From positions 4,656,001 to 4,720,000 of the forward strand of contig NZ_CP012643.1 in assembly GCF_001310085.1 (NCBI RefSeq): 64,000 nucleotides of DNA. The letters are read 5' to 3'. The notes beneath the pieces are model-generated. The model had not been told where the DNA came from. It saw nothing but the letters and a program-made list of their open reading frames with translations, and did not search any database. Position numbers and translations under genes: made by a program. Below, one piece after another: positions 1 to 64,000 of the stretch. Each line of letters begins with the position of its first letter. Positions within the stretch are counted from its first letter, which is position 1. The stretch is from Rufibacter tibetensis. GTDB lineage: Bacteria; Bacteroidota; Bacteroidia; Cytophagales; Hymenobacteraceae.

Positions 1-299
1 TTGAGATTGATTGTGATAGTATCATTAACCTTATTTCTGATATTTGGGCAAAGGATAAGTAGTTCATCTTTATAAACCTCTATATCAGATATGTATGGGG
101 AAGAGTAAGATTCAAAAATCAAATCTTTCCTATTTTCCCCACCTTCAGAGTATTTAATTAGCCACTTGAATGAAGTAGTTGCGCCCCCGTCTAATACTTC
201 CCAAGAAATACAGTTTTCGTTCCAGTTAACTTCTTTTAGTATTTCAGGTTCACTACACGAAACCAGCAATATCAAAATCCATAAATACCAAATTTTCAT
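1..299 (-). CDS. Putative lipoprotein (partial, cut by window edge)
   Basis: A minus-strand frame opens at 299 and is still open at base 1, about 99 codons. It begins MKIWYLWILILLVSC, a signal peptide with a lipobox ending in Cys15, so the product is probably a lipid-anchored envelope protein. The visible part has no domain I recognise. It is the most distal cassette seen and follows a short-class attC-like site directly upstream. Function unknown. Confidence 0.7.
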   Translation of the reverse strand, partial: MKIWYLWILILLVSCSEPEILKEVNWNENCISWEVLDGGATTSFKWLIKYSEGGENRKDLIFESYSSPYISDIEVYKDELLILCPNIRNKVNDTITINL

Positions 300-312
300 T
301 TTTTATTTTATA

Positions 313-364
313 GCTAACGGACTGGGCTTTGCAGTGGCGCAGCTACCGTAAAGGTGTTGTTGTA
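313..364 (-). repeat. attC-like site, short class
   Basis: A 52-bp site with GCTAAC at its left edge and GTTGTA at its right edge; the arms around GGGCTTTGC and the internal CAGTGGCGCAGCT can fold. It separates two lipoprotein cassettes and matches the short class seen at 31230 and 32534. Confidence 0.75.
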
Positions 365-376
365 CTATAGTTGTTT

Positions 377-949
377 TTAATCGTAGTCTGTAAAATAGGA
401 ACTGTTACAATCAACCGCAGTGGGATTTATTTGCTCAATGACCCTTTTCTCATAATTTACTCTCCAAGCCCTTAATGTTCTTACGGCATTATCACTTTTT
501 TCCTTGGCCACTCCAAATGTAAGGAAATCACCTTTGCAGCTTGACTCACACAAATCAACAAAGTATTCATCCTTCTTAAGGCTTGGTATAGGTGTAGCAC
601 CGATGATTCTATAACCTTCAGTACCGTCTACCAAGCAAAGCATGAACTGCTCGCCCTTGCTAAGAATCAGGTATCCCAAACTGCCTTCTCCACTTAATAC
701 ATGTACAGTTTGCATTTGGTAACCTGGTAATAGTTTTTCAGTCTCATATAGTTGATTTTGCAATTCTGTTGTAGTATCAAGCTCTAATGAGGTAACTAAA
801 CAAGAGTCTAATCCGACTTCTGCTACATCCATTGGATTATCTGACTTAACAGTATTTTCAATTTTTTCTAGTTCAGATTTGTGATACTCTTCTGAAATAG
901 TAGTAGAGCAGCTACCTATCAGAAAAGTTAATAAAATGATAAAGTTTTT
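377..949 (-). CDS. Putative lipoprotein, unknown function
   Basis: 190 residues. I take the internal ATG at 949, which gives MKNFIILLTFLIGSC, a clear signal peptide and lipobox; six extra upstream codons would spoil the signal peptide. The mature protein is acidic, has no recognised domain, and contains a CESSCKGD motif in its second half. It occupies a single-gene cassette between a short-class site and the long-class site at 963. Probably lipid-anchored and facing the periplasm. Confidence 0.75.
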   Translation of the reverse strand, partial: KNFIILLTFLIGSCSTTISEEYHKSELEKIENTVKSDNPMDVAEVGLDSCLVTSLELDTTTELQNQLYETEKLLPGYQMQTVHVLSGEGSLGYLILSKGEQFMLCLVDGTEGYRIIGATPIPSLKKDEYFVDLCESSCKGDFLTFGVAKEKSDNAVRTLRAWRVNYEKRVIEQINPTAVDCNSSYFTDYD

Positions 950-962
950 CATCTCAATTGAG

Positions 963-1029
963 TACAACGTTTAGTGCATGAGGTGTGCAAGGCCGTCGGC
1001 CGAGGCATGGCTTATGCACCTTGTTGGAC
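963..1029 (-). repeat. attC-like site, long class
   Basis: About 67 bp running from TACAAC to GTTGGAC, with the loop GGCCGTCGGCCGA and stem arms TGCATGAGG / GGCTTATGCA. The 3' end of the next gene lies inside it. Confidence 0.85.
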
Positions 1030-1413
1030 TTTCGCACTGTTTTTGTTTTTTCTTTTAGCGAATCCACCACCTATCGCGCCAATTAATGCAGCGAATACAG
1101 AATTGAAGATTACTGCCGTTGCCCAAAATGCTGGAGTCATTTCATAGTCTGTCCCGATATTAGCTTCAAGATAGGTAGAAATTGATAAACCTATGGTTGC
1201 ATCAAAGAATCCCATGAAAACAGCATAGGTTACCCCTTTGCTAAAATTTGACTCACTTGTTACTAGATAAGCAACTGTGCCATATATAAGGTATGAAAAT
1301 GGAGATAGTAAACCGTAGTTGAAAGCAAACTGCCTTGAAGCAATAGAACCTAATGTATCGAGTATAACAACTGCTAAAAATCCACTTATCAAAATCTTAA
1401 ATGTATCCTTCAT
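1012..1413 (-). CDS. Small polytopic membrane protein (duplicated cassette gene, copy 1)
   Basis: 133 residues with about four hydrophobic segments (roughly 5-22, 35-55, 60-85, 95-120) and a basic C-terminus. The last residues, VQQGA, and the stop are encoded inside the attC-like site. A near-identical paralog lies at 21679-22080, and the similarity continues about 240 bp upstream of both, so a whole cassette was duplicated. Domain family not recognised; function unknown. Confidence 0.75.
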   Translation of the reverse strand: MKDTFKILISGFLAVVILDTLGSIASRQFAFNYGLLSPFSYLIYGTVAYLVTSESNFSKGVTYAVFMGFFDATIGLSISTYLEANIGTDYEMTPAFWATAVIFNSVFAALIGAIGGGFAKRKNKNSAKVQQGA

Positions 1414-1463
1414 TTCATGTGTTTATTTTATATGATGCTTGACTACTGTATTCTAAAATCCTT

Positions 1464-1589
1464 CTATTTAAAGGGTCTACCCTTTAAAACTAGTGAAGCT
1501 GAAGTAAGGGTAAGTACTCCGATGGGAATGAGCCAAACTATGCTCCGAAACAGCATGAACAATATTGGCAATATTAAGAATATAGCCAT
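1464..1589 (-). CDS. Short hydrophobic protein upstream of the membrane gene
   Basis: About 41 codons from an ATG at 1589 giving MAIFLILPILFMLF, two hydrophobic stretches and a basic tail. The frame extends further upstream, but that part reads into a decayed attC-like site, so I prefer the internal start. The same frame is present next to the paralogous cassette at 22131-22252, where it carries a stop codon. This supports real coding here, or at least an old shared ORF. Function unknown. Confidence 0.4.
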   Translation of the reverse strand: MAIFLILPILFMLFRSIVWLIPIGVLTLTSASLVLKGRPFK

Positions 1590-1630
1590 CGCTGAAAGTA
1601 TGCTGGCTATGCTTCCCGCTTCATCAATGT

Positions 1631-1701
1631 GTGCTGATAGTCTCGTGTCAATGTGGTGACAGTCAGTTGGCTGTATCATGGCTTATGCACAATGTTGTGT
1701 A
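1631..1701 (-). repeat. Decayed attC-like site
   Basis: The right half keeps ATGGCTTATGCACAATGTTGTG of the long class, but the left AAC has become GAT and the GGCCGTCGGCC loop is degraded. Probably no longer recombines. Confidence 0.5.
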
Positions 1702-1714
1702 CGGTTTCCTTTAG

Positions 1715-2116
1715 TTATACCTTTTCTCCCCGCCCTAGTCCATATATGCATTCATCCCCATTTATTATTGACCAGCACTCATATCCGCTTGAATCGGTAA
1801 GTATTTCAACGGTGAAATCATTTTCAAAACCAAGGTATAAGTCGCCTGTATTAACGTTCCTTTGGATTGTGGCCAATTTTTCTTCCAGGAGAGACTTCCT
1901 TAACTCAGTTTCCAGGTTTATTGGCGTTTTGTGCGCGTAGAGTTGCCCATGGTCTTTTGACGTCCATTTGATTCTTCCATTTTCCAGAAGCCGCCAGAAG
2001 CATTCAACTTGAACCCTCAGGTTATCTTCAAATACAAGGTGCCACACTTCACTTGCTTTAAAGAAGTAGCAGTCTATAAGTGCGAATCTTCCTTGTATTA
2101 TGGTTTCTTTATCCAT
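1715..2116 (-). CDS. Hypothetical cytoplasmic protein
   Basis: 133 residues, no signal peptide or membrane segment, mixed charge. It begins MDKETIIQGRF and has aromatic-rich strands (EVWHLVFED, VECFWRLLENG, YECWSIINGDE) suggesting a small mostly-beta fold of the kind seen in immunity-like proteins, though I cannot name a family. The site directly upstream (about 2120-2180) resembles a heavily decayed short-class attC. Confidence 0.6.
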   Translation of the reverse strand: MDKETIIQGRFALIDCYFFKASEVWHLVFEDNLRVQVECFWRLLENGRIKWTSKDHGQLYAHKTPINLETELRKSLLEEKLATIQRNVNTGDLYLGFENDFTVEILTDSSGYECWSIINGDECIYGLGRGEKV

Positions 2117-2197
2117 CTTTCATTGCGGCCAGTGAATTTGGCTTTGCTGTTGTAGCTAGTGTAAAGAAGTGGTAAGCACATGTGGTTCCAAATGTGT

Positions 2198-2758
2198 TTA
2201 TCTACTAATCCACCTGTTATGCATTCCCTCTGCTTCCCTGTAAATGACTTCCGCATCCCCGAAAACAATCAACGTTCCAGTATCAGACCAAGGAGAAATA
2301 GCTTTGTTCAAAGCGGTTTCTATATTATATCGCTTAGAGTCAATTATAGAGTTCTCTGATATAATGTAGCAATCATCGGTATTCCCAAGGTCTTTTATTC
2401 TTTCTTTAATTGCTCTGACTTCATCTCCATTGATTCTCTCAAACATACCTTCCTGGAAAATGCCAGCCTTAGATAAGTCTTTCGTGAACTTTGAGCGTGT
2501 TTTATCATTGCTGATGAAGCCCAAATACCTTTCTATTTTTGTACTGTTGATGAACCCCTTGATTACCTTCGCTTCTAAAGCTGTTTCTGGTGCCATATTC
2601 TTTGATAATAGGTTCCTTGGCAGAATTTGTTCTAAACAGGCGTACTTGAGCAGTTGACAATGGTATAGTTTAAGCACTAGGTGACCTGCTATTGATTCTT
2701 TATCCCTTCTTGAGAGATTTGATTGCCATCGAAATCTATTAAGTATTTTCTCTGGCAA
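2198..2758 (-). CDS. Hypothetical protein
   Basis: 186 residues, soluble, rich in Lys, Arg and Glu. It overlaps the 3' end of the upstream gene (2689-3270) by 70 bases in another frame, which suggests translational coupling in a two-gene cassette or a frame displaced by recombination. A start further in, at MAPETALEAK, would remove the overlap. No family recognised. Confidence 0.55.
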   Translation of the reverse strand: MPEKILNRFRWQSNLSRRDKESIAGHLVLKLYHCQLLKYACLEQILPRNLLSKNMAPETALEAKVIKGFINSTKIERYLGFISNDKTRSKFTKDLSKAGIFQEGMFERINGDEVRAIKERIKDLGNTDDCYIISENSIIDSKRYNIETALNKAISPWSDTGTLIVFGDAEVIYREAEGMHNRWISR

Positions 2759-3270
2759 AAGTCGGTTAACTCTATATGGTCTGCATTTAGTCTGAACGCT
2801 TCTTCATCATTAAGTGAGACAAAGATATCCGCACCCCCGAATTGCCACTTTATATTTCCTTTTTTGTCAAGGCGAGTAACTTCCATCTCCCCGTGAACTA
2901 CATAGCCTTCCTGTAAGTTGTAAATACCGAAGCAGGTTGCCTGGTCTGCTTGGGCTTGCCATTTCAGTTCCAGACTGGGCAGGGTAAGACAGAAAACCGT
3001 ATCACAACAGCATACTAAAATAGTATCGCTTCCTACCAGTGAAGAGTTTTCGGATATACCTGTTGCCCCACCTGAGCCGATAATCATACACCTGCTTATT
3101 AACCCCCCTTCCTGGTAAACCCTAACCCCGTGAGTAGAAGTCGGGTATTCCCGCGCACCAACACCAAAATGGTGCTTCTCATAATTGAAAATGTTGTCAG
3201 CTGAACCATATTCATAACTAGGTTCATCAAACACTTCAATCATCAAGTTCTGGTATCGGTACTGGTTCAT
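2689..3270 (-). CDS. Hypothetical WD/PQQ-like beta protein
   Basis: 193 residues, no signal peptide. Repeating segments such as LPSLELKWQAQADQ and LDKKGNIKWQFGGADIF resemble PQQ-like or WD beta-propeller blades, and CCCD lies near residue 87. It is too short for a full propeller, so it would form part of one or a smaller sheet. It precedes and overlaps the 2198-2758 gene. Function unknown. Confidence 0.6.
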   Translation of the reverse strand: MNQYRYQNLMIEVFDEPSYEYGSADNIFNYEKHHFGVGAREYPTSTHGVRVYQEGGLISRCMIIGSGGATGISENSSLVGSDTILVCCCDTVFCLTLPSLELKWQAQADQATCFGIYNLQEGYVVHGEMEVTRLDKKGNIKWQFGGADIFVSLNDEEAFRLNADHIELTDFCQRKYLIDFDGNQISQEGIKNQ

Positions 3271-3307
3271 TATCTAAAATGGCAGATGATGGCTCTAATG
3301 GTTATAC

Positions 3308-3889
3308 TTAGCCCTTATTACTTAAAGCTATATTCTCAGAATCCAGCACCCTAACAATGGTCTTCTCTGGTTTCCCTTTCACCTGGTGCTCAATCGTCAG
3401 TTCAGGCTGCTGCTTGGTACCTCCCCATCTACCGAACTTGGGCATGAAGAAAGGCCCTACCCTGAATAGTCTATAATCAATGGGCATGTCATAGGTACCC
3501 GTGGTCACATAGGCATAGTGGGAACAGTTGCATTCCTCTAACTCTGGGTCAGCGGGACCGTTACAGGCCAGGTAAACCCGAACCTCATAGTCATCTGAGC
3601 TGAAGGAGGTATCCGCTTCCGCTATGGCGAGTACCTCGGCAAACTCCAAGCCTTTGATTTCTGAGGAACTTACTTTTCCATAAAGCTTAGCGTTCACGGG
3701 AAAGGGAGATAAGCTCTCCTGTCCTTCCGTTTCAGTCACGCCCACTTCTGCGCCTGCTATCACATCCCGAAGGCTGTCAATGGTGGCTTCCTTGCTGGCA
3801 ATGTTTTTTTCAAGTTGGTGAACCTTGCCCTGGTTAGGATTACAGCTTAAAAGGCTGGCAAGAACAAGTATGGGTGACCACTTTCTCAT
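3308..3889 (-). CDS. Putative lipoprotein with N-terminal coiled coil
   Basis: Taking the ATG at 3889 gives a 193-residue protein starting MRKWSPILVLASLLSC, a signal peptide with lipobox. A short heptad-like segment follows (HQLEKNIASKEATIDSLRD), then a globular part with CNGPADPELEECNCSHY near the middle. Upstream in-frame codons have no signal character and would cover a decayed spacer. Likely an envelope protein of unknown role. Confidence 0.7.
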   Translation of the reverse strand: MRKWSPILVLASLLSCNPNQGKVHQLEKNIASKEATIDSLRDVIAGAEVGVTETEGQESLSPFPVNAKLYGKVSSSEIKGLEFAEVLAIAEADTSFSSDDYEVRVYLACNGPADPELEECNCSHYAYVTTGTYDMPIDYRLFRVGPFFMPKFGRWGGTKQQPELTIEHQVKGKPEKTIVRVLDSENIALSNKG

Positions 3890-3950
3890 TGATTGGAATT
3901 GAGTTAGCCGTTTGTCTATAAAACTTATGTGTGTTTTTGGTGGTGTAATG

Positions 3951-4388
3951 CTATTTCTCAACAAGAATAGGCCAGGTTTTTCCAGAACCAGTTTCCCTTG
4001 GTATGAACCTGTAGTTGCCAAGGTCCTTCAGCTTCAACCTCCAGATGAACCTTACTGTGGCTGTCTCCGTTACGAACTCTGTTTGGCTCGGGTCACACAT
4101 TTGCCCTATGTCCATGTAAATAGTATCAGCACTTCGGGTTAAAAAGCCAGTAAGTGGACAATATACAGGATGGATTTTTAGGAAGGATATCTCAGCGGAG
4201 TCTGAGTCCAGTTGGGTAACCTGAAGCTGATAGGCTTTATCGGTATCGTTGACATTCAACTTACCAAGTTCTCCCTTGGAGACTTCATGGTAATGGAAAT
4301 CAGAAGGTATCTTATTTTGGGAGCATCCTGAGTATGCACCAATCGAAAGGATAAACACGGTTATTCTGAAAAGTTGAAAAAGATTCAT
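3951..4388 (-). CDS. Putative lipoprotein
   Basis: 145 residues. The N-terminus (MNLFQLFRITVFILSIGAYSGC) is a signal peptide with lipobox YSGC. The mature part is beta-rich without a family I recognise. It is transcribed in the same direction as the lipoprotein at 3308, 61 bp away, with no well-kept attC between them, so the two may now share a transcript. Confidence 0.7.
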   Translation of the reverse strand: MNLFQLFRITVFILSIGAYSGCSQNKIPSDFHYHEVSKGELGKLNVNDTDKAYQLQVTQLDSDSAEISFLKIHPVYCPLTGFLTRSADTIYMDIGQMCDPSQTEFVTETATVRFIWRLKLKDLGNYRFIPRETGSGKTWPILVEK

Positions 4389-4407
4389 GCCTTTGATTTA
4401 CTTGACT

Positions 4408-4478
4408 GAGCCGTTAACTGATTGATACATGTCAGGCAAGTCAGTCAGTCTTGGCTGGCGTTCACACAGTGTAAGTAG
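4408..4478 (-). repeat. Decayed attC-like site
   Basis: AGCCGTTAACTG on the left and TGGCGTTCACACAGTG on the right keep the outline of the long class (compare 17429), but both core boxes and the loop are mutated. Confidence 0.45.
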
Positions 4479-4487
4479 CTGTATCAA

Positions 4488-4961
4488 CTACATCTGAGTG
4501 GCTGACCCATTCGCTTTACCATTTCGTTGAACATGGGAATTCACTTCATCCATAAACCTCTCCAAGCTTCCTTCCTTTTTAAGCCTTTCCAGTGTGAAGC
4601 GTTTGGTCTTCCTCCCGTAACAGACAACCATCATTTCCCCAGTTCTCAGGGATGCATACACCATGTACACACCGAAGACCAACGGCAGGAAAGGAAGCAG
4701 TATCTCTTCGATGTAAATCCTGTTGACCCGCTCGTCACTGAAGACCTCAAGCAGCACGAAGGCGTAGAAGATGGAGAAGGCGACACACGCCAATCCGATG
4801 ACGAGTATCGCCACCCAGTTATTCACGATTCTGCCCTTCCCGAAACGTATGGATTGGATGTGGCTGAATGGTACCGTCTCATAGTTGTACCTGCTTCTCA
4901 GCAAATGGATTCCTTCGGATGACAACCCGAACTCCGAGGTCTCAAACATGTATTTCCCCAT
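4488..4961 (-). CDS. Membrane protein with PH-like N-terminus
   Basis: 157 residues. An N-terminal beta segment (FETSEFGLSSEGIHLLRSRYNYETVPFSHIQSI) resembles PH-type domains of bacterial membrane proteins. Two membrane helices follow (about 48-72 and 85-105), then a basic cytoplasmic tail. Single gene between decayed sites at 4408 and 4978. Function unknown. Confidence 0.65.
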   Translation of the reverse strand: MGKYMFETSEFGLSSEGIHLLRSRYNYETVPFSHIQSIRFGKGRIVNNWVAILVIGLACVAFSIFYAFVLLEVFSDERVNRIYIEEILLPFLPLVFGVYMVYASLRTGEMMVVCYGRKTKRFTLERLKKEGSLERFMDEVNSHVQRNGKANGSATQM

Positions 4962-4977
4962 TTTAATTGGTATGTGC

Positions 4978-5031
4978 GTACGGAACAGTGTAAACAGCTT
5001 ATCATGCTGGCGTTTACATCCAGTTATAAGT
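4978..5031 (-). repeat. Decayed attC-like site
   Basis: GTGTAAACAGC on the left pairs with GCTGGCGTTTACA on the right, as in long-class sites, but the GGCCGTCGGCC loop has gone and the AAC is displaced. Confidence 0.45.
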
Positions 5032-5124
5032 GGAAATTTATACTTATATCATTTGTTGAGTTACGATTCGGTGCGCTTTAGTTAGGGTTTTGTCTTGTTG
5101 CTTGCTGTTTTTCTTCATGCGATT

Positions 5125-5622
5125 TCAAGGCAGTGTTATTCTCACGCTGTCAAATTTCAATATGTTTGGCGGCATGTTGAATCTTATTTGCCTGTCAGTA
5201 AATATAAGATTTGGGTCAAAGTTGAAGCCTTTCATGTGGTCTTGGAAAGGAATTAAATGCCCACCAGTTTCGCTTTGGAATAAATGCCCCGCAATAAGGT
5301 CGTAGTCGTTTTTAGACGTTCCAACTGGTATGCCAATCCATTTCTCATTCAGGTCGATATTGATGTATTTCAACATTCCTAAACTGTCATGTTCTGTCAA
5401 GCTTAATATATAATTATTTGCTGGGTCAGAATAAAAAACCTTGATGTGATTATTTACTTGGCCGTTTGTATAAACTGTAGCTGGCATTGGTTTACCATGG
5501 TGTTTTGCAGAGCCTGTTACCCATTTCAAGATTATAGGGTGGTTTATTGAAGTCAATCCAACAGCAACCGCAAAAAGGATAACCAAACCAAATGCGATTT
5601 TCAAAAGTCTACGCAGTGTCAT
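5125..5622 (-). CDS. Membrane-anchored hypothetical protein
   Basis: 165 residues. One N-terminal hydrophobic helix (about 8-26, basic before it) anchors or exports it; there is no lipobox. The rest is soluble and beta-rich, containing KWIGIPVGTSKNDYDLIAGHLF. No family recognised. It lies 15 bp from the stop side of the 5638 gene, same strand. Confidence 0.65.
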   Translation of the reverse strand: MTLRRLLKIAFGLVILFAVAVGLTSINHPIILKWVTGSAKHHGKPMPATVYTNGQVNNHIKVFYSDPANNYILSLTEHDSLGMLKYINIDLNEKWIGIPVGTSKNDYDLIAGHLFQSETGGHLIPFQDHMKGFNFDPNLIFTDRQIRFNMPPNILKFDSVRITLP

Positions 5623-5637
5623 TCTTTTTAGAAATCC

Positions 5638-6315
5638 TCAATTTAATTTTGACCGAAACTCAAAGCGTGTCCCTTTAAGGGCATCATCTATGTCAGCTAT
5701 TTTCTTGTCCAGGTCTCGCTTCATCACCAGGTATAGCTTTGTTCCTAACTGCCCTTTGTTCAATTGCTCCCTTTCGAAAGCCAGGCTACGTCTCTGTTCC
5801 GAAAGGGAATACTGCTGGAGTACCTGCGCCTTCTTTTCCAATATCTCAGCACTAGGCTGGTAGTCCTTTTCTGAAGACAGGGCGAAGGAGACTCCGCCAC
5901 GTTCATCAGCGGCAATTGACTGCCCGAACTGAAAAGACGGTGGCCTCCTGAGGATTTGCTTGAATCTCTCTGCGCCAATCCAGATATCCCCTTCCTGGGT
6001 TGCTATATTCCAGATTGTATCTCCTTCCCCATTCTTCTCCTTTATGATGTCCGCAATCTCAAAGCCATTGATAAAGCCAGCCTCTATCTCCATCTTCAGA
6101 TAGGAAGGCTGCTCAAAGACTAAGGTCGCTGGTGCCATCCAGAAGGTGTATGGCATCCCAGAGTCGCCTGGATGATTCCATTTCAGGATGTAGTCTAAAT
6201 CTAGGTAAATATCGTCTTCGAACCGTAAAGCATAGACAGGGCAATCATGCCACCCCATTTGGCCAAAGTCCGCCTCTGTCCATACCCACTTCTCTATTTT
6301 GTATTCATCCTCCAT
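5638..6315 (-). CDS. Hypothetical cytoplasmic protein
   Basis: 225 residues, no export signal. The start contains MGWHDCPVYALRFED followed by YLDLDYILKW, a pattern I associate with an unnamed family of small Bacteroidota proteins. The C-terminal 60 residues are strongly helical and charged (LEKKAQVLQQYSL onward), probably a coiled coil. Function unknown. Confidence 0.65.
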   Translation of the reverse strand: MEDEYKIEKWVWTEADFGQMGWHDCPVYALRFEDDIYLDLDYILKWNHPGDSGMPYTFWMAPATLVFEQPSYLKMEIEAGFINGFEIADIIKEKNGEGDTIWNIATQEGDIWIGAERFKQILRRPPSFQFGQSIAADERGGVSFALSSEKDYQPSAEILEKKAQVLQQYSLSEQRRSLAFEREQLNKGQLGTKLYLVMKRDLDKKIADIDDALKGTRFEFRSKLN

Positions 6316-6393
6316 GGATAATGTTTTGCAGGGCTTACGGCAACCGTTTTGAATAATTTGCGATACTGACGTTTACCCCAGATTAGGCTATGT

Positions 6394-7125
6394 TTACTGT
6401 AATTGAAGGTCTTTGAAGGGAAGCATTGTTCCTGACTGGGCATGCCTCACCCGTATCAGTTCCATCAGCAACCTGCCTTTGTCTATGTTCCTGTATTCCA
6501 TCCTCACGAAGCCATAGGCGGGATTGAAGTAGGATTTCAGTTCCGTCCGCTCGAAGTTGCTTTCGGTGAAACTCTCGATTTCAAAGCAGTCAACCTTTCC
6601 TATCTGTGTTTGCAGGGGCAGTTCCCTGGTGATTCTGTAAGTGCTGGCGAACGCTTCAGCCGTGTTGTCTGCCCACTCCGCGTACCCTTCTATGCTGTAG
6701 TGGCTCCCAACCAACAAATCCCAAGACCACCCATTGCCTTTCACCAATGGGTACTTGACCATTGGGAAGGGGCTTAACTCCAGTTTCTTGTACCTGCCAT
6801 CCCTCGGGGGGTGTATCCATACGGCAGTGTCATGCTCCGTGACTCCAGTGAAGTTACTCCCGAAGTCACCCCCTGTGGAAGACCATGAGCTATAAGTCTG
6901 GCCATACTTTTCATTGAAGATTTTACTGTTCGTGGTAAGGAACAAAGTGTCCAGCCCAGTAAGCCTTCCATCCATGTCAAAATGCGAGGCGAGGAAGGTG
7001 AACTCTCTGTCTCTTTTGTAGATGAACGGGCTTTCAGGTTCCTGGCTTTGGACACTCCCCTTTTTCTCGTCAGTGCATCCCATGAAGCTAGCCACGGTAA
7101 GAAGCATTAGGGTGTATGTTTTCAT
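6394..7125 (-). CDS. Putative lipoprotein
   Basis: 243 residues starting MKTYTLMLLTVASFMGC, a signal peptide with lipobox FMGC. The mature part is beta-rich with many aromatic residues. No catalytic motif is evident. About 230 bp of non-coding DNA separate it from the plus-strand gene at 7359; no clean attC remains there. Confidence 0.7.
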   Translation of the reverse strand: MKTYTLMLLTVASFMGCTDEKKGSVQSQEPESPFIYKRDREFTFLASHFDMDGRLTGLDTLFLTTNSKIFNEKYGQTYSSWSSTGGDFGSNFTGVTEHDTAVWIHPPRDGRYKKLELSPFPMVKYPLVKGNGWSWDLLVGSHYSIEGYAEWADNTAEAFASTYRITRELPLQTQIGKVDCFEIESFTESNFERTELKSYFNPAYGFVRMEYRNIDKGRLLMELIRVRHAQSGTMLPFKDLQLQ

Positions 7126-7358
7126 GGTACCGTGTTAAGCCTCTAAATATCCTGAACCTATAGGTGTACTAAGTAATCCATTCGTAAGCTCCTGCTGTAC
7201 CAACTGCCCCAAAGTCATGGTATATAGTAGGTTGCTGCCAACGGGGATTGACATGACAAATGGCCGTGATTCAAATTAAATGGTAAATACTTACCGCACA
7301 AAATAGATGCGACATACGTATGACAATCAAGCACTTGTCTTTTGATAGTTAAGCAGAT

Positions 7359-7568
7359 ATGAACAGATATACTTTCATTCTCGTGTTCTGTGTGGTGCTA
7401 CCACTCCTTTGGTACATCGCGGAACATGTCTACAAGCAGGATTACGCGGGAGTATTTCTTTTCTTCAGTGTCATTGTTGTAATCACCCTCAGAAGAAAGT
7501 ACCTAAGGCTTGAGAACATCTGGGATTCACCCTTGTCAGATATCCCAAAGTACTTCAGAGAGCCGTGA
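7359..7568 (+). CDS. Small membrane protein, opposite orientation to the array
   Basis: 69 residues with two membrane helices (about 5-22 and 28-45) and a basic, Pro-containing tail ending PKYFREP. The composition looks genuinely coding. It is one of only two credible plus-strand genes inside the array and overlaps the convergent gene at 7555 by 14 bases. It could be a cassette that entered in reverse or a small resident gene. Function unknown. Confidence 0.5.
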   Translation: MNRYTFILVFCVVLPLLWYIAEHVYKQDYAGVFLFFSVIVVITLRRKYLRLENIWDSPLSDIPKYFREP

Positions 7569-7989
7569 TGCTATACTTAATACCAATCGAACTACCTCCA
7601 CCCTTTGGGTCATAGGTAACCCAGGCACTGCCCCAAGTAAAGTTTCGGTCTGCGCCTATTTCCCCGCTCAGCCATTCTTCATAAATCACCGCATTCCTCC
7701 TTTCCCTTTGTTCATCCCAATAACCCCAGCCTCCACTTGATTTAAATGGAGAGCCGTCAACCACAAAGGAGACAGAATACAAGGACTCTTCATGATAGAT
7801 GAACGTCAAGTTGAGGAATCTGCCAGACTCTTCAACGTTTCTGACGATGTAGTGAATCCATCCATTGCCCAATTTCCTTTCCTCATGCTCTTCGCTTAAC
7901 TTCAAAGCTATTAATTCACTTAATGATGTTTTGGGTGAGACGATTTTGCCAGAGCCGAAAGTAAGGCTACCCGTATCTTTATCAATCAT
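7555..7989 (-). CDS. Hypothetical cytoplasmic protein
   Basis: 144 residues, no signal peptide. GNGWIHYIVRNVEESGRFLNLTFIYHEESLYSVSFV forms alternating strands, and the C-terminal segment carries WGSAWVTYDPKGGGSSIGI. This looks like a compact beta-sheet protein of the immunity-like type, but no family can be named. Convergent with the small membrane gene at 7359. Confidence 0.65.
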   Translation of the reverse strand: MIDKDTGSLTFGSGKIVSPKTSLSELIALKLSEEHEERKLGNGWIHYIVRNVEESGRFLNLTFIYHEESLYSVSFVVDGSPFKSSGGWGYWDEQRERRNAVIYEEWLSGEIGADRNFTWGSAWVTYDPKGGGSSIGIKYSITAL

Positions 7990-8022
7990 TGTATCAGAGG
8001 CAACGGTTAGGCTAAAAGGGTA

Positions 8023-8994
8023 TCAGTAATTCTTAGTTGGGGTTAGCGGATATGAGCTTTCACTTCTTACTTTTACGACACTGAGGATTACTTTCTGAAA
8101 GTCGTCCATGATGAAATCTGCCCAAAGCTTCGAGTAGATGTTGAATTTAGTGGTTAGCCTGTAAGTGCAACTAAGGGTCAGCTTGGTGGTATTTTTGCCA
8201 ATCTCCGTTACCTTATACCCTCCGTTTATCACGTCAAAGTATTCACCGCCTACCTCTACGTGCTTGTCAATCGCCTCTGGCGGTATATGGTCTACCAGGA
8301 TGTCATAAGCGAAGGAGTCATACATCTTCCATTCGGTAATCTTTTCCCTGAACCTGATACCTTTCTCCCAATTGATGTGCCTGACACCCCCTACCCTTTC
8401 CTCTGTTAATTGTGACTGGATGGGCTTTGGGATGCCTATGAAGTGGGCAAAGCTCCATTGAAGTTCTTCGTCTTTTATGGCAGGAACACTTTTGATGTTG
8501 TTCCACACGGTTTCTTTGCCTGCATTGATGGTTATTTCAGTGTCAACGGTACTGATGGAAGTGGGGCTGTCAAATTGATACTCAATGGGGGCAAAAAGGA
8601 AAGGTAAAGCCAGAAAAATGTTCAGCGTCTGCTGTTTACTCTTCAAACGTTCTAATATTCTTCCCATGGCCACACCGCCAAGACTGGCAGAGAGCATGAA
8701 AGCTGGCAGCAACATCACCACGCATATGGTCGCCTCCAGGTACGTGATTATGGTGGTGTACAGGAAGGCGAATACCGTCACCCAGGGCATACTAACCCTG
8801 AACAACCTGGATGCTTTTTGGCTTTCCGTGCCAAAGTAGACGGTTATGGCACCAATAACGGCTGGAACGGCAAACAGGAAGGCAATGGACATCGTCTTCA
8901 ACTGGCTGAAAACGTCAGTCTCGATAAGGAGCCGCACTGCCAAACCGTAGAGGGTGCCCAATACCAGCCCTATGATAATCGCTCTGTACTTCAT
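8023..8994 (-). CDS. Membrane protein with SRPBCC/START-like domain
   Basis: 323 residues. About four membrane helices occupy residues 5-125. The remainder resembles an SRPBCC (START-like) ligand-binding domain: it opens STVDTEITINAGKETVWNNIKSV, the typical first strand and helix, and later has GGVRHINWEKGIRFREKITEW and GGYKVTEIG. The fusion of a small membrane unit to an SRPBCC domain occurs in uncharacterised Bacteroidota proteins. Ligand unknown. Confidence 0.7.
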   Translation of the reverse strand: MKYRAIIIGLVLGTLYGLAVRLLIETDVFSQLKTMSIAFLFAVPAVIGAITVYFGTESQKASRLFRVSMPWVTVFAFLYTTIITYLEATICVVMLLPAFMLSASLGGVAMGRILERLKSKQQTLNIFLALPFLFAPIEYQFDSPTSISTVDTEITINAGKETVWNNIKSVPAIKDEELQWSFAHFIGIPKPIQSQLTEERVGGVRHINWEKGIRFREKITEWKMYDSFAYDILVDHIPPEAIDKHVEVGGEYFDVINGGYKVTEIGKNTTKLTLSCTYRLTTKFNIYSKLWADFIMDDFQKVILSVVKVRSESSYPLTPTKNY

Positions 8995-9033
8995 CGTTTT
9001 TCCTAATTGTTAACGGTTAAGCAGAAATGCGTT

Positions 9034-9588
9034 TCAGTGCTTTTTAGCCGTTGCCAAGGTCTGTTTCTCTATTTCTTTCAACTCATTGCGGATATAGGCA
9101 TCCCATTTCGCTTGCTCCGCTGGGTTGATTACCCCTGAGGTCTCTCGGTCATACCTATCCTGCAGCTCAAAGAGCATGTCCACATACTCCTGGAATATGG
9201 AAGCGACCCTTGCCTGGTTAGCCCCGTTTATTTTCTGTTTATTGATATGGAGTTCCAGCCTTTTCGCAACCAACTGTGAGATATCGAAATGAAGCTGCTC
9301 ATGGTTGAGAATGTAGTCGCTCCTGTAGCCTTCCTTCACCCAAGACCTGCCTGGGTACATAATCCCCCAGGCGGAGAAAGTATAGCCGCCCGTCCAGATG
9401 TTCACCTTTGCGGTTTTCATCTGGATGGTGGTTGATATCTCAGCCCTAGCCGAGTCCTTTCTGTTAGGAGCCGCCCTGAAGTTATCCCATGACAGTTTCT
9501 GCCCGTTTGTGTATACCAGGGAATCCTGGGCTTCGGAGGCAAAGGGAATCATCAACAGGCTTATGATTGCCGCAAGTATGATTTTCAT
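9034..9588 (-). CDS. DUF922-like putative zinc protease
   Basis: 184 residues from the ATG at 9588, which creates the signal peptide MKIILAAIISLLMIPFASEAQ; upstream in-frame codons lack signal character. WDNFRAAPN after the signal and LNHEQLHFDIS (about residues 92-102) match the DUF922 family, whose HExxHFD-type motif is taken to bind zinc. Predicted secreted or periplasmic. The stop falls inside a degraded attC-like spacer at 9009-9055. Confidence 0.7.
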   Translation of the reverse strand: MKIILAAIISLLMIPFASEAQDSLVYTNGQKLSWDNFRAAPNRKDSARAEISTTIQMKTAKVNIWTGGYTFSAWGIMYPGRSWVKEGYRSDYILNHEQLHFDISQLVAKRLELHINKQKINGANQARVASIFQEYVDMLFELQDRYDRETSGVINPAEQAKWDAYIRNELKEIEKQTLATAKKH

Positions 9589-9661
9589 TCTAATAGAACC
9601 TGTCACTGACTTCTGGGTAACAAGGTCTCCCTTGTTTTGTGAAAGCGTGAAGCCAGACCAT

Positions 9662-10498
9662 TTAGAGACATTGCAGGGTGAATTCCACTTTCTTTGTTGC
9701 AGAATCATAGAACACGTAGATTAGACCGACATCTCCCCACATCAATCCCGCGTTTTCCTCCGAGTCAAGCTGAAACAGAAGCCTCATATTGCCTCCTTGC
9801 TCGTTCTTTGGGGTACCTTCACCCTGAACCCATTTAGGGTAACCACCCAATTGGCTTTGGTAATCCTGTTCACCTGTTAATCTTTCCACCACACTGTCAT
9901 AGCTTTCCCAGGGTTCATCTGGATTGAGTGTGCAGGATAATTCAACTGCTGGCTCATTGTACAAGCTAATACCCTCCCAATCAGGCAGCGATTTCACGGG
10001 TTTGAGTTCTATTCCGCAGTACTTCGATATTCCCTGACCATCTGGCTTCTCAACCATCTTAATCTTATCGGTTTCCATGTGTTCGTAAATCTTCACCAAC
10101 CATCCCTCATTATCGGTTTCCCAGGGTGACTCTTCCCAATCATAGAAGAACTGCACCAATTTTATTTCCTCTGGCAGTTCTATCCCTTCTCCGTTGAACA
10201 GTTGGAAGATAAATTCAAGGTTCCCACCGCTTTTGCTCGTTGGCCATTCCTCCCCTTGCTCGAAATAGGGCTGCCCTCCGAAGTGGGAATCCAACTGGGA
10301 GAACTCAGGTGGCCTAGATGGTTCCTGGACTTCAACCTTTGTCGCATTCCTTATTGAAGAAATGACCATTTCCTCTAAATCCCCCAATGATTTTTTATTC
10401 ATCTCTTTGGACTGGGAATCGTGCTTCTCGGAACCTGTGTTTTCGTTCTTTTTATTTTCATCATCACTGACTCCAAAGATTTTACCCCAAATACTCAT
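9662..10498 (-). CDS. DUF1963 family protein (YwqG-like)
   Basis: 278 residues, cytoplasmic. After a polar N-terminal 45 residues comes a DUF1963 domain: FGGQPYFEQGEEWPTSKSGG then FIFQLFNGEG, repeated in part near the end as LGGYPKWVQGEGTP and MRLLFQLDSEE. DUF1963 proteins are small beta-rich proteins of unknown biochemical role, often found near polymorphic toxin or immunity genes. A typical cargo gene for such an array. Confidence 0.8.
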   Translation of the reverse strand: MSIWGKIFGVSDDENKKNENTGSEKHDSQSKEMNKKSLGDLEEMVISSIRNATKVEVQEPSRPPEFSQLDSHFGGQPYFEQGEEWPTSKSGGNLEFIFQLFNGEGIELPEEIKLVQFFYDWEESPWETDNEGWLVKIYEHMETDKIKMVEKPDGQGISKYCGIELKPVKSLPDWEGISLYNEPAVELSCTLNPDEPWESYDSVVERLTGEQDYQSQLGGYPKWVQGEGTPKNEQGGNMRLLFQLDSEENAGLMWGDVGLIYVFYDSATKKVEFTLQCL

Positions 10499-10575
10499 GG
10501 TCTTGATTTAAAAGTAATGGATGGCACACAACATACTGGCCTAAACAGAGGCATACCTGCCTAGGAGAACTGCAA

Positions 10576-10827
10576 CTAAGCAATACTGGAATGTAAGCCA
10601 GATGGTATAAGGCCATTGTCAGGCCGTGCTTTTTTATTTTTTATGGAGAAGCTGATTAACCCAGCAGCAAATAGTATTGCACCACCGACAAAGGGCAAGC
10701 CCGCTCCCACCAAATCTTCAAGAACGGGGGAGAACAGGAAAGGCAAACAGTAAATCATTCCAAACCCGCCTAAAACCATGGAGAGGCAAGAAGCTATCAA
10801 ACCCAGTCTTCTCATTTTTGCTTGCAT
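10576..10827 (-). CDS. Small membrane protein
   Basis: 83 residues with two membrane helices (about 8-30 and 40-60) and a basic linker plus polar tail. A start four codons later (MRRLGLIASC) is equally possible. Unknown function; lies between the DUF1963 and Coq4-like genes with no well-kept attC on either side. Confidence 0.55.
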   Translation of the reverse strand: MQAKMRRLGLIASCLSMVLGGFGMIYCLPFLFSPVLEDLVGAGLPFVGGAILFAAGLISFSIKNKKARPDNGLIPSGLHSSIA

Positions 10828-10893
10828 AACAATATGTATGTCTTTAGTCCCGATTACCCTTTTCCTTAAATCAGTTGTGTAGTACTTAGAATA

Positions 10894-11313
10894 TTAGTCT
10901 ATTTGCCAGTGCTTTATCGGTTGGGAAGCCAGCCCACTTTTGAAGTCTCGGTAGAATGTTCGCCATCTGTTGGGAAGCAGTAAGAAGCCGTATAAGAAGA
11001 TGGCAAGGCTTGGAACCGTGATATTGCCGTTCCCAAGCATGAAGGCTTGCATTCTTATCTCGTCAACTGGGTTCATCTTGTAGTCAAGAAGCACGTGCTT
11101 AAGGTCGTGGGATTCATAGCCTGGAACAAGCCGAAGCTTATTTTCTAGCAGGCAATTCGCAATGTCCTTCCCCAGTGTTCCTTCTTCCAATTCATTAAGA
11201 TTGTCTACTTTCTTCTGGTATTCTTTGGTATTACTGAACCTCTCGATTATCCAGACCGACAAGTGAAAAGAGAGAGTAATAATCAGTTGAGACAGGCTTG
11301 ATATCTTCTTCAT
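10894..11313 (-). CDS. Coq4-like family protein
   Basis: 139 residues. LEEGTLGKDIANCL, then YESHDLKHVLLDYKMNPVDEIRMQAFMLGNGN, follow the pattern of Coq4-related proteins: the EGTLG loop, the HDxxH metal-site motif and the dE..QaF.lGN helix. Eukaryotic Coq4 acts in ubiquinone synthesis; the role of short bacterial relatives is not established. Assignment rests on motif resemblance only. Confidence 0.55.
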   Translation of the reverse strand: MKKISSLSQLIITLSFHLSVWIIERFSNTKEYQKKVDNLNELEEGTLGKDIANCLLENKLRLVPGYESHDLKHVLLDYKMNPVDEIRMQAFMLGNGNITVPSLAIFLYGFLLLPNRWRTFYRDFKSGLASQPIKHWQID

Positions 11314-11410
11314 TCTTAAGATTATATTTTAGGCATAGCTCTTTGATTGTCATAGTGAGTGGGCCGAAGCTTGCGTTCACACAATTTCAGAAACAGCCAC
11401 CTTTTACTCT

Positions 11411-11848
11411 CTACCACTCCCTGTTGGCCATCAACTCTTCCGTATCGGCTTTAAACCCGTAAACCTCTGCGATGAAACCGAATTCCCCTCCGATGCTCTC
11501 CCTGGCGGCAGTCTCCAATTCGCTGCCGTTCCTGTAGAACTCTTCGGCAAGCTCGTTGAATTTGCCCGTTGAGGCATGGGTCAACACGTATAGCTCCTTC
11601 AGGTTCTTGGGCTTTTGGCTCTCAATCTGCAGGCATAGCTCTATCAGGATAGCTTTGCATTTGTCCACCAGGAAATCTGGGAAGAAATCGTCCTGGTACA
11701 TATCCACCAGGAACCCATGCCTTTTCACCTGCTTATTCTTGATGGATTTCTGGGTTATCTCTGTTTTTATAGGTATCCCTTGTGCGCTGAGATTGGTATT
11801 GCAGGTTACCAGGAAAGCGGTAATCAAGATTGGTATCAATAGTTTCAT
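11411..11848 (-). CDS. DUF5713-like protein with signal peptide
   Basis: 145 residues. KRHGFLVDMYQDDFFPDFLVDKCKAIL, LYVLTHASTGKFNELAEEFYRNGSELETAARE and a final YGFKADTEELMANREW follow the DUF5713 pattern closely. Unusually for that family, a signal peptide (MKLLIPILITAFLVTCNTNLSAQ) precedes the domain. It also contains a possible lipobox at VTC. Function unknown. Confidence 0.7.
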   Translation of the reverse strand: MKLLIPILITAFLVTCNTNLSAQGIPIKTEITQKSIKNKQVKRHGFLVDMYQDDFFPDFLVDKCKAILIELCLQIESQKPKNLKELYVLTHASTGKFNELAEEFYRNGSELETAARESIGGEFGFIAEVYGFKADTEELMANREW

Positions 11849-11937
11849 TATAGATGCTTGTGTGTTACTGATTCGTGTTACAATGGTGAAAGACTGCCCC
11901 CCAGAACATGGTTTTTACTCTTTGTTTGATGCAGATA

Positions 11938-12435
11938 TTACTTGTTTGCCACCTGCTCAGCAATCATTTTCATAAACCTAAGGTGGAAAATTCCCTCCAT
12001 TATCAGAGCATCAGTTTCATCTGTAGGGGTACTTAGAAATGAAGTCAAGTGATTTTTGGCACCTTCATTTAAAATGCCTTTCTTATATAAGCTTTGCACC
12101 AATGAACTATAGTTTTCAGCAATCTTATAATGCTCATTAAGCACAGGTACAACAGTATATATTACGTTGGAACCAGTTTTGGTGGAAAATCGCTCTTTCA
12201 CATCCTTAGGTAGTTCTTCAAAATGAAGCTGAGTCAATCGGTCGAATATTGCTTTTGTTTCTTTTATTCTTTCTCCCAATATTTCATTCTCTGCCGTTTC
12301 AAAGGAAGTCTCTGAGATAAGTCGATTTTGCTTGAATGTATACAATATTAGAATCAGCTTGTTTTCATCCATTTTTTGGGCAAAAGTTTTCGTAACGCTA
12401 AACAAGATGAAACAGGCTATCAGGGTAAACTTCAT
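11938..12435 (-). CDS. Secreted hypothetical protein
   Basis: 165 residues with a signal peptide (MKFTLIACFILFSVTKTFAQ) and cleavage after FAQ. The mature part is all helical and charged, like small periplasmic helical bundles. No family recognised. It is followed upstream by the unusually long attC-like site at 12453. Confidence 0.7.
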   Translation of the reverse strand: MKFTLIACFILFSVTKTFAQKMDENKLILILYTFKQNRLISETSFETAENEILGERIKETKAIFDRLTQLHFEELPKDVKERFSTKTGSNVIYTVVPVLNEHYKIAENYSSLVQSLYKKGILNEGAKNHLTSFLSTPTDETDALIMEGIFHLRFMKMIAEQVANK

Positions 12436-12452
12436 ATGATTCTTATTTGCAT

Positions 12453-12582
12453 CTAACGGTTAGTAGCTACCCGAAGGCGGCAATTCAGAAGCGATTCACT
12501 GTCACCCAAGAACAAACTTTGATGGAAAGATAAAGCTTGTTTTAACCAGAGAACCGCCACTTGTGGGTAGGTGCTGTTGGCT
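12453..12582 (-). repeat. Long attC-like site (130 bp)
   Basis: Runs from CTAACGG to GTTGGCT. TACCCGAAGGCGG near the left end pairs with CCGCCACTTGTGGGTA near the right end, leaving a long variable loop. Its size recalls long attC sites such as Vibrio repeats and differs from the 50-70 bp sites elsewhere here. Confidence 0.7.
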
Positions 12583-12594
12583 GTGGTTATCCTT

Positions 12595-13689
12595 CTATTC
12601 GCCCCTGTCCATCGATACGCTTATTAGTTTGTATCCCTTTTCTGTTTTAAGAAACTCAAACTGGTTTTGATAAATGCCTTTCCCTTTCTTATGGGGAATC
12701 ACTACCTGCATTACAGGGTATTTTTCAACCAAAAACGTACCGCAGTTATCAAAGTACATGTCATATTCTTTGCCCTCAAAAACCCCAGAGTTTAATCCGC
12801 CAAGCGTTATGGAAAAATCCTGGCCTAGCTCCTTGATTATTGAGAGCCTTTCCTTTATCAAAGAAAAGTGTTTCTCTAGGAGTTTTTTACTTGGTGTGAT
12901 TCTCCAGCCATCAGCATTTTCCCAGAATGCCAAATCCGTTGAAGCTTCCTGCTTTAGATTTTCAAGGGTAAAATTATCAAGCAAAGATTGCTGCAACCAG
13001 TAAGAAAAGTCTTTGCGGTAGCTTACAAACGAATGCCTTATCCCGTCAAAACCTGCAAAGTACTCCCTATTAGGGTCTTCTTCTGAGTTGTCTTGTAGGA
13101 GGTGAGAATAAAGGTCGAGGTCTAAGTCGAAGGTAAATTTTTCAATAATCGCAGTATTCGTTGTGTCAATCAGCATTGTCTTTCCGCCTGTCCAGCTGAA
13201 GTGGTTACAACCTGAGTGGTCATGCCCTTCCCTGAATTCTTTCTTTGCATCAATGAGTGCTATAACCAGGCCATTCTTCACTTGTGAGAGGTGGTTATAG
13301 ATAGCGGGAATAACCACCTTGCCGTTTCTGTTGAACATTCCTACTTTCTCTGTCCTAAGGTCTCTGAACCTTATGAAGCCTTCGCATTCGCAATCTGGGG
13401 TAGCCTCGACAGTATAGGCACTGTCTCTTCCAAAGGATTTACCTGATTTCGTCAGATAATAGAAGTCAGCATACACGCCTTCCCCTTCTGAGGCGATAAA
13501 CACATGGTCCAGTCGGTCTACCACGGACCTGTTTGAGAACTTTGGTTGAATTTGAACTCTCCCGTTTTGGTCTTTGAAGCCAAAGCTTTCTTCTTTCTTG
13601 TCCCAAAATACAGTCCAATGCTCTGACTGCTGGGAATAGGCTAAAGTCCCTATTAATAGAAAAATATAGGTAAGAATTATGGTCTTCAT
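12595..13689 (-). CDS. WG-repeat secreted protein
   Basis: 364 residues with a signal peptide (MKTIILTYIFLLIGTLAYSQ). At least two WG-type beta repeats are visible: ESFGFKDQNGRVQIQPKFSN (about 34-53) and KVGMFNRNGKVVIPAIYNHLSQVKNGL (about 110-136). An acidic middle and an alpha/beta C-terminal part follow. WG repeats usually mediate binding; no enzyme motif is evident. Largest single-gene cassette of this part of the array. Confidence 0.75.
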   Translation of the reverse strand: MKTIILTYIFLLIGTLAYSQQSEHWTVFWDKKEESFGFKDQNGRVQIQPKFSNRSVVDRLDHVFIASEGEGVYADFYYLTKSGKSFGRDSAYTVEATPDCECEGFIRFRDLRTEKVGMFNRNGKVVIPAIYNHLSQVKNGLVIALIDAKKEFREGHDHSGCNHFSWTGGKTMLIDTTNTAIIEKFTFDLDLDLYSHLLQDNSEEDPNREYFAGFDGIRHSFVSYRKDFSYWLQQSLLDNFTLENLKQEASTDLAFWENADGWRITPSKKLLEKHFSLIKERLSIIKELGQDFSITLGGLNSGVFEGKEYDMYFDNCGTFLVEKYPVMQVVIPHKKGKGIYQNQFEFLKTEKGYKLISVSMDRGE

Positions 13690-13690
13690 A

Positions 13691-13753
13691 TAACGAACTT
13701 GTGGAAAAGGTGACGAGGCCGTCGGCCGAAGCTGGCGTTTATACAGTGTTGGT
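13691..13753 (-). repeat. attC-like site, long class
   Basis: About 63 bp with TAACG left, GTTGGTG right and GGCCGTCGGCCGA loop; the left arm is partly mutated (CTTGTGGAAAAGG). Confidence 0.8.
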
Positions 13754-13765
13754 GGAAGTGCTTTT

Positions 13766-14257
13766 TTAATTCTTATCTTTTCTGAATATCATAACAGAAC
13801 CTTCATCAGGGTCACCATATTTAAAGATGATTCCGTTTGGTTTGTTTTCACCAAGTAGTCCCGCATTATTGTTTTCTTCAGGCACTGAATCTAATAATAT
13901 TCCCCAATGTTTCTTTATTCCGCTTGAGCCGTAATCAACACTTCCAACCCAGTCTATAGCCCATTTCCCTTTTTTCGAAATGCCGTTAATATAATTATAT
14001 TCTGCATTTGCAGAAGTCTTGAAATAAGGCATTTGGTTTAGCTCGAAAGTTTTATCTGCTTTGATAGTAATCGTGGGTCGGCTGCTTTTGATTTTATCTT
14101 TATCTAAATTATGATTTACAGTTTGTGTGTCAAATTCATAGACTCCAACTACGTCCTCTATACTTGGTTCTTCTGTAATATATTCATCCGCATAAGGGCT
14201 GTATAAGCAACTTGCCAGTAACACTACCAAAATACAGAGTAGGGCTATGTTTTTCAT
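13766..14257 (-). CDS. Putative lipoprotein
   Basis: 163 residues beginning MKNIALLCILVVLLASC, signal peptide plus lipobox LASC. The C-terminal half (SKKGKWAIDW, KHWGILLDSVPEENNN, NGIIFKYGDPDEGSVMIFRK) has the look of a lipocalin-like or META-like beta barrel used in Bacteroidota lipoproteins that report a threshold-type fold. No named family assigned. Confidence 0.7.
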   Translation of the reverse strand: MKNIALLCILVVLLASCLYSPYADEYITEEPSIEDVVGVYEFDTQTVNHNLDKDKIKSSRPTITIKADKTFELNQMPYFKTSANAEYNYINGISKKGKWAIDWVGSVDYGSSGIKKHWGILLDSVPEENNNAGLLGENKPNGIIFKYGDPDEGSVMIFRKDKN

Positions 14258-14278
14258 TTTTTCATAATTTGCATTACC

Positions 14279-14344
14279 ACCAACGGTTAGTACATAAAGT
14301 GAGCAAGGCGTAGCCGAAGCTTAGCTTATGTGCAGTGTTGGTGG
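14279..14344 (-). repeat. attC-like site, long class
   Basis: 66 bp, CCAACGG to GTTGGTG. Arms TACATAAAG / CTTATGTG are kept, and the loop is changed to GGCGTAGCCGA. Confidence 0.8.
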
Positions 14345-14367
14345 AAGCTATTCTTATAATAAGGGCA

Positions 14368-14697
14368 TCAAGCATCATTTACTAAATACTGTAAAAGTCT
14401 TTTAGCCTTACCCAATTCAGAATAATTTCCTTTTTCAAATTCGTCTTCAAAATATGAGTAGATTTCTACCCCATGACCTATTTCGAATAAATGATAGTAT
14501 TTAGTTCCTTCTATTTCAAATACTAAATCATCATCTACATCTTCGATAGGAAAGAAACAGACTTCTGATTGAATACTTAACTCTCCCTTCGCATAAGCAA
14601 AGATTGCTTCTGATTCATCATCTAAATTTTTCTCTTGATAAAGCTTTTGCAAGCATGCCTCACTACGTAAATACTTAACTAAATCTGCGAGATTCAT
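14368..14697 (-). CDS. Hypothetical acidic protein
   Basis: 109 residues from the ATG at 14697 (MNLADLVKYLRSE). An earlier in-frame ATG would translate 22 residues of the attC-like site, the same spurious peptide (LRPTA.HASCT) that precedes the gene at 28487, so I reject it. Acidic, soluble, with paired strands SEAIFAYAKGELSIQSEVCFFPIED. No family recognised. Confidence 0.65.
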   Translation of the reverse strand: MNLADLVKYLRSEACLQKLYQEKNLDDESEAIFAYAKGELSIQSEVCFFPIEDVDDDLVFEIEGTKYYHLFEIGHGVEIYSYFEDEFEKGNYSELGKAKRLLQYLVNDA

Positions 14698-14715
14698 TGT
14701 CTTTATCTTAGTTAC

Positions 14716-14784
14716 CACCAACGGTCTAGTGCATGAGGCGTGGAAGGCCGTCGGCCGTAGCATGGCTTATGTACAATGTTAGGT
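14716..14784 (-). repeat. attC-like site, long class
   Basis: 69 bp, CCAACGG to GTTAGGT, GGCCGTCGGCCG loop, arms AGTGCATGAGG / GGCTTATGTAC. The stop codon of the gene at 14779 is part of its ACCTAAC core box. Confidence 0.85.
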
Positions 14785-15603
14785 GTAGATTTTCTTTCTA
14801 TTTACTTTATCGCTTGAATAGTCTACGCGGGTGTCAGACTCGCACTTTATCGCCTCTAACTCGCTATTCATGATGGCGCTAATCACGGAGACTGCACCCG
14901 CTGCCAGGGTGAAGTGTAAGTCCGTGTCTGTATAGACAATCCATGATTTATCCATAGCATAAAGGTAACCTATGAAATCTTCCTTGAAGTAAGTGATGGC
15001 TTCTTCAAAGGAACACACCACAAGTTCCATTTCATTGATGTTGTTTGGAGGTATCTGGTAGACGCAAACTTGTTCGGTGTCGGTTGCAGCGCGTAAAACC
15101 GAAACCAGCTTAATAAAAACGGGTCGTGGCAGATAGCCTCCTTTCGGGAACCAGAGGTTCCGTGGGTACCCAATAACCTCAAATAGGGCTTCAAAGCTGG
15201 TTGGGTTAATTTCATTGTGAAATTTCAACCCGTATTTCTCCGCGATACTCTGCCATGTTACATATTCCCATTTTTTTAGATTAGGGTCTGTCATCCATAA
15301 TTTTTGGTTCAACCTTCCTAGCCTCCCGCTATTGGTTTCCCAAGGGTCAGTTGATTTTTGGGTACCTTGTTTGTAGTTGAAGGTGATAATTTCTGAGAGG
15401 ATTTCCTTAAACTCTATGTGATTCTCTAAAGTGTCTGGCTCATCAGCCGTGACTTCGAACGGATGGAATACCTTACAATAAGCCTCAAAAATGGGAGGCA
15501 CGCAGTTTCCTATGGTTACTCCCTCTTCCTCAAAGTTTTCTGGCTTTCGTGGGAGTATGCCATTCCAAATCCAATCAGCCGAATCTATATCCAGTTTTTT
15601 CAT
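14779..15603 (-). CDS. Hypothetical cytoplasmic protein
   Basis: 274 residues, no export signal. The N-terminus (SADWIWNGILPRKPENFE) and the C-terminal DKSWIVYTDTDLHFTLAAGA are characteristic-looking, and I recall similar unnamed Bacteroidota proteins with FPKGGYLPRPVF. The stop codon is supplied by the attC core box. It is the last cassette before the IS110 insertion, whose left end lies 30 bp upstream of its start. Function unknown. Confidence 0.7.
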   Translation of the reverse strand: MKKLDIDSADWIWNGILPRKPENFEEEGVTIGNCVPPIFEAYCKVFHPFEVTADEPDTLENHIEFKEILSEIITFNYKQGTQKSTDPWETNSGRLGRLNQKLWMTDPNLKKWEYVTWQSIAEKYGLKFHNEINPTSFEALFEVIGYPRNLWFPKGGYLPRPVFIKLVSVLRAATDTEQVCVYQIPPNNINEMELVVCSFEEAITYFKEDFIGYLYAMDKSWIVYTDTDLHFTLAAGAVSVISAIMNSELEAIKCESDTRVDYSSDKVNRKKIYT

Positions 15604-15689
15604 TCTTTAACTTACACCTAACGTACTGGGCTCGTATGTTAGCGGCAGTTGATTAAATTAGGCAAAGGAAACGAATTAACAATAAACCA

Positions 15690-15815
15690 AAAACCAGATA
15701 GAAGGGATAGGGTGTACTTGGCCAGACACATATCGATGATGTCGTCGTTTAGAATCTCCACCCTTCTATCAACTTTCTTAGAGCCTGGACAGTACCTGGG
15801 TCCATTTCAACGAGA
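15690..15815 (+). ncRNA. Predicted IS110 bridge RNA
   Basis: Two stem-loops lie in the order known from IS621. First, GATAGAAGGG (15697) pairs with CCCTTCTATC (15761). The enclosed loop carries GTACTTGGCC (15714-15723), close to the left target GTACTGGGCT, and CGTCGTTTAG (15743-15752), the reverse complement of the right target CTAAACGGCG with one mismatch. Second, GGAC/GTCC (15787-15803) encloses ACAGTACCT, identical to the element's right end at 16982-16990, followed by ACGAG complementary to the left end CTCGT. This is the expected arrangement of target and donor guides. RNA ends are estimated. Confidence 0.7.
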
Positions 15816-15872
15816 CCGAATCAAAAGCGAGCAAAGGCGATAAAGAGAGTTACCGGTTTTAAATGTACGCCA

Positions 15873-16931
15873 ATGAAACCACATGTACTAAAGCAGGCCC
15901 TGGGAATAGACGTGGCCAAAGACTCTCTTTCCCTTTGCTTGGGCACCCTGACGCAGGATCTGGAAAAGCAGTTTGTTGCCGGTGGTGACGTGGCCAATGA
16001 CCCCAAAGGTTTCCAAAGAATGGAGAAATGGCTAGCCAAGCTCGAAGTCCACAAGGAGAAACTGGTGGTCGTGATGGAAGCCACCGGGGTATACCATGAG
16101 GCCCTGGCGCTGTACCTGCACCAGAAAGGATATGCCGTCAGCGTGATGCAATCAGGACGGGTAAAGCGCTACGCCCAAAGCCTGAGCCAGCGCTCCAAGA
16201 CGGACGCCCTGGACAGCCGGATGCTGGCCATGCTGGGCTGCGAGCGGAAACTGACGCCTTGGTCCCCACCGGACGGGACGCTGCGGCACCTGAAAGCCCT
16301 GAGCAGGGAGCGCTCCTTCCTGCTCAAGGAGAAAAACGTGGAAAAAAACCGGCTGCACGCAATAGAAGCCTCTGCCTACGGCAACCCACGGGAGGTAAAG
16401 CGCCAGGCAAAGCGGCTGAAGCTGGTGGAGGCGCAGCTCCAGGAAATCGAGGGGGAGATGAAAGGGCTGGTAGCGCAGGATAAAGCTCTGGCCGGGAAGA
16501 TCCAGTGCCTGGAAAGCATACCGGGGGTATCTTTCATCTCGGCGGCGACGGTGGTTGGGGAGACCTGCGGCTTCAGCGAGATCACCAGCGCAAAGCAGCT
16601 GGCAAGCTATGCCGGGTATGATGTGGTGCTGAAGGAATCCGGCGCTTTCCGGGGCGACACCAAAATAAGCAAGAAAGGGAACAGCCACATCAGGAGCATA
16701 CTCCACATGCCTTCCATGACGGCCGTGCGGGTCAATCCGACCCTGAGGCAGTTCTACACCCGGCTAAAGCCCAACAAGGCAAAGCCTATAGTGGCCCTGG
16801 TGGCGGTACAGCGAAAACTGCTGCTGCTCATGTACAGTCTGTTCAAGAGAAATGAGTACTACGACCCGCTATTTGAAATAAAAAAACAGCAAGGGCCGAA
16901 ACCCTTGCTGCACAGGATAGAGGCAATTTAA
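15873..16931 (+). CDS. IS110-family transposase (DEDD recombinase)
   Basis: 352 residues. The N-terminal RuvC-like part shows the acidic set GIDVAKDSL (Asp about 13), VMEATGVYH (Glu about 72) and SKTDALDSR (Asp pair about 111-114). A helical linker follows, then the C-terminal Transposase_20-type domain with SIPGVSFISAATVVGE and FRGDTKISKKGNSHIRSIL, which holds the conserved serine. Full length for the family. It would act with the predicted bridge RNA encoded just upstream to insert at CT within attC stems. Codon use is GC-richer than in neighbouring cassettes. Confidence 0.92.
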   Translation: MKPHVLKQALGIDVAKDSLSLCLGTLTQDLEKQFVAGGDVANDPKGFQRMEKWLAKLEVHKEKLVVVMEATGVYHEALALYLHQKGYAVSVMQSGRVKRYAQSLSQRSKTDALDSRMLAMLGCERKLTPWSPPDGTLRHLKALSRERSFLLKEKNVEKNRLHAIEASAYGNPREVKRQAKRLKLVEAQLQEIEGEMKGLVAQDKALAGKIQCLESIPGVSFISAATVVGETCGFSEITSAKQLASYAGYDVVLKESGAFRGDTKISKKGNSHIRSILHMPSMTAVRVNPTLRQFYTRLKPNKAKPIVALVAVQRKLLLLMYSLFKRNEYYDPLFEIKKQQGPKPLLHRIEAI

Positions 16932-16988
16932 AAATTGACATCTTCCTAAGTTAGTTTGTCTAGATAAACTTGACTTTTGACACAGTAC

Positions 16989-17043
16989 CTAAACGGCGGG
17001 CGAGGCCGTCGGCCGAGACTGGCGTTTAGCCTAACCGTTAGCT
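16989..17043 (-). repeat. attC-like site, split by the IS110 element
   Basis: The right part of the attC (CTAAACGGCG ... GTTAGCT, with GGCCGTCGGCCGA loop). The missing left end, CACCTAACGTACTGGGCT, lies at 15615-15632 on the other side of the insertion sequence. Confidence 0.8.
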
Positions 17044-17069
17044 GTTGTTGTTCTTTTTTATGATATTTT

Positions 17070-17414
17070 CTAATACTCTTCTTCTAACTCTGATATTATA
17101 AGGTCAGGCTTTTCTACTGAATACCTAATCCTAATAGAATCGCCTTCATCAAGGTCTTTAGGATTTTTGTTCCAACCCAGCGTAGCCTCATACACCTTCT
17201 CACTAATTTTGTATTTAACTTGTATCGTCCGTCCCTTGTAATAATGAATGTCCGTTATAATGCCTTTTGAGTATTCATAGTTATTATTGACTGTGTTAAT
17301 TCTTATTTTGTGTTTCTCATCACCTCTTTCCATGAACCAATAAAGTGTTCCAATTATAGTAATGACTAATCCAATGTTAAATAAAACCAATTTTAACTTT
17401 TCACTCATTTTCAA
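17070..17414 (-). CDS. Small membrane-anchored protein, DUF3592-like
   Basis: 114 residues with one N-terminal membrane helix (about 8-27). The following domain (YEYSKGIITDIHYYKGRTIQVKYKISEKVYEATLG, then LDEGDSIRIRYSVEKPDLI) resembles DUF3592-type domains of small membrane proteins. Start at MKMSEK or two codons later. Role unknown. Confidence 0.65.
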   Translation of the reverse strand: MKMSEKLKLVLFNIGLVITIIGTLYWFMERGDEKHKIRINTVNNNYEYSKGIITDIHYYKGRTIQVKYKISEKVYEATLGWNKNPKDLDEGDSIRIRYSVEKPDLIISELEEEY

Positions 17415-17428
17415 TTTTATTCAATAAC

Positions 17429-17496
17429 AGCTAACGGTCTCGTGTAAACGGCGGCGAAGACCGTCGGCCGAGACTGGCGTTTAGGTGTTGTTAGCA
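17429..17496 (-). repeat. attC-like site, long class
   Basis: 68 bp, GCTAACGG to GTTAGCA, arms GTAAACGGCGGCG / GGCGTTTAG around CCGTCGGCCG. The next gene's last codons lie inside it. Confidence 0.88.
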
Positions 17497-18008
17497 CCTG
17501 TTTTTATTTTTTTTCCGCACCAAGGACAGAACTTAATAGATATTCCTGAAGTGCCTCCATCATGAATTAATATCCTGTATTGGCTTCCTTGTTCATCTCT
17601 ATCAAGTATTACATCTGGGCAGTCGTATACTGAATCATGGATTTCACATTTCTTGTTAAACTGTGAAGCCATCATTCTGCAACAAGACTTAATTCTTCTT
17701 TTTGACTCTGCCTCTTTCAGTACTTTATCGTACTTCCTTCTTATATCTTCCTTTGTAAAGTCGCTTATTTTTATCGTGAAATCCCCTTTTCTAAATGCTT
17801 GTTTGGCTTTTTGGTGTAGCAAACAATACATAGTCCATATAAAATAACCCTCCGCGGTACTTTCAGATTTTTCCTCAGCAGCGTTCCATATATCTATTAG
17901 GTTTTGTGAGTGGAAGCCAGTTGCACCTTGAACAAACCTTCCATCGCTTATGTCTAGCTGTTCAGGGAATAGCTGGTTTATTTGGTTATATATAGTTTCA
18001 AAATTCAT
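17481..18008 (-). CDS. Protein with DUF6980-like zinc domain
   Basis: 175 residues. A helical N-terminal part (1-100) precedes a Cys/His domain: CCRMMASQF, then CEIHDSVYDCPDVIL, IHDGGTSGISIKFCPWCGKKI. The spacing of CC, CxxH, DCPD and CPWCG matches the DUF6980 pattern, likely a structural zinc site. The final KTGANNT and the stop are encoded within the attC-like site, so the tail was set by the cassette junction. Confidence 0.7.
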   Translation of the reverse strand: MNFETIYNQINQLFPEQLDISDGRFVQGATGFHSQNLIDIWNAAEEKSESTAEGYFIWTMYCLLHQKAKQAFRKGDFTIKISDFTKEDIRRKYDKVLKEAESKRRIKSCCRMMASQFNKKCEIHDSVYDCPDVILDRDEQGSQYRILIHDGGTSGISIKFCPWCGKKIKTGANNT

Positions 18009-18021
18009 TATTTAAATTGGT

Positions 18022-18087
18022 GCTAACGTACTTGTGTAAACGGCGGCGACGGCCTTCGGCCTAATTGGCGTTTACACGTTGTTAGCT
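18022..18087 (-). repeat. attC-like site, long class
   Basis: 66 bp, GCTAACG to GTTAGCT, arms GTGTAAACGGCGG / TTGGCGTTTACAC, loop ACGGCCTTCGGCC. Confidence 0.88.
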
Positions 18088-18097
18088 GTGGTTTTTT

Positions 18098-18604
18098 TTA
18101 ACTTTCCCAAGTTATATGGTGTAGCTCACCTTCTGCATTAGTTTTAACAACTAAAAGCTGGTTACTAGGTTCCCCATCAATGTCGATTGAGTAGTCGAAA
18201 ACTCCAAAGTAATCTGTTTCATATTTCCCATCAGGGTATAATCCAACTCTTACTAATCTTAATTTATCGAGAAGTTGCCTTTCTTTTGAAGTGTTAGCGT
18301 CATCAATGTTGATGGTCCTAGACAATTCGTCCTCGTCTAATTCTTCAAGATGGAAGTTGATATAATCAAAAGCTTCACCATTCTCTTTGAAGTCGTTTTC
18401 AATTAGGAATTTATTCTGTTCACTAAACTCACTAATGTTCTCAAGGAAAGTCTTAATACTTTTATAAGTTCTTTCATCCGTTGACTTTCCTTTAAAATTA
18501 ATATCGATACTTATTATATCAGCATTCAGTATTGTTTCAACATGATAATATTCTTCCAAGGAAGAAAGGTCTATTTCTTTAAAATATGGTAATGAATTTT
18601 TCAT
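18098..18604 (-). CDS. DUF2004 family protein
   Basis: 168 residues, acidic and soluble. EEYYHVETILNADIISIDINFKGKS at the start, YINFHLEEL in the middle and LVRVGLYPDGKYETDYFGVFDYSI towards the end follow DUF2004. Members are small standalone proteins of unknown activity, often near toxin and immunity genes. One gene per cassette, with well-kept attC-like sites on both sides. Confidence 0.78.
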   Translation of the reverse strand: MKNSLPYFKEIDLSSLEEYYHVETILNADIISIDINFKGKSTDERTYKSIKTFLENISEFSEQNKFLIENDFKENGEAFDYINFHLEELDEDELSRTINIDDANTSKERQLLDKLRLVRVGLYPDGKYETDYFGVFDYSIDIDGEPSNQLLVVKTNAEGELHHITWES

Positions 18605-18626
18605 CTATTTAGTTTTTAAAATCACA

Positions 18627-18694
18627 CCTAACGGTCTCGTGCAAACAGCGTGCGAGGCCGTCGGCCGACGCATGGTGTTTGCACAATGTTGTGC
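18627..18694 (-). repeat. attC-like site, long class
   Basis: 68 bp, CCTAACGG to GTTGTGC, arms GTGCAAACAGCGTGCG / CGCATGGTGTTTGCAC with small bulges; a reference example for the class. Confidence 0.9.
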
Positions 18695-18703
18695 ATAGTA
18701 TTT

Positions 18704-19447
18704 TTATTTTTCAGCTTTCGGTATTTCTCCACTCACCCATTGCTTAACTTGTAATTCAGACCCAGGAAGCATCGCCATTTGCTTTGTCTTCAAGTCAATT
18801 ATGCAAAATGCTAATATGTGATAGTCAGCCTTATTATGTTTAGCGGCAAATTCATCATTTTCAGCTTTTGCAACATAGCCTAATATTCTTAGGATGTTGC
18901 CCTTTACTTCATAACCGCTTGTTACAAGTGAAGCTATCCAAATGGTATTTCCTCCTTCTAGTTTCACTTCATAATAAGGTTTGCCATTATGGGCAGAGTA
19001 AACTTGAGTCACTAGTCCATTAAATGCAATTATTTCCCCGCTTCGTTTTCCCATCTTGACAGCATCTGTTCCTGTAAAGTTAGTCGGGCAAGGAATAGCT
19101 CTACTTTTTGCAGCGGGTTCAACGGAATTGTCTAGTTCTGATTGGATAAGTTTTTTGATTTTGTCACAGTTGCTGTTGAGGGTGGAAACTATGCCACTTT
19201 TTATCTTTTCTAATGCACCTGGTTGTGTTAATATTTTTTGTTCTTCTGAATTTACTATACTAAAAATATTATTAAACTCTTTGTCGTAGCATCTATTAAA
19301 TTCAGGCTTAATCTCCGAATAAGAGGTTAAGTCGTCCTTAATGCAGTCGCAAATTTTGTCTGACACCTTTTTCGTAATGGTTTCTATGCTTTGGCTGTAG
19401 CCAGTCAAGCAGCACAATGACAATATTAAAGTCGCTATTTTTTTCAT
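18704..19447 (-). CDS. Secreted hypothetical protein
   Basis: 247 residues with a signal peptide (MKKIATLILSLCCLTGYSQ). The N-terminal domain has paired cysteines (KICDCIKDDL, RCYDKEF, NSNCDKI) typical of small helical periplasmic domains in Bacteroidota. The C-terminal 110 residues form a beta-rich part (SGEIIAFNGLVTQVYSAHNGKPYYEVKLEGGNTIWIASL) resembling an OB-like fold. Function unknown. Confidence 0.7.
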   Translation of the reverse strand: MKKIATLILSLCCLTGYSQSIETITKKVSDKICDCIKDDLTSYSEIKPEFNRCYDKEFNNIFSIVNSEEQKILTQPGALEKIKSGIVSTLNSNCDKIKKLIQSELDNSVEPAAKSRAIPCPTNFTGTDAVKMGKRSGEIIAFNGLVTQVYSAHNGKPYYEVKLEGGNTIWIASLVTSGYEVKGNILRILGYVAKAENDEFAAKHNKADYHILAFCIIDLKTKQMAMLPGSELQVKQWVSGEIPKAEK

Positions 19448-19460
19448 ATCTTATATTATG

Positions 19461-19525
19461 CACAACGGCTTGTATAAACGACGGCAAGGCCGTCGGCCGA
19501 AGCTGACGTTTATGCCTTGTTAGCG
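19461..19525 (-). repeat. attC-like site, long class
   Basis: 65 bp, CACAACGG to GTTAGCG, arms GTATAAACGACGGC / GCTGACGTTTATG, GGCCGTCGGCCGA loop. Confidence 0.88.
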
Positions 19526-19543
19526 GGTGTTTTTCTACCTTTT

Positions 19544-19975
19544 TTATATGTCATAATAGAGACCTAAGCCTAAGTCGCCAAACAATAACAGATGCCCAGC
19601 AATTAGTACAGGGAACAGGAATACAGCAGTCAATTTCTCTATCCGATTTAGCTCCTTGTCCTTAAAAATTGAGTTAACCAGAATCACGTATGATGGTACC
19701 AATCCAAGGAATAGTAGCAAATGAACCCATCCAAGCCCCTGACTGTCGTGGCTTCCCCCTGAATACAGCTTTATGCCAATGTCATGTAGAGCAATTAGCC
19801 CGTAAGTAATTAAAGATAATGGTATTGGGTTTATGGATGTGACCTTAAAGCAAACTAATGTCGTTACAATTATTAGTAGAACTGGTGTAAGCATCATTCC
19901 AGTCGGTGCAAAGGAATGAGCAAACAAAATATTTGCTATTACAAGTATAAATGCAATCGTAATTCTAATATTCAT
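19544..19975 (-). CDS. Small polytopic membrane protein
   Basis: 143 residues with about four membrane helices (5-25, 30-48, 55-75, 83-105) and a final hydrophobic segment. It is the first cassette after the internal leader copy at 19992, so it may have been the newest insertion when that leader headed the array. No family recognised. Confidence 0.7.
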   Translation of the reverse strand: MNIRITIAFILVIANILFAHSFAPTGMMLTPVLLIIVTTLVCFKVTSINPIPLSLITYGLIALHDIGIKLYSGGSHDSQGLGWVHLLLFLGLVPSYVILVNSIFKDKELNRIEKLTAVFLFPVLIAGHLLLFGDLGLGLYYDI

Positions 19976-19991
19976 ATTTTAAATACACGCT

Positions 19992-20481
19992 AACTACGGG
20001 ATATATGGAACAACTACGGTTATTGGCACTATGGATGGAAGTCTATCTATCCTTTTCAAACCTAAGTTTGAGTGGGTATGTACTAATCTATGTACCCTTA
20101 CCATACAATATATGATTATACAATATATGTAAATTCCTTAATCATATACCTTCTCACACCCATTTTCTTGCACTTATCACATATAAGCTGAGTTTCAATC
20201 AATTCATTGATGCTTGTAATACTATACTCTTGTATCCCTGGGGCATGAATTCTCATTTATGAGCAGTTTTAATCTTTGAACTTGGCACACCTGAAGGTAA
20301 AAGTGATAAAGGTTTAACCGTAACTATTCGGGTAAATCCGAATATAAGCGGTTATATGCGGATAGATTCGAAATCTGCTTATTATTAGCTTGCCTAAACA
20401 AACCTGAGTTGAAGGAGCCACTTCCCTGACTTAATCAATTTCAAAGCCAAACAAGAATTTAAAGCTTAGTTAAGGAAACGG
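19992..20481 (-). repeat. Internal second copy of the array leader (attI-like)
   Basis: Bases 19992-20192 are identical to 33510-33710, and similarity (roughly three quarters by eye) continues to about 20481, matching 33999. At the left edge both copies end ...CCCGTAGTT on the minus strand and then differ (GTTAGCG here, GTTGTGC there), the exact place where integron cassettes join. The inverted repeat of the other copy is present but degraded (CCGTAACTATTCGG then CCGAATA). No complete gene is visible in these 490 bp. It marks either fusion of two arrays or an older leader displaced into the array. Confidence 0.8.
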
Positions 20482-20624
20482 TCTATTGTTTCTCTATTGA
20501 GATTCAATATTTTCCCAATTTCTTTACTACTAGTCCTCGCATTAAAAGAGCTACTTCCACTAGTGACTTCGTAAAGCTGACTTAAGAACTCGAACCTCTG
20601 TCTTTTCTTTTCTTGTATATTCAT
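20466..20624 (-). pseudogene. Truncated winged-helix-like gene
   Basis: 52 codons from the ATG at 20624. The sequence KRQRFEFLSQLYEVTSGSS then SKEIGKILNLNRETIDRFLN resembles the first half of a small winged-helix protein common in bacteria; the second half, which usually reads on into a wing, is missing. The frame enters the leader repeat at about 20481 and ends at the first stop there, so the gene was cut by the recombination that placed the leader. Confidence 0.55.
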
Positions 20625-20644
20625 TTTCTGATTTAATATTTCCT

Positions 20645-20697
20645 TTACCGTTATCGTATAAACAGCGTGCGTGGTGGGCATTTACACAAAGCTGGAC
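20645..20697 (-). repeat. Decayed attC-like site
   Basis: CGTATAAACAGCGTGCG then GGGCATTTACAC keep the two arms, but the AAC and GTT core boxes and the loop are lost. Confidence 0.45.
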
Positions 20698-20736
20698 AAG
20701 TTACTTTTCTAATATTATTGTTTTAGGGAATAAACT

Positions 20737-21138
20737 TCAATGAAAATGAAAGCCTTTCCAAAAAGAGTGTCCATGAACTGTTTCCCATCCGATATCCCAT
20801 CCATATAGAGGAAACTCAAGGGCTATAAAAACCAGGAAATACATAACACTAATTAGGAACAACCTTCTACTAAGTTCTTTTCTCCTTATAAAAGCGGCAA
20901 TGGAAGCAATAAAGATTGTGAAACCCAAAAGATAGAATAAACATTGGCCGATGTACTTGTTGAGAGAATATCCAAGAGTCGCTACTCCGCTCTTTTGATA
21001 CTTCGGATAATTTACTACCACATCTGGGAATTCTTTAAGCAATGCCCATTGACCTATTATCACAAAGGCAAATACAAGAATTAATGAAATCAAAAAGGAA
21101 AGCCTCCACCCCATTTTATCTATTCTGTTTTGTTTCAT
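20737..21138 (-). CDS. Small polytopic membrane protein
   Basis: 133 residues with three or four membrane helices (about 12-32, 62-84, 90-112). The ends are rich in aromatic residues and His (HGHSFWKGFHFH). No recognised family. Flanked by a decayed attC on the left and a short unclear spacer on the right. Confidence 0.65.
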   Translation of the reverse strand: MKQNRIDKMGWRLSFLISLILVFAFVIIGQWALLKEFPDVVVNYPKYQKSGVATLGYSLNKYIGQCLFYLLGFTIFIASIAAFIRRKELSRRLFLISVMYFLVFIALEFPLYGWDIGWETVHGHSFWKGFHFH

Positions 21139-21152
21139 AGCTACAGTAAAGG

Positions 21153-21611
21153 CTATGGTAGCACCTTATTGCTTTCTAAATATTTATCACCTTGTTGACC
21201 CAGCACATATATGTCAATGTTCAACTCAAGCCCGCTCTCATTCAGGATATTCAAGAACTTCTTCTTGAAATACAGTCCAGGGTTGCACCCGTCATACATG
21301 TACTGCACAACAGAAAGCTCCATGTGATATTCACTGGACATATCTTTCAGCACCTCCACCCTTGGGGAAATGATTTCCTCTATAAAGTTCTCGACCTGGG
21401 TACCAATCCAACCGTTGCCGTATTCGGTTGACCTATATTCCCAATAGCTGTTCTCCCTGATTTTCTTGTGGTTATAATTGCCTCCAAAGGTGTATTCCTC
21501 CCCTTTGACCCAGAAAATGGAAGGGCTAAGACCAAGCAGGGTGCTTATTTCCTGATGCGCTACATCAAAGTCAAAGACCTTCAACTCAACTATATTCTGG
21601 TTAACCGTCAT
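21153..21611 (-). CDS. DUF4279-like protein
   Basis: 152 residues from the ATG at 21611 (MTVNQNIVELKVFDFDVAHQEIS). An earlier in-frame start would translate the attC-like spacer. EISTLLGLSPSIFWVKGEEY, then YWEYRSTEYGNGWIGTQVENFIEEII and a final LELNIDIYVLG fit DUF4279, small immunity-like proteins of unknown biochemical role. Soluble. Confidence 0.72.
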   Translation of the reverse strand: MTVNQNIVELKVFDFDVAHQEISTLLGLSPSIFWVKGEEYTFGGNYNHKKIRENSYWEYRSTEYGNGWIGTQVENFIEEIISPRVEVLKDMSSEYHMELSVVQYMYDGCNPGLYFKKKFLNILNESGLELNIDIYVLGQQGDKYLESNKVLP

Positions 21612-21631
21612 CAATAATTTAGTTGGTAAAG

Positions 21632-21696
21632 TAAATAACTGTTTCGTAAAAGCAGAGGCGATGTGGCCGTAGCATGGCTCAGGCACCTTGTTGGGT
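21632..21696 (-). repeat. attC-like site, partly decayed
   Basis: Keeps GTTGGGT at the right and AAC in AATAACTG at the left, but the loop is reduced to GTGGCCGTAGC. Confidence 0.6.
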
Positions 21697-22080
21697 CTTT
21701 GCTCTGTTTTTGTTTTTTCTTTTAGCAAACCCACCACCCATTGCACCAACTAATGCAGCGAGTAAAGAATTGAAAATTACTGCCGTTACCCAAAAAGCTA
21801 CAGTCATCTCATAGTCTGTACCAATATTAGCTTTAAGATAGGTAGAAATTAATAAACCTATGGTTGCCTCAAAGAATCCCATGAAAACAGCATATACTAC
21901 CCCTTTGCTAAATCTCGACACCCTTGTCACTAGATAAGCAACTGTGCCATATATAAGATATGAAAATGGAGATAGTAAACCGTAATTGAAAGCAAACTGC
22001 CTTGAAGCAATAGAACCTAATGTATCGAGTATAACAACCGCTAAAAATCCACTTATCAAAATCTTAAATGTACCCTTCAT
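21679..22080 (-). CDS. Small polytopic membrane protein (duplicated cassette gene, copy 2)
   Basis: 133 residues, about nine in ten identical by eye to the protein at 1012-1413, including the C-terminal basic patch and the attC-encoded QQGA end. Differences are scattered and conservative (SESNFSKG to RVSRFSKG, for example), so both copies were probably kept under selection. Likely an inner-membrane protein with four helices; family not recognised. Confidence 0.75.
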   Translation of the reverse strand: MKGTFKILISGFLAVVILDTLGSIASRQFAFNYGLLSPFSYLIYGTVAYLVTRVSRFSKGVVYAVFMGFFEATIGLLISTYLKANIGTDYEMTVAFWVTAVIFNSLLAALVGAMGGGFAKRKNKNRAKTQQGA

Positions 22081-22130
22081 TTCATGTGTTTGTTTTATAT
22101 GTTGCTTAACTACTGTATTCTAAAATCCTT

Positions 22131-22252
22131 CTATTGAAAATGTCCTCCCTTTGAAACCAGTGAAACTGAAGCAAGGGTAAGTACTGCGATGGAAATGAGC
22201 CAAATTATGGACTAAAACAACACGAACAATATTGGCAATATCAGGAATATGG
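22131..22252 (-). pseudogene. Remnant of small membrane ORF in the duplicated cassette
   Basis: Matches the 41-codon frame at 1464-1589 (VLTLASVSLVSKG here, VLTLTSASLVLKG there) but has an in-frame TAG at 22212-22214 and no upstream ATG in register. It shows that the duplicated unit was longer than the membrane gene alone and that only one part decayed. Confidence 0.5.
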
Positions 22253-22348
22253 TTTCACCCAAACGCCCCTATTCACCCATGCCTACCCAGAGAGAAGGGA
22301 TATTTTTCTGCTATGGTGCCTTTACCTAGGAGCAAGCACCTCTATGGT

Positions 22349-22729
22349 TTACCGTAGTTGAAGGGTTACACCTTTGTATTGGTCACCTGATTTCAGAAGG
22401 ACTTCTTCCTCCTTGTAGTAATATGGCTCCCATTTCTCAAGGACAGCCTCATTGCCAATCGTCCACCCCTTAGATTTGTAGCCATCGGGCAGATTGTAAT
22501 CCCTCAGGTTAACTTTTTCTTTGCTGGTCGGTGCTATTGCCCAGAATACACGTGAGTAGCCGTGCGCCCCATGGTCAAACTGATACTCTACTATCCTGTG
22601 TTTTTTATCGGGGGAGATTGAATCGGTCAGCAGAATGAACATTTCATCTTCCTCGTGATACCCTTTCTTGTTTTCTGAGCAGGAGATTAAAAGGAACATG
22701 AATGGCAAGAGATTCAGTATTTTCTTCAT
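22349..22729 (-). CDS. Putative lipoprotein
   Basis: 126 residues beginning MKKILNLLPFMFLLISC, signal peptide with lipobox. The mature part opens with acidic residues and has SPDKKHRIVEYQFDHGAHGYSRVFWAIAP, a beta-rich pattern shared by several unnamed small Bacteroidota proteins. Function unknown. Confidence 0.7.
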   Translation of the reverse strand: MKKILNLLPFMFLLISCSENKKGYHEEDEMFILLTDSISPDKKHRIVEYQFDHGAHGYSRVFWAIAPTSKEKVNLRDYNLPDGYKSKGWTIGNEAVLEKWEPYYYKEEEVLLKSGDQYKGVTLQLR

Positions 22730-22749
22730 GGTTACAAAGGAGGCTCAGC

Positions 22750-22808
22750 GATAGCATTAACAGTATGAAGGCCGTCGGCCGAAGCATAGCTTATGCACCT
22801 TGTTATGG
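22750..22808 (-). repeat. attC-like site, left core lost
   Basis: Right half intact (GGCCGTCGGCCGAAGCATAGCTTATGCACC then GTTATGG). The left core reads GCGATAGC rather than CTAACG. Confidence 0.65.
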
Positions 22809-22822
22809 TGCGTTATTTTCTG

Positions 22823-23311
22823 TCAAAAAGGTGTTCCCACATTTTTCTTGAACAACAAACAGAAGGCTTCGTCAGCCTGTCCATATAGCTTTTCGTAGCC
22901 ATCCAAGTTACTGATGTAATCATTCAGTTGGTTATTTGTCAATGTTGTTGCTAACTGCAAATCTGAAATCTCAAACGGAAATTGACTGTTGTTTGGATTA
23001 GGTGTATGCAAGAATAATGCGTCACTATAACTGTCAAAGTCTAGTATAATGGAATAGAGTTGAAAGTCAGTTTTTAATTTTCTTGTCTTTTCAACGAGTA
23101 AGTCAAAGTGTCTAAACAACTTGTCTAGGTGGGGTTTTCTTCTTTTGAAACTGTCATTGCCGTAACCTTTCCAGTCAAAGTGGAGATGCCAATTGTCTAA
23201 CCAGGTCTCGGGATTGTCAAAGTCCAGCCAAGTCGCTTTGTCAAGGTCGTTTCCAGTTGCAAGATTTCTATAATATCTTCTAAGTCCTCTGTGTTTCCTT
23301 AATCCGCTCAT
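22823..23311 (-). CDS. Hypothetical cytoplasmic protein
   Basis: 162 residues, basic N-terminus (MSGLRKHRGLRRYYRNL). It contains WLDNWHLHFDWKGYGNDSFKRRKPHLDKLFRHFDLL and later DFDSYSDALFLHTPNPN, a pattern that looks conserved but that I cannot attach to a named family. Soluble. Single gene cassette. Confidence 0.7.
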   Translation of the reverse strand: MSGLRKHRGLRRYYRNLATGNDLDKATWLDFDNPETWLDNWHLHFDWKGYGNDSFKRRKPHLDKLFRHFDLLVEKTRKLKTDFQLYSIILDFDSYSDALFLHTPNPNNSQFPFEISDLQLATTLTNNQLNDYISNLDGYEKLYGQADEAFCLLFKKNVGTPF

Positions 23312-23351
23312 GTCGATGTACTGTCCTCCTAAAAATGGCTATAGCGGTCGG

Positions 23352-23395
23352 GCTATAAAGCGTATGGATGCTTTTTTGCTGTTGTTAGTAGTTGT
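23352..23395 (-). repeat. attC-like site, short class, partly decayed
   Basis: GGGCTATAAAGCG pairs loosely with GCTTTTTTGC, ending GTTGTTAGTA; compare the short site at 32850. The stop codon of the ABC gene follows immediately. Confidence 0.5.
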
Positions 23396-24048
23396 TATAA
23401 TCTGGCATATCCCAGCGTTTCTATCTCTTCCGTGCTTTTCACCGAATGGATACTGCCATCAGCAAGCAGATACATATCATCGCTTATGTCCAATATGTGC
23501 CTGAACATGTGGTCGGTGAGCAACAGCCCTTTGTTGCTTTTCTCTTCGAGCAAAAACTCCTTCACTTTCTCGATTTGTATCGGGTTCAGATGGGTGAAAG
23601 GCTCGTCCAGCATGGCGAACTGCGACTTGGATTTTACGATGGCATAAATCTCCACCAGCCTACGGCCGCCCCCCGAGAGACTCTTCATCGATGAATTGTG
23701 TCTGCCGTTAAACTCTGGGAACCTCTTCTCGAAAGGTGCATACTCAAGGCCGAAGTCACTGAACACCCGTTTCAGGGAAAGCCAAGCAGGTATGAAGTTG
23801 AACTGAGGCAGGTAAAGCAGTAAATCAGGCCGCTTGAATGCCGCTGTTTGGAAAACACCGTCAAAACGGACTGACTGGCCACATTCCAGGCTGCCATAAA
23901 TCACTTTCATAAGGCAGGATTTTCCCTGCCCGTTTCTGCCCAACAGACCAGTTATCCTGCCTGTCTCACATTTCAGGTAGATGTCCGAGAGAATCCTACG
24001 CCCTCCTAATTCCAACAGGATGCTGTCTGCCTCTAGTCTGTGAACCAT
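23395..24048 (-). CDS. ABC transporter ATP-binding protein
   Basis: 217 residues, a single nucleotide-binding domain. Walker A is GRNGQGKS (about 36-43), the signature region is KSLSGGGRRLVEI (about 129), Walker B is FAMLDEP (about 150), and the switch His is in LLLTDHMFR. It would power a small ABC system at the inner membrane. The partner is probably the 104-residue membrane protein encoded 5 bp upstream. An ABC pair is unusual cargo for an integron-like array; substrate unknown. Confidence 0.85.
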   Translation of the reverse strand: MVHRLEADSILLELGGRRILSDIYLKCETGRITGLLGRNGQGKSCLMKVIYGSLECGQSVRFDGVFQTAAFKRPDLLLYLPQFNFIPAWLSLKRVFSDFGLEYAPFEKRFPEFNGRHNSSMKSLSGGGRRLVEIYAIVKSKSQFAMLDEPFTHLNPIQIEKVKEFLLEEKSNKGLLLTDHMFRHILDISDDMYLLADGSIHSVKSTEEIETLGYARL

Positions 24049-24053
24049 TCGAT

Positions 24054-24368
24054 TTAGTAGGGTAGATAGTTAAGGAACAGGAAAACCAAAAAGTCAAATG
24101 AGAGGGTCGAGGTCCATAGGTTTACTTTGGAAAAGCCCAGATTCAGGTAATAGAAATACTCATGCCTCTTGTAACTGTTCACAGACAGGAACATCACGCC
24201 AAGGGTCGCTACCTTGAACCAGAAGATTATCGGGTATATCCGCAAACCAGACTCTATGTTCAGACTTAGGCAAGCCAAGGTTATCACCATGGATGGAGCG
24301 GCAAAGGCCGTGTAGAAAGTCCATATTAATCGGACTGATTTAGTGAACCTCATTTTGCCTGCTGCCAA
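24054..24368 (-). CDS. Small membrane protein, likely ABC partner
   Basis: 104 residues with three hydrophobic segments (about 16-36, 45-63, 82-102). Its stop lies 5 bp before the ATP-binding gene, so the two are co-transcribed and probably form one complex. It is too short for a standard ABC permease, so it may be a reduced permease or an accessory subunit. Start at the first ATG or at MRFTKS five codons later. Confidence 0.65.
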   Translation of the reverse strand: MAAGKMRFTKSVRLIWTFYTAFAAPSMVITLACLSLNIESGLRIYPIIFWFKVATLGVMFLSVNSYKRHEYFYYLNLGFSKVNLWTSTLSFDFLVFLFLNYLPY

Positions 24369-24753
24369 TTATAAGGTAAACGGAGTAAATAGTTTTTTTA
24401 GCACTATGGATGCAGCTTTCACACACTCCTTTTCCCAAGTGGATATGGATAGTTAGGAGCGATTATCTGTTCCGCTTTCAAGGTATTTTGATATTCCAAT
24501 ATAGGTAAAGATTGTGATAACCTACAACCTAAACCTTATGCTTAGGCAAGTCTTCACGTAGGACAAAAAGAAGCTGCAAACTGGAAATGCAATAAGGGAA
24601 ACAGGGCTTATTTAGGCTTGAAATAACAAAGACAATATCAACAATATCCTTACCACTGATGGACTAGCCTTGAAGGAGAAAGGCATTGGCTTAACCTTTT
24701 GAATGAAGGTGCCAATTTTTTACCTTGGTTCAATAACCATAATAGGTATTGCC
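24369..24753. other. 385 bp without a recognisable gene
   Basis: I see no ORF of coding character on either strand and no clean attC-like site. The sequence contains several A/T runs and scattered stops. It separates the divergent ABC pair (minus) from the plus-strand gene at 24754 and could hold promoters for both. Confidence 0.5.
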
Positions 24754-25002
24754 ATGGAAAAGAATGTCACGTTGAACGGGGAATCAGTGTCCTTAAGGAT
24801 TGAGGTAAAACGGCTGGACAAGTACAACCATATCCTGGTACTGAACAACGTGGAATACCCAGTCAAGGTAATCACGGACAGCAGTGCGGGCGTTGAAACC
24901 CTCTCCTACTATGACTACCGAGGCCAAAAGGTAGTGGATGGCAACGGCAATCCTGTCAAGACGGACAGGGGGCTGGTTGAGTACTTGCTAAGCAAAAGCT
25001 AA
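24754..25002 (+). CDS. Hypothetical protein, opposite orientation to the array
   Basis: 82 residues from the ATG at 24754 (MEKNVTLNGESVSLRIEVKRLDKYNHI). Compact alternating-strand pattern, with YYDYRGQKVVDGNGNPVKTD near the C-terminus. An upstream in-frame start adds 17 hydrophobic residues and cannot be excluded. Composition looks coding. One of two plus-strand genes inside the array. Function unknown. Confidence 0.5.
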   Translation: MEKNVTLNGESVSLRIEVKRLDKYNHILVLNNVEYPVKVITDSSAGVETLSYYDYRGQKVVDGNGNPVKTDRGLVEYLLSKS

Positions 25003-25092
25003 ACAGGCCAGGAAGAACCTACTAGACTCTTATATGGTAATCTACCCCGTTTTCATTGCCTAAGAAGATTCACCTCAACGGCTGACCTTTGC

Positions 25093-25458
25093 CTAATCCT
25101 GCCAGACTGTTCTGATAAAAGTGGCGGTTGAGAACTCCACCCCGCCTATCTGGGTGTTGCCCGTAATCCCGCCCAGTCTCCCCAATTCGTTGCACTCCGA
25201 ATCGATTACCTGGCTTGATAGGTCTGCCCCGCAGGTTCCCATGTCAAAGACATACACTGTTTTTCCCTGGAAAGAATATTCCATCACGTTAGCCCCATCA
25301 TCATGGCATGCAGTCTTGCTGAACCGCTTTATACTTTTCTCAACGCACCTCGGAACCCCTTTCTCTATCTCAACCAGCTCGCAGCCGCTGAATACCAATG
25401 AGAATACAATAGCACAAAGTGGTAGGGTAAGCTTTATAAGCTTTAAGGGGTTTCTCAT
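25093..25458 (-). CDS. Lipoprotein, DUF6970-like
   Basis: 121 residues with a signal peptide and lipobox FSGC. The mature part (RCVEKSIKRFSKTACHDDGANVMEYSFQGKTVYVFDMGTCGADLSSQVIDSECNELGRLGGITG) follows the DUF6970 pattern: cysteines at intervals, a Y-x-Y/F-x-G-K-x-V-Y strand, a CNxLGxxGGI segment and a final F-x-x-T-V-W strand. Probably lipid-anchored in the envelope; function unknown. Confidence 0.65.
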   Translation of the reverse strand: MRNPLKLIKLTLPLCAIVFSLVFSGCELVEIEKGVPRCVEKSIKRFSKTACHDDGANVMEYSFQGKTVYVFDMGTCGADLSSQVIDSECNELGRLGGITGNTQIGGVEFSTATFIRTVWQD

Positions 25459-25482
25459 GTAAATCGATTAGTGGAAAAGACG

Positions 25483-25606
25483 ATAACGGTATCGCTAATC
25501 AAGTGACCCCTTCGGTGCCTGAAAGGTTGCCTAGTGAAATACTATATTTTCTTCAGAAACGAACCTTGCTAAAAGATGGCTTAGCTGCCGCATAGGTGCG
25601 GTTGTA
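25483..25606 (-). repeat. Long attC-like site (about 124 bp)
   Basis: AACGGTATCG at the left and GGCTTAGCTGCCGCATAGGTGCGGTTGTAG at the right, with about 75 bp between them. It may be a genuinely long site or a short-class site that gained an insertion. Confidence 0.5.
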
Positions 25607-25612
25607 GCTTTT

Positions 25613-26023
25613 TTACTTCTTGCTTCTCCAATTTTTATATCCCATTACATCTTTCCTTACTTTCCTTTTCCAGTCGTTTCCGTAAGCCTTTTGCAGGTGG
25701 TCAAGGATTACGAAGTTATATTCTTCCGTTAATGTATATTCAGGACCTGTACAGCCATCCTCTAAGTAGAAGACATTATACTTGCGTTCAAAAGTGCTAT
25801 CAGTACTATAAACTACTGGTGCTATTCCACTTCGAAGCAAAAGAAATGGCACATCATTCTTAATATCCTTATCTGCAAGTTCTCGAGCTTCATCAACCGT
25901 AGTAACAAACACTAACTTAATGGCACCACTATTATTGATGTCAGCGTCAGTCAGCTTTCTTGATTGCCCAAAACCCACAAATGAGATTAAGATTAATAAA
26001 CCTGCTAGGAAAAGATATTTCAT
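25613..26023 (-). CDS. Secreted protein with FEKKY-like domain
   Basis: 136 residues with a signal peptide (MKYLFLAGLLILISFVGFGQ). The C-terminal part, containing YLEDGCTGPEY then YNFVILDHLQKAYGNDWKRKVRKDVMGY, fits the FEKKY pattern (cysteine, YN.....L...yG..Wr..vr.DvxGy). Likely periplasmic or surface exposed. Function unknown. Confidence 0.65.
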   Translation of the reverse strand: MKYLFLAGLLILISFVGFGQSRKLTDADINNSGAIKLVFVTTVDEARELADKDIKNDVPFLLLRSGIAPVVYSTDSTFERKYNVFYLEDGCTGPEYTLTEEYNFVILDHLQKAYGNDWKRKVRKDVMGYKNWRSKK

Positions 26024-26036
26024 AATTTAAATACGG

Positions 26037-26089
26037 TACAACGCACTTGGCTATGCGGCGGCACAGCTAACCTATAGGTCTTGTTGTGC
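26037..26089 (-). repeat. attC-like site, short class
   Basis: 53 bp, TACAACG to GTTGTGC, arms GGCTATGCGGCGG / CAGCTAACCTATAGG. Confidence 0.8.
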
Positions 26090-26095
26090 AAAGCT

Positions 26096-26460
26096 TTACC
26101 ATTCTTTGGAAATCGCACAAATCCCGCTATCTACATACTTACTTACAAATGAAAGTGGCAGGTTCATTTCTTTCGAAGCGGTACCAATTTCCATCCCATC
26201 AAACCCCTCAAAAAGCAAATTGCCCTTTTGTCTTATTTCTAGGCTTTGAAACTCTTCTTCAACTTGTTCCATTCTTACAAGGTCACTTAGACGTTCTTTA
26301 TTTGCAGGTGTTAAGATTACTTGTTGGTAATAAAAAACTTACTTGGCTCCATTAGCTTGTGAAATTCCGTGTTACTAATGGATGGAGCCTGAATGAAACA
26401 AACAGCCCCATCTGGAACAAGCCTGATTATATCAATGAAGAAAATTTGAGTTTCAGTCAT
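26096..26460 (-). pseudogene. Frameshifted cassette gene
   Basis: An ATG at 26460 opens a 47-codon frame (MTETQIFFIDIIRLVPDGAV ... KLMEPSKFFITNK, stop). The coding character continues in another frame as QQVILTPANKERLSDLV ... VDSGICAISKEW, with a stop at 26096. The two join smoothly near 26321 if one base is lost or gained. The full product would be about 120 residues, soluble. The cassette is otherwise well bounded by short-class sites, so this is a recent inactivation or a sequencing error. Confidence 0.6.
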
Positions 26461-26484
26461 AAAGGATTCAATGATTCAAGTTTT

Positions 26485-26537
26485 ACCCAACGCACTAGGC
26501 TATGGCGCTTTTTAATGCGCTATAGGTGTTGTTGTGT
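26485..26537 (-). repeat. attC-like site, short class
   Basis: 53 bp, CCCAACG to GTTGTGT, arms GGCTATGGCGC / GCGCTATAGG around TTTTTAAT, a nearly perfect short hairpin. Confidence 0.82.
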
Positions 26538-26546
26538 GTAGCTTTT

Positions 26547-27023
26547 CTATTTTTTCCCAGAGATTCTAAAATCGTAATGCACCACACTGCCATTTGGGCA
26601 ACCATCACGCGGTTTTTCTACTTTTCTAAATCCCAGTTTTTTCAGTAAACCTTCTTGGGCATTGCTTTTAACTCGTATGGCTAATGAACTTGGAACCATT
26701 ACTTCTGCATAGTCACATCTTGTTAAAGGTTCTCTGTACCAAGACTCTTCTATATTCATTCCTTGTCCAACTAGAAAGCCAATTATTAGTTCTGGATGAT
26801 TTGTTCCGCCTATCTGGGTGACCCCATTACGTGTTATTCCTACAAAATCATAATAATTACCAACAGGATAACCACCAACCTTATTCGAATCTTGGGTAAT
26901 GATTAGAGATAAAAAAAACTTCTCCTGATATATTTCTACTGCTTTGTCAATTCTTTTTTGAGCCAACGCAGCAAAAGAAATCGATGAAACCAATATAAGT
27001 AGGAGAAGTAGGAATTTATTCAC
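26547..27023 (-). CDS. Secreted hypothetical protein
   Basis: 158 residues with a signal peptide (MNKFLLLLLILVSSISFAALAQ). Mature part soluble and mixed alpha/beta, with a final LLKKLGFRKVEKPRDGCPNG. No recognised family. Single-gene cassette. Confidence 0.7.
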   Translation of the reverse strand: MNKFLLLLLILVSSISFAALAQKRIDKAVEIYQEKFFLSLIITQDSNKVGGYPVGNYYDFVGITRNGVTQIGGTNHPELIIGFLVGQGMNIEESWYREPLTRCDYAEVMVPSSLAIRVKSNAQEGLLKKLGFRKVEKPRDGCPNGSVVHYDFRISGKK

Positions 27024-27050
27024 TTTATCTATTGGCTTTGAATTATAGAG

Positions 27051-27779
27051 TTACAAACAACGGCCTCGTGCATGAGGCGTGCTAGACCGTCGGCCGTAGC
27101 ATGGCTTATGTATCTTGTTAGCCAAAGTTATTTTAACCCCAGCATTTTCCAGGCACCAATCTGCTTGATTACACCAATCTTTCCCTTGATTGTAGAATCC
27201 TCTTTTAAAAATGCCTACAGGAAAGGCTATGTCTTTACTTTTGCCATTGTTGGTGATAATGGTAAATTCTTTGCAGTTACCAATGGTGTAGGTCTCCTTT
27301 GAAATAGGCTTGCTCTCTTCTTCTAAAACACTTTCAGGTGCATTAGGATTAGTCTCGCTTTCTTCGTTATGGTGATAGCTCACTAACTTAGCCCCAAACT
27401 CCAATGTTATTTTATTCCCCTCTAGTTTGTAGGTTCCCCTTCTCACGTAATGTCCTTCGCAGAGGTCATCGGACACAAACTGATTCTCTGTTATGAACAT
27501 CAAGTCAGCGTTGCAGCAATCACATGCCTCTGCTATTTCACAAACGTTTTCGTCAATTCCACCTCCCAGCACAAATGTTTTGCCTTTTAAATCAGTAATT
27601 CCAATAGGCGTAGTCGGATTGGTGTGTTCAACTTTGTTTATGAAATTACCTGAGTCAATTGAGGTAATCAGACTTGTTGTATCAGCATCTGCACTAGTAT
27701 CTGAAACTTGATTGTTCTCTTTAGTATCTGAACATGAATATAAAATGCTTAATAAAATGATGCTTACAATCCCTTTCAT
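27051..27779 (-). CDS. Putative lipoprotein whose C-terminus is encoded by attC
   Basis: 242 residues starting MKGIVSIILLSILYSC, signal peptide plus lipobox. A beta-rich domain follows (TPIGITDLKGKTFVLGGG, CCNADLMFITENQFVSDDLCEGHYVRRGTYKLEGNKITL), resembling lipocalin-like lipoproteins. The reading frame has no stop before the attC-like site, runs right through it (last residues ANKIHKPCYGRRSSTPHARG) and ends just beyond. The native end was therefore probably lost or replaced at the junction. Confidence 0.7.
   Translation of the reverse strand: MKGIVSIILLSILYSCSDTKENNQVSDTSADADTTSLITSIDSGNFINKVEHTNPTTPIGITDLKGKTFVLGGGIDENVCEIAEACDCCNADLMFITENQFVSDDLCEGHYVRRGTYKLEGNKITLEFGAKLVSYHHNEESETNPNAPESVLEEESKPISKETYTIGNCKEFTIITNNGKSKDIAFPVGIFKRGFYNQGKDWCNQADWCLENAGVKITLANKIHKPCYGRRSSTPHARGRCL
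27056..27123 (-). repeat. attC-like site, long class
   Basis: 68 bp, ACAACGG to GTTAGCC, arms TGCATGAGGCGTGC / GCATGGCTTATGTA, ACCGTCGGCCG loop. Fully translated as the tail of the overlapping lipoprotein gene. Confidence 0.85.
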
Positions 27780-27796
27780 TTATGATTTTAATTTTG

Positions 27797-27864
27797 GCTA
27801 ACGTCTAGTGCATGAGGCGGCTAGGCCATCGGCCGAAGCATGGCTTATGCACTAGACGTTAGGT
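27797..27864 (-). repeat. attC-like site, long class, most symmetrical
   Basis: 68 bp, GCTAACG to GTTAGGT. The outer arms CTAACGTCTAGTGCAT and ATGCACTAGACGTTAG pair perfectly, which is unusual in the series. Confidence 0.88.
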
Positions 27865-27886
27865 GTGGAGATTCTCCTTTTTTAAG

Positions 27887-28363
27887 TTAGTATACCCAGG
27901 TATTTTTATAGTGAACAGAATCATCTACCAACGTGATTTTCCTATCAGCAGAATCCATAGGCACAAAGCCATGTTGTTTATAGTTTTCTTTGGTTATTCC
28001 TTTTGGAAAGGTTCGAGAAACAATAATGCTTCGGCTATTTGAGGTCATTAGTGTATCTCTATACACCTTCTCTAGTTTCTTTTCTCCTTTATAGTATATG
28101 GAAACTTCAATGAGTTTGATACTGTCAGGATAGTAAAAGTGCTTCCAGAATGAATGAGTCCAACTAGTGTTAATCCCAGTTTCTACAACTAACTCCCCGT
28201 TTAACTTCACTTCTAATCTTTCTTCAGGATAAAGCTCGGGGCTTATTACTGAAAAATTTGCTAACTCATTTTCCTGAACTTCATAGTCCTTCCTTTCCTG
28301 CTCCTGAGTACAGCTACCTATCCAAAAGAAGCAAAAAGCACCGATGAATAATTTTTTAGTCAA
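27887..28363 (-). CDS. Putative lipoprotein
   Basis: 158 residues beginning MTKKLFIGAFCFFWIGSC, signal peptide with lipobox IGSC. The mature part is beta-rich (RLEVKLNGELVVETGINTSW, LIEVSIYYKGEKKLEKVYRDTL). No named family. Flanked on both sides by well-kept long-class sites. Confidence 0.7.
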   Translation of the reverse strand: MTKKLFIGAFCFFWIGSCTQEQERKDYEVQENELANFSVISPELYPEERLEVKLNGELVVETGINTSWTHSFWKHFYYPDSIKLIEVSIYYKGEKKLEKVYRDTLMTSNSRSIIVSRTFPKGITKENYKQHGFVPMDSADRKITLVDDSVHYKNTWVY

Positions 28364-28390
28364 AGCTTATTTTCATTAACTCTCTTCTCA

Positions 28391-28458
28391 CCTAACGGTT
28401 AGGCTAAACGACGGCTGTCGCCGTCGGCTGGAGATGACGTTTAGCCTAACCGTTAGCC
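28391..28458 (-). repeat. attC-like site, long class
   Basis: 68 bp, CCTAACGGTTAGG to CCTAACCGTTAGC, with arms GGCTAAACGACGGC / GATGACGTTTAGCC. It carries CTAAACGACG, an exact match for the IS110 right target guide at 15743. Confidence 0.88.
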
Positions 28459-28486
28459 TTAGTTATTTTTTACAGGAGGTGTGAAG

Positions 28487-28705
28487 TTATTCTTCTTTTT
28501 CTTTTCCCCATATTTTGTCCACTTGCGAATCTTTAACAAAAAAGTAAAGCAATCCGCCACAAGCAATTCCAGCCGCTAAAACTGCTATTAAGTGCGTTTT
28601 TATATCTTCGGAGGTTTCGAGTTCTCCCTTTATAAATCCATTAATCGTTAATGTAAATGCCATAAAGATTCCGAATGCTAGACTTAGCTTGGCTTTTCTA
28701 TTCAT
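28487..28705 (-). CDS. Small membrane protein
   Basis: 72 residues from the ATG at 28705 (MNRKAKLSLAFGIFMAFTL). Two membrane helices (about 7-22 and 37-57) and a charged tail. The in-frame extension upstream translates the attC-like site and is rejected. No family recognised. Confidence 0.65.
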   Translation of the reverse strand: MNRKAKLSLAFGIFMAFTLTINGFIKGELETSEDIKTHLIAVLAAGIACGGLLYFFVKDSQVDKIWGKEKEE

Positions 28706-28774
28706 TGTTGTCGAGTTATTGATTTTCTGATGACTTTTGTAAGTATCAGTTTGATTTCTATTTATTTTAGTTAA

Positions 28775-28843
28775 GGCTAACGGTATCGTGCATGAGGCGT
28801 GCAAGGCCGTCGGCCGTAGCATGATTTTTATACAGTGTTGTAG
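28775..28843 (-). repeat. attC-like site, long class
   Basis: 69 bp, GCTAACGG to GTTGTAG, GGCCGTCGGCCG loop. The two arms differ (CGTGCATGAGG against ATGATTTTTATACAG), as if assembled from two site types. Confidence 0.82.
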
Positions 28844-28852
28844 CACGTTTTT

Positions 28853-29326
28853 CTAAAAGTTTATTTTGATGAATACTTTTTTAATTTTCTCCAGCAAAGT
28901 CGGCTTAAATACGTGCAGATTATCTTCGTATGCCTGTTCAGTATAAGTTCTACCAATATATTCCCTACCTTCTTTGTCCTTCAAGGTCGCTGTACAAGTC
29001 AGGAGCTTTTGTTCTCTGAACTTTTTGGAAATGAAAATATCAAACTTCGCTTCTGTGATAAAGTCATTCTCAAATCCTTCGCTCTCCAACGTCCTACTGA
29101 TAGTTTCCCTGAGTCTTTGGAACCATATTGTAATTGGTTTAATATCTAAATCTAGTGGATTTACTGTACCAGTAAATAAGTCCAACGATAGCTCATTTAT
29201 TCCCTTTTCAGTTGCCGCACACCATATCCAGTCAGCCATGTACCCTTTGTTGTAGTAGAACAAGGTACTGAAATACTGCTGAGTTAATGAGTTCGGCAAT
29301 CCGTTAAGGTTCTTTCGCTTAGGCAA
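28853..29326 (-). CDS. Hypothetical cytoplasmic protein
   Basis: 157 residues, no export signal. YMADWIWCAATEKGINELSLDLF and a C-terminal basic amphipathic end (LLEKIKKVFIKINF). A beta strand pair, AKFDIFISKKFREQKLLTCTATLKDKEG, lies in the middle. No family recognised. Confidence 0.68.
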   Translation of the reverse strand: MPKRKNLNGLPNSLTQQYFSTLFYYNKGYMADWIWCAATEKGINELSLDLFTGTVNPLDLDIKPITIWFQRLRETISRTLESEGFENDFITEAKFDIFISKKFREQKLLTCTATLKDKEGREYIGRTYTEQAYEDNLHVFKPTLLEKIKKVFIKINF

Positions 29327-29346
29327 TTTTTATATTTTAAATGTGC

Positions 29347-29412
29347 TACAACGGACTAGTATAAAAGACGGCGAGGCCGTCGGCCGATGCTGACTTTTAT
29401 ACAGTGTTGTAG
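29347..29412 (-). repeat. attC-like site, long class
   Basis: 66 bp, ACAACGG to GTTGTAG, arms GTATAAAAGACGGCG / TGCTGACTTTTATAC. Confidence 0.87.
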
Positions 29413-29421
29413 TTAGTTTTT

Positions 29422-29958
29422 TTATTTCACATTATAACTTTCAAGCACCATAAAGCCAAATGCCCCTTTCTTTATTGTCAAGGTGACAAAATCCGATTCT
29501 TCCACTTTGGCAGTACTGCTGTAGCCGAAAACCAACTCTTTCTCTTCCCCGAAGTAATCAAATCTGACCAATGGCATTCTTTTACTTTTGTTAGACGTTC
29601 CTGGCATCGAGGACTTTTCTTTGATAGGGAAGGTGAATTGCTTTGAGTCCCTTCCAGCCAAGTAGAAGTTTCCTGCCATGAAGATATAGCAAGCTATGAA
29701 TCCGAAAGAGAGAAGGCTCTGCATCAATGGGTAAAAGAACCCTCTTACGTTATAGACTTCTTTATATTTTCTCTGTAGAAGTAGATAAGTTAGAACTCCA
29801 ACACCAAGTATGATTGAAAGCGGAATAGTAGAGTCAATAATCGTGCTTCTGTAAATATCTATCTGGAGAACCATTAATATCATCCCTGTGAAAATGGTCA
29901 CGCCAAAGAACCATTTCCAGTATAACTTATCTTTCAGGTCTGATTGTTTTTTGTCCAA
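29422..29958 (-). CDS. Polytopic membrane protein
   Basis: 178 residues with about four membrane helices in the first 105 (15-33, 40-60, 72-95), then a soluble beta domain (MPLVRFDYFGEEKELVFGYSSTAKVEESDFVTLTIKKG) resembling the DUF3592-type module. Similar in plan to the smaller protein at 17070. Function unknown. Confidence 0.68.
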   Translation of the reverse strand: MDKKQSDLKDKLYWKWFFGVTIFTGMILMVLQIDIYRSTIIDSTIPLSIILGVGVLTYLLLQRKYKEVYNVRGFFYPLMQSLLSFGFIACYIFMAGNFYLAGRDSKQFTFPIKEKSSMPGTSNKSKRMPLVRFDYFGEEKELVFGYSSTAKVEESDFVTLTIKKGAFGFMVLESYNVK

Positions 29959-29978
29959 TTTTCCTATTCAAAATTAAC

Positions 29979-30046
29979 TACAACGGTCTCGTATAAAAAA
30001 CGTGCGAGGCCGTCGGCCGAAGCATGATTTTTATACAATGTTGTGC
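29979..30046 (-). repeat. attC-like site, long class
   Basis: 68 bp, ACAACGG to GTTGTGC, arms CGTATAAAAAACGTGCG / GCATGATTTTTATAC. Confidence 0.87.
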
Positions 30047-30057
30047 GGAGTGATTTT

Positions 30058-30510
30058 TTATTTTTTTAACGCTCCCATTATATCTTGGTCATAATCATAT
30101 CCAGCTTCATTTGGGAAAATCCCTTCAATGTCGGGGTAAATCACTTGCAAGTATTTAAATTCTTTGTCTCCATAAATTTTAATGCTTGAGAGAACATACT
30201 CTTTTAAATTTGTAATTGGAACGTCGATAAGGTAAACAGGAAATCTATCTGTCAAAAAGTTAAGTTTTTCATTCAGAGAAATTTCTTTCCCGTCCTTAAA
30301 TGCTTCAACATAGTTTTCAATAATTTCAGAGCAAAGTCCCTTGGGTAGAGACGAAATAAATATTTCTGGAATTTTATAAGTCTGGTAAATCCCTGTTGAG
30401 TAGCAAAATCCTGGAGAGTCGCTTTCTAAGATATTGGTCACATGGTAACCGTATTCTTTTATGTTGTTATTTAGCTTTTCAAAATATTCTTTTATTTGCT
30501 CGTCTGTCAT
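30058..30510 (-). CDS. DUF4262 family protein
   Basis: 150 residues. YGYHVTNILESDSPGFCYSTGIYQTYKIPEIFISSLPK and YLQVIYPDIEGIFPNEAGYD are the two hallmark blocks of DUF4262 (…pgFaYTvGL…PElii… and lQv.yPD..G.fP). Members are standalone bacterial proteins of unknown function. Soluble, single-gene cassette. Confidence 0.82.
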   Translation of the reverse strand: MTDEQIKEYFEKLNNNIKEYGYHVTNILESDSPGFCYSTGIYQTYKIPEIFISSLPKGLCSEIIENYVEAFKDGKEISLNEKLNFLTDRFPVYLIDVPITNLKEYVLSSIKIYGDKEFKYLQVIYPDIEGIFPNEAGYDYDQDIMGALKK

Positions 30511-30544
30511 TTCTTAACCTTACTTCATAAATTTATTCATTACG

Positions 30545-30609
30545 CACAACGTCTAGTATAAACGATGGCGAAGGCCGTCGGCCGAGGTGACGTTTATACC
30601 TTGTTAGCA
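30545..30609 (-). repeat. attC-like site, long class
   Basis: 65 bp, CACAACG to GTTAGCA, arms GTATAAACGATGGCG / GTGACGTTTATAC. Confidence 0.87.
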
Positions 30610-30618
30610 CATGTATTT

Positions 30619-31221
30619 TTATCCAGCGTAGTCTAAACTATTTAAAAGTAATTTCTCTCTTTCTACTGATAAATAGTAAATAGTCATAGACTCTGCGCAT
30701 CCAATGTCAGCGTCAACCAAGAACCTATTATCTATGGAGAGAGCGAACTCACTGGCGTTTTCTCGAAGGCTTAAGGTAAGTCCGTCTGGACACTCGTTGC
30801 TGTCTGGTTTGTATCCTTTAGGTGCGGAATCAAAGGAATATTTCTTCTCAAACTCCTTGTTATCTTTCAGTGAGTCCAGATTAATTGACTTGAGAAAGTC
30901 TACAAGAATTTCTTTGCTTGGCTGGGGGAAACTTAATCTCTGCCCTGCTGTCATTTGGACGGTGTCTTTCGAGGTGTAAGAATTGACTTGGGTAATCAGT
31001 TCATCTATCTGCTTATAGTCGCCTCTTATAATCTGTTCCCTTACCTCCGATAAGGGTTTTAGGCTTTCTGTGGCAGTTTGTTCTTTGGACTCCCTCTCAG
31101 GGTTGATTGAAGGGCTTTCCTTGGATTCAACGACAGATGTTTCTGTTTTGGTCCTGCCATCAGAGCAGCTTGATATTAAGAGAATTAAAGCGGCCAGAAA
31201 GAGGCTCAATTTTTTATTCAT
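30619..31221 (-). CDS. Putative lipoprotein
   Basis: 200 residues starting MNKKLSLFLAALILLISSC, signal peptide with lipobox. A low-complexity Ser/Glu/Thr linker (about 20-55) is followed by a helical domain (LSEVREQIIRGDYKQIDELITQV) and a C-terminal part with two cysteines. Typical of surface lipoproteins with a tether. No family recognised. Confidence 0.7.
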   Translation of the reverse strand: MNKKLSLFLAALILLISSCSDGRTKTETSVVESKESPSINPERESKEQTATESLKPLSEVREQIIRGDYKQIDELITQVNSYTSKDTVQMTAGQRLSFPQPSKEILVDFLKSINLDSLKDNKEFEKKYSFDSAPKGYKPDSNECPDGLTLSLRENASEFALSIDNRFLVDADIGCAESMTIYYLSVEREKLLLNSLDYAG

Positions 31222-31229
31222 TTATGAGT

Positions 31230-31282
31230 AGTAACGTACTTGGCTTTGCGGTGGCGAAACTGCCGTGAAGGTGTTGTTGTAT
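31230..31282 (-). repeat. attC-like site, short class
   Basis: 53 bp, GTAACG to GTTGTAT, arms GGCTTTGCGGTGGC / AACTGCCGTGAAGG. Confidence 0.8.
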
Positions 31283-31286
31283 GGAG

Positions 31287-31769
31287 TTATTTCTCAAACT
31301 TTTGAATAGAAAGGCTTAAATCTTGTTGTGAGAGTGTAAAACTCACTGCCCAATGAAAATCTTCGTCTATTATGGCAAATATCCCATCTCCACCTTGGTC
31401 TGCCTTATCATGACTTAATGAGTGAATTATGAACTTTAACCAACTCTGTTCAATATTTATGTATCCAATACCCAAATATTGGTTTATGGCTTGGTCTATC
31501 ACGTTTACTCTGAACCAAAGCAACCTTCTGTCATAGCCTGTTTCTCTATATTCGAGTTGTTTTGATTTTAGGAAGTTAGTTACCTCATTAATTTCATATG
31601 ACAGCTTTCTGATGCTGAGAAAGTCATTTCTCGCAATGTTTATAGGGATATTGATTTCTGTAGTTTTTTCTCCAATCTCTTCTAAATCAATACCATTTTC
31701 ATCTGTTATGTAATTAGAGATTATCTTTTTTTCATAAAATCCTAATTTGCTCTTTCCTATATTACTCAT
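31287..31769 (-). CDS. Hypothetical cytoplasmic protein
   Basis: 160 residues, soluble. The C-terminal half (LLWFRVNVIDQAINQYLGIGYINIEQSWLKFIIHSLSHDKADQGGDGIFAIIDEDFHWAVSFTLS) alternates helix and strand and looks immunity-like, but I cannot name a family. Short-class site on one side and the unusual site at 31797 on the other. Confidence 0.68.
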   Translation of the reverse strand: MSNIGKSKLGFYEKKIISNYITDENGIDLEEIGEKTTEINIPINIARNDFLSIRKLSYEINEVTNFLKSKQLEYRETGYDRRLLWFRVNVIDQAINQYLGIGYINIEQSWLKFIIHSLSHDKADQGGDGIFAIIDEDFHWAVSFTLSQQDLSLSIQKFEK

Positions 31770-31796
31770 TTTTTATTTTAATTATTATAATTTCAT

Positions 31797-31846
31797 ACAA
31801 CTACTGTATATAAGGAGCAGTTCCGCTTATTGGCACTGTAGCTCTA
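31797..31846 (-). repeat. attC-like site, third class, related to the leader end
   Basis: AACTACTGTATATAAGGAGC then CGCTTATTGGCACTGTAG. CTAC..GT and AATAAG pair with CTTATA and AC.GTAG with bulges. It aligns with the last 45 bp of the leader at 33510 (AACTACGGGATATATGG ... TTATTGGCACTATGG), so leader end and this site share ancestry. It overlaps the end of the Imm53 gene. Confidence 0.65.
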
Positions 31847-31967
31847 TCTCAACTGACCAGCCAGGATTGTCAACCGTTGTGATTTTGATTCCAAAGCCAT
31901 GTTCCCAATCCCCATCACAGTTGTTCCTATACCAATCCTGTATCCGCTCTAGTAGAGATTTGGTCAT
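31827..31967 (-). CDS. Imm53-family immunity protein, truncated
   Basis: 46 residues from the ATG at 31967. LLERIQDWYRNNCDGDWEHG then FGIKITTVDNPGWSVEIEL is the conserved N-terminal block of Imm53, an immunity family of polymorphic toxin systems normally about twice this length. The last residues and the stop are formed by the attC-like site at 31797, so recombination has removed the C-terminal half. This is the clearest hint that the array stores immunity-type genes. Confidence 0.72.
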   Translation of the reverse strand: MTKSLLERIQDWYRNNCDGDWEHGFGIKITTVDNPGWSVEIELQCQ

Positions 31968-31985
31968 CTTTTTATTTTAATTAAC

Positions 31986-32053
31986 CCTAACGGACTCGTG
32001 TAAACAACGTGCTAGGCCGTCGGCCGTGGCATGGTGTTTACACAATGTTAGGG
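31986..32053 (-). repeat. attC-like site, long class
   Basis: 68 bp, CCTAACGG to GTTAGGG, arms CGTGTAAACAACGTGC / GCATGGTGTTTACAC, GGCCGTCGGCCG loop. Confidence 0.88.
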
Positions 32054-32071
32054 GCAGTAATTTTTATTTTT

Positions 32072-32521
32072 TTAATGTGCCAAACAAGCCTCACTATATC
32101 CAATAACTTCTTGTTGTTCCAATTCAGTTAGATATTCTCTAATAGGATTGTAATCTACGTTAGAGGGAACGTCAACTGAAAAGTATTTAGAAAGGTGACT
32201 TAATTCAGAAGCGCATCCAAAATCTTTCAGCCGATTCCGCACCTTTTCAACATCTTCTTCTTTATAACAGAATACTTGAAGTGTGCTGTTTCCTGATTCT
32301 TTAACAAGTCCTTTTACAACTAATCTATCATCTTCCAATTCTGCGTGAACTATGTCTTCGCTGGAATAGCTTTTCACAAAAAAGGGTATGTTCTTCAATT
32401 TGTAAAGGCCTTCTTTCTCGTCCTCTACAGCCGCCCAAACACTCTCTATATAATCCTCGTCGAGAATGTCGTTGAAGAACTCAAAGTAAACTTTTATGTA
32501 TTCTTCTGATTTCTCTTTCAT
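32072..32521 (-). CDS. DUF4265 family protein
   Basis: 149 residues. IESVWAAVEDEKEGLYKLKNIPFFVKSYSSEDIVHAELEDDRLVVKGLVKESGNSTLQVF is the DUF4265 signature (VEslWA ... y.ldNiPFfa ... gDiv.a ... vv..SGnst..v). Standalone soluble proteins of this family are widespread and have no established activity. Long-class site upstream gives way to a short-class site at 32534. Confidence 0.82.
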   Translation of the reverse strand: MKEKSEEYIKVYFEFFNDILDEDYIESVWAAVEDEKEGLYKLKNIPFFVKSYSSEDIVHAELEDDRLVVKGLVKESGNSTLQVFCYKEEDVEKVRNRLKDFGCASELSHLSKYFSVDVPSNVDYNPIREYLTELEQQEVIGYSEACLAH

Positions 32522-32533
32522 TATTATTTATTG

Positions 32534-32588
32534 CCCCTAACGTACTTGGCTATGCAGCGGCAGAGCTGCTGTATAGGTGTTGTTATGG
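32534..32588 (-). repeat. attC-like site, short class
   Basis: 55 bp, CCTAACG to GTTATGG, arms GGCTATGCAGCGGCAG / AGCTGCTGTATAGG; the best example of the short class. Confidence 0.83.
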
Positions 32589-32616
32589 GTAGTTGTTCTT
32601 CCATGATTATTATCCC

Positions 32617-32811
32617 TCACTTAAATAGCTTAACTACTATATCATAAATCCCAAAAACTCCTATCATCAAGAAAATAAGACCACTTATAAAGTTGCGCGC
32701 CCCTGTCCAAAATAAAGTTTCATAAGAATTATATTTCCAAAACTTGTGCTTTATCAGGATAAAGATTCCAAGAGGAATACACAGTATGCTTAAAAGATGG
32801 CCAGAATGCAT
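32617..32811 (-). CDS. Small membrane protein
   Basis: 64 residues with two membrane helices (about 5-22 and 38-60) and a short basic loop (KHKFWKYNSYE). The second cassette from the leader. Function unknown. Confidence 0.65.
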   Translation of the reverse strand: MHSGHLLSILCIPLGIFILIKHKFWKYNSYETLFWTGARNFISGLIFLMIGVFGIYDIVVKLFK

Positions 32812-32849
32812 ATGAAGTATAAACTATCATTTTTTACTTTCAAATTACC

Positions 32850-32900
32850 CATAACGTTTTGGCTAAAAAGCGTTTTAATGCTTTTTAGGTGTTGTTGTGG
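32850..32900 (-). repeat. attC-like site, short class
   Basis: 51 bp, ATAACG to GTTGTGG, arms GGCTAAAAAGCG / TGCTTTTTAGG around TTTTAA; nearly perfect hairpin. Confidence 0.82.
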
Positions 32901-32904
32901 TAAG

Positions 32905-33495
32905 TTATTCACAAAAATCTTCTTTCATCTTGCTAATAACTTCGGTACCAAACTTTTCCTTCATTCCCAATTGCTCTGCTTTTTCTATATCTCTGCAAGC
33001 TGAAGCGGTTCTACCCATACCATGGTATGCCACTGCTCTATTCGCATAAATTTCAGGCAAAGTAGGTTTGATTTCAACGGCTCTATTAAAATCTTCTAAT
33101 GCAGATGTAAATTGGTATGCATGAGCGTATGCTAACCCTCTGTTTAGAAGTGCAGGAATATAGTCTTCATCGATTTGAAGACATCTGCCAAAATCAATTA
33201 TAGCTTCTTGGTTGTCTCCTAAGCGTTGATAGGCGACACCTCTATTTAAGTATAATTGTATATTGCCGCCATACTTTTTCTCTGCTAGGTTGAATTTTTG
33301 CATTGCTTCAGGGATTTTACCTTCTTTCAGCAATTTTATGGCTTCTTGAAGTATTGGATGCTTATCCCATTCAAAACTGCCTGCCACTTCTTCATCAGCA
33401 TCATGGTATTGGACATTATCCTCCACTTTGACAGATTCGTCATTACAGCTTAAAATGGCACCTATTATTAATAGGCATAGGATTCGTATTTTCAT
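32905..33495 (-). CDS. TPR-repeat lipoprotein (first cassette)
   Basis: 196 residues from the ATG at 33495 (MKIRILCLLIIGAILSC), signal peptide and lipobox; an upstream in-frame start would lie inside the leader and is rejected. At least three tetratricopeptide repeats occupy about 60-165 (for example YLNRGVAYQRLGDNQEAIIDFGRCLQI and ALLNRGLAYAHAYQFTSALEDF). Probably a lipid-anchored scaffold. As the first gene after the leader it should be the most recent acquisition. Confidence 0.8.
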   Translation of the reverse strand: MKIRILCLLIIGAILSCNDESVKVEDNVQYHDADEEVAGSFEWDKHPILQEAIKLLKEGKIPEAMQKFNLAEKKYGGNIQLYLNRGVAYQRLGDNQEAIIDFGRCLQIDEDYIPALLNRGLAYAHAYQFTSALEDFNRAVEIKPTLPEIYANRAVAYHGMGRTASACRDIEKAEQLGMKEKFGTEVISKMKEDFCE

Positions 33496-33574
33496 TTTTA
33501 ATTTAGCACAACTACGGGATATATGGAACAACTACGGTTATTGGCACTATGGATGGAAGTCTATCTATCCTTTT

Positions 33575-33582
33575 CAAACCTA
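33575..33582 (-). promoter_or_regulatory. Candidate -7 element of the cassette promoter
   Basis: On the minus strand this reads TAGGTTTG, matching the Bacteroidota TAnnTTTG box, about 80 bp before the first cassette start and pointing into the array. It is conserved in the second leader copy. No convincing -33 box is seen, so this is tentative. Confidence 0.3.
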
Positions 33583-33832
33583 AGTTTGAGTGGGTATGTA
33601 CTAATCTATGTACCCTTACCATACAATATATGATTATACAATATATGTAAATTCCTTAATCATATACCTTCTCACACCCATTTTCTTGCACTTATCACAT
33701 ATAAGCTGAGCTTCAAACAAATCCATGATGATTATTATACTTCATTCTTTAATCCAAGAGGCATGGATTCTCTTTCATGAGCGGTTTCAGTCGTGGAACT
33801 TGGCACACCTGAAGATTAAAGTAACTAATATT

Positions 33833-33872
33833 TATCCGTAACTATTCGGGTATATCCGAATAGTTACGGATA
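33833..33872. promoter_or_regulatory. Perfect 17-bp inverted repeat in the leader
   Basis: TATCCGTAACTATTCGG, a 6-base spacer GTATAT, and its exact reverse complement. It lies between the array and the recombinase gene. The copy near 20310 keeps only the left arm and part of the right. It could be a recombinase crossover site, since serine recombinases bind such dyads, or an operator. Confidence 0.65.
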
Positions 33873-34083
33873 TAAGCGGATAGATTTGGAATCTGCTAGA
33901 TAATAGCTTGTCTTATCAAACATTAGTTGAACTGGGCACTACTTTCCTGATTGAATCAATTTCAAAAGCTGAATAAGAACTTAAAGCTTAGTTAAAGAAA
34001 CGAATGTATACCCTACTCCCCTACCCTCTTTTCACGATAGACGCTGGTTTGCAGCAATGGCACTTCAAAAAGTAAAGAAACTC

Positions 34084-34134
34084 AGTTAAATATTCAAAGT
34101 AATTTTATATATTTGCATAACGAGATATTTAACT
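34084..34134 (+). promoter_or_regulatory. Promoter and flanking inverted repeat of the serine recombinase
   Basis: TATATTTG at 34108-34115 fits the Bacteroidota -7 box. It lies midway between AGTTAAATAT (34084) and its exact complement ATATTTAACT (34125), 13 bp before the ATG. The arrangement suggests self-regulation by the recombinase or another dimer. Confidence 0.5.
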
Positions 34135-34146
34135 AAATCCCTCTTT

Positions 34147-34719
34147 ATGCTAATAGGCTACGCCAGGATTTCCACAATTCTTCAGAATGCTGATTTGCAA
34201 CACGACACGCTCTCTCTTGCTGGGTGCGAAAAAATATTCACCGATAAGATTTCAGGTACTGTCACGGAGAGACCTGCTCTAACTAAGGTGAAGGAGATTC
34301 TGAGACGTGGGGATACTTTGGTGGTATGGCGGTTGGATAGATTAGGCAGGTCATTGAAAGACCTTATAGATTGGATGAACTACCTGGAGAGCGAAGGCAT
34401 AGCCCTGAAAAGTTTGCAGGAGTCCATAGATACCAGCACCGCCACAGGAAAGCTGGTATTCCACATCTTCGCCTCCATGGCTGAGTTCGAGCGGAACCTT
34501 ATAAAAGAACGCACAATGGCTGGTCTTTCTGCTGCCAGAGCTAGGGGTCGTGTGGGTGGTCGCCCAAAGAAGATGAACGAGGACAAGAGAAAGCTCGCTG
34601 TTCGTCTTTATAATGAGAAACACCATTCAATAGATGCTATCTGTGAGATGATGGGTATTTCAAAGCCTACTCTTTACAGCTATGTGAAAAGCGAATCGCG
34701 AAATTTAGAAATCAATTGA
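34147..34719 (+). CDS. Small serine recombinase (resolvase/invertase family)
   Basis: 190 residues, full length for the family. The catalytic domain starts IGYARIST with nucleophile Ser9 and Arg7; WRLDRLGRSLKDL supplies Arg65 and Arg68, and the E-helix reads FHIFASMAEFERNLIKERT. After the RGRVGGRPKKM linker a Hin-type helix-turn-helix (IDAICEMMGISKPTLYSYV) ends the protein. It is divergent from the cassette array and separated from it only by the leader, exactly where an integron would have intI. Such enzymes invert or resolve DNA at dyad sites. Whether it acts on the array is not known. Confidence 0.93.
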   Translation: MLIGYARISTILQNADLQHDTLSLAGCEKIFTDKISGTVTERPALTKVKEILRRGDTLVVWRLDRLGRSLKDLIDWMNYLESEGIALKSLQESIDTSTATGKLVFHIFASMAEFERNLIKERTMAGLSAARARGRVGGRPKKMNEDKRKLAVRLYNEKHHSIDAICEMMGISKPTLYSYVKSESRNLEIN

Positions 34720-34806
34720 TAAAAGGTGCAATATCAACAATGGCAGTCGTATCAGAAGGAGGGGCAACACTTAACATGCCGCCTCTCCCCTATTCTAAAA
34801 ATATTA

Positions 34807-35046
34807 TCACTGTTCAGGTGTTTCTCCTTCTTTTTTCTTTCTGCCTCGGTAGCCTCCCCGCCCGCTTTTCTTCTCCAGCTCACCGTTCTTAGCGTTGGCA
34901 ATAAGGATTTCTATTTCATTCAGCACAATCCGCTGGTTGTTGACGAACTTGTCTAGCTGGCTTATCATGGCCTCCAGCAAATCCTTGTTCTTCTGCGCTT
35001 CCTTCAGGGTCTGTACAATCACATCAATATCCGTTGTCTTACCCAT
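34807..35046 (-). CDS. Small helical protein with basic tail
   Basis: 79 residues: a single long helix or coiled coil (VIVQTLKEAQKNKDLLEAMISQLDKFVNNQRIVLNEIEILIANAK) followed by a Gly/Arg/Lys-rich tail (KKSGRGGYRGRKKK) typical of nucleic-acid binding. Convergent with the recombinase, divergent from the methyltransferase. Function unknown. Confidence 0.6.
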   Translation of the reverse strand: MGKTTDIDVIVQTLKEAQKNKDLLEAMISQLDKFVNNQRIVLNEIEILIANAKNGELEKKSGRGGYRGRKKKEGETPEQ

Positions 35047-35115
35047 AGCTTTGCTTCTATATTTTATTTTGATTATTTATGCAATGATAACATATTTAAT
35101 CAAAAGCTGAATCAG

Positions 35116-36060
35116 TTGAACGTTCTAAGTTTGTTTGATGGCATCAGTTGCGGCAGGCTCGCCCTGCAATCATCGGGAATCAAGATTAACAGATATTTCG
35201 CAAGCGAAATAGACAGTGCCGCCATTCATGTATCAAAGAAGAATTTCCCTGACACAATCCATATTGGTGACGTATCAAAGGTGTCTTTCAAAGACGGTCG
35301 TTTGATAACCGAGACTGGAACGTTTGATACAGGTTTGATAGACCTGGTTATTGGCGGACCTCCCTGCCAGTCTTTTTCAAAGCGTGGCAATCAGATGAAC
35401 TTTGATGATAGCAGGGGCAAACTTTTCCATGAGTTTGAGCGGCTTCTAAAAGAAACCAAAGCCCCCCTGTTTCTGATGGAGAACGTGAAGATGAACAGAA
35501 AGCACCAGGATGTAATCAGCGGTATATTAGGTGTTGAACCCATCGAGATAAACTCTGCCCTGGTGACCGCACAGAACAGGGCAAGGCTCTACTGGACCAA
35601 CATCGCAAACGTACAGCAACCCGCTGACAAAGGGATAAGGTTGCAGGAAATACTTGAAAGCGGTTATACCGAGAAGGAGAAGTCTTTCTGCATCACCGCC
35701 ACCTACGGCAATGCCACGGTCCAGAACTACTTCATCAACAGCGAGAGGCAGCTCAAATTCATCCACCCCGTCAAAAAGAACGGCAGCAGGTATTACCTGC
35801 ACGACAGAATCCAAGTAGATATCTACCCAGATAAAGGACTTGAGCGAAACTACTACAGCCTCCAACTTCTAAAACCTTATACTACCAGACTTTCCTGTGC
35901 GGAGGTGGAGAGACTTCAGGGTATACCTGTCGGCTATACTGAGGGCGTTCCAAACCACCAGCGGTACAAACTCATAGGCAATGCCTGGACCGTGCCCGTA
36001 ATCTCCCACATCTTCACAGGTATAAGTTGTGACACTGTAGCTAATGGCTGCTTTCAGTAA
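35116..36060 (+). CDS. DNA (cytosine-5) methyltransferase, orphan
   Basis: 314 residues from a TTG start that places motif I (VLSLFDGISCGRLAL) at the N-terminus. Motif IV is GGPPCQSFSKRGNQ with catalytic Cys84, motif VI MENVKMN (Glu122), motif VIII AQNRARLYW, and motifs IX-X ERLQGIP ... IGNAWTVPVI. Complete for a compact phage-type enzyme. It transfers a methyl group from SAM to cytosine C5. No restriction enzyme is adjacent, though nuclease genes lie 2-4 kb downstream. Target site unknown. Confidence 0.92.
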   Translation: MNVLSLFDGISCGRLALQSSGIKINRYFASEIDSAAIHVSKKNFPDTIHIGDVSKVSFKDGRLITETGTFDTGLIDLVIGGPPCQSFSKRGNQMNFDDSRGKLFHEFERLLKETKAPLFLMENVKMNRKHQDVISGILGVEPIEINSALVTAQNRARLYWTNIANVQQPADKGIRLQEILESGYTEKEKSFCITATYGNATVQNYFINSERQLKFIHPVKKNGSRYYLHDRIQVDIYPDKGLERNYYSLQLLKPYTTRLSCAEVERLQGIPVGYTEGVPNHQRYKLIGNAWTVPVISHIFTGISCDTVANGCFQ

Positions 36061-36512
36061 CTCGTTGGCTTCAGCACGAATTCCTGGAACTGCATCACAT
36101 AATGGCTTACCTCGCCCGAATCGTTGGGTATCTCAAAATCTACCTTTATCATCTCTAGTTTGACCTTCACCCCCATGGTGGTGTACACCCCGAGCTGCCC
36201 GTCAAAGTAAACCAAAAGCACATTAATGCTTTGCGGGATAACGCAACTGTCTGATTCCAAGAATTGGTACATGGCAAACTCGTAGTCCTCACTGTCAGCA
36301 ACGATGTGGTAGACGCAATCGCAGCTCCCCAGCTGCCCTACTACCTCTACCCTGTACAGACCGTCTATGCCCATTATCTCCAAGGGTTCTGGTAAGGCGA
36401 GCAGAAAACCGTCCTGCTCAACGATACCTGGAATACTAGGTAACTCGGAATAGTCACTATAGAATTCACCGAAAGTTTTGTTTTCAAGTTTCAGTTTCCT
36501 ACGCTTCTCCAT
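36054..36512 (-). CDS. Hypothetical protein
   Basis: 152 residues, soluble and beta-rich (FLLALPEPLEIMGIDGLYRVEVVGQLGSCDCVYHIVADSEDYEFAMYQF). It overlaps the methyltransferase stop by 7 bases, convergently, and is preceded by an overlapping small gene on its own strand. No family recognised. Confidence 0.65.
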   Translation of the reverse strand: MEKRRKLKLENKTFGEFYSDYSELPSIPGIVEQDGFLLALPEPLEIMGIDGLYRVEVVGQLGSCDCVYHIVADSEDYEFAMYQFLESDSCVIPQSINVLLVYFDGQLGVYTTMGVKVKLEMIKVDFEIPNDSGEVSHYVMQFQEFVLKPTSY

Positions 36513-36678
36513 CTTCGTTCCCCTCCTGCATAGCCTTTAGTTTATCCGTGAGCGTCTTCAAGGACCAGGTGATTATCTGACCCTTGGTGACTTTCTTCTT
36601 CACTTTTCTGGACAAAAGCATCTTGAGCGTCTCAAGATGCTCGTCCGTTGCATCGGTGATTTTTACTGAGCGGTTCAT
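36499..36678 (-). CDS. Small ribbon-helix-helix-like protein
   Basis: 59 residues from the ATG at 36678 (MNRSVKITDATDEHLETLKMLLSRKVKKKVTKGQIITWSLKTLTDKL). A short strand followed by two helices fits ribbon-helix-helix regulators or mobilisation accessory proteins. It overlaps the next gene by 14 bases, so the two are probably translated together. An earlier start adds an AT-rich leader peptide and seems less likely. Confidence 0.55.
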   Translation of the reverse strand: MNRSVKITDATDEHLETLKMLLSRKVKKKVTKGQIITWSLKTLTDKLKAMQEGNEDGEA

Positions 36679-37037
36679 CATATAGATATTCTTTTCTTTT
36701 AGGGTATATATCAATATTTGAAACCGCTTTTCTCCACTTCTCCACTAATCCACCGAAAACGACTTTATATAGATAGAGTAAAAAAGAAGGAGCCATGATT
36801 TTTCTACTAATCCTCTCACCTAAAATATATTCGTGAAAGTAGAGAACGTCAAGCTTAGCTCATTTCAGGTTGTCAAGCCAAGATACTGCGGGCATTCTTG
36901 ATTCGGTTTAGCTACTTCATGGTTCACACTGTTCCTTGGCTAAGAATTTGTTACTATATTGTATTTTCAACATATTTAACAAACTGGCTTATAGCTTTTC
37001 TTGCATGAAAACCGATTGAACAGCCACCCATGAGCCG
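36679..37037. other. 359 bp intergenic, no gene seen
   Basis: AT-rich divergent spacer between the small regulator-like gene and the L,D-transpeptidase. No hairpin, repeat or RNA gene that I can recognise; probably holds the two promoters. Confidence 0.5.
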
Positions 37038-37556
37038 ATGGCAATGAGGAAAACATCAGGGTTGATATTCCTTGCTCTCCTTGCAGGACTTGTTGCCTAC
37101 TACTTTTACCCAGAACCAAAACCTGAAGGCACCACCATAGATAAACTTATAGTGCTTAAATCCGAGAGAAAGCTTCTAGCCTTCTCCAATGGCAAGCTCA
37201 AGAAAACCTATACAATCTCTTTAGGCAGAAACCCAAAGGGAGACAAGCAATATGAAGGTGATTCCAGGACCCCAGAAGGTAGTTACACTATCAACGATAA
37301 GAACCCAAACAGCGGATACCACAAGAACCTGGGGGTCTCCTACCCTGATTCTGAGGATATCAGGCAGGCCAAGATGCTAGGCAAGCCTGCGGGTGGAGCC
37401 ATAAAAATACATGGCCTTCGTAACGGAACTGGATTTGTAGGCAAGTTCCACAGGTTGATGGACTGGACACAAGGCTGTATGGCTGTCACCAATGAAGAGG
37501 TTGATGAATTGTATAGCTCAGTTCCATTGGGTACGCCTATACTTATTGAACCATGA
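37038..37556 (+). CDS. L,D-transpeptidase (YkuD family)
   Basis: 172 residues. One N-terminal membrane anchor (about 8-24) precedes a YkuD domain: LIVLKSERKLLAFSNGKLKKTYTISLG, RTPEGSYTI, KIHGLRNG (His125) and DWTQGCMAVTNEEVDEL (catalytic Cys147). These enzymes cross-link peptidoglycan stems or attach proteins to them in the periplasm. It precedes the nuclease operon by 130 bp; no functional link is evident. Confidence 0.9.
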   Translation: MAMRKTSGLIFLALLAGLVAYYFYPEPKPEGTTIDKLIVLKSERKLLAFSNGKLKKTYTISLGRNPKGDKQYEGDSRTPEGSYTINDKNPNSGYHKNLGVSYPDSEDIRQAKMLGKPAGGAIKIHGLRNGTGFVGKFHRLMDWTQGCMAVTNEEVDELYSSVPLGTPILIEP

Positions 37557-37685
37557 AATAATAACACAAATCATCTAGCCACTATGGAGGATTTGGCCAG
37601 CAAACTCAGAACCAAAGGCGATAACATCAAACAGTTTCTGTTCATCTTCGCAAACAAACTCAAAACGTTTTAACGAAACATTTAC

Positions 37686-39290
37686 ATGGAAACCATACTC
37701 AATGATGGGTACTGCCCAGAATGCCTTATAAACGGCAGAAGCGTAAGCCTCCAACTCAATAATGAAGACTTCTGGGAATGCCCAGAGACAAACCTACAAT
37801 TGGCGGTGTATGGCATTGAGGCAGTAACGTTGAAGTTCAGGGGTGTTGGTCAGTTCAGAAGTAAAGCTACCTATGGCTCTGACCAAATAGACGGGGCTAT
37901 TCTTTTCCGTTCTAAAGGAGTCTCCACGGACTCAGACAGGTCTGCATTCAGCTCTGAGGAAGAGCTAAGGGAATACCTTACCAATGAAGTTGAGCCGCAG
38001 AAAGAGTTTAACCTATCTAATCTGGCGGACTCCTATGCGAAATACAGATATGGAAACCCATTCACCCATGAAAACTCCCCCCTGCCCTACCAACGGCAAT
38101 CCAGGTTCTTTAATATTGACTTTGAGAATAAGGAGATAATAAGGAAGCTGGAAATACGTGATGCGGAAGAGGGTGTGGAATCTCTACGCTCATACACGCA
38201 CCTCTATAGTCTGTTGATGAATCTGTTTCAACGGTATCAAGACGGTAACATAAACTGGCTACCAGAAATGGGCATGAGCCTTAATCAACTTGAATTGTGC
38301 AACAAGCACCTTCATAATCAACCAGAGCCAGTAACCAATGTGGAAGACAAAACTATCCTGCGGAAGAGGCTTATGGATTTCATTGTAGACCTTATTGAAA
38401 TCATCTACCACGGCAAGGCCATTGAAGCTACTACTGTACATTCTATGTCATACCAAAATTCTTCAACTGTACCTAAGGCTGATTTCACACTTACCTTGCA
38501 GGATATCCTGAACCTAAAGACTGACCTGTTCAGGAACGCCAAGGTGAAACTGGTTCGCCATAAGGATAACAGGAAAGAGTACCGTGAACTGATTAGGGGT
38601 AAGTCAACGCTGCTCGAATACCAAAGACAGCAGAGCAAGGAAGTCTTCAAAGGATGTGATTACATCATCTCGTTCATAGGCCAAGAAAGCACCAAATCCC
38701 TCCTTTTCGGCATTTACAAAGTGAACGGGATAGAAAAGCGGGAGAACTACTTCTACTATGATTTGGAGCAGGTGCATGAACTGGATTACCTCTATGACCG
38801 AGTGGTGATTGATTGGGGCGCAAGTGCAATCACGTGGCACCAATGGTATGACAAACAGCCAAAGGAAATCGTGCAGATACTACCTAAAGGTTACTTAGGC
38901 TCCTTCCCTGGCTTGCTAAATTTTGTGCTTGACTTTGACGAGCTTGAAAAGCTCATTGAAAACCCTGACGCCAATCAAGATTGGAAAAATCACCTGTCTT
39001 CTGTCAACGGAGTCTATATGATATGGGATACCAAGACGGGAAACCAGTATATCGGCTCAGCATACGGTAAAGACGGTGTATGGCAGCGATGGAGCGAATA
39101 TGTTACCTCTAACCATGGCGGAAATAAGAAACTTATTGAGCTTTGCGCTGAAACTGGTTACCACAGAAACTTCCGCTTTTCCTTACTTCAATCCTTGCCG
39201 AGTAATATGGACAAGAAGGAAGTGATTGCCATTGAATCACTGCTGAAGCAAAAACTCGGCACAAGGGTTCATGGATTGAACTCGAACTGA
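37686..39290 (+). CDS. Large protein with C-terminal GIY-YIG nuclease domain
   Basis: 534 residues. The last 95 residues are a GIY-YIG domain: GVYMIWDTKTGNQYIGSAYG (about 442-461), RWSEYV with the catalytic Arg, and EVIAIESLLKQKLGT with the metal-binding Glu. The first 440 residues have no family I recognise. They begin with a possible zinc site (CPECLINGRS ... FWECPE) and contain a section with FIGQESTKSLLFGIYKVNG and DWGASAITWHQWYDKQPKEIV. First gene of a four-gene operon (gaps 18, 43 and 7 bp). A restriction or defence nuclease is plausible. Confidence 0.8.
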   Translation: METILNDGYCPECLINGRSVSLQLNNEDFWECPETNLQLAVYGIEAVTLKFRGVGQFRSKATYGSDQIDGAILFRSKGVSTDSDRSAFSSEEELREYLTNEVEPQKEFNLSNLADSYAKYRYGNPFTHENSPLPYQRQSRFFNIDFENKEIIRKLEIRDAEEGVESLRSYTHLYSLLMNLFQRYQDGNINWLPEMGMSLNQLELCNKHLHNQPEPVTNVEDKTILRKRLMDFIVDLIEIIYHGKAIEATTVHSMSYQNSSTVPKADFTLTLQDILNLKTDLFRNAKVKLVRHKDNRKEYRELIRGKSTLLEYQRQQSKEVFKGCDYIISFIGQESTKSLLFGIYKVNGIEKRENYFYYDLEQVHELDYLYDRVVIDWGASAITWHQWYDKQPKEIVQILPKGYLGSFPGLLNFVLDFDELEKLIENPDANQDWKNHLSSVNGVYMIWDTKTGNQYIGSAYGKDGVWQRWSEYVTSNHGGNKKLIELCAETGYHRNFRFSLLQSLPSNMDKKEVIAIESLLKQKLGTRVHGLNSN

Positions 39291-39308
39291 AAACACACCT
39301 GTACAACC

Positions 39309-40262
39309 ATGGTAAATATTGACAACATTATATTCGAGGAACCACGGAAGACCTTCATGGAGATTCTGAAGGTGAACCAACGGGAAGTACCCTTCGCCAA
39401 TCTATTAGGCTTCTTCTTCAGACCGAGGGAAAGGCATGGTCTCAATAAATTGTTCCTTGAAGCACTACTTAACACATGGTGTTCTGACATTGGGCATGCA
39501 GATAATGGTGACGGTGAAAGCATCGTCAGGAACAGAGGTTACAAGAATAACTTAACGAGCCGATTAGCAAATGGAAGTATAGAATCTTCATCAATACTAG
39601 TTAAGGTGGAGCAACCGACTGGACTTGAAAAAAGGATAGATATTCTGATTGAATCTGATGATTTTGTGGTTTGCATTGAATTTAAAATCAACCATGACCT
39701 TGATAATCCGCTTGAAGAATATAAGCGATATGTCATTGAGAATTACCCTGGCAAACTACACTTCTATATTGTACTGACTCCTTTCAAAAAAGAAGCAATC
39801 GGTGAAGCCCGAAGGTACTTCGGACAGCATACAGAGTTCAAACAAGTTATTTTGAGTCATTTTTTCCTACAGGTAAAGGAGGAACTCCACCGCTTCCATA
39901 CTAATGAAAACGAAGTAAATGAATACTACAGGTACTTCACTGATTTTGTGCAGACAGTTGAGAACAGAAAGATTAAGACTCTCAGGTCTCAGGCGTTTAA
40001 GACCCTTCAAGGTGAACTAAACAAGAGTGGCTTGAATTGCGAGTATCACACAAAGAACGGTGGCTTCCTTGAAATAAAAGTCAAAAATGAGGCTTCAAAA
40101 ATCCGCCTCAAACCCGATGGGTGGCAGCTTGAAAAATGGGTAAACAAAAAGCTGACAGACTACACATTGCTTCTTGATAAGAGTACTGGTTTTGAGCAAT
40201 TACTAGGTGAAATCAAAGCATTTCATAAGCTTATCAAAACCACAGTAAGCTTAGTAGATTGA
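39309..40262 (+). CDS. PD-(D/E)XK nuclease family protein
   Basis: 317 residues. The core RIDILIESDDFVVCIEFKIN (about 108-127) gives the D...ExK triad of the restriction-endonuclease fold, followed by DLDNPLEEYKRYVIENY and YIVLTPFK as in bacterial PD-(D/E)XK_9-type proteins. Soluble, no other domain visible. It lies 18 bp after the GIY-YIG gene, so a DNA-cutting role in the same system is likely by context. Confidence 0.8.
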   Translation: MVNIDNIIFEEPRKTFMEILKVNQREVPFANLLGFFFRPRERHGLNKLFLEALLNTWCSDIGHADNGDGESIVRNRGYKNNLTSRLANGSIESSSILVKVEQPTGLEKRIDILIESDDFVVCIEFKINHDLDNPLEEYKRYVIENYPGKLHFYIVLTPFKKEAIGEARRYFGQHTEFKQVILSHFFLQVKEELHRFHTNENEVNEYYRYFTDFVQTVENRKIKTLRSQAFKTLQGELNKSGLNCEYHTKNGGFLEIKVKNEASKIRLKPDGWQLEKWVNKKLTDYTLLLDKSTGFEQLLGEIKAFHKLIKTTVSLVD

Positions 40263-40305
40263 TAATTATTAAATAAGCAGACCATTCTCAATACTAATTG
40301 CATAA

Positions 40306-41055
40306 ATGCCTATCTACCATAAATTTTTAAACAAAAACTGGGGCAATGGCTTCCAGACTCATAACTCAATATTGGACACTGTTCCCTATGAGCCAGAAGC
40401 AATTTTCATTGGCACATTCAACCATGGTTGGGATTGGAACAATGCTGAATTCTTCTACGGTCGTGGCATGTATATGTGGACTATCCTGTCCAACCTCTTC
40501 CTGCATAATCAAAATTTAGAAGTTCAACGGGTCATAGCAGGGAATGACATTGTGCCATTTGAAATATGCCAGCGGGGCAAAATTATCTTTGCAGATATCG
40601 TGAAAGGCACAAAGCCGCATATACTTACTCAACAGGAAGGGAATAGTATTATCGTAAATAACAACTATATATGGGATGATTATGGGGATGACCATTTAGA
40701 TACAATGGGAGCAAATGAGTGGCTGGATGATAACGTGGAAGATATAGTGAAATTCATAAACTCTACGGAATCCATTAAGCACATCTACTTTACTTTCAAA
40801 TCTGGTGGTTGGTTAGTTGATAAACTCAATTTGATAATTGCTCAAACTCCCACAGTTACAGCCTGCTCTATCTTCACCCCTACGGGAAGCGGCTTCAGAC
40901 AGAATCTTATGCAATACCCTGCACGTGCATGGTCACTTGCCCATTGCTGGGTATGGAACGGCTTACCGCACGAAACTCCTATTAACAAACCTAGTTATGG
41001 TCACTTCAACCACGATTGGCTCATAACCAATGAGGTAAATCCCAACAATTTTTGA
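40306..41055 (+). CDS. Uracil-DNA-glycosylase-superfamily-like protein
   Basis: 249 residues. AIFIGTFNHGWDW at about 33-45 and FFYGRGMYMWTILSNLF at about 48-64 correspond to the motif-1 loop and the N-x-F-W helix of the UDG fold (family proteins have IGxxPG ... NxFWxxL). The distal CSIFTPTGSG loop resembles the DNA-intercalating motif. Key residues differ from true glycosylases (FNHG for PG). It could be a glycosylase or a nucleic-acid sensor with that fold. Third gene of the operon. Confidence 0.5.
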   Translation: MPIYHKFLNKNWGNGFQTHNSILDTVPYEPEAIFIGTFNHGWDWNNAEFFYGRGMYMWTILSNLFLHNQNLEVQRVIAGNDIVPFEICQRGKIIFADIVKGTKPHILTQQEGNSIIVNNNYIWDDYGDDHLDTMGANEWLDDNVEDIVKFINSTESIKHIYFTFKSGGWLVDKLNLIIAQTPTVTACSIFTPTGSGFRQNLMQYPARAWSLAHCWVWNGLPHETPINKPSYGHFNHDWLITNEVNPNNF

Positions 41056-41062
41056 AATTATT

Positions 41063-41899
41063 GTGATAACAGACCAAGACACCGATTTCCTTTACCTGGC
41101 TGATACACTACCCAAGATGTATCTAGCTTTCTACAAGTGTTTTGAACGAACCTTGAATGAGGCAGGAATAGAATTTTATCTTCTTCCCAACACTAAAGAT
41201 GTTTGGGCGGTGGATTATATGCCTATTCAGGTGACCAGAGACGAATTCGTTCAGTTCGCCTACAACCCAAGTTATCTTCAGCCTAAGGTATGGCAGAAGA
41301 CCATATCAAACGTGGACAACATTTGCACTTCTATAAACATACAGCCTAAGAAATCAAGAATACTAGTTGACGGTGGCAACGTGGTGAAAGCCACAGACAA
41401 GGTTATCATGTGCCATAGCGTGTTCACCGAGAACCCCAATGTACCAGAGAAGCAACTAATAAAGGAATTGATGGAGCTTTTCCAGGTTGACCAGCTTATC
41501 TTCATCCCAACACAGCCCAAGGACTTCACTGGCCATGCTGACGGTATAGTTCGGTTCCTAGACGATAAGACTGTGTTGATAAACAAATACACAAAGGAGG
41601 ATAAGGGGTTCGGTTTAACCGTCAAGACGGCACTCCACAACGCTGGGCTGGATTGGGTGGAGATTCCATACAACCCCTATTCAAATGCCAAATACAAACA
41701 TTCTAACGGGATTTACATCAACTACCTACAGATGAAGGATTCTTTAATACTTCCTGTTTTCGGTCAGAAAGAAGACGAAGAAGTAGTAAGGCTGTTTGAG
41801 CAGCTATTCCCTAAATTGAAGATTGCAACGGTTAACAGCAATGAGTTAGCCTATGCAGGTGGTATCTTAAATTGTATCACCTGGAACATCAAACTTTAA
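41063..41899 (+). CDS. Agmatine/peptidylarginine-deiminase-like protein
   Basis: 278 residues from a GTG start 7 bp after the preceding gene. It follows the PAD_porph/agmatine deiminase plan: DVWAVDYMPIQV (usually DxWxRDxGP), DGGNVV, FTGHADGIVRFLDD (His158, Asp160) and AGGILNCITWN with candidate nucleophile Cys271. The Arg of the first motif is replaced by Val, and the protein is shorter than biosynthetic agmatine deiminases (about 340-370). It probably acts on a guanidino group, but its place in a nuclease operon suggests a specialised substrate. Confidence 0.78.
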   Translation: MITDQDTDFLYLADTLPKMYLAFYKCFERTLNEAGIEFYLLPNTKDVWAVDYMPIQVTRDEFVQFAYNPSYLQPKVWQKTISNVDNICTSINIQPKKSRILVDGGNVVKATDKVIMCHSVFTENPNVPEKQLIKELMELFQVDQLIFIPTQPKDFTGHADGIVRFLDDKTVLINKYTKEDKGFGLTVKTALHNAGLDWVEIPYNPYSNAKYKHSNGIYINYLQMKDSLILPVFGQKEDEEVVRLFEQLFPKLKIATVNSNELAYAGGILNCITWNIKL

Positions 41900-42116
41900 T
41901 TTTTTGCAAGAATTTTCTCAGTTTTATTTCTTAGGCGATGGTCACTTTATTAGAAAATAATTCTAATTACCATTAGAAATAATCTACAAACATTGTGCAT
42001 AAGTTGCCATAGCAAGAAGACAATAGCAGAGAATCAGAAACCTATAGCATTTGATGCACTGTCAGAAAAGCTAAAAGGATTATTGAAATAAAAACAAAGG
42101 TGAGCTGCAAAGCAGC

Positions 42117-43034
42117 TTATGACATACCGTTTGCTCTCCTTATCATATCAAGGTAATCTTGATAACTTTGTTTACTATAGTTTAATGATTTTGCTAAACC
42201 TTCTATTCCTGGAAATAAAATTTCAGAATTTATATTCATTTCTCTTAAATGTTTAAGAACTGATAATTGAATTTCTTTTGGTATGTTAATTTTCAACAGA
42301 CTTAGTTGGCCTCTTACGAATGAATTTGCACCTGCAATAAGGTCTTGAATATCTACAATATTAGGGTCATTGTTACCTAAATAATCAGACAAATTATCCA
42401 TAAATGAATTCTGTATATTTGTAGGCATTATAAATAGACCTTGTTGTCTATAAAGTCTTTCATTGATATTCTTTGGATGTACCAATACAAGTTTATTTAT
42501 TGTATTGCCTACTTCTTTAATATACTTATTAGCTAATTCTAAAGAGAATGCATCTAATTCCTGTGCTGAAGCAGATGTTTTTTGCTTTTCTCTTCTAAAC
42601 TCAGTATAAGTGTTATAGTTTACAACATATTTGTTTAATGCCCATACAGCAGAGTCCGTTGAACTTTCAAAGATTGCCATAAATGTTGCAACAAATAATG
42701 AATCAGAAAAGTCTACTAATCTTGTGCATGCACCATAATGTTGCATGATTGATAGCCATTCTACATAATCATCTTCGTTTATATTTTTGGATTTAAATAG
42801 AGAATATTTCCATTGGAATTCTTCTATCATTTGCATTTCTTGAGAATGCATAAAAGGTGTACGTGTTTGCTCTGAATATAAACGATTCATTAATCGCTCA
42901 AGTGAAGATGTTATTTTCCAATCTTTGTTAGATTGGCCTCTAAATACTAAATCATCTAATAACTTATCACTTAGTTTAAATATATCTTTCCAATCATTTA
43001 ACGAAGTTTCCAAAAATGAGCGGGATTCTTGCAT
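42117..43034 (-). CDS. FRG-domain protein
   Basis: 305 residues. DLVFRGQSNKDWKITSSLERL (about 28-48) is the FRG motif that names the domain, and MQHYGACTRLVDFSDSLFVATFMAIFE (about 98-124) its second block. FRG proteins are common near toxin, phage and defence genes; activity is not established. Monocistronic, opposite to the deiminase operon, in AT-rich DNA. No partner toxin is obvious next to it. Confidence 0.82.
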   Translation of the reverse strand: MQESRSFLETSLNDWKDIFKLSDKLLDDLVFRGQSNKDWKITSSLERLMNRLYSEQTRTPFMHSQEMQMIEEFQWKYSLFKSKNINEDDYVEWLSIMQHYGACTRLVDFSDSLFVATFMAIFESSTDSAVWALNKYVVNYNTYTEFRREKQKTSASAQELDAFSLELANKYIKEVGNTINKLVLVHPKNINERLYRQQGLFIMPTNIQNSFMDNLSDYLGNNDPNIVDIQDLIAGANSFVRGQLSLLKINIPKEIQLSVLKHLREMNINSEILFPGIEGLAKSLNYSKQSYQDYLDMIRRANGMS

Positions 43035-43214
43035 GGTTATTTAACTTTTAGATTGATTTATTAGCTGAGTAAAATAGTTGTTTTGCTTATAAATATCACA
43101 AAATACAATAATAAAACTTTATTTGAAAAATAATATATCAAACGTTTATTATCATACAGCAATGGGGATAGTTAGTTTGAAGAATAGGCTTCAAGCATAC
43201 TACCATCTTCTTAA

Positions 43215-43451
43215 CTAAAAATCTTCATCTGTGTCCTCTTCCTGTGATGCATCAAGGGCTATACTCTTCTTATAGATATTGATTATCCTTTGATATTCTT
43301 TCAAGGCATCGGCAGCCCATATATCGCTTTTATTACGTGGCGGTGTGAACAGAACATCAAACAAGCCCTCTATATCAAATTCTGAGTTCTGCAATGGGTC
43401 TTCATGCTGGAATACGGCATTCTTTTCCTTTCTGTGATTATGGTATTTCAT
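43215..43451 (-). CDS. Small acidic hypothetical protein
   Basis: 78 residues, acidic C-terminus (ASQEEDTDEDF) and basic N-terminus (MKYHNHRKEK). FDVLFTPPRNKSDIWAADALKEYQRIINIYKK forms a central helix. No family recognised; possibly a small regulator. Confidence 0.5.
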   Translation of the reverse strand: MKYHNHRKEKNAVFQHEDPLQNSEFDIEGLFDVLFTPPRNKSDIWAADALKEYQRIINIYKKSIALDASQEEDTDEDF

Positions 43452-43909
43452 ATCTGTGTAGTGTTGTTTCTTCTTATATATTCAGAATCAGACACTACAT
43501 GACCATTGGACTACCTTTCATTGAGGCATAAAGCTTGAGCTACCCTGCATTTTATACAACATAATGATATATACTATACCTATTAATATCATTAAATCTT
43601 ATCCTGGATGATGATAATGTATACTTAATCAATAAGCAAGTATTTAAAAAACGGTAGTATTACCCTATTACATAATACCTATCTTCTACCTTCTATACTG
43701 GTGAAATATCTTACCTAACCATATTAATCTTTCATAAACCAAATAATTCCAACCATAAATTTTATCTATGTATCACCACTGATTCAATAATCGTTTCTCA
43801 TACCCAAAATGAGAAACGGCACATGTATGAAATTTAAATGAAATAGAATAAAACTTAATAGATGTAGCTTGTATAATATGATATATAAACTAAAATATAA
43901 CATAAACAA
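43452..43909. other. 458 bp AT-rich regulatory or origin-like spacer
   Basis: No gene is seen. Very rich in A and T, with many short ATTAA/TATAC motifs, and ending with the perfect inverted repeat at 43792 ahead of the overlapping ribbon-helix-helix and polymerase-like genes. The composition would suit a plasmid-type replication origin. Confidence 0.4.
43792..43818. promoter_or_regulatory. 10-bp perfect inverted repeat upstream of the polymerase-like gene
   Basis: CGTTTCTCAT, spacer ACCCAAA, ATGAGAAACG. It lies about 90 bp before the GTG of the ribbon-helix-helix-like gene, a natural place for its operator; an origin element is the alternative. Confidence 0.5.
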
Positions 43910-44104
43910 GTGAAAGAGATTACAGAAAAGGAATGCACGGTAGTAAGGGTTAACACTTACACAAGAGAGAGATTGAACAAGCTAAGGAAAAAGATTAGCA
44001 AAGACACAGGGTTTAACATATCAACAGATGCACTGATTAACCTCATTATAGATGGCTTTGACCACCAAAAAATAAGGTTGGTCAATGTCACTGAATGTAA
44101 ATAA
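43910..44104 (+). CDS. Small ribbon-helix-helix-like regulator
   Basis: 64 residues from a GTG start. TVVRVNTYTRERLNKLRKKISKDTGFNISTDALINLIIDGFD gives one strand and two helices typical of ribbon-helix-helix repressors. Its end overlaps the polymerase-like gene by 20 bases, so translation is likely coupled and it may control that gene through the repeat at 43792. Confidence 0.6.
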   Translation: MKEITEKECTVVRVNTYTRERLNKLRKKISKDTGFNISTDALINLIIDGFDHQKIRLVNVTECK

Positions 44105-45452
44105 CCAGAACCTAAAATATCACTTCGTACCAGCAAACCTAAGCATCAACGACCTCAATGTAGCTCTTACGGGTAAGCCAGGTGTTGGACTAATCACCCA
44201 TAAAGCGTTGAACTTCTACACACTTATTGTGAAGAAGCTAATCAATAACATCCTATTCGATGATGGCAAAAGCAAGTGGGTGTGCATCAACCACCTTGAG
44301 AGAAGGTGTCTATTAGGAAAAGACTATAAGGAAACTATCAAACTGCTTGTAAATGCTGAGTTACTGTTGGAAGACCCAAAATGGATTCATTTCAAGGGCG
44401 GTAAAAATAACGAGACTAAGAAATACGCACTACCTACACATTTACTTAAAGGAGATAAGGTATTTCAGCAGGTCAAGATATCCAACAAGACTTCAATCCA
44501 GAAGATGATTGCAAGGTTCAATAACCTCAGGCTGAAGAATTCGAAGCATGAGTTCTGGCGCAACAAGATGATTCATGCCAGCAAAAGGTTGCTACTCCAT
44601 GATAATGAAGAATCACGTGCCGCAGTACAGGCGCACATAGACAAGGTGAACAGCAGTAACCGTAGGTTCAAGCTTCGCCTAAGCGCAAAAGAAATCGTAG
44701 ATGTGTTCAACTATAGTGCGCTTGACCAAGGCAACATTGACCCATTCGGGAAGCGTGTGCATACCAGGGTGACCAACATGGCAAAGGGTATCAGGAGGTT
44801 CCTTTACTTCGATAACAGACCTAATGAGAAGTTAGGGTGCGTTGACATCGTGAACAGCCAGCCAGTGTTTATGAGCATCGCAACACCAGCAATCATCCAC
44901 CAGTTTACACCTGAATTGATAGAGGCCATGCCCACTGTGGCGAAATATCACAATGACCCAGAGGTACTACAATTTAAGCAGATTTGCGGTGACGGTTCAA
45001 TCTATGAACATATAATGGACTATTTCTCTGCAAAGGGCATTAAGATAACACGTGACCAAGCCAAGCCTATTGCCTATACATGCTTCTTCGGCAACTACAT
45101 CCCCTATGAACTAGATAAACTGAAGACTGAACACAAAAAAATGGCTTACCAGTTCTTAAAGGATGAATACAATGGAATGTACAGGATGTTCAGAGAAATG
45201 AAGCTGGGTAAGTGGTCTGAGAACAACGGCAATAGACAAAAAGACTACGCCAATAACTGCATGCTTGCCCAAAGATTGGAGAGTTCAATCTTCTTCACCA
45301 TCATAGTACCCGCTGTGTGGGATGCGGGTTATCATGACATCACAACCATTCACGATAGTATCATGGCTCCTGAGCAGGACTGTGATGCTATCAAGCAGGT
45401 TATGATGAACGAGTTCAAGAAGTTGAATATTAAGTTGAAGCTATCGTCTTAA
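44085..45452 (+). CDS. Divergent family A DNA polymerase-like protein
   Basis: 455 residues. Three blocks match the palm and fingers of family A polymerases. Motif A is CVDIVNSQPVFMS (Asp253, Gln258), preceded by KRVHTRVTNMAKGIRRFL like the GR.....N..k..R segment. Motif B is RDQAKPIAYTCFFGN (about 323-337). Motif C is TTIHDSIMAPEQD (His421, Asp422). No exonuclease domain is present; the first 200 residues are basic, helical and unrecognised. It may be the replication protein of a former plasmid or integrated element. Confidence 0.68.
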   Translation: MSLNVNNQNLKYHFVPANLSINDLNVALTGKPGVGLITHKALNFYTLIVKKLINNILFDDGKSKWVCINHLERRCLLGKDYKETIKLLVNAELLLEDPKWIHFKGGKNNETKKYALPTHLLKGDKVFQQVKISNKTSIQKMIARFNNLRLKNSKHEFWRNKMIHASKRLLLHDNEESRAAVQAHIDKVNSSNRRFKLRLSAKEIVDVFNYSALDQGNIDPFGKRVHTRVTNMAKGIRRFLYFDNRPNEKLGCVDIVNSQPVFMSIATPAIIHQFTPELIEAMPTVAKYHNDPEVLQFKQICGDGSIYEHIMDYFSAKGIKITRDQAKPIAYTCFFGNYIPYELDKLKTEHKKMAYQFLKDEYNGMYRMFREMKLGKWSENNGNRQKDYANNCMLAQRLESSIFFTIIVPAVWDAGYHDITTIHDSIMAPEQDCDAIKQVMMNEFKKLNIKLKLSS

Positions 45453-45499
45453 CGTCACTGTAGAGGCTCATATGAACTATTGACAACTCCGAATTAGGA

Positions 45500-45547
45500 T
45501 TTGAAAACAAGACATTCGTTTTCAAACAAAATGAATCAAGTTTTCAA
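45500..45547. repeat. Three 9-bp repeats after the polymerase-like gene
   Basis: TTTGAAAAC (45500), its complement GTTTTCAAA (45518) and a second GTTTTCAAA (45539). The first two form a hairpin, but no T-tract follows. Possibly iteron-like binding sites or a weak terminator. Confidence 0.4.
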
Positions 45548-45594
45548 AGTGATAACCTAGTAAAAGCCATTACCTAGTATATACAATCATGAAG

Positions 45595-45885
45595 TCATAT
45601 CAGGTCTTTTGCGTTCAAGCAGAAGACCTGATATCCTTTTACCTGTTTCTCTTCCAAAAATTGTTCGGCTTCCTCCCTCAAATCGAAGAGCATGGCTGAG
45701 CTAACGAGTACAGTAGTTGTAAATGCCCATCTACCATTTTGGCTCAAGGCGTTTTTTACAAAGAAAGGAAGTTCGGAATTTGGCCTGGGCAATTCTATTA
45801 TGACCCATTTCCCAGTGAAGTTTACCGCAAAATGTTCCGATTGATAATATCTTTTCTTATCTTCAATATAGCTACTGCCTTTCAT
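45595..45885 (-). CDS. Small hypothetical protein
   Basis: 96 residues, soluble: YYQSEHFAVNFTGKWVIIELPRPNSELPFF then a helix EEAEQFLEEKQ and a final strand GYQVFCL. Its last 12 codons and stop form a perfect 12-bp hairpin (see next entry). No family recognised. Confidence 0.55.
   Translation of the reverse strand: MKGSSYIEDKKRYYQSEHFAVNFTGKWVIIELPRPNSELPFFVKNALSQNGRWAFTTTVLVSSAMLFDLREEAEQFLEEKQVKGYQVFCLNAKDLI
45597..45634. terminator. Hairpin overlapping a gene's 3' end
   Basis: ATATCAGGTCTT and its exact complement AAGACCTGATAT flank a 14-base loop inside the end of the 45595 gene. There is no T-tract on the minus side, so it may stabilise the 3' end or stop convergent transcripts rather than act as a classic terminator. 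Confidence 0.4.
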
Positions 45886-46027
45886 TGCATCTTTCAGTTT
45901 TTACCAATTATACCCATCCGTTATGATAAACATAAGCAAAGATTCTTATGTTCAAACTAATGGCACTATACGTTATCATAATCAACTTAATCAATGTTAA
46001 TCATTTAATAATTAAGATTATATTAAA

Positions 46028-46585
46028 ATGAAAAAAGATATAAATAACGCAAACAACAAAGAAAGCATATTGAAAGAAAAGAAAGAAAGGTTTTCAACGT
46101 ACTTATCTGTAATTACAGTTATTCTTAGCTTAGCAGCTTTTGTAATAAGCATGATAACACTGCTTGACCAACATAAAATGCAAGCTTATACATACTGGCA
46201 AGATTATTTGAACTTAGCTGTAGAGAACCCTAAGCTGGCAAATGGATTAACTACAATCGATAAAATAAGTATAATTGAGATTGCAAAAATGGAGCCTGGT
46301 ACGCCAGGCCACATAGATTCTACCCGTGATAAATTTGTAGAATATGCATGGTTCGTCACCAATACACTTAATGCCGCGGAAATTGTACATAATCTTCATA
46401 GCAGAGACAAATATTGGAGAGAAACGATATTAGACGTCCTGAAAAAACATACAGCTTTTTACAAGAGCCGCAGCTTCAACTTCGAAGATTACGAAGAAGA
46501 CTTTCAGGCTATAATCAAAAATGCTATCGCAAAGAAGATGGCAGAAGATAAAGAGAGAGCAATAAAAAATGGAAAAATAAATTAA
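46028..46585 (+). CDS. Single-pass membrane protein
   Basis: 185 residues: charged N-terminus, one membrane helix (about 28-48, VITVILSLAAFVISMITLL), then a helical cytoplasmic or periplasmic domain with paired charges. DQHKMQAYTYWQDYLNLAVENPKLANG recalls small membrane-bound accessory proteins of unknown role. Monocistronic. Confidence 0.6.
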   Translation: MKKDINNANNKESILKEKKERFSTYLSVITVILSLAAFVISMITLLDQHKMQAYTYWQDYLNLAVENPKLANGLTTIDKISIIEIAKMEPGTPGHIDSTRDKFVEYAWFVTNTLNAAEIVHNLHSRDKYWRETILDVLKKHTAFYKSRSFNFEDYEEDFQAIIKNAIAKKMAEDKERAIKNGKIN

Positions 46586-46708
46586 CAAATCACCAATTCA
46601 AACAATCAAAATGATTTAATATATATCTTAAAAGATATTTTTAAATCATTTTATACTAATAAATTCATATACAATACTATGTACATCAATTAAGTACACT
46701 AAAACATA

Positions 46709-47482
46709 TCAAATGTTATCAAGCTCCCAAGCGTCTGAATCACCTTCATAAGCTTCATAGAATGACATTTCATCCCAACTAGAATAACCATATCTACTTG
46801 GCCTTGAGTCTTCATCATTCGAATGGTCTTCAACAACCAGAGACTCAAATTTATCAATCTTAGCTTTATTTAGCTCTTTAATTCTATCAGGAAAACTGTA
46901 TCGCCCAATTTCAATGTTAGGGCTATACTCGTATAATCCCCCTTCCTTACGAACAACATCGACTCCGATAAACTTTGAGATTCGCATATTCTCAAGTTCG
47001 CTTATTTCATCAGCAGGTATAAAGAACCCAGCTATGTTTTCTATGCACCAAGATATGTATTGTGGGTCTGCCCCTACGGGTAACCTTTTGGCATAGTCCT
47101 GGCTGAACTTAGCCAGCGATAAAAATCCACCAAACTCTGCCCCTGTCCTCTGATTTCCGATGGACAGGCAATAAGCTATATCAGATTCTACATTATTTGT
47201 TATTTCCGCTAAAGAACTACCATACGAAACTTCACTTCCATCAACTCCTTCTTCATAAAAGGATAGGGTTCTGATTTCATGTTCGGTCACATCAAACTTG
47301 TCCACACATTGAAAAGAAGTCGTGTCAATGTAATCTTCATAATGAAGCCTTAAACTACCATTAAGAATTAAGTCTGCATAATCTTTTAACAGAACTCTGT
47401 CAATATTAAGTGTTCCTCTGTATACATCCAAAAGCTTCAATCCTTTGTATTTTCCAAACCCTAAAATATCTTGAATGTGCAT
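46709..47482 (-). CDS. Hypothetical protein with ExoX-C-like start
   Basis: 257 residues. The first 40 residues, ILGFGKYKGLKLLDVYRGTLNIDRVLLKDYADLI, resemble the small FGKYKG domain found at the C-terminus of ExoX-type nucleases. The rest is acidic (final DSWELD-type segment) and unrecognised. No nuclease core is present. Function unknown. Confidence 0.55.
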   Translation of the reverse strand: MHIQDILGFGKYKGLKLLDVYRGTLNIDRVLLKDYADLILNGSLRLHYEDYIDTTSFQCVDKFDVTEHEIRTLSFYEEGVDGSEVSYGSSLAEITNNVESDIAYCLSIGNQRTGAEFGGFLSLAKFSQDYAKRLPVGADPQYISWCIENIAGFFIPADEISELENMRISKFIGVDVVRKEGGLYEYSPNIEIGRYSFPDRIKELNKAKIDKFESLVVEDHSNDEDSRPSRYGYSSWDEMSFYEAYEGDSDAWELDNI

Positions 47483-47644
47483 GTTGTTAGTTTATAGATG
47501 AATCACTGTGAACAAATGACTACAAAGCTTTATAATGAAGTTAGATTTTGTAGAGCTTCTACTTTCAAGAATAATAATTTATTTATAATAAATATAAAAT
47601 AATATTATACAATCATGGTAGTATCCATTTTCCATAATTCAGAT

Positions 47645-47686
47645 AAAAGCAGAAGAGGTTGCCCGAATGATGTGGCAACCTCTTCT
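47645..47686 (-). terminator. Rho-independent terminator
   Basis: A 13-bp perfect hairpin, AGAAGAGGTTGCC / GGCAACCTCTTCT, followed on the minus strand by GCTTTTATCT. It lies 55 bp after the stop of the 47741 gene and should end its transcript. Confidence 0.75.
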
Positions 47687-47740
47687 GTTTAATTAACATG
47701 AATATCAATGAGGACGAATATTAGGCGGCAACTTGGTCTA

Positions 47741-48679
47741 TCAAATGCCTGCTAAAGTATGTATTTCTGAGTTTTGCTCCGCCCTGGCATACAACTGCTG
47801 GAAATCATTGGCATTAAGGTGGTAGAAACACAGTTGCTTGGGATAAGGATACCCCCCTTCATTCGCCTTTAGGTAATCCATAAATCCATTATAGTCGTGT
47901 CGCAACCAAGGGCATAGACCAATAACAGCTATTTTGTTGCTGGTGCAGTATTGGAGAATCTGCTCAAAACTAAAATCTTTTACATACTGTACCTTCTTTT
48001 CAACACTTTTCAGGTTTTTGATTTCACTGGGGCTACAACGAACGAACAACGCGTCTAACTTATGGCTGTCTTCCCAAATGTTCCTACGTTGCACTGTTAC
48101 CGTTCTATCCCCTACCCTGAAAGTCGCTGGTTTGCCAGGTTGTTTGGTCACGCGCCACACAAAGCACTCCTTAGGGTAATTGGAGAAAATCTTTGGGTCT
48201 AAGAAATCAGTGTCATTTACATCTAAACTAGTTGTCGTTTGCGGTAGGTTGAAATACCTTTTCCATTTACTCTGCCCATAGTAGCCTGGGCAAGCGATGT
48301 GCAAGTATTCATCCTTCATGATTGGAAGAATGTTGCTTAAACTCCAATTATTATTTAGACTATAGTGCCCCCCACCCTCGCTCAAACCTTCATTTATACA
48401 GACAAAACCTTCGAACTCAGCACCTATTTCTTTGAATAAAGCCGTAGCTAATGTGGCTGTAAGACCTACACAAACAATCTTGTCTTCAATTTCAATAACT
48501 TCATTGAAATTGCTATCAACCAGAACCACGTTGTCATACGGAAGCTCTGAATACCCTTCTCTTATTCTGGTACCCGAAGCATAATACACCAAGTTCCTGC
48601 CATTCTTCAACCTTTCACTCAATTGTGACTTTAATTCGTCTTTGATATTTTGGGCTAAGTTAATAGAAGGTCTGTGCAT
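47741..48679 (-). CDS. Hypothetical protein, 312 residues
   Basis: Soluble, mixed alpha/beta. NLVYYASGTRIREGYSELPYDNVVLVDSNFNEVIEIEDKIVCVGLTATLA suggests a Rossmann-like first half; later blocks include NEGLSEGGGHYSL, ACPGYYGQSKWKRYF and IGLCPWLRHDYNGFM. None matches a family I know. It has its own terminator and stands alone in AT-rich DNA, a good candidate for an uncharacterised island gene. Confidence 0.7.
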   Translation of the reverse strand: MHRPSINLAQNIKDELKSQLSERLKNGRNLVYYASGTRIREGYSELPYDNVVLVDSNFNEVIEIEDKIVCVGLTATLATALFKEIGAEFEGFVCINEGLSEGGGHYSLNNNWSLSNILPIMKDEYLHIACPGYYGQSKWKRYFNLPQTTTSLDVNDTDFLDPKIFSNYPKECFVWRVTKQPGKPATFRVGDRTVTVQRRNIWEDSHKLDALFVRCSPSEIKNLKSVEKKVQYVKDFSFEQILQYCTSNKIAVIGLCPWLRHDYNGFMDYLKANEGGYPYPKQLCFYHLNANDFQQLYARAEQNSEIHTLAGI

Positions 48680-49075
48680 AGATTAAAGTTAGGTTAGAGA
48701 TAAACTTTACGAAATAATGGGAAGTTTTTTTACTATAAAGATAGCTAAATAATCACTAACATCCTAACATTTGTTCTTATAAACATCCAGTCTTAAAGAG
48801 TTTGCCTTGTAATCAAAGCTTTTAAATTTTAAAATTCAGGCATTCATCTTCCAATTGATAACTTAATTTACACCTCAATATGGTATTAAATTTATTTTCC
48901 ACTAAAAGAAAAACGATTGAAGCTTATTTAGGATAAAATTCAAAGTAATATTTATCATTTTAAATGATTAAAATAAACTAAGATTGTTTGCCGATGTTAA
49001 TCTGTGCTTTATTTTTTTTTTGGGAAGGACGCTTTCTCAATGAAATACTCTATAAATTAAATATATTTAAATTGA
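48680..49075. other. 396 bp AT-rich spacer, no gene seen
   Basis: Very A/T-rich with a run of T near 49015. No ORF of coding character, no repeat with a clear partner. Confidence 0.5.
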
Positions 49076-49672
49076 TTAGTTAAGTTCTTTGTTTAAAGCA
49101 ATCAATACAGATATCACAATCATTACTAATATCCAAATCGCATACAATCTATCTTTTCTCCTTGAGGAATACGCATTATGGTGATACAGATAAGAAGCAA
49201 CTTTTGTAATAACCTCTTGAAAATTACTATTCTGACTTATTGTTGATTTTTCCTTAAGATAACTTTCACTCAAGTATTTACAAACATCATCTGCTTCTGT
49301 TATTCCCTGTTTGAAAAAGGGCTCGTTAACTAAAATAGTGAATTCATTTTTACCCTCGAACTTAAACACAAGAATTGAATCAGTCCTTAACTCAATTTTA
49401 AATGCGTACCTTTTATCATTGGTTTTAATTATTAGTATATCGTTCCCTATATACTCCCATGTTGTTTCCTCAACCTTTCCTTTTCTGTTTATAATTAGAT
49501 TTTTCTTGTCTTTAAATATAAAAGCCACGGAATCTTCCTCAATCCAATTTATAATAATCCAAACTTTATTTCTAATTAATGAATATAGTTCGTTTACGTT
49601 TGCTGAAGGGTTTAAAGATGAATTTAGGCTCATTCTATTAGTTTTAAAAAAATTATGATAATATACTGGCAT
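49076..49672 (-). CDS. Tail-anchored hypothetical protein
   Basis: 198 residues with a single hydrophobic helix at the C-terminus (IWILVMIVISVLIAL), so probably a tail-anchored membrane protein. The soluble part alternates strands (VWIIINWIEEDSVAFIFKDKKNLIINRKGKVEETTWEYIG). The start may instead be MSLNSSLNPS, 13 codons downstream. No family recognised. Confidence 0.6.
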   Translation of the reverse strand: MPVYYHNFFKTNRMSLNSSLNPSANVNELYSLIRNKVWIIINWIEEDSVAFIFKDKKNLIINRKGKVEETTWEYIGNDILIIKTNDKRYAFKIELRTDSILVFKFEGKNEFTILVNEPFFKQGITEADDVCKYLSESYLKEKSTISQNSNFQEVITKVASYLYHHNAYSSRRKDRLYAIWILVMIVISVLIALNKELN

Positions 49673-50098
49673 TAATAAATCAACTTAACAATTCTAATTT
49701 TTTTTACATTTACCTTATAAATCAAAATACAATAGTTATCTACCCATATACATGATAACTTAAAACAACATAAAAGGCAAAAATAATGTTATCAAAGTTA
49801 TATACAAACACCATTTATAAATCCCTTAATTTTATTAAGCACCCAGTGTCTATGAGTAAGTTCTAAGACTTTAGAACAAAATTATCTATTTTCAAAAAAA
49901 CAACTTTCAAAAGAAACCTCATTATAAATTATAGCAATGATAAAGTCATTCACTAAATCGATAACATTGGTGTTCTATTTATAATTACATATTGAATTTT
50001 AATGTTAAAAAATATAGTTTCACTTAGTCATTATCTCACTTGATTGATGAAACCATTCATCTGGTATTGAAAACAGTTTACTATTTTAAAATTTATAT
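49673..50098. other. 426 bp AT-rich spacer, no gene seen
   Basis: Strongly A/T-rich, ending 0-60 bp before the zinc-ribbon gene. I see no RNA gene or clear promoter box. Confidence 0.45.
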
Positions 50099-50434
50099 AT
50101 GGGTAACATCATCCAAGCTTCATGCACTTGCGGTCTTGAGTCAGAGCAAATCTTCCAAGGTATTGGGTTCCAGTACTATGAAACTAGAATCAGGCTTGAG
50201 CCAGCATACTGCGACCTCTGCGGCATTGTATCAGGAAAAGACATGGGCAAGAACTTTTGCAAGTGCCCGAAATGCCGAAAGAAGATGAAGTTCTACTATG
50301 AAGGATTGGAAGCTGATGATAATGAAGATTCAGACTTCCCGTCTTCAGAGTACTTGGAAAGCAAAGAGCATTGGCACTGCCCCAAATGCAAAGATGAAAA
50401 CCTAATTTTTGGTTCTATGGGTTGCTGGGATTGA
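50099..50434 (+). CDS. Zinc-ribbon protein
   Basis: 111 residues with three Cys pairs: CTCG near the start, CDLC (about 41), CKCPKC (about 59) and CPKC (about 98). These would form one or two zinc ribbons with an acidic linker between them (ADDNEDSDFPSSEYLES). Small zinc-ribbon proteins of this type often bind nucleic acids or larger complexes. Followed by the TAAC tandem repeat. Confidence 0.65.
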   Translation: MGNIIQASCTCGLESEQIFQGIGFQYYETRIRLEPAYCDLCGIVSGKDMGKNFCKCPKCRKKMKFYYEGLEADDNEDSDFPSSEYLESKEHWHCPKCKDENLIFGSMGCWD

Positions 50435-50435
50435 T

Positions 50436-50459
50436 TAACTAACTAACTAACTAACTAAC
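50436..50459. repeat. Tandem repeat (TAAC)6
   Basis: Six perfect TAAC units directly after the zinc-ribbon stop. Because TAAC repeats place TAA in every frame, the tract stops translation in all three frames before the next gene. It is also a simple-sequence tract liable to slip. Confidence 0.85.
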
Positions 50460-50490
50460 CTCCTTTGTATTCTACAAGGTTTGAAACCAT

Positions 50491-51768
50491 ATGATAAATG
50501 AGATACCACAAGAGTTAAGGGAAAGCAGTGGTGTGTACCAGATTGTGAACCTAATCAACGGGAAAATTTACATAGGCTCTACAAAGCTCTTCAAGGTCCG
50601 TTATCAGAAGCATAAATTTGAGCTATTAGCCAAAAAGCACCCCAACAAACACCTTCAGAACTCCTATATCAAATTCGGTGAAGAGAATTTCGTTTTCAGA
50701 GTTATTTATACTCATATGAGGACTTCTGAGGAAACAGATAAACAGTTTCTTGACAGGCTACTTAAAATAGAGAATGAGTTAATCCTTAAGAACAAGTCCA
50801 ATGTGAAAGAATTTGGTTATAACCTAAGAATAAGTGCCTACTCAAACAATGGTATAAGCCACTCAGAAGATGCATTGACAAGAGTCAAGGGGAAAAAGCT
50901 AAGCGTGGAAACCAGGCTAAAGATGTCAGTTGCAAGAACAGGCGAGAAGCACCATTCTCTTTCGATTAATGAAAAGATAGCCAAAGAAATCAGGTTACTC
51001 ATAAGCTTGGGGTATAGGAATCAGAACATTGCGAATCATTTTAACATCTCTAAATCAATCGTCAATGACATCAAGAACAATGGCTCCTGGAAGCACATCG
51101 TGATTGAGGAATCTGATTTGGAAAGTTATACCCCACCTTCGTTTAGCAGAAGCCCTTCAAGGCTTAACGCTGATGAAGTAATTGTTTTGAAGCTGCTTAT
51201 CGAACAAAATATAAGGCCAGTAATAATTGCTGAGTTCCTTGGAATCAAACCACGCACCATCTCTGACATCAAATGCAAAAAAACATATAGTCATATAAGC
51301 CTTTCCGAATCAGACAGAATGAAGTATGGCAAGTTGATAGACTTCCAAGAACTCAAAAGCATAGAACAAGATAGGGCTGATAAGAAAAGGGGAATCAGAA
51401 AGGCAGTCGCAAGAAAAGGTAGCTCAAACAACCAATCCAAGTTAAAGGAAGAGCAGGTTTTGGAGATTATGGCTCAAATTCTTGCAGGAAATACCTTAAC
51501 TGACATAGCCCAATCCTACGGAGTATCCATGCACAGTATATCAAAAATTAAGTCAGGTAACAACTGGGCGCATTTAACGGGTTTTGAAAAGCAGCGGAGT
51601 GGACCACTCAAAGGTGAAAACAATCCTAACTTTAAGCATTCAAAAGAAACAGTAAATAGAATCTTACAAATGGCAAAGAATGGGGATTCAACAAAAAGTA
51701 TTTGCGAGAGTCTTGGTTTAGAAAAAACGTTTGTGAATCGTGTGAAAGCGGGTAAAATCAAAAGATGA
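50491..51768 (+). CDS. GIY-YIG homing-endonuclease-like protein with NUMOD/HTH repeats
   Basis: 425 residues. GIY-YIG domain first (SGVYQIVNLINGKIYIGSTKLFKVRYQKHKFEL, residues 12-45). A NUMOD3-like motif follows (HSEDALTRVKGKKLSVETRLKMSVARTGEKHHSL, about 129-162), then at least three helix-turn-helix repeats (for example LGYRNQNIANHFNISKSIVNDIKNNGSW and NTLTDIAQSYGVSMHSISKIKSGNNW). The layout is that of Seg-like homing endonucleases. It heads a three-gene run with HNH and HIT genes. Confidence 0.85.
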   Translation: MINEIPQELRESSGVYQIVNLINGKIYIGSTKLFKVRYQKHKFELLAKKHPNKHLQNSYIKFGEENFVFRVIYTHMRTSEETDKQFLDRLLKIENELILKNKSNVKEFGYNLRISAYSNNGISHSEDALTRVKGKKLSVETRLKMSVARTGEKHHSLSINEKIAKEIRLLISLGYRNQNIANHFNISKSIVNDIKNNGSWKHIVIEESDLESYTPPSFSRSPSRLNADEVIVLKLLIEQNIRPVIIAEFLGIKPRTISDIKCKKTYSHISLSESDRMKYGKLIDFQELKSIEQDRADKKRGIRKAVARKGSSNNQSKLKEEQVLEIMAQILAGNTLTDIAQSYGVSMHSISKIKSGNNWAHLTGFEKQRSGPLKGENNPNFKHSKETVNRILQMAKNGDSTKSICESLGLEKTFVNRVKAGKIKR

Positions 51769-51801
51769 TATTTGCATGGTGTACTCTAATCTCTTTCACC
51801 G

Positions 51802-52821
51802 ATGGTAAAGTTCCAGGTAAATGACCCTTCCCTAGAATCTCAATGGAGAGCAATCATTCTGTTCGGGAAAAACTCCGCCACCTACAAGTTCGCATTCGCC
51901 AAGACCCTGCTCGGGTTAGCGGAAAATAGAATAACCCATGCTACGCTGACTGACCTTGCTGAGCCGTTTTCAAAGCACGTAGTGGAACATCTTAAGCTGA
52001 ACGACAAACAGGGCAATGCATCATCAAGCAAGTTCCTAGATACGTGTAGAGCCTTTATCTCGAAACAAATCACGAATGAAGAGCTACTTATTCAGACAGA
52101 GAAGCTCGGCTTTGTTAACGTGGTGGATGCTTTTCAGATAGTAAACAGAGACATAGTGCCTACACCTTTCTACCATAAGAACTACACCAACGGCAAGAAG
52201 GAGATTGTAATCACTGATAATTTTCTGAAACTAAAAGAATCCTTCCATTTCCAAAACTTTGGTCAAGAAACAGAGGCTCGCTGGAATCTTGTGGAGACCG
52301 CCTGGAACCTGAACATTAAACCAAACCTGCTGGAAGTACAGTATGACGAAGTAAAGGAACTGTTCTTCCTTGAAGACAAACTGATGCGCAGGGTTGACAT
52401 CACCTCTGTGCGGGATTCGCTCAACGGTTACCAGAAAGGCAAGTGCTTCTACAGCTTTCAGGACATTTCGGTCAACAGCCTCTCCCCTAACCTCTGCGAA
52501 GTAGACCATTTCCTGCCACACATGAACAAGCGGCACCACCTACCCTCCAATATAAACGGGGTATGGAACCTTGTCTTGGCAGATAAAGATATCAATAAGG
52601 AGAAGCTTGCCAGGGTGCCTGAGGTGAAGTACCTCCACCGACTTTACAACCGAAACGAGTTCTTCATAGAGAGCAAACATCCCCTTTCCGAGACCATCGT
52701 CAACCAAACGGGAGATACGCCTGAGAAACGCAGACGTTTCCTTGAGTACCACTACAACATAGCCTTGCAGAACTCCATCCATACCTGGAGACCATCCGTT
52801 GAACTCCCATCCACTTTCTGA
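51802..52821 (+). CDS. HNH endonuclease family protein
   Basis: 339 residues. The HNH core is CEVDHFLPHMNKRHHLPSNINGVWNLVLADKDINKEK (about 231-268) with the DH pair at 233-234 and the later N, preceded by a Cys site (GKCFYSFQ). The first 200 residues are unrecognised and mostly helical. It starts 33 bp after the GIY-YIG gene and ends 3 bp before the HIT gene, so the three share one transcript. Confidence 0.85.
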   Translation: MVKFQVNDPSLESQWRAIILFGKNSATYKFAFAKTLLGLAENRITHATLTDLAEPFSKHVVEHLKLNDKQGNASSSKFLDTCRAFISKQITNEELLIQTEKLGFVNVVDAFQIVNRDIVPTPFYHKNYTNGKKEIVITDNFLKLKESFHFQNFGQETEARWNLVETAWNLNIKPNLLEVQYDEVKELFFLEDKLMRRVDITSVRDSLNGYQKGKCFYSFQDISVNSLSPNLCEVDHFLPHMNKRHHLPSNINGVWNLVLADKDINKEKLARVPEVKYLHRLYNRNEFFIESKHPLSETIVNQTGDTPEKRRRFLEYHYNIALQNSIHTWRPSVELPSTF

Positions 52822-52824
52822 CCC

Positions 52825-53190
52825 ATGAGTGTTTTCTTACAGTTACCCAAAGACAGAATCATTTTCCAAGACGAGTTATTCTTCATAATCAGGGATAAGT
52901 ACCCAGTATCACCAGGTCACTCACTTATCATTTCAAACCAGCTAAGGGCAGACTATTTCGATTTAACGAATGATGAAAAGTTTCATCTACCTAAGGTAAT
53001 TGAAAAATGCAAGCAGTTTATAGAGCAGGATTTCACACCAGATGGATACAACATCGGCATGAACTGCGGAGAGGTTGCTGGGCAGACGGTGATGCATTTC
53101 CATTGCCACCTTATACCAAGGTTTAAAGGTGACATGGCGGACCCAAGGGGTGGCGTTCGTCATTCAGTGGAAGGAAAAGGATACTATTAA
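52825..53190 (+). CDS. HIT-family hydrolase
   Basis: 121 residues, full length for the family. The histidine triad reads HFHCHLIPR (His91, 93, 95), preceded by GYNIGMNCGEVAGQTVMH. HIT proteins cleave nucleotide phosphoramidates, Ap4A or similar small nucleotides. Coupled to an HNH nuclease, it may process a nucleotide signal or a cleavage product; this is inference from position only. Confidence 0.9.
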   Translation: MSVFLQLPKDRIIFQDELFFIIRDKYPVSPGHSLIISNQLRADYFDLTNDEKFHLPKVIEKCKQFIEQDFTPDGYNIGMNCGEVAGQTVMHFHCHLIPRFKGDMADPRGGVRHSVEGKGYY

Positions 53191-53245
53191 GTAATCGCAT
53201 AAGTTTACTAGCGAACCTTATAGCACGAAAGAATGAACGTAAAAT

Positions 53246-53602
53246 CTATTTGATGATTTTAATCCCTGCTCCTACCACTACCCTGTTTAGGGTTGCTAGG
53301 AATTCCTCAAACTGCTCAGGAAATGAATTAGAGCCATAAGAATTGATTCTGATGCCTTTTCCTTTGCATTTCAACTCCCATTGGGTACCATCACACACAA
53401 AGATGTTGTCATATCTCTTTTCCCAACGGCTGTTTCTAAGGAAATCAGTTAGTTGTTCCCAATCTTTGCTACCATACAAGCTGATTAACTTACAATTGTC
53501 AGAAGGTAATCCTTGGTATTCTGAACAGTGCAACATAGAACATACAAGTTTCAGTCTGAATTCATCTCTTCCGTAGCCACCGAGGTAGAAGTCAAAAGTC
53601 AT
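53246..53602 (-). CDS. Hypothetical protein
   Basis: 118 residues: YLGGYGRDEFRLKLVCSMLHCSEYQGLPSDNCKLISLYGSKDWEQLTDFL then a strand-turn-strand part. Soluble, three cysteines in the first half. Convergent with the HIT gene, 55 bp between stops. No family recognised. Confidence 0.6.
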   Translation of the reverse strand: MTFDFYLGGYGRDEFRLKLVCSMLHCSEYQGLPSDNCKLISLYGSKDWEQLTDFLRNSRWEKRYDNIFVCDGTQWELKCKGKGIRINSYGSNSFPEQFEEFLATLNRVVVGAGIKIIK

Positions 53603-54028
53603 AAGTGTTAAAAATGCAAGAATTTATTTGGCTCCTATTTACAAATTTGACCGTATATTAACATGATTCTAACGGCAGTATCTGTTACGAAACCTGTTAC
53701 AAAACCACATAACTTACTGATTATAAATATGTATCACTTTCTGCATCGGAAAGTAAAATATAATCTTATTTAATAGGATAGATTAAAATAAAAAGTTTAA
53801 ACAAAAGAGAACCTATGTCTTATTGAGATAATAAGTTACAGGTTACCTTTTGTTTAGACTTGTTTGATAGTTCAATATATCCCTACAAACTTTAAATCCT
53901 ACAACATATTTGATTGGTACAGTCTTGAGGTACTATCAAAAGTTAACCCTGTACTATGTACGTTGGTTTAACCCAAAATAAATTAAGGGCACATAAGCTC
54001 AATTCGTTCCTTCTACATCAATCTACAG
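53603..54028. other. 426 bp AT-rich spacer, no gene seen
   Basis: Contains the near-repeat GTTACGAAACCTGTTACAAAACC and other A/T-rich stretches. No tRNA cloverleaf or ORF of coding character was found by eye. Confidence 0.45.
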
Positions 54029-54178
54029 TTATTCCTTCCTGTCAACCTCATCTTCATTCCTTGCTCCATTGCGCTTAGCATTTCTTTCTGCCGCTTTAAG
54101 GCGCTCCTCATTTACTTTTCTTTCTTTAAATTCTTTCTGGCGTTGCTTCCTTTGCTGGTCTTCGGATCTGGTACCCAT
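54029..54178 (-). CDS. Small charged protein (49 residues)
   Basis: An ATG at 54178 opens MGTRSEDQQRKQRQKEFKER, continuing KVNEERLKAAERNAKRNG to a TAA at 54029. Almost a single highly charged helix, of the kind seen in small nucleic-acid- or ribosome-associated proteins. Short but with clean coding composition in otherwise non-coding DNA. Confidence 0.5.
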   Translation of the reverse strand: MGTRSEDQQRKQRQKEFKERKVNEERLKAAERNAKRNGARNEDEVDRKE

Positions 54179-54767
54179 CTTTTAGTTTTTTTGTAGAATC
54201 AGATAAGAAAAAGTTTAACTAATATACTTACTCCTTTTTACTACATGAGAATAACCACTCATAAAAAAGCAAATAGAAAATTGACCCTTTGTCTTCTGAG
54301 TGGCTGAGGGGAACGAATATTCTTGAAGTAGTTCCTTAAAATACTTTGTTTTAGTTTTCTCCTACAACATTTGAACTAAATAATGTATGGCCCAATTGCC
54401 CATAGATATCATGCAAATTTTAGATTAAACTTTTTTCCCCAAGCCGTTTACTTCTATCTATTTACTACTTGAAGACTTTGAAGATAAACTATTTTAAATA
54501 CAGCTAACTAAAAAATTAAAAACAAACCCAAAGCTTTTAATCAGCCTCTAAAACTGTTTTATCATGCAGAAGTAGTCCACAGCTCTGTCACTTTCTAACT
54601 TCCTTCTATTCAGGTGTTCTTACTAACCTGTGTTACAATGTTGTCAAAGTAGCTTATTAAAAGACCTTGTAATTTATAATCCTACATAAAATTTATATTA
54701 TTTATTTGCCTTTTCTTTTTTTTTAAGGATAAATATTATTAAAATTGTTCAAAATAAAATTAATATT
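54179..54767. other. 589 bp AT-rich spacer, no gene seen
   Basis: Long A/T-rich stretch between the small charged gene and the 54768 gene. No repeat, RNA gene or credible ORF recognised; it probably carries the promoters of both flanking genes. Confidence 0.45.
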
Positions 54768-55193
54768 ATGAAAGATTCAATTATAATAGGACAATACTTA
54801 AGACTACAACAAGGCCTAAAGTTGGATGAGCTTCAGAGAATGGTTAAAAACCAGAACCTTCTAAAATTAGTAAAGAACGAAGTAATTGAACCAGGAGAGT
54901 ACATTTCTACTACTTCCTTTGTGGAGGAAACTTCTTTCTATGGCCAATATCTCGCGAACCTGATTTTTGTAGGGTTTGACAAAGACAGTTTTTACTTTAT
55001 TGATGTGGATGGCTACCTCATCAAGAGTGATTACGTGGTTACTACCATCAACTCTGAATCTACCATTGTGTTAACCAGCACCAGTGTTCACTCATCTGAA
55101 GATGCCGCAGATGCGCTTCAGTTAAACTTAGCTACCAACATTAATAGTTTAATCAGAAGAAATATTTCAACGAAGCAATTGGCTGTTGTATAA
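54768..55193 (+). CDS. Hypothetical protein
   Basis: 141 residues, soluble: DSIIIGQYLRLQQGLKLDELQRMV, then strands LIFVGFDKDSFYFIDVDGYLIKSDYVV and a Ser/Thr-rich segment (VLTSTSVHSSEDAADALQLNLATNINSLI). No family recognised. Ends with the terminator at 55232, which closes the accessory island on its right side. Confidence 0.6.
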   Translation: MKDSIIIGQYLRLQQGLKLDELQRMVKNQNLLKLVKNEVIEPGEYISTTSFVEETSFYGQYLANLIFVGFDKDSFYFIDVDGYLIKSDYVVTTINSESTIVLTSTSVHSSEDAADALQLNLATNINSLIRRNISTKQLAVV

Positions 55194-55231
55194 CTTCCTT
55201 CTATGCTTTAATATAAATGTAAAATGTAAAA

Positions 55232-55256
55232 GAAAGCCTCTTCAGGGGCTTTTTTG
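55232..55256 (+). terminator. Rho-independent terminator
   Basis: AAGCC ... GGCTT hairpin followed by TTTTTTG, 40 bp after the 54768 gene's stop. Confidence 0.65.
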
Positions 55257-55429
55257 TTGATTGGAAGTTTCTTCACCATAGAAGTTTATAAAAATTCATC
55301 ACTTAGGAGAAGCATTACCCTATGAGCCATCTTGAGCAAAAAACTTTATCTTAGACCTTGGTTGAGTCTTAACTTCATCGTTACATAATTTTGTCGGCTA
55401 CCCAATTGCACCCAAAAAATCAAGATAAA

Positions 55430-56671
55430 ATGAGTTACAATTCAGTACAACAACTACGTACAGACTTTCCGGCGTTAAGAGAAACAGAACAAAGAAAACC
55501 ATTCATTTTTTTTGACGGCCCAGGCGGGACACAGATGGCGCAACAGGCAATAGATGGCATGCTGACCTATATTACTGAAGGCATGGCGAATCTACATGGC
55601 GCTTTTGGGACAAGTGTCAAAACCGATGCTTTGTTGGAAGACGGGAGAAAAGCAGTGGCTGACCTGTTGAACTGCTCACCCAGAGAAGTAGCTTTTGGAC
55701 AGAACATGACTTCGTTGGCTTTTTCCATTGCCCGTAGCTTAGGTTCTTTTATATCTGCACAGGACGAGATTGTAGTCACTGAGTTGGACCACCGCGCAAA
55801 CGTGGACCCCTGGGTGACCCTAGCCAGGGATAAAGGTGCCACTGTTAAGTACATCCCCGTAAACCCCTCAACCTACTCCCTTGAATTGGAGCACCTGCCT
55901 GAGATTTTCACGGAGAAAACCAAATTGGTGGCGGTGGGCCTTTCCTCTAATGTTACCGGCACGGTCACCAACATTGCCAAAATTATTTCGCGGGCGAAAG
56001 AAGTGAATGCTTTGGTGGTCATTGATGCGGTGCACGCGGTTCCGCACCTTCCCATCGACTTTAAACAACTGGGTTGTGATGTGCTCCTTTGTTCCGCTTA
56101 TAAGTTTTTCGGACCTCATATAGGAATTTCCGCAATCGCCTCTTCCCTGTTTGAGAAATTGCCGGTGTACAAGTTGGCTCCTGCTCCACAGGAAATACCT
56201 GACAAACTAGAAACTGGAACACAAAACCATGAAGCCATTGCAGGGTTGATCGGAGCCATCTCCTTCATAGAACAATTGGGGGAAGGTACTACCAGAAGAG
56301 AACGGCTTACGTCTGGGATGGAACGCATCGCGGCCCATGAGCAGGAGTTGACCAACCGGGTAGAACAGTTCCTGATGAGTATTACAGAGGTGAAGCTGTA
56401 CCGCGCACCGGCAGACACTCCTAAAACGCCCACCTTTGCCTTCACGCTTGAGAACACAAATGCCCGCGAAGTTACCCAATGGTTTGCGGAGAACTACAAC
56501 ATGTGCATTGCAGACGGGCACTTCTACGCTTCCACCATGGCAGAAAAGTTGGGGGTGAATCCAATGGGTGGCTGGATTAGAATTGGTTTAGCTCCTTACA
56601 ACACCCTTGAGGAAGTAGAGTTGTTTGAGAGAGGCTTACAGGAATTCATCTCTACAAAACTTAGAAAATAG
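55430..56671 (+). CDS. Cysteine-desulfurase-like class V aminotransferase
   Basis: 413 residues from the ATG at 55430 (MSYNSVQQLRTDFPAL); a TTG start 13 codons upstream is less likely. Fold-type I PLP enzyme: DGPGGTQM at the N-terminus, TELDHRANVDPW, VIDAVHAVPHLPIDFKQLGCDVLLCSAYKFFGPHIG with the Asp and the PLP Lys, then NPMGGWIRIGLAPYNTLEEVE. This matches the SufS-like family of cysteine desulfurase homologs lacking a clear role in Fe-S assembly. Typical core-genome gene for Bacteroidota. Confidence 0.88.
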   Translation: MSYNSVQQLRTDFPALRETEQRKPFIFFDGPGGTQMAQQAIDGMLTYITEGMANLHGAFGTSVKTDALLEDGRKAVADLLNCSPREVAFGQNMTSLAFSIARSLGSFISAQDEIVVTELDHRANVDPWVTLARDKGATVKYIPVNPSTYSLELEHLPEIFTEKTKLVAVGLSSNVTGTVTNIAKIISRAKEVNALVVIDAVHAVPHLPIDFKQLGCDVLLCSAYKFFGPHIGISAIASSLFEKLPVYKLAPAPQEIPDKLETGTQNHEAIAGLIGAISFIEQLGEGTTRRERLTSGMERIAAHEQELTNRVEQFLMSITEVKLYRAPADTPKTPTFAFTLENTNAREVTQWFAENYNMCIADGHFYASTMAEKLGVNPMGGWIRIGLAPYNTLEEVELFERGLQEFISTKLRK

Positions 56672-56787
56672 CTGACCTAAAAGCTCCATGTACTAAACTG
56701 ACACTAATTTCTGCTGCGGTTCAACTATAATCTTCTGCGCTTCAGGGCTACTTTCTGTAATTTGCACCGGAAACAAGGTGTAAAGAA

Positions 56788-57543
56788 GTGCTGGAAATAA
56801 TATTTGAAGACGCGCAGTATGTGGCCATCAACAAACCAAACGGCTTGCTGGTGCACCGCACGCGCATTGCGGAAGAGAAAAAAGAGTTTGCCTTGCAGAT
56901 TCTCCGGGACCAGTTGGGGATCAAACTTCACCCCTTGCACCGCCTGGACCGGGGAACTTCAGGCGTACTGCTGTTCGGGAAATCGCCGGAAGCAACTGCA
57001 CCAGTGGTAAAAGCCTTTGCTGAGCGGCAGCCCGATAAAACCTACTTCGCCATTGTGCGGGGCTACGCACCGGAGGAAGGCACCATAGACAATCCCATCA
57101 GGCCAGACAAAGACCACCAACACAAAGAGGCGCAGGATGCCATCACGCACTTCAGCCGTCTTGCCACGGTGGAGCTACCAATTCCGGTGGGGAGGTACCA
57201 AACCGCACGGTACAGCTTAGTGAAAATCAAACCTGAGACTGGCCGAATGCACCAGATCAGGAAGCATTTTGCACACCTTCGGCATTACATCATCGGTGAT
57301 AAAAAGCACGGCGACTGGCGTCACAACCTTATGTTTCTGGGGACGCTTGGCTCGCCCAGCATGTTGCTGCATGCGGCTTCTTTGAAGTTTGAGCACCCTT
57401 TTACCAGAGAGACCGTAGAAATCAAAGCGCAGCTCCCTGAAAACACGAGGCGCCTTTGTGAGCAGTTTGGTTGGCAAAACATATTAGCAGCACAAGAGGC
57501 CCTTCCTCAACCAATACCTTCCGTCACAAGCTCTTCTTTGTAG
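56788..57543 (+). CDS. truC: RluA-family pseudouridine synthase, TruC-like
   Basis: 251 residues from a GTG start. HRLDRGTSGVLLFGKS (about 52-67) holds the catalytic Asp in the HRLDxxTSG motif, and AINKPNGLLVHRTRIAEEKKEFALQ and GRMHQIRKHFAHLRH complete the family pattern. Single-domain and short, like TruC, which makes pseudouridine 65 in certain tRNAs. The exact target cannot be proved by sequence alone. Confidence 0.82.
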   Translation: MLEIIFEDAQYVAINKPNGLLVHRTRIAEEKKEFALQILRDQLGIKLHPLHRLDRGTSGVLLFGKSPEATAPVVKAFAERQPDKTYFAIVRGYAPEEGTIDNPIRPDKDHQHKEAQDAITHFSRLATVELPIPVGRYQTARYSLVKIKPETGRMHQIRKHFAHLRHYIIGDKKHGDWRHNLMFLGTLGSPSMLLHAASLKFEHPFTRETVEIKAQLPENTRRLCEQFGWQNILAAQEALPQPIPSVTSSSL

Positions 57544-57604
57544 TAGAGAAGTATTCATCCTATAACTTTTAGAAGTTTTTTTGACAAAAGAAGAGTAAAA
57601 ACGG

Positions 57605-58639
57605 TCACACCTTTACCACCACCTTGCCCACGGTTTTCCCTCTTTGAAACAGGTGAATGGCTGCGTGCATTTCGTCAAAAGGATAGACATGCCCAATGTG
57701 CTGCGGTTCTAACTGGAGAACTTGTAGCTCCTGGAGCAACTGGTGCATCATATCGGTTTGCTCGTACAGGTAGATGAGGTTGAAGCCCATTAGAGACTTG
57801 TTTTCAGTAGGCAACCGTAAAGGATCTATTTTGGGCCGCTGTAGAAATTTCCAAAATAGTTTTGGGTAATTGGGTTTGGGGCTATGGCTGGAGAAACTGG
57901 CGTTGCCGTACACCACCATCCGGCCCATAGGAGCCATTATTTTCCACCCTTGCGCCAGTACTTTTCCGCCAATGCATTCCATGATCAACTGCAGCGGACG
58001 GTTACCTAAGGCATTCTTCAGCTTTTGGGGAAAGTCATTGCCCCGAAGAATGACGGCATCATAAGCTTCTTCCTTCAGGAGGAAATCAACTTTGCTGGCC
58101 TGGCCCACAGTGCCGATGGTGTATGCCTCGTACTTCTTACAAATTCTGTTCGCCAAAATCCCTACGCCCCCGGCAGCACTATGTATGAGCACGTTCATTC
58201 CCTTCTGCAGATTCCCCAGTAGGGTAAGCGCGTAATAAGCAGTTAATCCTTGCACCAGAAACCCAGCCCCTTCTTCAAAACTCCAGGCATCGGGCAAGGT
58301 AATCACGTACCTACGGCTGATGTTGATGTGCGACACATACCCCCCGAACTTCGTCACGCCCATAACCCTGTCTCCTACATTCCACTCCTGCACCGCATCT
58401 CCAACTGCTATGATTTCCCCAGAAAACTCAAGACCGGGAATGAAAGAACCTTTGGGCGTGGCGCTGTAGAGTCCCTGCATGGCAAAGACATCAGCGAAGT
58501 TCAGGCCTATGGCTTTTACCTGAACACAGACTTCTTCCTCTCCAGGCGGCTGTAATTCTTCCTTCTGCAGGGTAAGGTTGTTGATGGAACCTGCTTTGGG
58601 CATGCGGTACACGAGGCGTTCAATCTTATGGTCAGCCAT
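57605..58639 (-). CDS. Zinc-independent MDR oxidoreductase (quinone-oxidoreductase-like)
   Basis: 344 residues. N-terminal GroES-like domain with GLNFADVFAMQGLYSATPKGSFIPGLEFSGEI, then a Rossmann domain with HSAAGGVGILANRICKKY (NADPH-binding AAGGVG). It lacks the zinc cysteines of alcohol dehydrogenases and resembles VAT-1/QOR-type enones or quinone reductases. Cytosolic. Convergent with the pseudouridine synthase. Confidence 0.85.
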   Translation of the reverse strand: MADHKIERLVYRMPKAGSINNLTLQKEELQPPGEEEVCVQVKAIGLNFADVFAMQGLYSATPKGSFIPGLEFSGEIIAVGDAVQEWNVGDRVMGVTKFGGYVSHINISRRYVITLPDAWSFEEGAGFLVQGLTAYYALTLLGNLQKGMNVLIHSAAGGVGILANRICKKYEAYTIGTVGQASKVDFLLKEEAYDAVILRGNDFPQKLKNALGNRPLQLIMECIGGKVLAQGWKIMAPMGRMVVYGNASFSSHSPKPNYPKLFWKFLQRPKIDPLRLPTENKSLMGFNLIYLYEQTDMMHQLLQELQVLQLEPQHIGHVYPFDEMHAAIHLFQRGKTVGKVVVKV

Positions 58640-58783
58640 CTTATGATTTGGGGCTAGTTTCTACAATCATTAGCAAAACGGTACTATACAGGATAGGTTA
58701 GAAGATTTTGTAAACGGTTATATTATAAGGGAACTTCGATGACTGATGTGAAATGAAGTATAAAAATTGTATTCAGCCAATTA

Positions 58784-58996
58784 AGCGAAGATTCTCCCTT
58801 TGAGAGGAGATAAAGAGGGGTGTTAACACAGGAGAGCAGGCATTCCAGAACTTATTTCAACAGCAATGCCCCTTGAATAAAGTAACAAAACATAATAATA
58901 AAGGCGTAGACCAGCAGATGGAAACACCCCTCTTCAGAGCTGTGCTCGCTGCCTCAAACTCACGTTTGGGCAATCCTCAAGGGGAGAATCTTCGCT
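58784..58996. repeat. MITE-like element
   Basis: 213 bp bounded by 21-bp inverted repeats, AGCGAAGATTCTCCCTTTGAG and its complement with one mismatch. A second inner pair, GAGGGGTGTT (about 58813) and AACACCCCTC (about 58923), makes the whole nearly a hairpin. No coding capacity. It lies in a 520-bp spacer with no other feature. Likely a non-autonomous miniature transposon. Confidence 0.65.
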
Positions 58997-59077
58997 GATA
59001 AATGCCCCGTTGTTCTTTAGGAACCTAAGTACCCAAAATGGCTATATACAAGCTCATCTTTTATACAGAGGTCTACA

Positions 59078-59134
59078 TAAAAAATCTCCCGTTTTACCCC
59101 CTCTTTTTGCAATAAGAGGAGTAAAACGGGAGAT
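59078..59134 (-). terminator. Rho-independent terminator
   Basis: ATCTCCCGTTTTAC pairs exactly with GTAAAACGGGAGAT, with an inner CCTCTT / AAGAGG pair. On the minus strand a run of six T follows, about 30 bp after the stop of the 59160 gene. Confidence 0.85.
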
Positions 59135-59159
59135 AAACTTAAAGTTAGAATACCAGTGC

Positions 59160-62100
59160 TTAGTTGAAGATACCCAGCGAAACGATATGGTCTTTGCTGC
59201 CATCGGTTACCCAGGCGTCTAGCTGAGCGGGTTCTTTCATTTGCTGGCCCCTTTGACGAGGAACCGCAATGTAGCCGCACTTGATGTCTGCCAATGCCGA
59301 CATGTCACTCCACAGCTTCTCAATCTGAGCTACTGGGTAAATGTCTTCCTGGCCGTGGCCCCAACGGTATTTCACATCTTTGATGGTCACGTAGGTAGGC
59401 ATACGGTGGGCCACACTTCTAACAGCTTTCGCCAGCACAGCGGCATCGCCTTTCAGATCAGCACGGGTTAAGCCAAACAACGCCAGCAACGGATCAATCT
59501 GGATCCAGGTGGTCATGGTGTTGTAGTAGCTTAGGTTCAGCTCGTCTTCTTCCCTTGGCTGGGCCAAGCCTTCCAATAGACGTACCTTCCCGTTCACGCG
59601 GGCCAGTCCACCACCGCGGTCCTCAATGCGACGAGGCACCACCTCAAAGGTAAGTACATTGCCAGAGTCCAAGTGATGGCCTAAAGCGGCCGGGTTGATA
59701 TCAGCACCAAGGGTATCAATGTTGTGGAGCATGATGGTTTCCAACTGTGGATTCTCTTCCAGTATCTGAGCCAACACTCCGTTCCGAAGCATGTTAGAGA
59801 CTTCGTACCAGTGCCCTAGCGGCGAGAACCGTTGTGAGGCAATATTGTCTACGTAATCAGAACCTTCGCCTTTACCCTTGGCCCAGTTGATCATGGCACC
59901 CCGGCCAGCTTCACGCACCTTTTGCTTGTTTTCGTCCAGGGTTTCCTGCGGCATTTCTTCCCACAGGAAGCGCAAGTCACGCTCTGTTGGCACATACCGT
60001 TGCCCAATGGAACGGCCCGGAGACAAATACACAGGTCCAGCATAGCCAAACTTTTGGGTAAGCTCCAGTTGCTTTCTGATCGGCTCATGGGTCAGGTAAC
60101 TGGTGGCCACAATGTGCGGAATCAGGGCGCCGTATTTAGTTGCGATGGATTTGGTCTTGGCCAAGTGAATCTCCAGGAAACTGCGGTGTACCCCGTCAAT
60201 TTCCACGAACGGGTTCAAGGCTTTGATCACCCCGGCTCCTTTGGTCCACCGGCTACCTACGCCTGCCGCCAAGCTCAACACGCCTACTTTCCCGGCTCTG
60301 ATGGCCTCTTCACCGGTCTTCGCTTCCCCATTCAGATTCTCTAAGTGGGCCAGGTCTGATGGCTGCACATCTTCAATAGATGTCTCATTAGGCAAACGGT
60401 TGCGCGACAAGCCAATCAGGCCTTTTTGCAGCTGCTCTCTTATTTCTTCGTGCTGGATAAAGTCAAAGCCATTGTCTTTCTTGATGGCGTCTGCTTTCTG
60501 GTTTTCGTTTCCGCGGTTGTTTTGCGAAGACGGGTCAGAAACCTTGAACAGGTTACTAATGATGGTGCGCAGCAACGGGTACGCCAGGTTGTTCTTTTCG
60601 CAGTACGTGGTAAAGAAATCAATCTCTGCGCGGCGCACATACGAAATGGACTGCGGGTCTTTCCGGACAAGTTCAGACACGTGAATTCCGTAGTACTGCT
60701 CCGGCATAAGCGCCTCTGCACCTTGCCGCAGGTAAGACCAAGAGCCTTTGTTATTGACGCGCCAGTTGTAGACCACCGGCTCCATGGCAAACGGAAGCGA
60801 GTCAGACAATTCAGCTTTGGTAGCCCGCAGAATGTCCAGCACCTTGCGTTTATGCTCCTCATACTGGTCTGGGTTCACAAACATGCCCATACCTCCGCCA
60901 GACATACCGCCCAGCATCAGGAAGCCTAGGTAATTCTCCCCAAACTCCTTCTTCGCTTTCTTAATAATCTGCTCCGTGAAGTAGGTAGAAGCCCAAGGAA
61001 TAATGGTCTTGATTGGGTACTCCCAGTTGTGCGCCGTATTAGCGGCCAATTTCCGGATATCGCCTTCTTTCAGGGCAGCCAGGATGTTGTCAAAAATTTG
61101 GTTTGTTTTCTGACGGGCCTCCCACTCTTTCTCGCCTCTGAGCAGGTACTTTTCAGTTACCATTTCCAGGATTGGACCCACGTTGGAAGCCATGCCGCCG
61201 TGCATAAGCACCAGCGAGTTCATGATCTTCTCGGCCATTTCAGGGTGAATGTCTTCTCCCTGCAATACCCGGTGCCGTGGCAACAACGTACCCCGACTAA
61301 TGCGGAACTCTGGATCGCCTTCCTGGGCAAAGGTACCCTGTATGGCTTTAATACCTGGCCAAACGCCACCGGAGTCTTGCCAACCACCACCGGAGCCGCC
61401 AATCCACTCGCCCAGAATAGCGCGTGACGCCACTAAACGCCGTTCGCTTTCCTCTAAGCCGCCCACCAGATTCTTCGTCTGGCCGGTGGCGCGCATAAGT
61501 AAGCTGATAATGGATCCCAGCAAGTTGGTAGAAACTGCAAAACGCGATCCTTTCGGGATGTCGTTTACTTTGGTCACCAATTCAATTCCCATTCCCGGGG
61601 CCACAATGCGGGCCAGGATCTGGGTAAGTGATTGGTTAGTGCCTTCAAAGGAAGGTGGAATTAAACCAGAGGCAATTACCCCAGCCTTGATCAAACTCAG
61701 GTAATCATTCCCAAAGTTGAACAGGTCCTCCAGTTCCGTAATATCCTTAGAGGTATTCAAGTCAATGCTGGTCAGGCGAAGGACCTGCTCCGGGATGACC
61801 CGCACATAAGATTGCAAGGGCGGTTTAATGTCTTTGTCGCGGCCAAATACGCCTAGGTCAATGGAGATGTTCAGCACGCGGGCACCCTCGGGGTAGTCCA
61901 TACCCAAGAAGAAAATGTCTGACCAGCCGCTGTGGGTTAAGTCCATCCGCACGGCCGTTTGCTCTTCCAGAACAGGGTAAAACAGAGAACCTTCCTGCCG
62001 CTGCAACAAAGAAGGATGCACCTTGATGGGGTGCTCTTCCTGGTGCCCTACTCTGAACATCCACTGGTTTCCTTTGCTGGAGCGCACGCTTTTCCGTACC

Positions 62101-62492
62101 TGGTCGGCAAGGATCTGGAAAGACAAGTGATGGTAGCTTTCGGCTAAGCCGCTGAACAAAGTAGCATTAGGCCCATGGGTGTCTATTTCCTTCAGGAAGG
62201 TAGAAATGGCGTGTTCAAAACGGCGGGAAAGTAAATCCTCAAACCCGGCGTAAGGTATTTTCCCGGTGGCAGGCGTGTCAGCGGCTTCCATTAAGAAGAA
62301 CCGGTATCCGGCAAACAGGAACAGGATGGCCCGTACCTTGTCGTATAAACTTGGGGTGGTTTTCCTAAATTCATCCAGTTCCCGCAACGCCCTGAACAGT
62401 TCCTTGGAGGACATGCCCCGGCTTAACTGGAAAAAGGAACGGTCACGTAAGGCGGGGTCAGGAGAAGTAATGGTTTGTATAAAAATGTTCAT
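59160..62492 (-). CDS. GHMP-kinase-like / UDPGP-type uridylyltransferase fusion
   Basis: 1110 residues. The N-terminal two thirds are GHMP-kinase-like: GGSGGGWQDSGGVWPG (about 364-379) and LMLGGMSGGGMGMFV (about 533-547) resemble the nucleotide loop and motif 3. The C-terminal third is a UDPGP-type sugar-nucleotide transferase: VGVLSLAAGVGSRWTKGAGVIKALNPFVEID (about 735-765) and MLHNIDTLGADINPAA. The order is the reverse of Bacteroides Fkp (pyrophosphorylase first). It probably phosphorylates and then activates a sugar; the sugar is unknown. Followed by a strong terminator. Confidence 0.8.
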   Translation of the reverse strand: MNIFIQTITSPDPALRDRSFFQLSRGMSSKELFRALRELDEFRKTTPSLYDKVRAILFLFAGYRFFLMEAADTPATGKIPYAGFEDLLSRRFEHAISTFLKEIDTHGPNATLFSGLAESYHHLSFQILADQVRKSVRSSKGNQWMFRVGHQEEHPIKVHPSLLQRQEGSLFYPVLEEQTAVRMDLTHSGWSDIFFLGMDYPEGARVLNISIDLGVFGRDKDIKPPLQSYVRVIPEQVLRLTSIDLNTSKDITELEDLFNFGNDYLSLIKAGVIASGLIPPSFEGTNQSLTQILARIVAPGMGIELVTKVNDIPKGSRFAVSTNLLGSIISLLMRATGQTKNLVGGLEESERRLVASRAILGEWIGGSGGGWQDSGGVWPGIKAIQGTFAQEGDPEFRISRGTLLPRHRVLQGEDIHPEMAEKIMNSLVLMHGGMASNVGPILEMVTEKYLLRGEKEWEARQKTNQIFDNILAALKEGDIRKLAANTAHNWEYPIKTIIPWASTYFTEQIIKKAKKEFGENYLGFLMLGGMSGGGMGMFVNPDQYEEHKRKVLDILRATKAELSDSLPFAMEPVVYNWRVNNKGSWSYLRQGAEALMPEQYYGIHVSELVRKDPQSISYVRRAEIDFFTTYCEKNNLAYPLLRTIISNLFKVSDPSSQNNRGNENQKADAIKKDNGFDFIQHEEIREQLQKGLIGLSRNRLPNETSIEDVQPSDLAHLENLNGEAKTGEEAIRAGKVGVLSLAAGVGSRWTKGAGVIKALNPFVEIDGVHRSFLEIHLAKTKSIATKYGALIPHIVATSYLTHEPIRKQLELTQKFGYAGPVYLSPGRSIGQRYVPTERDLRFLWEEMPQETLDENKQKVREAGRGAMINWAKGKGEGSDYVDNIASQRFSPLGHWYEVSNMLRNGVLAQILEENPQLETIMLHNIDTLGADINPAALGHHLDSGNVLTFEVVPRRIEDRGGGLARVNGKVRLLEGLAQPREEDELNLSYYNTMTTWIQIDPLLALFGLTRADLKGDAAVLAKAVRSVAHRMPTYVTIKDVKYRWGHGQEDIYPVAQIEKLWSDMSALADIKCGYIAVPRQRGQQMKEPAQLDAWVTDGSKDHIVSLGIFN

Positions 62493-62555
62493 CTGCCTCT
62501 TATATAAGCGTATGTGGGCTCTTGTGAAGCGCCCAACTGCTTTCTTCTGTAAAAC

Positions 62556-63506
62556 CTATTTAACTTTCCGCTGATTGGCTTCGGCCAGCAGATCTACCAT
62601 GGAAGTGAGGGTTTCATCATGCGCCTCTCCGGCCAAGCCTAAGGCAATCTGCGCCTGGAGCAAACCTTGTTTTTTGCTGAGGTCGTAGCGGTTCCCTTTC
62701 ACTTCAAGGGCCAGGTATTTCTCAGCAATAGCCAGTTCCTGTAAAGCGGTGGTTAATTGAATGTTCTGGCTGCCGCTTTCAATCTGGGTTTGTAGCCTGG
62801 CGAACACGTTAGGCGTCAGCACGTGCATCCCGAAAAAGCAGAGATAGTATCCGTTTCGCAAACCAGGCGTTTGCAGTTCTAGCTCAGCGGTGCTTAAAGA
62901 AGGTTTTTCAATGATCCGGTCAATTTGGTACACGCCTTTCTGATTAGGAAGGTGCTTGCCGGTAAGGGTTCCATAGCGGTGAATCTGGTGCTCAATGGTG
63001 GGGTTCACTGCCGAAACGGCGCATTCTTCCTGCACTGCCAGTTCAATCAACTGGGCGGCAGAGCGCTGGGTTGGATTGTTAGATACGTACAAGTGATCAC
63101 CCAAAAGCAATAGGAAAGGCTCATCTTTCACGAAGTCACGGGCGCAGTACACGGCATGTCCGTAACCTAGGGGTTCGCTTTGTTCTACAAACTGAATGCA
63201 GGTACGCAGCTGATCTACTTTCTCTGCCTCTTCTTTGGCCCAGTCTGTGTTTTTGAATGATTCAAGCAGGTTGTCGCGCAACGAAGTGAATGCCTCCAGA
63301 TAGCGGGGACCATCGCCGGGGGCGCAGATCACGCAGATTTCCTCTATGCCACTGGCCAGCGCCTCTTCGGCAATAATTTGAATAGTAGGTTTTGGGAGTC
63401 CGTCAATGTCAACGACCGGCAACATGGCTTTTTGAACGGTATCAGCAACCGGATACAATCTAGCGCCTCGGGCCGCCGCTGTTATGACAGCTTTTCTTAC
63501 TTTCAT
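62556..63506 (-). CDS. GalU-like UTP-glucose-1-phosphate uridylyltransferase
   Basis: 316 residues from the ATG at 63506 (MKVRKAVITAAARGARLYPVADTVQKAMLPVVD). The nucleotide-binding loop is AAARGARLYPVADTVQKAMLP, in which Ala replaces Gly of the GxGTR motif. LLLGDHLYVSN gives the metal Asp, and IIEKPSL follows. It makes UDP-glucose or a related UDP-sugar from UTP and sugar-1-phosphate. Same strand and 63 bp upstream of the fusion gene, so the two form one operon. Confidence 0.85.
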   Translation of the reverse strand: MKVRKAVITAAARGARLYPVADTVQKAMLPVVDIDGLPKPTIQIIAEEALASGIEEICVICAPGDGPRYLEAFTSLRDNLLESFKNTDWAKEEAEKVDQLRTCIQFVEQSEPLGYGHAVYCARDFVKDEPFLLLLGDHLYVSNNPTQRSAAQLIELAVQEECAVSAVNPTIEHQIHRYGTLTGKHLPNQKGVYQIDRIIEKPSLSTAELELQTPGLRNGYYLCFFGMHVLTPNVFARLQTQIESGSQNIQLTTALQELAIAEKYLALEVKGNRYDLSKKQGLLQAQIALGLAGEAHDETLTSMVDLLAEANQRKVK

Positions 63507-64000
63507 AGTGAATGGATAGGTGTTGTTGATGTAGTAACGACAGTTCTTGGGTAACAATCAAATATAATGGTATTTCCCAAGAAATGATGCCAACGTTGAA
63601 GTAACTCCCTGGGTTTGATTTATCACTTCTCCATCTTTAAGCTGCACCTGGTAAAAAAATTACTTGAATAAGAAGCTTTTGTCAATACTTTTTCTCTGTT
63701 AATCAACAACATACCTAGCGAGACTCACAGATTTGAATAGAAAACCAGGTATGTTTTGCAAGTCCAGAGTTTTAGAAGAGATTTTTTCATAATCAGCTAA
63801 AAACAGGAAACCATCTACCCATCACCACGGGGACTAGAACATAACCATTATGAAATTTTAAACTGTTAGTGGCCTCTCTTACTCAGTTATAGTTACCCAT
63901 AGTCATCACTTGTGAAAAGCACCTGTTCAGCAGTTCTAAGGAATGCTAGACCTTGCTTTTTACCACTTCTGATTCAGGATAAACACTGATTTTTTTTTGG
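63507..64000. other. 494 bp intergenic, no gene seen
   Basis: AT-rich upstream region of the nucleotide-sugar operon; should contain its promoter. I see no RNA gene, repeat or ORF of coding character. Confidence 0.5.

Follow-up and report, generated by a model that had tools for sequence, protein, structure and literature searches.

What moves the gene cassettes of a chromosome that carries a long cassette array and no visible integrase beside it? Mobile gene cassettes of this type spread antibiotic-resistance genes in other bacteria. The question is raised by a stretch of 64,000 nucleotides from Rufibacter tibetensis (hereafter the window; G000:C1:4656001-4720000, in a genome of 5.4 Mb on three contigs), whose first 33.5 kb a preliminary description, made from the sequence alone, had read as a very large integron-like array.

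Here, we conclude from sequence comparison that the region is very probably a sedentary chromosomal integron array whose cassettes are moved in trans by a tyrosine recombinase lacking the additional domain (the patch, I2 helix) found in integron integrases (IntIs).

attC sites and layout of the array

A generic scan for AAC..GTT palindromes was too weak to tell arrays from chance, and covariance models were used instead. A model built from 17 window-type sites (R1; cut-off E ≤ 0.01) matched 20 sites in the window, exclusively on the minus strand and with a best E-value of about 1e-20; an absence of such hits, which would have refuted the preliminary description, was thus not observed. Four further short attC sites (about 53 nt, as opposed to about 68 nt) were recognised by eye on the same strand. 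Plus-strand matches to R1 were confined to weak hits that read the same palindromes in reverse, an R1 search of the window from 34 to 64 kb found no attC sites, and an Rfam search of the window at the gathering threshold gave no match. Over 114 sites, 87% of the pair cells are paired, compared with 28-42% after the partners are displaced by 1-3 columns, and 279 double-sided changes were observed compared with 132 in shuffles of these sites.

Cassettes run from right to left, and all sites given here lie on the minus strand. The rightmost are two short attC sites matched by R1 (32849..32900, 26.5 bits; 32535..32588, 30.9 bits), followed by an attC at 31985..32053 (83.3 bits, E 2.7e-20) and a short attC read by eye at 31232..31285. 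Further attC sites stand at 30544..30609 (67.2 bits), 29978..30046 (77.6 bits), 29346..29412 (80.6 bits), 28775..28843 (60.1 bits), 28390..28458 (60.3 bits), 27796..27864 (63.5 bits) and 27055..27123 (66.8 bits), with two more short sites read by eye at 26485..26537 and 26037..26090. A decayed attC at 22755..22808 (24.4 bits) precedes a second run of attC sites at 19460..19525 (70.5 bits), 18626..18694 (78.9 bits), 18021..18087 (67.3 bits) and 17429..17496 (69.7 bits). The next site, at 16979..17043 (44.6 bits), is truncated beside an IS110-type transposase ORF (15873..16931, plus strand), an interloper inserted at an attC. Beyond it lie sites at 14716..14784 (75.6 bits), 14278..14343 (60.7 bits), 13688..13754 (61.8 bits) and 962..1029 (75.2 bits), and a last short attC read by eye at 315..370.

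Units follow the canonical order, with the gene stop first, then R'' (RYYYAAC), L'', VTS, L' and R' (GTTRRRY), and finally the ATG of the next gene. We counted about 49 minus-strand ORFs in 1-33.5 kb, in keeping with the roughly 50 genes in a single orientation reported previously. The great regularity attributed to these units holds in part, since the regular alternation of gene and attC is limited to about 13.7-19.5 kb and 26-33 kb, and decayed sites are the majority in 2-13 kb and 20-26 kb. The array is real across 1..33509 (minus strand), but position 1 is no left border: attC sites continue for about 5 kb leftward outside the window, at G000:C1:4651710-4655858. A decay gradient is also present, though not as the one gradient originally described, because it starts afresh at a second copy of the putative attachment site attI (19992-20033). 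This restart indicates two stacked arrays.

The first attI-like array head lies at 33510..33551 (minus strand), with the G^TT crossover at 33512/33511, and its motif also occurs directly downstream of a recombinase gene in same-genus genomes. Together with its leader (33487..34002, minus strand) it is duplicated at 19969-20480 with 86% identity over about 520 bp; the second attI copy itself (19992..20033, minus strand) is identical over 42 nt and has a different first cassette behind it. Another attI-like site (31797..31848, minus strand) lies where a small ORF inside the array ends, a junction of the delta-attI type. A serine resolvase gene (34147..34719, plus strand) neighbours the array head in divergent orientation and is not counted as part of the system. 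The window thus comprises two stacked attI-headed arrays without a recombinase of their own, which we infer are most likely served in trans.

A patch-less recombinase on another contig

The statement that the window holds no IntI-like gene stands, as a search of the window with the integron integrase profile TIGR02249 found no tyrosine recombinase match. Extended to the whole genome, the statement survives for classical IntIs only. On another contig, a 484-aa tyrosine recombinase (G000:C2:108490-109944) heads its own attI and a small array. The integrase is therefore unseen in the window through distance plus divergence, not through absence. In the window genome and all 12 further genomes of the genus that were searched first (13/13), an attC array is immediately preceded by the gene of a tyrosine recombinase of about 485 aa in the same orientation. 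One of these array-linked copies is frameshifted (G009, contig C20, with an intact copy on C17), and the copy in G155 holds a stop. The closest named relative of the recombinase, at 78% identity, is from Rufibacter sp. SYSU D00344.

About 130-155 nt past the recombinase stop codon stands a conserved attI ending in ..TAG^TT. Between species, homology of the recombinase and attI ends at ..CAGTAG^TT, after which a different first cassette follows. The R'' of this first cassette matches the attI tail in 13/13 recombinase-proximal cases; two scorings were each perfect in 10/13 and jointly in 12/13, and the true first attC of L038 was read by eye.

Several features set the recombinase apart from IntIs. 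The spacing from GKGxKxR to HxLRH is 58 aa, compared with 100 aa in true IntIs from the same search, and alignment with V. cholerae IntI4 reveals that the entire additional domain is absent. A structural model has no helix at the patch position, while the catalytic residues are invariant across the genus. The protein scores 199 bits against TIGR02249, under the curated cut-off of 265 bits, and no IntI over this cut-off was found in any of 19 genomes (same-genus and order relatives). In a phylogenetic tree the IntIs fall into a single clade (100/100) that does not include the recombinase; the Bacteroidota recombinases branch outside this clade (80/82), and host XerC/XerD and archaeal XerA are more distant still. 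Identifying the recombinase with host XerC or XerD was rejected, as the genome has separate XerC and XerD proteins that group apart from it in the tree (dimer resolution itself was untested). The best profile match is to XerA (NF040815, 'site-specific tyrosine recombinase/integron integrase'), against which the genome's own copy scores 205 bits, slightly short of the cut-off of 220. The two share a catalytic core of equal length; unlike XerA, the recombinase described here has an N-terminal extension, cassette arrays and an attI.

This extension is modelled as a tandem pair of bbabba domains. The HARP profile (PF07443) gave 21.4 bits (E 1.9e-4), below the curated 25 bits, in L037, weaker scores in L053 and L026, and no match in the genome's own copy. 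A Foldseek comparison of the N-terminal model with the SMARCAL1 HARP domain was weak (E 0.23), and a Foldseek search against the PDB returned no significant match. HARP-like N-terminal domains may help to read the folded attC in codirectional systems. As a general replacement for I2, such an extension is weakened as a candidate by Xer-sized patch-less recombinases that stand at array heads without it.

Cassette mobility

When a cassette is integrated, the R' tail (TTRRRY) present at its site belongs to the next cassette, so R'' is expected to match the tail that opens its own cassette rather than the adjacent R'. Of 82 consecutive pairs that are informative, 74 favour the tail of the own cassette (69 of them with a perfect 4/4 fit) and 3 favour the adjacent R' (none perfect). 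Over all 89 pairs, 76 perfect matches between R'' and tail were observed, compared with about 4 expected with random tails. As read from these sequences, the swap signature requires past G^TT recombination via circular cassettes.

Comparison with relatives points the same way. BLASTN of the array against 15 other same-genus genomes found mostly attC sites in common and a few whole units, and each of the best four non-self matches covers about one cassette, at unrelated locations. Lone window cassettes stand between housekeeping genes in G005, G007 and G020, and in G004 one occurs with one other cassette. Cassette content among relatives is otherwise subject to almost complete turnover; identical cassette order in relatives, which would have spoken against an integron, is not seen.

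These comparisons strongly support the view that the cassettes are genuinely mobile units. That they are or were mobile had been only an inference in the preliminary description, and it is now backed by the swap signature, the homology breakpoints at G^TT and the lone cassettes in other species. The integron-like character of the array is likewise upheld, with attC palindromes, the G^TT crossover, attI-adjacent cassettes and species-differing content all found.

In the mechanism that we propose, gene cassettes, each a short gene with one attC, would be captured behind attI and shuffled by site-specific recombination, with the crossover falling between G and TT of GTTRRRY. The 484-aa recombinase, related to XerA and IntI and encoded on contig C2, would act in trans on the window's attI. 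With the usual catalytic residues and without I2, it would carry out integron-type cassette recombination, and the folded single-stranded attC would be its substrate. That the recombinase performs this reaction, uses folded single-stranded attC and serves the window's attI in trans is inferred, and no recombination was observed. Its putative role at the window array rests on the attI motif common to both loci, which are unlinked. Several points count against this explanation: attC recombination is held to need the patch (Messier and Roy 2001, as cited in PMC7790495), the recombinase is not linked to the window array, true IntIs exist in sister classes of the phylum, and the recombinase copies noted above in G009 and G155 are frameshifted and interrupted by a stop, respectively.

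Distribution in the Bacteroidota and competing explanations

R1 matches occur in 70 of 121 genomes of the family. A second covariance model, R2, was built from Flavobacteriaceae sites of about 131 nt, for which RNAalifold yields a structure containing both the R''/R' and the L''/L' helices. It matches 35 of 198 phylum genomes. In Flavobacteriaceae, Bacteroidales-type MAGs and others, its sites follow downstream of patch-less recombinase genes in the same orientation. The swap test elsewhere in Bacteroidota gave 21/22 (adjacent R' 0), 11/11 and 8/9. Two arrangements recur: an extended recombinase that reads in the direction of the array, and an Xer-sized recombinase divergent from it (G067, G203, G059). 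The last of these genomes additionally carries a true IntI. Of the 198 sampled phylum genomes, 57 have true IntIs, almost all in classes other than that of the host.

The alternative that survives best, though we consider it unlikely, is that the array is the relic of a classical integron that has lost its IntI (a CALIN), with the patch-less recombinase a bystander. As in CALIN elements (IntegronFinder), an attC cluster lies here with no integrase gene nearby; unlike them, the window arrays begin with intact copies of attI, and these match the one beside the recombinase elsewhere in the genome. The classical form of attC and attI, the true IntIs in sister classes of the phylum and the partial decay of the array would all fit a relic. 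Yet none of 19 genomes has an over-cut-off IntI, and species-specific first cassettes sit behind a conserved attI that is attached to the gene of the patch-less recombinase, homology breaking off at G^TT. Moreover, the association of patch-less recombinase and array recurs in several Bacteroidota families, and an IntI over the cut-off occurs in only one of the 15 R2-positive genomes in the host's class, leaving 14 without. R2, a Flavobacterial-type model, also matches several genomes with a true IntI; given this and the true IntIs in sister classes, a classical IntI may have supplied cassettes in the past.

It is still less probable that host XerC/XerD move the cassettes, as in Xer-exploiting phages and elements. 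The patch is absent from Xer recombinases, the closest relatives of IntI (PMC7790495), but this genome's XerC and XerD genes lie far from attI and the arrays and the proteins are distant in the tree, whereas the gap between attI and the other recombinase gene is short and constant. The serine resolvase can scarcely be the cassette recombinase: it occupies the intI position of classical integrons, but the attI of relatives adjoins a tyrosine recombinase instead, R''/R' boxes with a G^TT crossover are tyrosine-recombinase sites, and we reject it because relatives largely lack a resolvase at their array heads, the leader sequence on its side having a partial match (78%) in G001 only.

An integron array served by a patch-less recombinase resembles the sedentary chromosomal integrons of the Vibrio and Xanthomonas type in its attI, its cassettes of one gene and one attC, its G^TT crossover, single orientation and large arrays, and in content that is poorly similar between species. 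It differs in that the recombinase has no I2 insert and falls outside the IntI clade, the gene is codirectional with the array in the genus, and the main array is unlinked to the recombinase. I2 has been held necessary for cassette capture, and its acquisition is taken as the origin of integron integrases from an Xer-like recombinase (PMC7790495, PMC4792948). According to the available portion of PMC8138268, the insert is not fully conserved within an 'integron-like' subgroup of tyrosine recombinases, and the patch-less members are not tied to attI/attC arrays in that portion. Surveys pick integrases by this insert (PMC2426708, PMC9668308, PMC9024848), with the consequence that patch-less platforms would go unseen or be classed as CALINs; Salinibacter is the only Bacteroidetes named with IntegronFinder 2.0 (PMC9024848). 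We found no description of a patch-less, array-heading recombinase class in the open-access literature, and papers outside it may exist.

An integron platform with a patch-less integrase is a variant of integrons, and the remaining uncertainty is biochemical and concerns prior description. We lean, with some reserve, towards a widespread Bacteroidota integron lineage whose integrases would recombine folded attC without an I2 helix. If this is true, I2 is not the defining innovation of integrons, and cassette capture is older than I2 or arose twice. Natural patch-less recombinases, with and without the N-terminal extension, stand at the attI of mobile arrays in culturable Bacteroidota, which makes the role of I2 directly testable. 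The finding suggests that the reach of cassette exchange has been underestimated, and that a large bacterial group may use a form of gene capture overlooked by standard surveys.

Surroundings of the array head

The region adjoining the array head (34147-41899) resembles a mobile or defence island: it encodes a serine resolvase, a C5 cytosine methyltransferase and two further proteins, of which one matches PADLOC UzuA (4.6e-92) and the other PDC-S26. In the duplicated leader, an inverted repeat (CCGTAACTATTCGGATATACCCGAATAGTTACGG; 33840-33880 and 20300-20360) lies upstream of each attI copy and is possibly a regulatory site.

Repeated and attI-like units within the array

The array contains a 300-nt repeat in two copies (998-1297 and 21665-21964) that are 87% identical, which from sequence we read as a cassette that was duplicated and then diverged. 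Also inside the array, a small ORF with an attI-like site at its end (31797-31967) resembles the delta-attI cassettes known from mobile integrons (PMC12901181).

IS110-type elements and lone cassettes

An attC at 16979-17043 is the insertion place of an IS110-type transposase ORF (15873-16931), and the same ORF flanks the C2 array (L009 3596-4654), a small attI-headed array on another contig of this genome. In a comparison genome (G011, L031), attI is broken exactly at the crossover by another IS110-like ORF.

Single cassettes flanked by housekeeping genes were observed in G005, G007 and G020, three further comparison genomes (L119, L120, L122). Because homology of the lone L119 cassette begins at G^TTAGCC (caret, crossover point) and stops within a truncated attC, its sequence suggests insertion at a non-att genomic site.

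What the first reader, a model, noticed from the sequence alone, without database searches (positions are those of the whole stretch)
15633..16990. IS110 element inserted at CT in an attC stem, with matching bridge-RNA guides
Deleting 1358 bp rebuilds a clean attC. The upstream region holds a loop with GTACTTGGCC and CGTCGTTTAG, which match the left target and the complement of the right target, and a second loop with ACAGTACCT identical to the element's own right end. Order and logic fit IS621-type bridge RNAs. It parallels the known IS1111-attC group but appears to be an IS110-group element.
Basis: partly seen in the sequence, partly recalled or inferred. Interest (0 to 1): 0.78.

Follow-up and report, generated by a model that had tools for sequence, protein, structure and literature searches.

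The report
RNA-guided IS110 element targeting attC-like sites
A 1,358-bp jumping gene has landed at one exact point inside the recombination site of a gene cassette, and it carries an RNA whose guide letters spell that site; relatives across Bacteroidota hit the same kind of site with changed guides, and one subgroup carries two target guides instead of one.

Summary
Confirmed. Window 15633-16990 is an intact IS110-group element in one arm of an attC-like site, within a ~33-kb cassette array. An identical copy sits in another attC-like site on a second replicon. Uninterrupted versions of both sites exist in related genomes. The left-end non-coding region folds like a bridge RNA: across 16 relatives, 97.8% of cells in 31 pairs are paired and 17 pairs show compensatory changes. 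The target guides match this site (joint shuffle P=0.0001) and covary with targets across 10 distinct guides (0 of 20,000 permutations). Of 35 left flanks, 28 have AAC 9-10 nt from the joint. The relatives form one clade; more distant elements examined lie at other sites.

New beyond the finding: a Flavobacteriaceae subgroup has a ~100-nt longer left end with a second, differently programmed target loop plus a hairpin. Some occupied targets fit loop 1, others loop 2; this evidence is moderate. The window element has one loop.

Not shown: transposition, RNA expression, or an integrase acting on these sites; this genome has no integron integrase over cut-off.

The parts
15633..16990 (+). whole IS110-group element (1358 bp; equally 15631-16988, because the CT core is ambiguous)
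   Evidence: identical second copy with the same ends; same ends in relatives; empty sites
15631..15632 (+). CT core at the left end; the matching CT of the right end is 16989-16990
   Evidence: CT occurs once in the empty sites and on both sides of the element
15633..15872 (+). left-end non-coding region (240 nt)
   Evidence: no conserved ORF; aligned with relatives
15698..15769 (+). target-binding loop of the predicted bridge RNA
   Evidence: helices 1 and 2 with compensatory changes on 16 relatives
15714..15723 (+). left target guide GTACTTGGCC
   Evidence: 8/10 to the left target GTACTGGGCT; covaries with targets in the clade
15743..15752 (+). right target guide CGTCGTTTAG
   Evidence: 9/10 complementary to CTAAACGGCG, the tenth a G:U pair; covaries with targets
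15774..15848 (+). donor-binding loop domain
   Evidence: helices 3-6 with compensatory changes
15789..15797 (+). left donor guide ACAGTACCT
   Evidence: identical to the element's right end, shuffle P 0.001; invariant in the clade apart from one element with an extra base
15810..15814 (+). probable right donor guide ACGAG (weak)
   Evidence: complementary to CTCGT at the left end; by inspection only, no test
15873..16931 (+). IS110 recombinase, 352 aa; D13, E69, D111, D114 and S256 by motif (GIDV, MEAT, KTDALD, ESG)
   Evidence: PF01548 1e-26, PF02371 3e-22; NF033542 209 bits against cut-off 140; motif positions
16970..16990 (+). right end; with the left end it may form a promoter in the circle (TTG-N20-TATGTTAG)
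   Evidence: pattern at the computed junction; function inferred
15619..15632 (.). left part of the interrupted attC-like site (TAACGTACTGGGCT)
   Evidence: continuous with 16991-17043 in empty sites
16991..17043 (.). right part of the interrupted attC-like site
   Evidence: continuous with 15619-15632 in empty sites

Best explanation
A bridge-RNA-guided IS110-group element specialised for attC-like cassette recombination sites. The left end encodes a two-domain RNA. One loop pairs with both strands of a cassette site around a CT core, 9-10 nt inside the AAC/GTT box next to the gene start; the other pairs with the abutted ends of the circular element. The DEDD recombinase bound to this RNA inserts the circle at CT without loss or duplication of target bases, splitting one arm of the attC-like palindrome. 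Guides change along with local attC sequence, so the clade tracks attC variants across Bacteroidota. Shown from sequence: site, ends, empty sites, conserved fold, guide-target covariation. Inferred from the IS621 and ISEc21 literature: RNA expression, circle intermediate, catalysis, and loss of attC function by insertion.
For: Identical second copy in another attC-like site; empty sites for both copies; guide match P 0.0001 and left donor guide P 0.001; guide-target covariation, 0 of 20,000 permutations, and P 0.003 within Hymenobacteraceae alone; fold with 17 compensatory pairs; 28 of 35 left flanks with AAC at fixed spacing; one clade; IS110 recombinase motifs.
Against: No integron integrase over cut-off in this genome, so the sites are attC by structure only. 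The second copy's right target fits the RTG poorly (4/8). The second core base of the LTG is C where the target has T. Permutation tests ignore relatedness. Nothing was tested in the laboratory.
Confidence: 0.92

Rival explanations
1. The element recognises the hairpin shape of attC-like DNA, or a protein bound there, rather than its letters; the guide matches are incidental.
For: Nearly all sites are palindromes and IS200/IS605 or attC recombination show that hairpins can be recognised (general knowledge).
Against: Guides covary with target letters on both sides of the core across 10 distinct guides; the position within the arm is fixed at CT; the Adhaeribacter aquaticus elements changed guides together with an unlike target.
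Confidence: 0.04
2. It is a member of the known IS1111-attC group.
For: Same kind of target, one end of attC sites for ISKpn4 and ISPst6 (PMC11187229).
Against: NCR upstream of tnp, IS110 guide order, insertion inside the arm; NF033542 match; no long sub-terminal inverted repeats seen by inspection.
Confidence: 0.02
3. The target repeats are not integron attC sites but another class of palindromic repeat that punctuates genes in Bacteroidota; the element is guided to those.
For: No integrase over cut-off in this genome and in 24 of 25 genomes carrying relatives; the one found has an internal stop and no array beside it.
Against: Arrays of single genes in one orientation, 60-65-nt palindromes with AAC and GTT boxes; empty sites share one cassette and differ beyond the attC-like site, as cassette exchange predicts.
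Confidence: 0.25
4. In the two-loop relatives, the extra loop is a decoy or a decaying duplicate and only loop 2 guides insertion.
For: Loop 2 is nearly invariant while loop 1 varies; several targets fit loop 2 better (L056, L069, L201).
Against: Loop-1 guides fit own targets (P 0.02) whereas loop-2 guides do not (P 0.71); CTAAG sites in 4 of 7 elements whose loop 1 codes CTAAGC and 0 of 15 others; helices conserved with compensatory changes.
Confidence: 0.4

Closest known systems
IS621 and ISEc21 (IS110 group, bridge RNA / seekRNA; PMC11208160, PMC11208158, PMC11187229)
   Same: Upstream NCR with target loop and donor loop, LTG then RTG, CT core as in IS621, left donor guide equal to the right end, recombinase homologous over 10-331 (E 7e-33)
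   Different: Target is an attC-like cassette site; long right guide (up to 10 nt against 4 in IS621); two target loops in a relative subgroup
IS1111-attC group (ISKpn4, ISPst6)
   Same: RNA-guided element inserted in integron attC sites (PMC11187229)
   Different: IS1111 type with NCR downstream and reversed guide order, and insertion at one end of attC; here NCR upstream and insertion inside the arm, 9-10 nt from the AAC box
TIGR-Tas guide arrays (PMC12045711)
   Same: Related RNA-binding fold and split guides pairing with both strands; more than one guide unit in the two-loop subgroup
   Different: TIGR systems are long processed arrays without recombination; the paper describes IS110 bridge RNAs as a single two-stem unit
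[quoted passage not shown] IntegronFinder, PMC9024848)
   Same: Array of cassettes with attC-like sites and no integrase
   Different: In Bacteroidota, where that survey had earlier found only integrases without cassettes and later one complete integron in Salinibacter

Membership tests
IS110 family, IS110 group | DEDD (RuvC) plus PF02371 recombinase with the SG motif | tested here: met
IS110 family, IS110 group | longer non-coding region upstream of tnp | tested here: met
   240 nt upstream, about 60 nt downstream
IS110 family, IS110 group | guide order LTG then RTG in the RNA | tested here: met
   15714-15723 then 15743-15752; compare PMC11187229
Bridge RNA | two-domain fold conserved with compensatory changes | tested here: met
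   17 of 31 pairs
Bridge RNA | target and donor guides complementary to target and own ends | tested here: met
   both target guides and left donor guide; right donor guide weak
Bridge RNA | RNA expressed and bound by the recombinase | not testable with these tools
   needs small-RNA sequencing
IS1111-attC group | NCR downstream of tnp and sub-terminal inverted repeats | tested here: not met
   NCR is upstream; repeats judged by inspection only
Integron attC | imperfect palindrome with AAC and GTT boxes between single-gene cassettes in one orientation | tested here: met
Integron attC | recombined by an integron integrase | not testable with these tools
   no integrase over cut-off in this genome, so CALIN-like at most

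The most novel reading that the evidence does not exclude
A subgroup of this clade (Zobellia, Maribacter, Kriegella and relatives) carries two separately programmed target-binding loops served by one donor loop, so one recombinase addresses two attC variants: a minimal natural guide array for RNA-guided recombination.
Probability: 0.5. Interest if true: 0.82.

Novelty: new variant of a known kind. Interest (0 to 1): 0.64.

Why it matters
It is an IS110-group counterpart of the IS1111-attC group, apparently reached separately, with a natural record of guide and target changing together. It makes testable how RNA-guided elements follow a drifting target and whether they freeze or reshape cassette arrays. 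The two-loop relatives would be natural multiplexed bridge RNAs; [quoted passage not shown] It also draws attention to large cassette arrays in Bacteroidota without a recognisable integrase.

Tried and rejected
Rfam at gathering threshold found nothing in the window. A crude attC finder missed most sites of the array, since the arms are imperfect; reading the intergenic gaps worked. The tyrosine recombinase on the second replicon lacks the integron-specific region of the TIGR02249 model and was rejected as an integron integrase. IS1111 membership was rejected. The single-sequence fold of the NCR alone was weak (z -2.1 for 15690-15850, -1.0 for the whole NCR); the comparative fold decided. The rejoined-palindrome test was too weak to decide alone (P<=0.05 in 15 of 32); empty sites were used instead. 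Viral contigs and plasmids gave only distant relatives. Repeating the Flavobacteriaceae search with another centre gave the same genomes. A pooled 'best of two loops' permutation was not significant (P 0.06). No literature search found an IS110-group attC targeter or a two-target-loop bridge RNA, but only open-licence papers could be searched.

Full report
Observation. The 1358-bp segment 15633-16990 carries one gene, a 352-aa recombinase with PF01548 and PF02371, over the cut-off of NF033542 for RNA-guided IS110 transposases; the only solved relatives found by sequence are IS621 and ISCro4. An identical copy lies on a second replicon. Both copies have AACGTACTGGGCT on the left; on the right one has AAACGGCGG and the other ATAGGGTGG. 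Empty sites exist: G131 and G180 carry the right-hand cassettes of the two copies with an unbroken site, and G138 carries ACACCTAACGTACTGGGCTAAACGGCGG unbroken. The search with the joined flanks matched 80 of 204 family genomes, mostly through short uninterrupted sites 73-98% identical across the joint.

The setting. About 33 kb of the window is an array of small, mostly minus-strand genes separated by palindromes with AAC and GTT boxes. The element sits in the arm next to the gene start and is antiparallel to the cassette genes. No integrase passes the TIGR02249 cut-off in this genome; among 25 genomes carrying relatives one did, with an internal stop and no array beside it. I therefore write attC-like.

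The RNA. The NCR has a target loop and a donor loop. On 16 relatives the structure keeps 97.8% of cells paired (shuffled 90.3%); 17 pairs have compensatory changes (shuffled 7.3), and sliding the partners collapses it. The guides match the target better than shuffles (joint P 0.0001) and the left donor guide matches the right end (P 0.001).

Relatives. Homologues with 51-88% identity were collected from Hymenobacteraceae, Flavobacteriaceae and Marivirga. They begin CGTATGTT, end ACAGTACCT and lie at CT, with TT on the left in G528. Of 35 left flanks, 28 have AAC 9-10 nt from the joint. Guides differ between lineages and follow the targets: for example GTGCTGGGC with GTGCTGGGC in Pontibacter, CTAAAATG with CTAAAATG in Marivirga, CTAACGCA with CTAACGCA in G528. 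Permuting targets never reached the observed match (0 of 20,000); within Hymenobacteraceae alone P is about 0.003. In Adhaeribacter aquaticus the guides and the site (a repeat of unclear nature) have both changed and still match. The clade is supported (100/99). Of more distant elements, those whose ends could be placed by comparing copies lie at other sites. In Flavobacteriaceae, unoccupied sites of the same type lie near the element in the same orientation; 13 pattern hits against 0 in the reversed control, of which at least one or two are not such sites by their letters.

Two target loops. Twelve Flavobacteriaceae elements (Zobellia, Maribacter, Kriegella and uncultured relatives) have an NCR about 100 nt longer (336-351 nt where measured, against 234-248); the extra part is a second target loop followed by a strong hairpin. 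It shows conserved structure with compensatory changes, mainly in the hairpin, and one origin on the tree (90/91). Loop 2 codes GTCTCGGCT/CTATGAAACG nearly everywhere; loop 1 varies. Loop-1 guides fit own targets (P 0.02), loop-2 guides do not (P 0.71). CTAAG sites occur in 4 of 7 elements whose loop 1 codes CTAAGC and in 0 of 15 others (P 0.005). In one genome (G635) one copy sits at a loop-1-type site and another at a loop-2-type site, though the two copies are not identical and differ in their loops. Two-loop elements also sit more often at sites with one base less between AAC box and core (9/10 against 2/12, P 0.002). These counts ignore shared ancestry and several groupings were chosen after seeing the data, so they are suggestive rather than conclusive. 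Separate target-loop and donor-loop RNAs work for IS621 in vitro (PMC11208158), so an extra target loop could act with the donor loop of another molecule.

Mechanism. By analogy with IS621, the circle would join the right end to the left end and may create a promoter: TTG-N20-TATGTTAG at the junction resembles the Bacteroidota promoter consensus as I recall it (inference). The RNA would bring the circle and the attC-like site together at CT. Insertion should inactivate the attC and fix the cassette boundary; that is inferred.

Verdict. It is a new variant of a known kind: IS110-group, attC-addressed, with a two-loop subgroup that deserves the experiment.

Noticed in passing
window 1-33000: Large cassette array, mostly minus-strand small ORFs separated by attC-like palindromes, in a genome with no integron integrase over cut-off; which recombinase moves these cassettes is open.
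   Followed up: partly
window 31222-31286: Unoccupied attC-like site carrying GTACTTGGCT, a 9/10 match to the left target guide, next to CTTTGCGG on the right.
   Followed up: no
L055, L056, L058, L059, L061, L063, L064, L068, L069, L074, L195, L201: Relatives with a second target-binding loop and a hairpin in a longer left end.
   Followed up: yes
L061 left flank: The left flank reads CCAACACAGTACCT, which looks like another right end of the element instead of an attC arm.
   Followed up: no
L047, L048, L049: Adhaeribacter aquaticus copies in a repeat (AGAACCAGGCT|ATCCGGTACAAG) matched by changed guides; whether the repeat is attC-like is unclear.
   Followed up: partly
L194 about 9409-10302: G003 has an integron-integrase gene over the family cut-off with an internal stop and no attC-like array beside it.
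   Followed up: partly
L069: Five unoccupied attC-like sites in one orientation around the element; the one at 4567 has the same letters as the occupied target.
   Followed up: partly
L167 13491-14945: 484-aa tyrosine recombinase on the second replicon about 6 kb from the second copy; matches both ends of the integron-integrase model but lacks its specific middle part.
   Followed up: partly

Follow-up and report, generated by a model that had tools for sequence, protein, structure and literature searches.

Integrons are described as systems with one integrase and, usually, one attI site adjacent to it. Copies of attI inside cassette arrays are already known from class 1 and class 2 integrons (PMC12901181). 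The additional domain of the integrase IntI is held to be required for handling single-stranded attC hairpins. It has been called both defining and necessary (PMC9668308, PMC4792948), and recombinases without it have already been noticed, the insertion being "not fully conserved" in an integron-like subgroup (PMC8138268). For Bacteroidetes, IntegronFinder 2.0 recalls an earlier survey in which only cassette-less integrases were found and adds one complete integron, from Salinibacter. The open-licence literature searched here described neither multiple or orphan attI sites nor integrons of Bacteroidota whose recombinase is devoid of the extra domain, and we found in it no dispersed attI sites served in trans and no orthologous attI loci with exchanged cassettes.

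The window, a 64-kb stretch of Rufibacter tibetensis DNA, contains two related leaders on the minus strand. Leader 1 (33510..34002) heads a cassette array and leader 2 (19992..20481) lies in its interior; we consider it likely, from sequence comparison, that this repeat at 20 kb represents a second attI platform, embedded in the array of a dispersed integron-like system. On alignment, all 201 bases of 19992-20192 and 33510-33710 are identical, as reported in the initial annotation, and this pair is the longest exact repeat of the window. Read on the minus strand, both copies end in CCCGTAG|TT and part exactly at G|TT, again as had been noted, running into TTAGCGTG and TTGTGCTA, respectively, and into cassettes that are unrelated between the two leaders. 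Beyond the identical block the similarity runs on to 20481 and 34002, where 227 of 288 aligned bases match (78.8%). At the divergence rate of this tail, 201 identical bases have a probability of p ~2e-21, and the figures therefore point to a sharply bounded tract that was recently homogenised within an older duplication. Since the tail is 21% diverged, the identity dates the last homogenisation and not the duplication. It would stem from recent homologous recombination between the leaders, by gene conversion or crossing-over, and the resulting tract would end at the cassette joint because the homology ends there. Full copies of the leader, which the initial annotation had suggested looking for, were found neither elsewhere in the genome or in 15 relatives nor among 72,556 plasmids; only the attI end recurs, in 13 attI-like sites genome-wide. 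Next to leader 1, the strand that does not carry the array bears a serine resolvase-type gene (34147-34719) and a C-5 cytosine methylase gene (35116-36060).

The attI site of leader 2 (attI2, 19992..20041, minus strand; model R1, 52.7 bits) carries the cut G|TT at its left edge, and the first cassette gene follows at 19975, which agrees with the earlier proposal of an attI inside the array with its joint at this trinucleotide. Its counterpart in leader 1 (attI1, 33510..33559, minus strand) is identical, with the same score, and its first cassette holds a TPR protein gene (32905-33531, Pfam). The interior attI is not unique. A third attI-like site lies within the array at 31.8 kb (31799..31847, minus strand; model R1, 48.6 bits), a fourth, degenerate one is found just left of the window, 6 kb away (C1:4649989), and nine more occur elsewhere in the genome. 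On the minus strand, model R2 places attC sites in the upstream part of the array (22743..32900) at 22743, 27055, 27796, 28390, 28775, 29346, 29978, 30544, 31985, 32535 and 32849, and in the downstream part (962..19525) at 962, 13688, 14278, 14716, 16989, 17429, 18021, 18626 and 19460. The attC types detected by this model are the same in both halves, and each half holds one member of a pair of paralogous cassettes (998-1297 and 21665-21964, 87% identical over 300 nt). The two dated phases of cassette capture that had been read from the repeat find no support in these shared features, nor in the 21% divergence of the tail, and the shared features likewise lend no support to different cassette relatives on the two sides of leader 2. 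Within the array, the minus-strand genes of a ~12-kb stretch (1700-13600) are free of model R2 attC matches, and this stretch either carries another attC type or decayed sites or is an inserted block. An IS110-family transposase gene lies on the plus strand at 15873-16931, inside the cassette array.

The arrangement of the leaders could also have arisen by the joining of two platforms, each with its own array, through ordinary chromosomal rearrangement or duplication and with no recombinase-driven move of attI. We regard this history as quite possible, if somewhat short of probable. The old tail past the identical block, the common stopping point of both leaders and the paralogous cassette shared by the two halves would all fit it, but a second copy of the neighbouring chromosomal flank is not seen beside leader 2.

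The far edge of leader 2 is abutted by a 52-aa ORF (20466..20624, minus strand), which had been described as a winged-helix-like gene cut by the repeat. Its stop codon indeed falls within the segment common to both leaders, but its match to a helix-turn-helix (HTH) domain is weak and under the cut-off (E 0.012), and the similarity continues past the edge of the identical block at 78.8%. Upstream of this HTH-like ORF lies a degenerate attC-like remnant (20632..20690, minus strand), recognised from its sequence and from repeat family D6, in which G|TT is not intact. This remnant is one reason to ask whether the ORF and the leader (~20649 to 19992) moved as a single cassette whose 3' site is attI and not attC. 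Cassettes of this attI type are known, and IntI1 both excises and inserts them (PMC12901181). The third attI-like site resembles a second case, in that a truncated Imm53 gene (31830..31967, left end approximate, minus strand; Pfam PF15580 positions 1-40 of 92) runs into it, so that an ORF followed by attI occurs at both places. The upstream joint of the proposed unit, however, is degenerate and lacks an intact GTT, and very efficient excision is reported for a unit flanked by two identical copies of attI (PMC12901181), yet that of leader 2 persists. Such a move, which would also account for the third site, seems to us possible, though less likely than not.

Under the preferred reading of leader 2 as a second attI platform, the leaders would be remains of loci that once held a recombinase gene. 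A stretch of leader 1 (33850..33920, minus strand) resembles the promoter region of the recombinase on contig C2, with an alignment score of 62 against a shuffled maximum of 37. Within it, CGGATATAAGCGGATA (33867-33882) is otherwise found in this genome only upstream of the recombinase gene, and the relative G012 carries it upstream of its own. Promoter region and attI follow each other in leader 1 as they do on C2, minus the gene, and both leaders are therefore read as old platforms that probably kept promoter region and attI and lost the recombinase gene. Coding remnants of the recombinase were sought in the leaders by tblastn, and matches stayed at chance level.

This recombinase is represented in the genome by one close homolog only, a 484-aa protein encoded on C2, a contig of 235,438 bp with zero tRNA genes that may be a plasmid; a 73-kb Pontibacter plasmid bears a relative with 68% identity. 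The C2 gene adjoins an attI site. In 11 of the 16 genomes from the genus (G000, G001, G002, G004, G005, G006, G007, G009, G010, G012 and G014), the same 56-nt site directly follows the recombinase gene on its 3' side, which supports the identification of the shared leader end as attI and corresponds to the placement of attI beside the recombinase in integrons. The protein is Xer-like. Its best NCBIfam model is of XerA type (NF040815), under the cut-off at 205 vs 220 bits, and the IntI model TIGR02249 yields 199 bits against a cut-off of 265. The spacing from GKGxKxR to HxLRH is 58 residues in the C2 recombinase and 58-59 in 80 of 80 relatives tested, compared with ~101 residues in VchIntIA (counted from the alignment). 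About 43 residues are thus missing from the protein and its relatives where IntI has its additional domain. No classical IntI was detected over the cut-off near the array or in the 16 genomes, and the search controls likewise returned nothing, so the residue spacing carries the argument that this domain is lacking. In an AlphaFold model (mean pLDDT 81, pTM 0.60), two similar N-terminal alpha/beta repeats precede the recombinase part, and the best Foldseek matches are XerA (E 2e-14), an archaeal Xer and IntI4 2a3v (E 2e-12). At locus L021 (8490-9944), residues 1-180 of the protein form an N-terminal extension for which a pair of similar beta-beta-alpha-beta-beta-alpha-beta repeats is predicted.

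The distribution of attI was followed with a degenerate pattern taken from the first copies found and with a 56-nt model built from 58 copies. The pattern gave 63 matches in 11 of the 16 genomes of the genus (0 for the backwards control), nearly all of them ending in TAG|TT, after which come a cassette-like start and then a gene. With the model, 128 matches were obtained in 15 of these genomes, 13 of them here and 0-18 per genome. Across the family, at least one site is present in 37 of 81 genomes and none in two of six genera. Both attI and the recombinase occur in 34 of these genomes, attI only in 3, the recombinase only in 12 and neither in 32, a pattern that runs along genus lines. Two family members, G023 and G039, have 8 and 10 attI matches and no recombinase match at E<=1e-60; their sites may have outlived the recombinase, or the enzyme may be more distant.

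Among 64 attI sites examined, an intact recombinase gene lies within 2.5 kb upstream of 7, another 4 show remnants, and none is detectable at 53, some of whose flanks are short. Decayed recombinase genes adjoin attI at L150 (G010:C111:60919-62371) and L152 (G002:C2:238146-238508), which suggests that decay of the neighbouring gene is one route to orphan sites. Many orphan sites are orthologous across species, with flanks that are 80-97% identical: 97% over 1551 bp, right to the cut, between G004 and G007, 86-89% over ~1.3 kb among G012, G000 and G010, and 88% over 1459 bp between G002 and G010. Just past the cut, identity at orthologous sites is 42-60% in a forced global alignment, and there is no BLAST match at the joint; in some other orthologous pairs the alignment is lost 4-290 bp short of the cut. 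Insertion at G|TT, as in integrons, is thus indicated comparatively, by flank homology that stops at the cut and cassettes that differ beyond it. This combination of orthologous flanks and differing cassettes is our best evidence that orphan sites accept cassettes. An accessory hairpin precedes 17 of the 53 recombinase-less sites and none of the 11 that have an intact or decayed recombinase; confined to a subset, it was rejected as a universal attI feature. A TATAGTATATTCGG-like box, which may correspond to the Pc promoter that drives cassettes in integrons, stands before 24 of the 53 orphan sites and is absent from the same 11, and a subset of orphan sites has both elements.

The attC sites form hairpins with R''/R' ends that are organised in arrays, as in integrons. 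Compensatory changes back their pairing, with 31 cells altered on both sides compared with 15 in shuffles, and sliding controls collapse. Of the 36 attC sites in this genome, 33 have an attI upstream of them on the same strand, and six dispersed attI loci are followed by an attC after 490-1283 bp. Recombinase loci, 80 in number and for the most part from Bacteroidota, gave 73 attC matches, of which 70 lie on the strand of the gene and 3' of it and none 5', the remaining three being the same hairpins read in reverse. In 68 more distant relatives, scanned without a model, there are 3.5 sites per 10 kb downstream and 0.3 upstream. The flavobacterial attC matches are individually weak (E 1e-5 to 5e-3), and their direction is what counts.

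The missing domain raises the question of whether a classical IntI, visiting on other elements, works these attC sites, with no part played by the Xer-like gene next to attI. IntI enzymes can work in trans on integrase-less arrays (PMC9668308). Against such a visitor stand the lack of any IntI over the cut-off in 16 genomes, for which the controls were uninformative, and the occurrence of arrays in distant relatives only 3' of this recombinase, and we judge its involvement improbable. That the repeat is an unrelated insertion element, a possibility raised with its first description and in keeping with its identity and sharp bounds, can be dismissed almost entirely, given the absence of a transposase, the different flanks, the diverged tail and attI homology to ~60 other sites.

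The reading as a second platform draws on attI homology and dispersal, on attC downstream of attI, on attI beside the recombinase and on differing cassettes at orthologous loci, and also on the joint occurrence of attI and recombinase in the family. The single tyrosine recombinase on C2 would join circular cassettes to any of ~13 attI sites, acting in trans on those that are dispersed, and cassettes would enter via attC hairpins at G|TT. Against this mechanism stands the lack, in the C2 recombinase, of the additional domain that is regarded as necessary for recombining attC (PMC4792948), and another enzyme could therefore be acting; the joint occurrence of attI and recombinase follows genus lines, the leaders retain no detectable recombinase coding remnant, and G023 and G039 pair attI with no recombinase match at E<=1e-60. 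A broader proposal, which we see as evenly balanced, is that of a dispersed integron, in which many conserved attI sites around the genome would serve as docking points where an Xer-like recombinase without the IntI additional domain captures attC cassettes in trans. Recombinases of the same lineage stand at the head of attC arrays across Bacteroidota, Flavobacteriaceae among them, and the system would then represent either a second integron origin or a form predating the extra domain. If true, the evolution of attC recombination becomes directly testable, the integrase-less attC clusters of Bacteroidota gain a possible explanation, and integrase-based searches overlook a class of cassette-capturing systems; the attC arrays here accompany a recombinase without the extra domain and up to 18 attI sites per genome.

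Several described systems share part of this organisation. Like CALIN-type arrays, the array of the window has at least two attC sites and no integrase gene nearby, the recombinase residing only on C2, but attI sites occur at its head and in its interior, and these are homologs of the one beside that distant recombinase. The attI- and delta-attI-type cassettes of class 1 and 2 integrons (PMC12901181) likewise place attI within an array, behind an ORF and in the place of attC; in those cassettes the attI is that of the local integrase, present as a fragment or in one copy, whereas here a 490-bp leader and 13 attI-like sites occur with no adjacent integrase. Cassettes inserted far from the integrase gene are also known from attG sites (Loot et al. 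2024, cited in PMC12444791), which are described in that citation as diverging from classical att sites; the sites here are conserved homologs of the recombinase-adjacent attI, many of them at orthologous positions. XerA-type recombinases (NF040815; PDB 5hxy, 4a8e) are the best sequence and fold matches of the C2 recombinase, which differs from them in an N-terminal extension of ~200 residues and in that its genes head attC arrays. Finally, sedentary chromosomal integrons, consisting of IntI, attI and attC, likewise have attC hairpins with RYYYAAC/GTTRRRY ends, an attI by a tyrosine recombinase, cassettes in one direction and the joint G|TT; unlike them, the system described here has a recombinase without the IntI additional domain and many dispersed attI sites.

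Follow-up and report, generated by a model that had tools for sequence, protein, structure and literature searches.

Genomic organization of the array head

The window analyzed here comprises 64,000 nucleotides of the Rufibacter tibetensis genome (contig NZ_CP012643.1, termed C1, positions 4,656,001 to 4,720,000). An attC array occupies positions 314-32898 of the window and runs on leftward past it to about C1:4651100. With the covariance model R1, 21 attC sites on the window's + strand scored E<0.01; a hairpin scan added further short ones. The attC hairpins show compensatory changes at 8 of 11 pairs and keep one orientation throughout the array; their + (bottom) strand folds better, and the cassette genes lie on the - strand. 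To the right of 34 kb in the window, R1 found no attC site, including among the repeats located there. The first cassette contains an attC site at 32851-32898 (+, R1 28.6 bits, E 1.9e-5) and a TPR-like gene, which we read from the open reading frame list at 32905-33531 on the - strand, its ATG start probably being at 33495. One cassette gene is duplicated within the array (998-1297 and 21665-21964, about 87% identical).

At the head of the array, positions 33509-33555 on the - strand matched the sequence model R2 with 39.5 bits (E 2.1e-10). R2 was built solely from attI sites linked to a tyrosine recombinase, termed TR, and the same site lies 3' of the TR gene on the plasmid contig C2. The attI-like leader that the first-pass annotation had proposed is therefore a genuine attI, namely that of the TR system. 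Thus, the locus combines attC sites with a conserved hairpin in one orientation and an attI as the place of cassette insertion, as in integrons. A spacer of about 450 nt (33556-34002) follows on the 5' side of attI. R2 also matched an internal attI copy at 19989-20037 (-), which together with its own spacer spans 19989-20480. A search of the genome's own DNA aligned 33510-34002 with 19992-20480, and by this search and pairwise BLAST the two spacers are about 86-87% identical. A second internal attI copy is located at 31798-31837 (-, R2 39.9 bits). These internal copies, one of them with the 450-nt spacer, suggest either fused arrays or attI sites carried within cassettes. We also looked at the right end of the recombinase module for a continuation of the internal attI spacer and found none.

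The serine recombinase gene (34147-34719, +) diverges from this array head, as first annotated. Its product of 190 aa bears the Pfam Resolvase domain (PF00239, 2.1e-43) and HTH_7 (9.3e-9), and the complete catalytic set of Arg7, Ser9, Arg65 and Arg68, which together define a small serine recombinase of the resolvase/invertase type. Resolvase is the only catalytic domain present, and the tyrosine recombinase domain characteristic of IntI is missing. The nearest solved structures are the DNA-invertases 4m6f and 3uj3 (1.5e-50), followed by gamma-delta resolvase (3.4e-29) and Tn3 resolvases; the protein also matched the phrog_125 DNA invertase (1.2e-69). A plasmid search returned 3,014 records with a homologue, mainly from unrelated hosts, among them Staphylococcus, Klebsiella and Enterobacter. 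Close homologues occur in just four of the 16 genomes of the host genus.

Aligning orthologues from Rufibacter, Pontibacter, Adhaeribacter and Cesiribacter revealed a conserved region upstream of the recombinase gene (33993-34146), comprising a putative promoter and the inverted arms AGTTAAATAT (34084-34093) and ATATTTAACT (34125-34134). The likeness ends about 150 nt before the ATG, with unrelated sequence beyond. The region is res-like and may be a res site. A second copy was sought elsewhere in the genome and none was found, and a window scan tolerating up to three mismatches gave a single match to its conserved motif AACGAGATATTTAACT. The putative recombinase thus shares the Resolvase domain, HTH_7, the Ser/Arg set, size and a conserved upstream region with Gin/Hin invertases and Tn3/gamma-delta resolvases, but differs from them in that no second recombination site was found in the genome.

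The conserved upstream module starts (at about 33,993) where the duplicated attI spacer stops, so that the attI/array module and the recombinase module abut at about 34,000. Hence, the gene and the array are not separated only by the leader, as had been described; the duplicated spacer of about 450 nt and the conserved region of about 150 nt also intervene. Downstream of the recombinase gene, a 79-aa ORF (-) and a C5 DNA methylase gene (+) occupy 34807-36060. A tblastn search showed that both accompany the recombinase in two Pontibacter loci (L019 and L021), which are attC-free according to the covariance model.

Both modules belong to one genomic island. To the left of the array lie mnmE and then a gene for a 362-aa tyrosine integrase (C1:4638316-4639404). 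The terminal 18 nt of mnmE (TTTTGCATCGGCAAGTAA) reappear with two mismatches at 53739-53756 as TTCTGCATCGGAAAGTAA (16/18 identical), a repeat that BLAST missed and an approximate 18-nt search recovered. Ordinary chromosomal genes follow to its right from 55391. The repeat therefore places the array and the recombinase within an island of about 72 kb inserted in the 3' end of mnmE/trmE, spanning C1:4637358-4709756 (to window position 53756). We considered the 362-aa enzyme as the cognate integrase of the array and rejected it, as it scored merely 56.7 bits against TIGR02249; we assigned it as the island's own integrase.

A tyrosine recombinase with the cognate attI and attC sites

TR is a protein of 484 aa encoded on C2 at 108490-109944 (L031:8491-9945, - strand in L031) and carries PF00589 (1.2e-39). 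Matches of the same attC model adjoin its gene at C2:103153-107854. The first-pass annotation had itself named the finding that would speak against a serine-type integrase, namely an integrase gene elsewhere in the genome with the cognate attI and attC sites to match. The TR locus is such a case, since this tyrosine recombinase carries both. In 30 of 30 TR loci of the family, the TR stop codon is followed at a distance of 100-150 nt by a conserved attI of about 50 nt, and in most of these loci attC sites lie on the same side of TR as attI. The TR gene runs in the same direction as the cassettes, with its 3' end toward attI. In the classical integron, it is the gene diverging from attI that encodes the integrase. 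Because the end of the TR gene faces attI, integrase genes of this lineage are not arranged divergently from it, and the earlier argument that the serine recombinase diverges just as intI does loses its footing.

TR and attC sites co-occur closely. TR is present in 65 of the 77 attC-positive genomes of the family as opposed to one of the 73 attC-negative genomes (Fisher p 9e-29). All 16 genomes of the host genus contain both TR and attC arrays, and TR was found in 66 of the 150 family genomes (relatives L110-L139).

Comparison of orthologous heads indicated where cassettes are exchanged. In informative pairs, at heads with and without an adjacent TR gene, homology ends between -4 and +9 nt from the attI end, and different cassettes follow. 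Three heads devoid of TR (L238, L250 and L281) are homologous across three species over 1.3 kb, and their cassettes differ from attI onward. As homology stops at attI, also at TR-less heads, cassettes turn over at attI, and turnover at the TR-less heads points to action in trans. Presumably, TR would drive this turnover in trans, as far as the sequence comparisons indicate.

TR consists of a tyrosine recombinase core with an IntI-like end and an N-terminal extension of about 200 aa, which AlphaFold predicted as two similar alpha/beta units. Foldseek returned the integron integrase IntI4 (2a3v) as the top PDB fold match; this match is merely supportive because the AlphaFold model is weak in the catalytic part, with pLDDT of 30-45 over much of it. 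An additional (patch) domain is regarded as necessary for the activity of IntI. Residues 180-247 of IntI4 (68 residues) face 25 residues in TR, and the same gap appears against TIGR02249; therefore, the IntI-specific patch domain is missing from TR. Its TIGR02249 score of 199.4 bits is below the curated integron-integrase cut-off of 265 bits, and no match above this cut-off exists anywhere in the genome, including the array itself. Despite the missing patch, genuine attI/attC arrays are headed by TR, the predicted integrase, throughout the host genus.

Serine recombinases recur on one side of attI

Across the 16 genomes of the host genus, we cross-tabulated 122 matches to attI with 82 matches to the Resolvase domain. 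Six of the 82 serine recombinases, belonging to three subfamilies only about 30% identical to each other, lie within 700 bp of an attI, all of them on the TR (5') side. On the cassette (3') side, there were no serine recombinases within 5 kb of an attI in these genomes. The number of neighbors expected on the TR side is 0.08 under a uniform distribution and about 0.4 from the local density at 700-4000 bp (p 6e-6); collapsing the six cases to three subfamilies gives p of about 0.009 against the local background.

Subfamily A comprises the window's recombinase and that of G032, both divergent from attI; outside the genus, it is divergent in G028 and codirectional at 1 kb in G114. Subfamily B stands beside attI in G000 and G012, also divergently. 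Subfamily C is codirectional in G060 and G027, representing two species, at 36-63 nt from attI, which is exactly the place of TR. A second array head in the R. tibetensis genome itself (L046:8514-12868, C1:1523.5-1527.9 kb) has a subfamily B serine recombinase divergent from its attI.

As the first-pass annotation had proposed, we asked whether homologues of the window's recombinase repeatedly neighbor such arrays. Four of the 13 close homologues have an attI within 1.5 kb, where 0.07 would be expected, and two further subfamilies show the same neighborhood. A check of the close homologues for attC alone found nothing nearby, and the association emerged once the attI model was used. No attI lies near the other serine recombinases, among them most close homologues of the window's enzyme. 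The outer edge of the recombinase's conserved upstream region marks the end of the attI unit both in the window and in G028.

Discussion

The first-pass annotation had raised the prospect of cassettes moved by a serine enzyme. Our analysis removes this claim and uncovers instead an integron-like system that every one of the 16 genomes searched from a single Bacteroidota genus contains. We consider it very probable that the serine enzyme is a resolvase/invertase neighbor residing on the island, that the cassettes of an orphan array are moved by TR in trans, and that the two modules abut, probably owing to a lodging preference. The recombinase would have as its substrate the res-like region that immediately precedes its gene. 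The array possesses an attI and no integrase gene of its own, and TR, encoded on C2, would insert cassettes at attI and excise them at attC, either now or formerly. Class 1 integrons are known to lodge at res sites. By analogy, integron units of the present kind may tend to lodge beside resolvase modules, which probably accounts for the adjacency. Three observations run counter to this explanation, namely the adjacency above chance, subfamily C in the place of TR, and the absence from TR of the domain that IntI is held to require.

That two unrelated island modules came to adjoin purely by chance, without any preference in insertion, had been allowed for from the outset, and we regard it as unlikely. 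Arrays and serine recombinases are both common in genomic islands, only six of the 122 attI sites are involved, and the probability is not extreme once these are collapsed to three families. Plain chance is nonetheless at odds with six of 82 recombinases next to attI, all six 5' and none 3' of it, with the excess among the close homologues, and with an attI unit that stops precisely at the edge of the recombinase's upstream region in two genomes. Since such modules adjoin more often than plain chance would allow, we favor the view that integron units insert preferentially in resolvase neighborhoods.

A functional partnership between serine recombinases and integrase-less attI heads, by auxiliary resolution or as an alternative catalyst, would account for the repeated presence of three unrelated subfamilies on the integrase side of attI; we hold it to be improbable. 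Its more specific form, in which the serine recombinase assists attI heads by resolving, for instance, cassette circles or cointegrates made by TR, is likewise improbable. Subfamilies B and C do keep their attI neighborhood in two species each while the cassettes differ, but most attI heads have no serine recombinase gene, and the low identity between the subfamilies also speaks against this reading.

It is equally hard to credit that the enzyme deletes or inverts the array head, as had been suggested for a resolvase at this position. The nearest solved relatives being DNA-invertases and the res-like region facing the array head would both accord with such a function, but that region is single-copy in the genome, with AACGAGATATTTAACT found once in the window at up to three mismatches, and there is therefore no visible partner site for deletion or inversion.

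Least probable of all is that the serine recombinase is the integrase of the array: three subfamilies recur 5' of attI and two species have them codirectionally in close proximity, but a cognate TR with the same attI and attC exists in this genome and throughout the genus, the recombinase family is restricted to few of the genomes that all carry arrays, cassettes also turn over at TR-less heads that have no serine recombinase, and most members of these serine families have no attI neighbor.

A close parallel to the lodging of an integron unit beside a resolvase module is SGI1 with its In104 integron. The attachment locus of SGI1 is likewise the 3' end of mnmE/trmE; the present island thus shares a target gene with SGI1 but is found in Bacteroidota. 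In both islands, one end carries a tyrosine integrase, and a serine resolvase gene has an integron a short way upstream. In the window, however, the upstream module of the recombinase looks intact, the host is a member of Bacteroidota, and the array is not of class 1. The In104 integron cluster of SGI1 is situated upstream of the resolvase start at a distance of 71 bp, where res-hunting transposition presumably placed it (PMC12217951).

The system resembles chromosomal integrons and CALIN arrays (PMC9024848) in its covarying attC hairpins, attI, cassettes in one direction, and possible action of an integrase in trans. It differs from them by a TR without the IntI patch and with an N-terminal extension of about 200 aa, by the gene end pointing toward attI, and by many attI heads per genome. 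Spirochaete "reverse-orientation" integrons (PMC9668308) also have their integrase gene opposite to the classical divergent arrangement, as TR does; the likeness lies in gene orientation, whereas the protein is a different one. Using IntegronFinder 2.0, one complete integron was reported in Bacteroidetes proper, in Salinibacter (PMC9024848). An earlier survey selected for the additional domain (PMC2426708); because TR lacks it, surveys requiring the patch domain would miss such systems. Our literature search found no description of this TR/attI/attC system, which does not in itself prove that none exists. Judged from its sequences, the system may be a new integron variant worth studying in its own right.

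With it, recombination in trans could be tested directly at dispersed attI heads, as could the question whether integron units prefer resolvase sites outside class 1/Tn402. The attI heads we collected (L210-L329, e.g., L248, L249 and L275) number roughly eight per genome on average, most of them without an integrase. The attI units occupy intergenic places, often after terminators. Many heads share a leader of about 70 nt beginning with CTATATAGTATATTCGG, which resembles a diverged, inverted attI.
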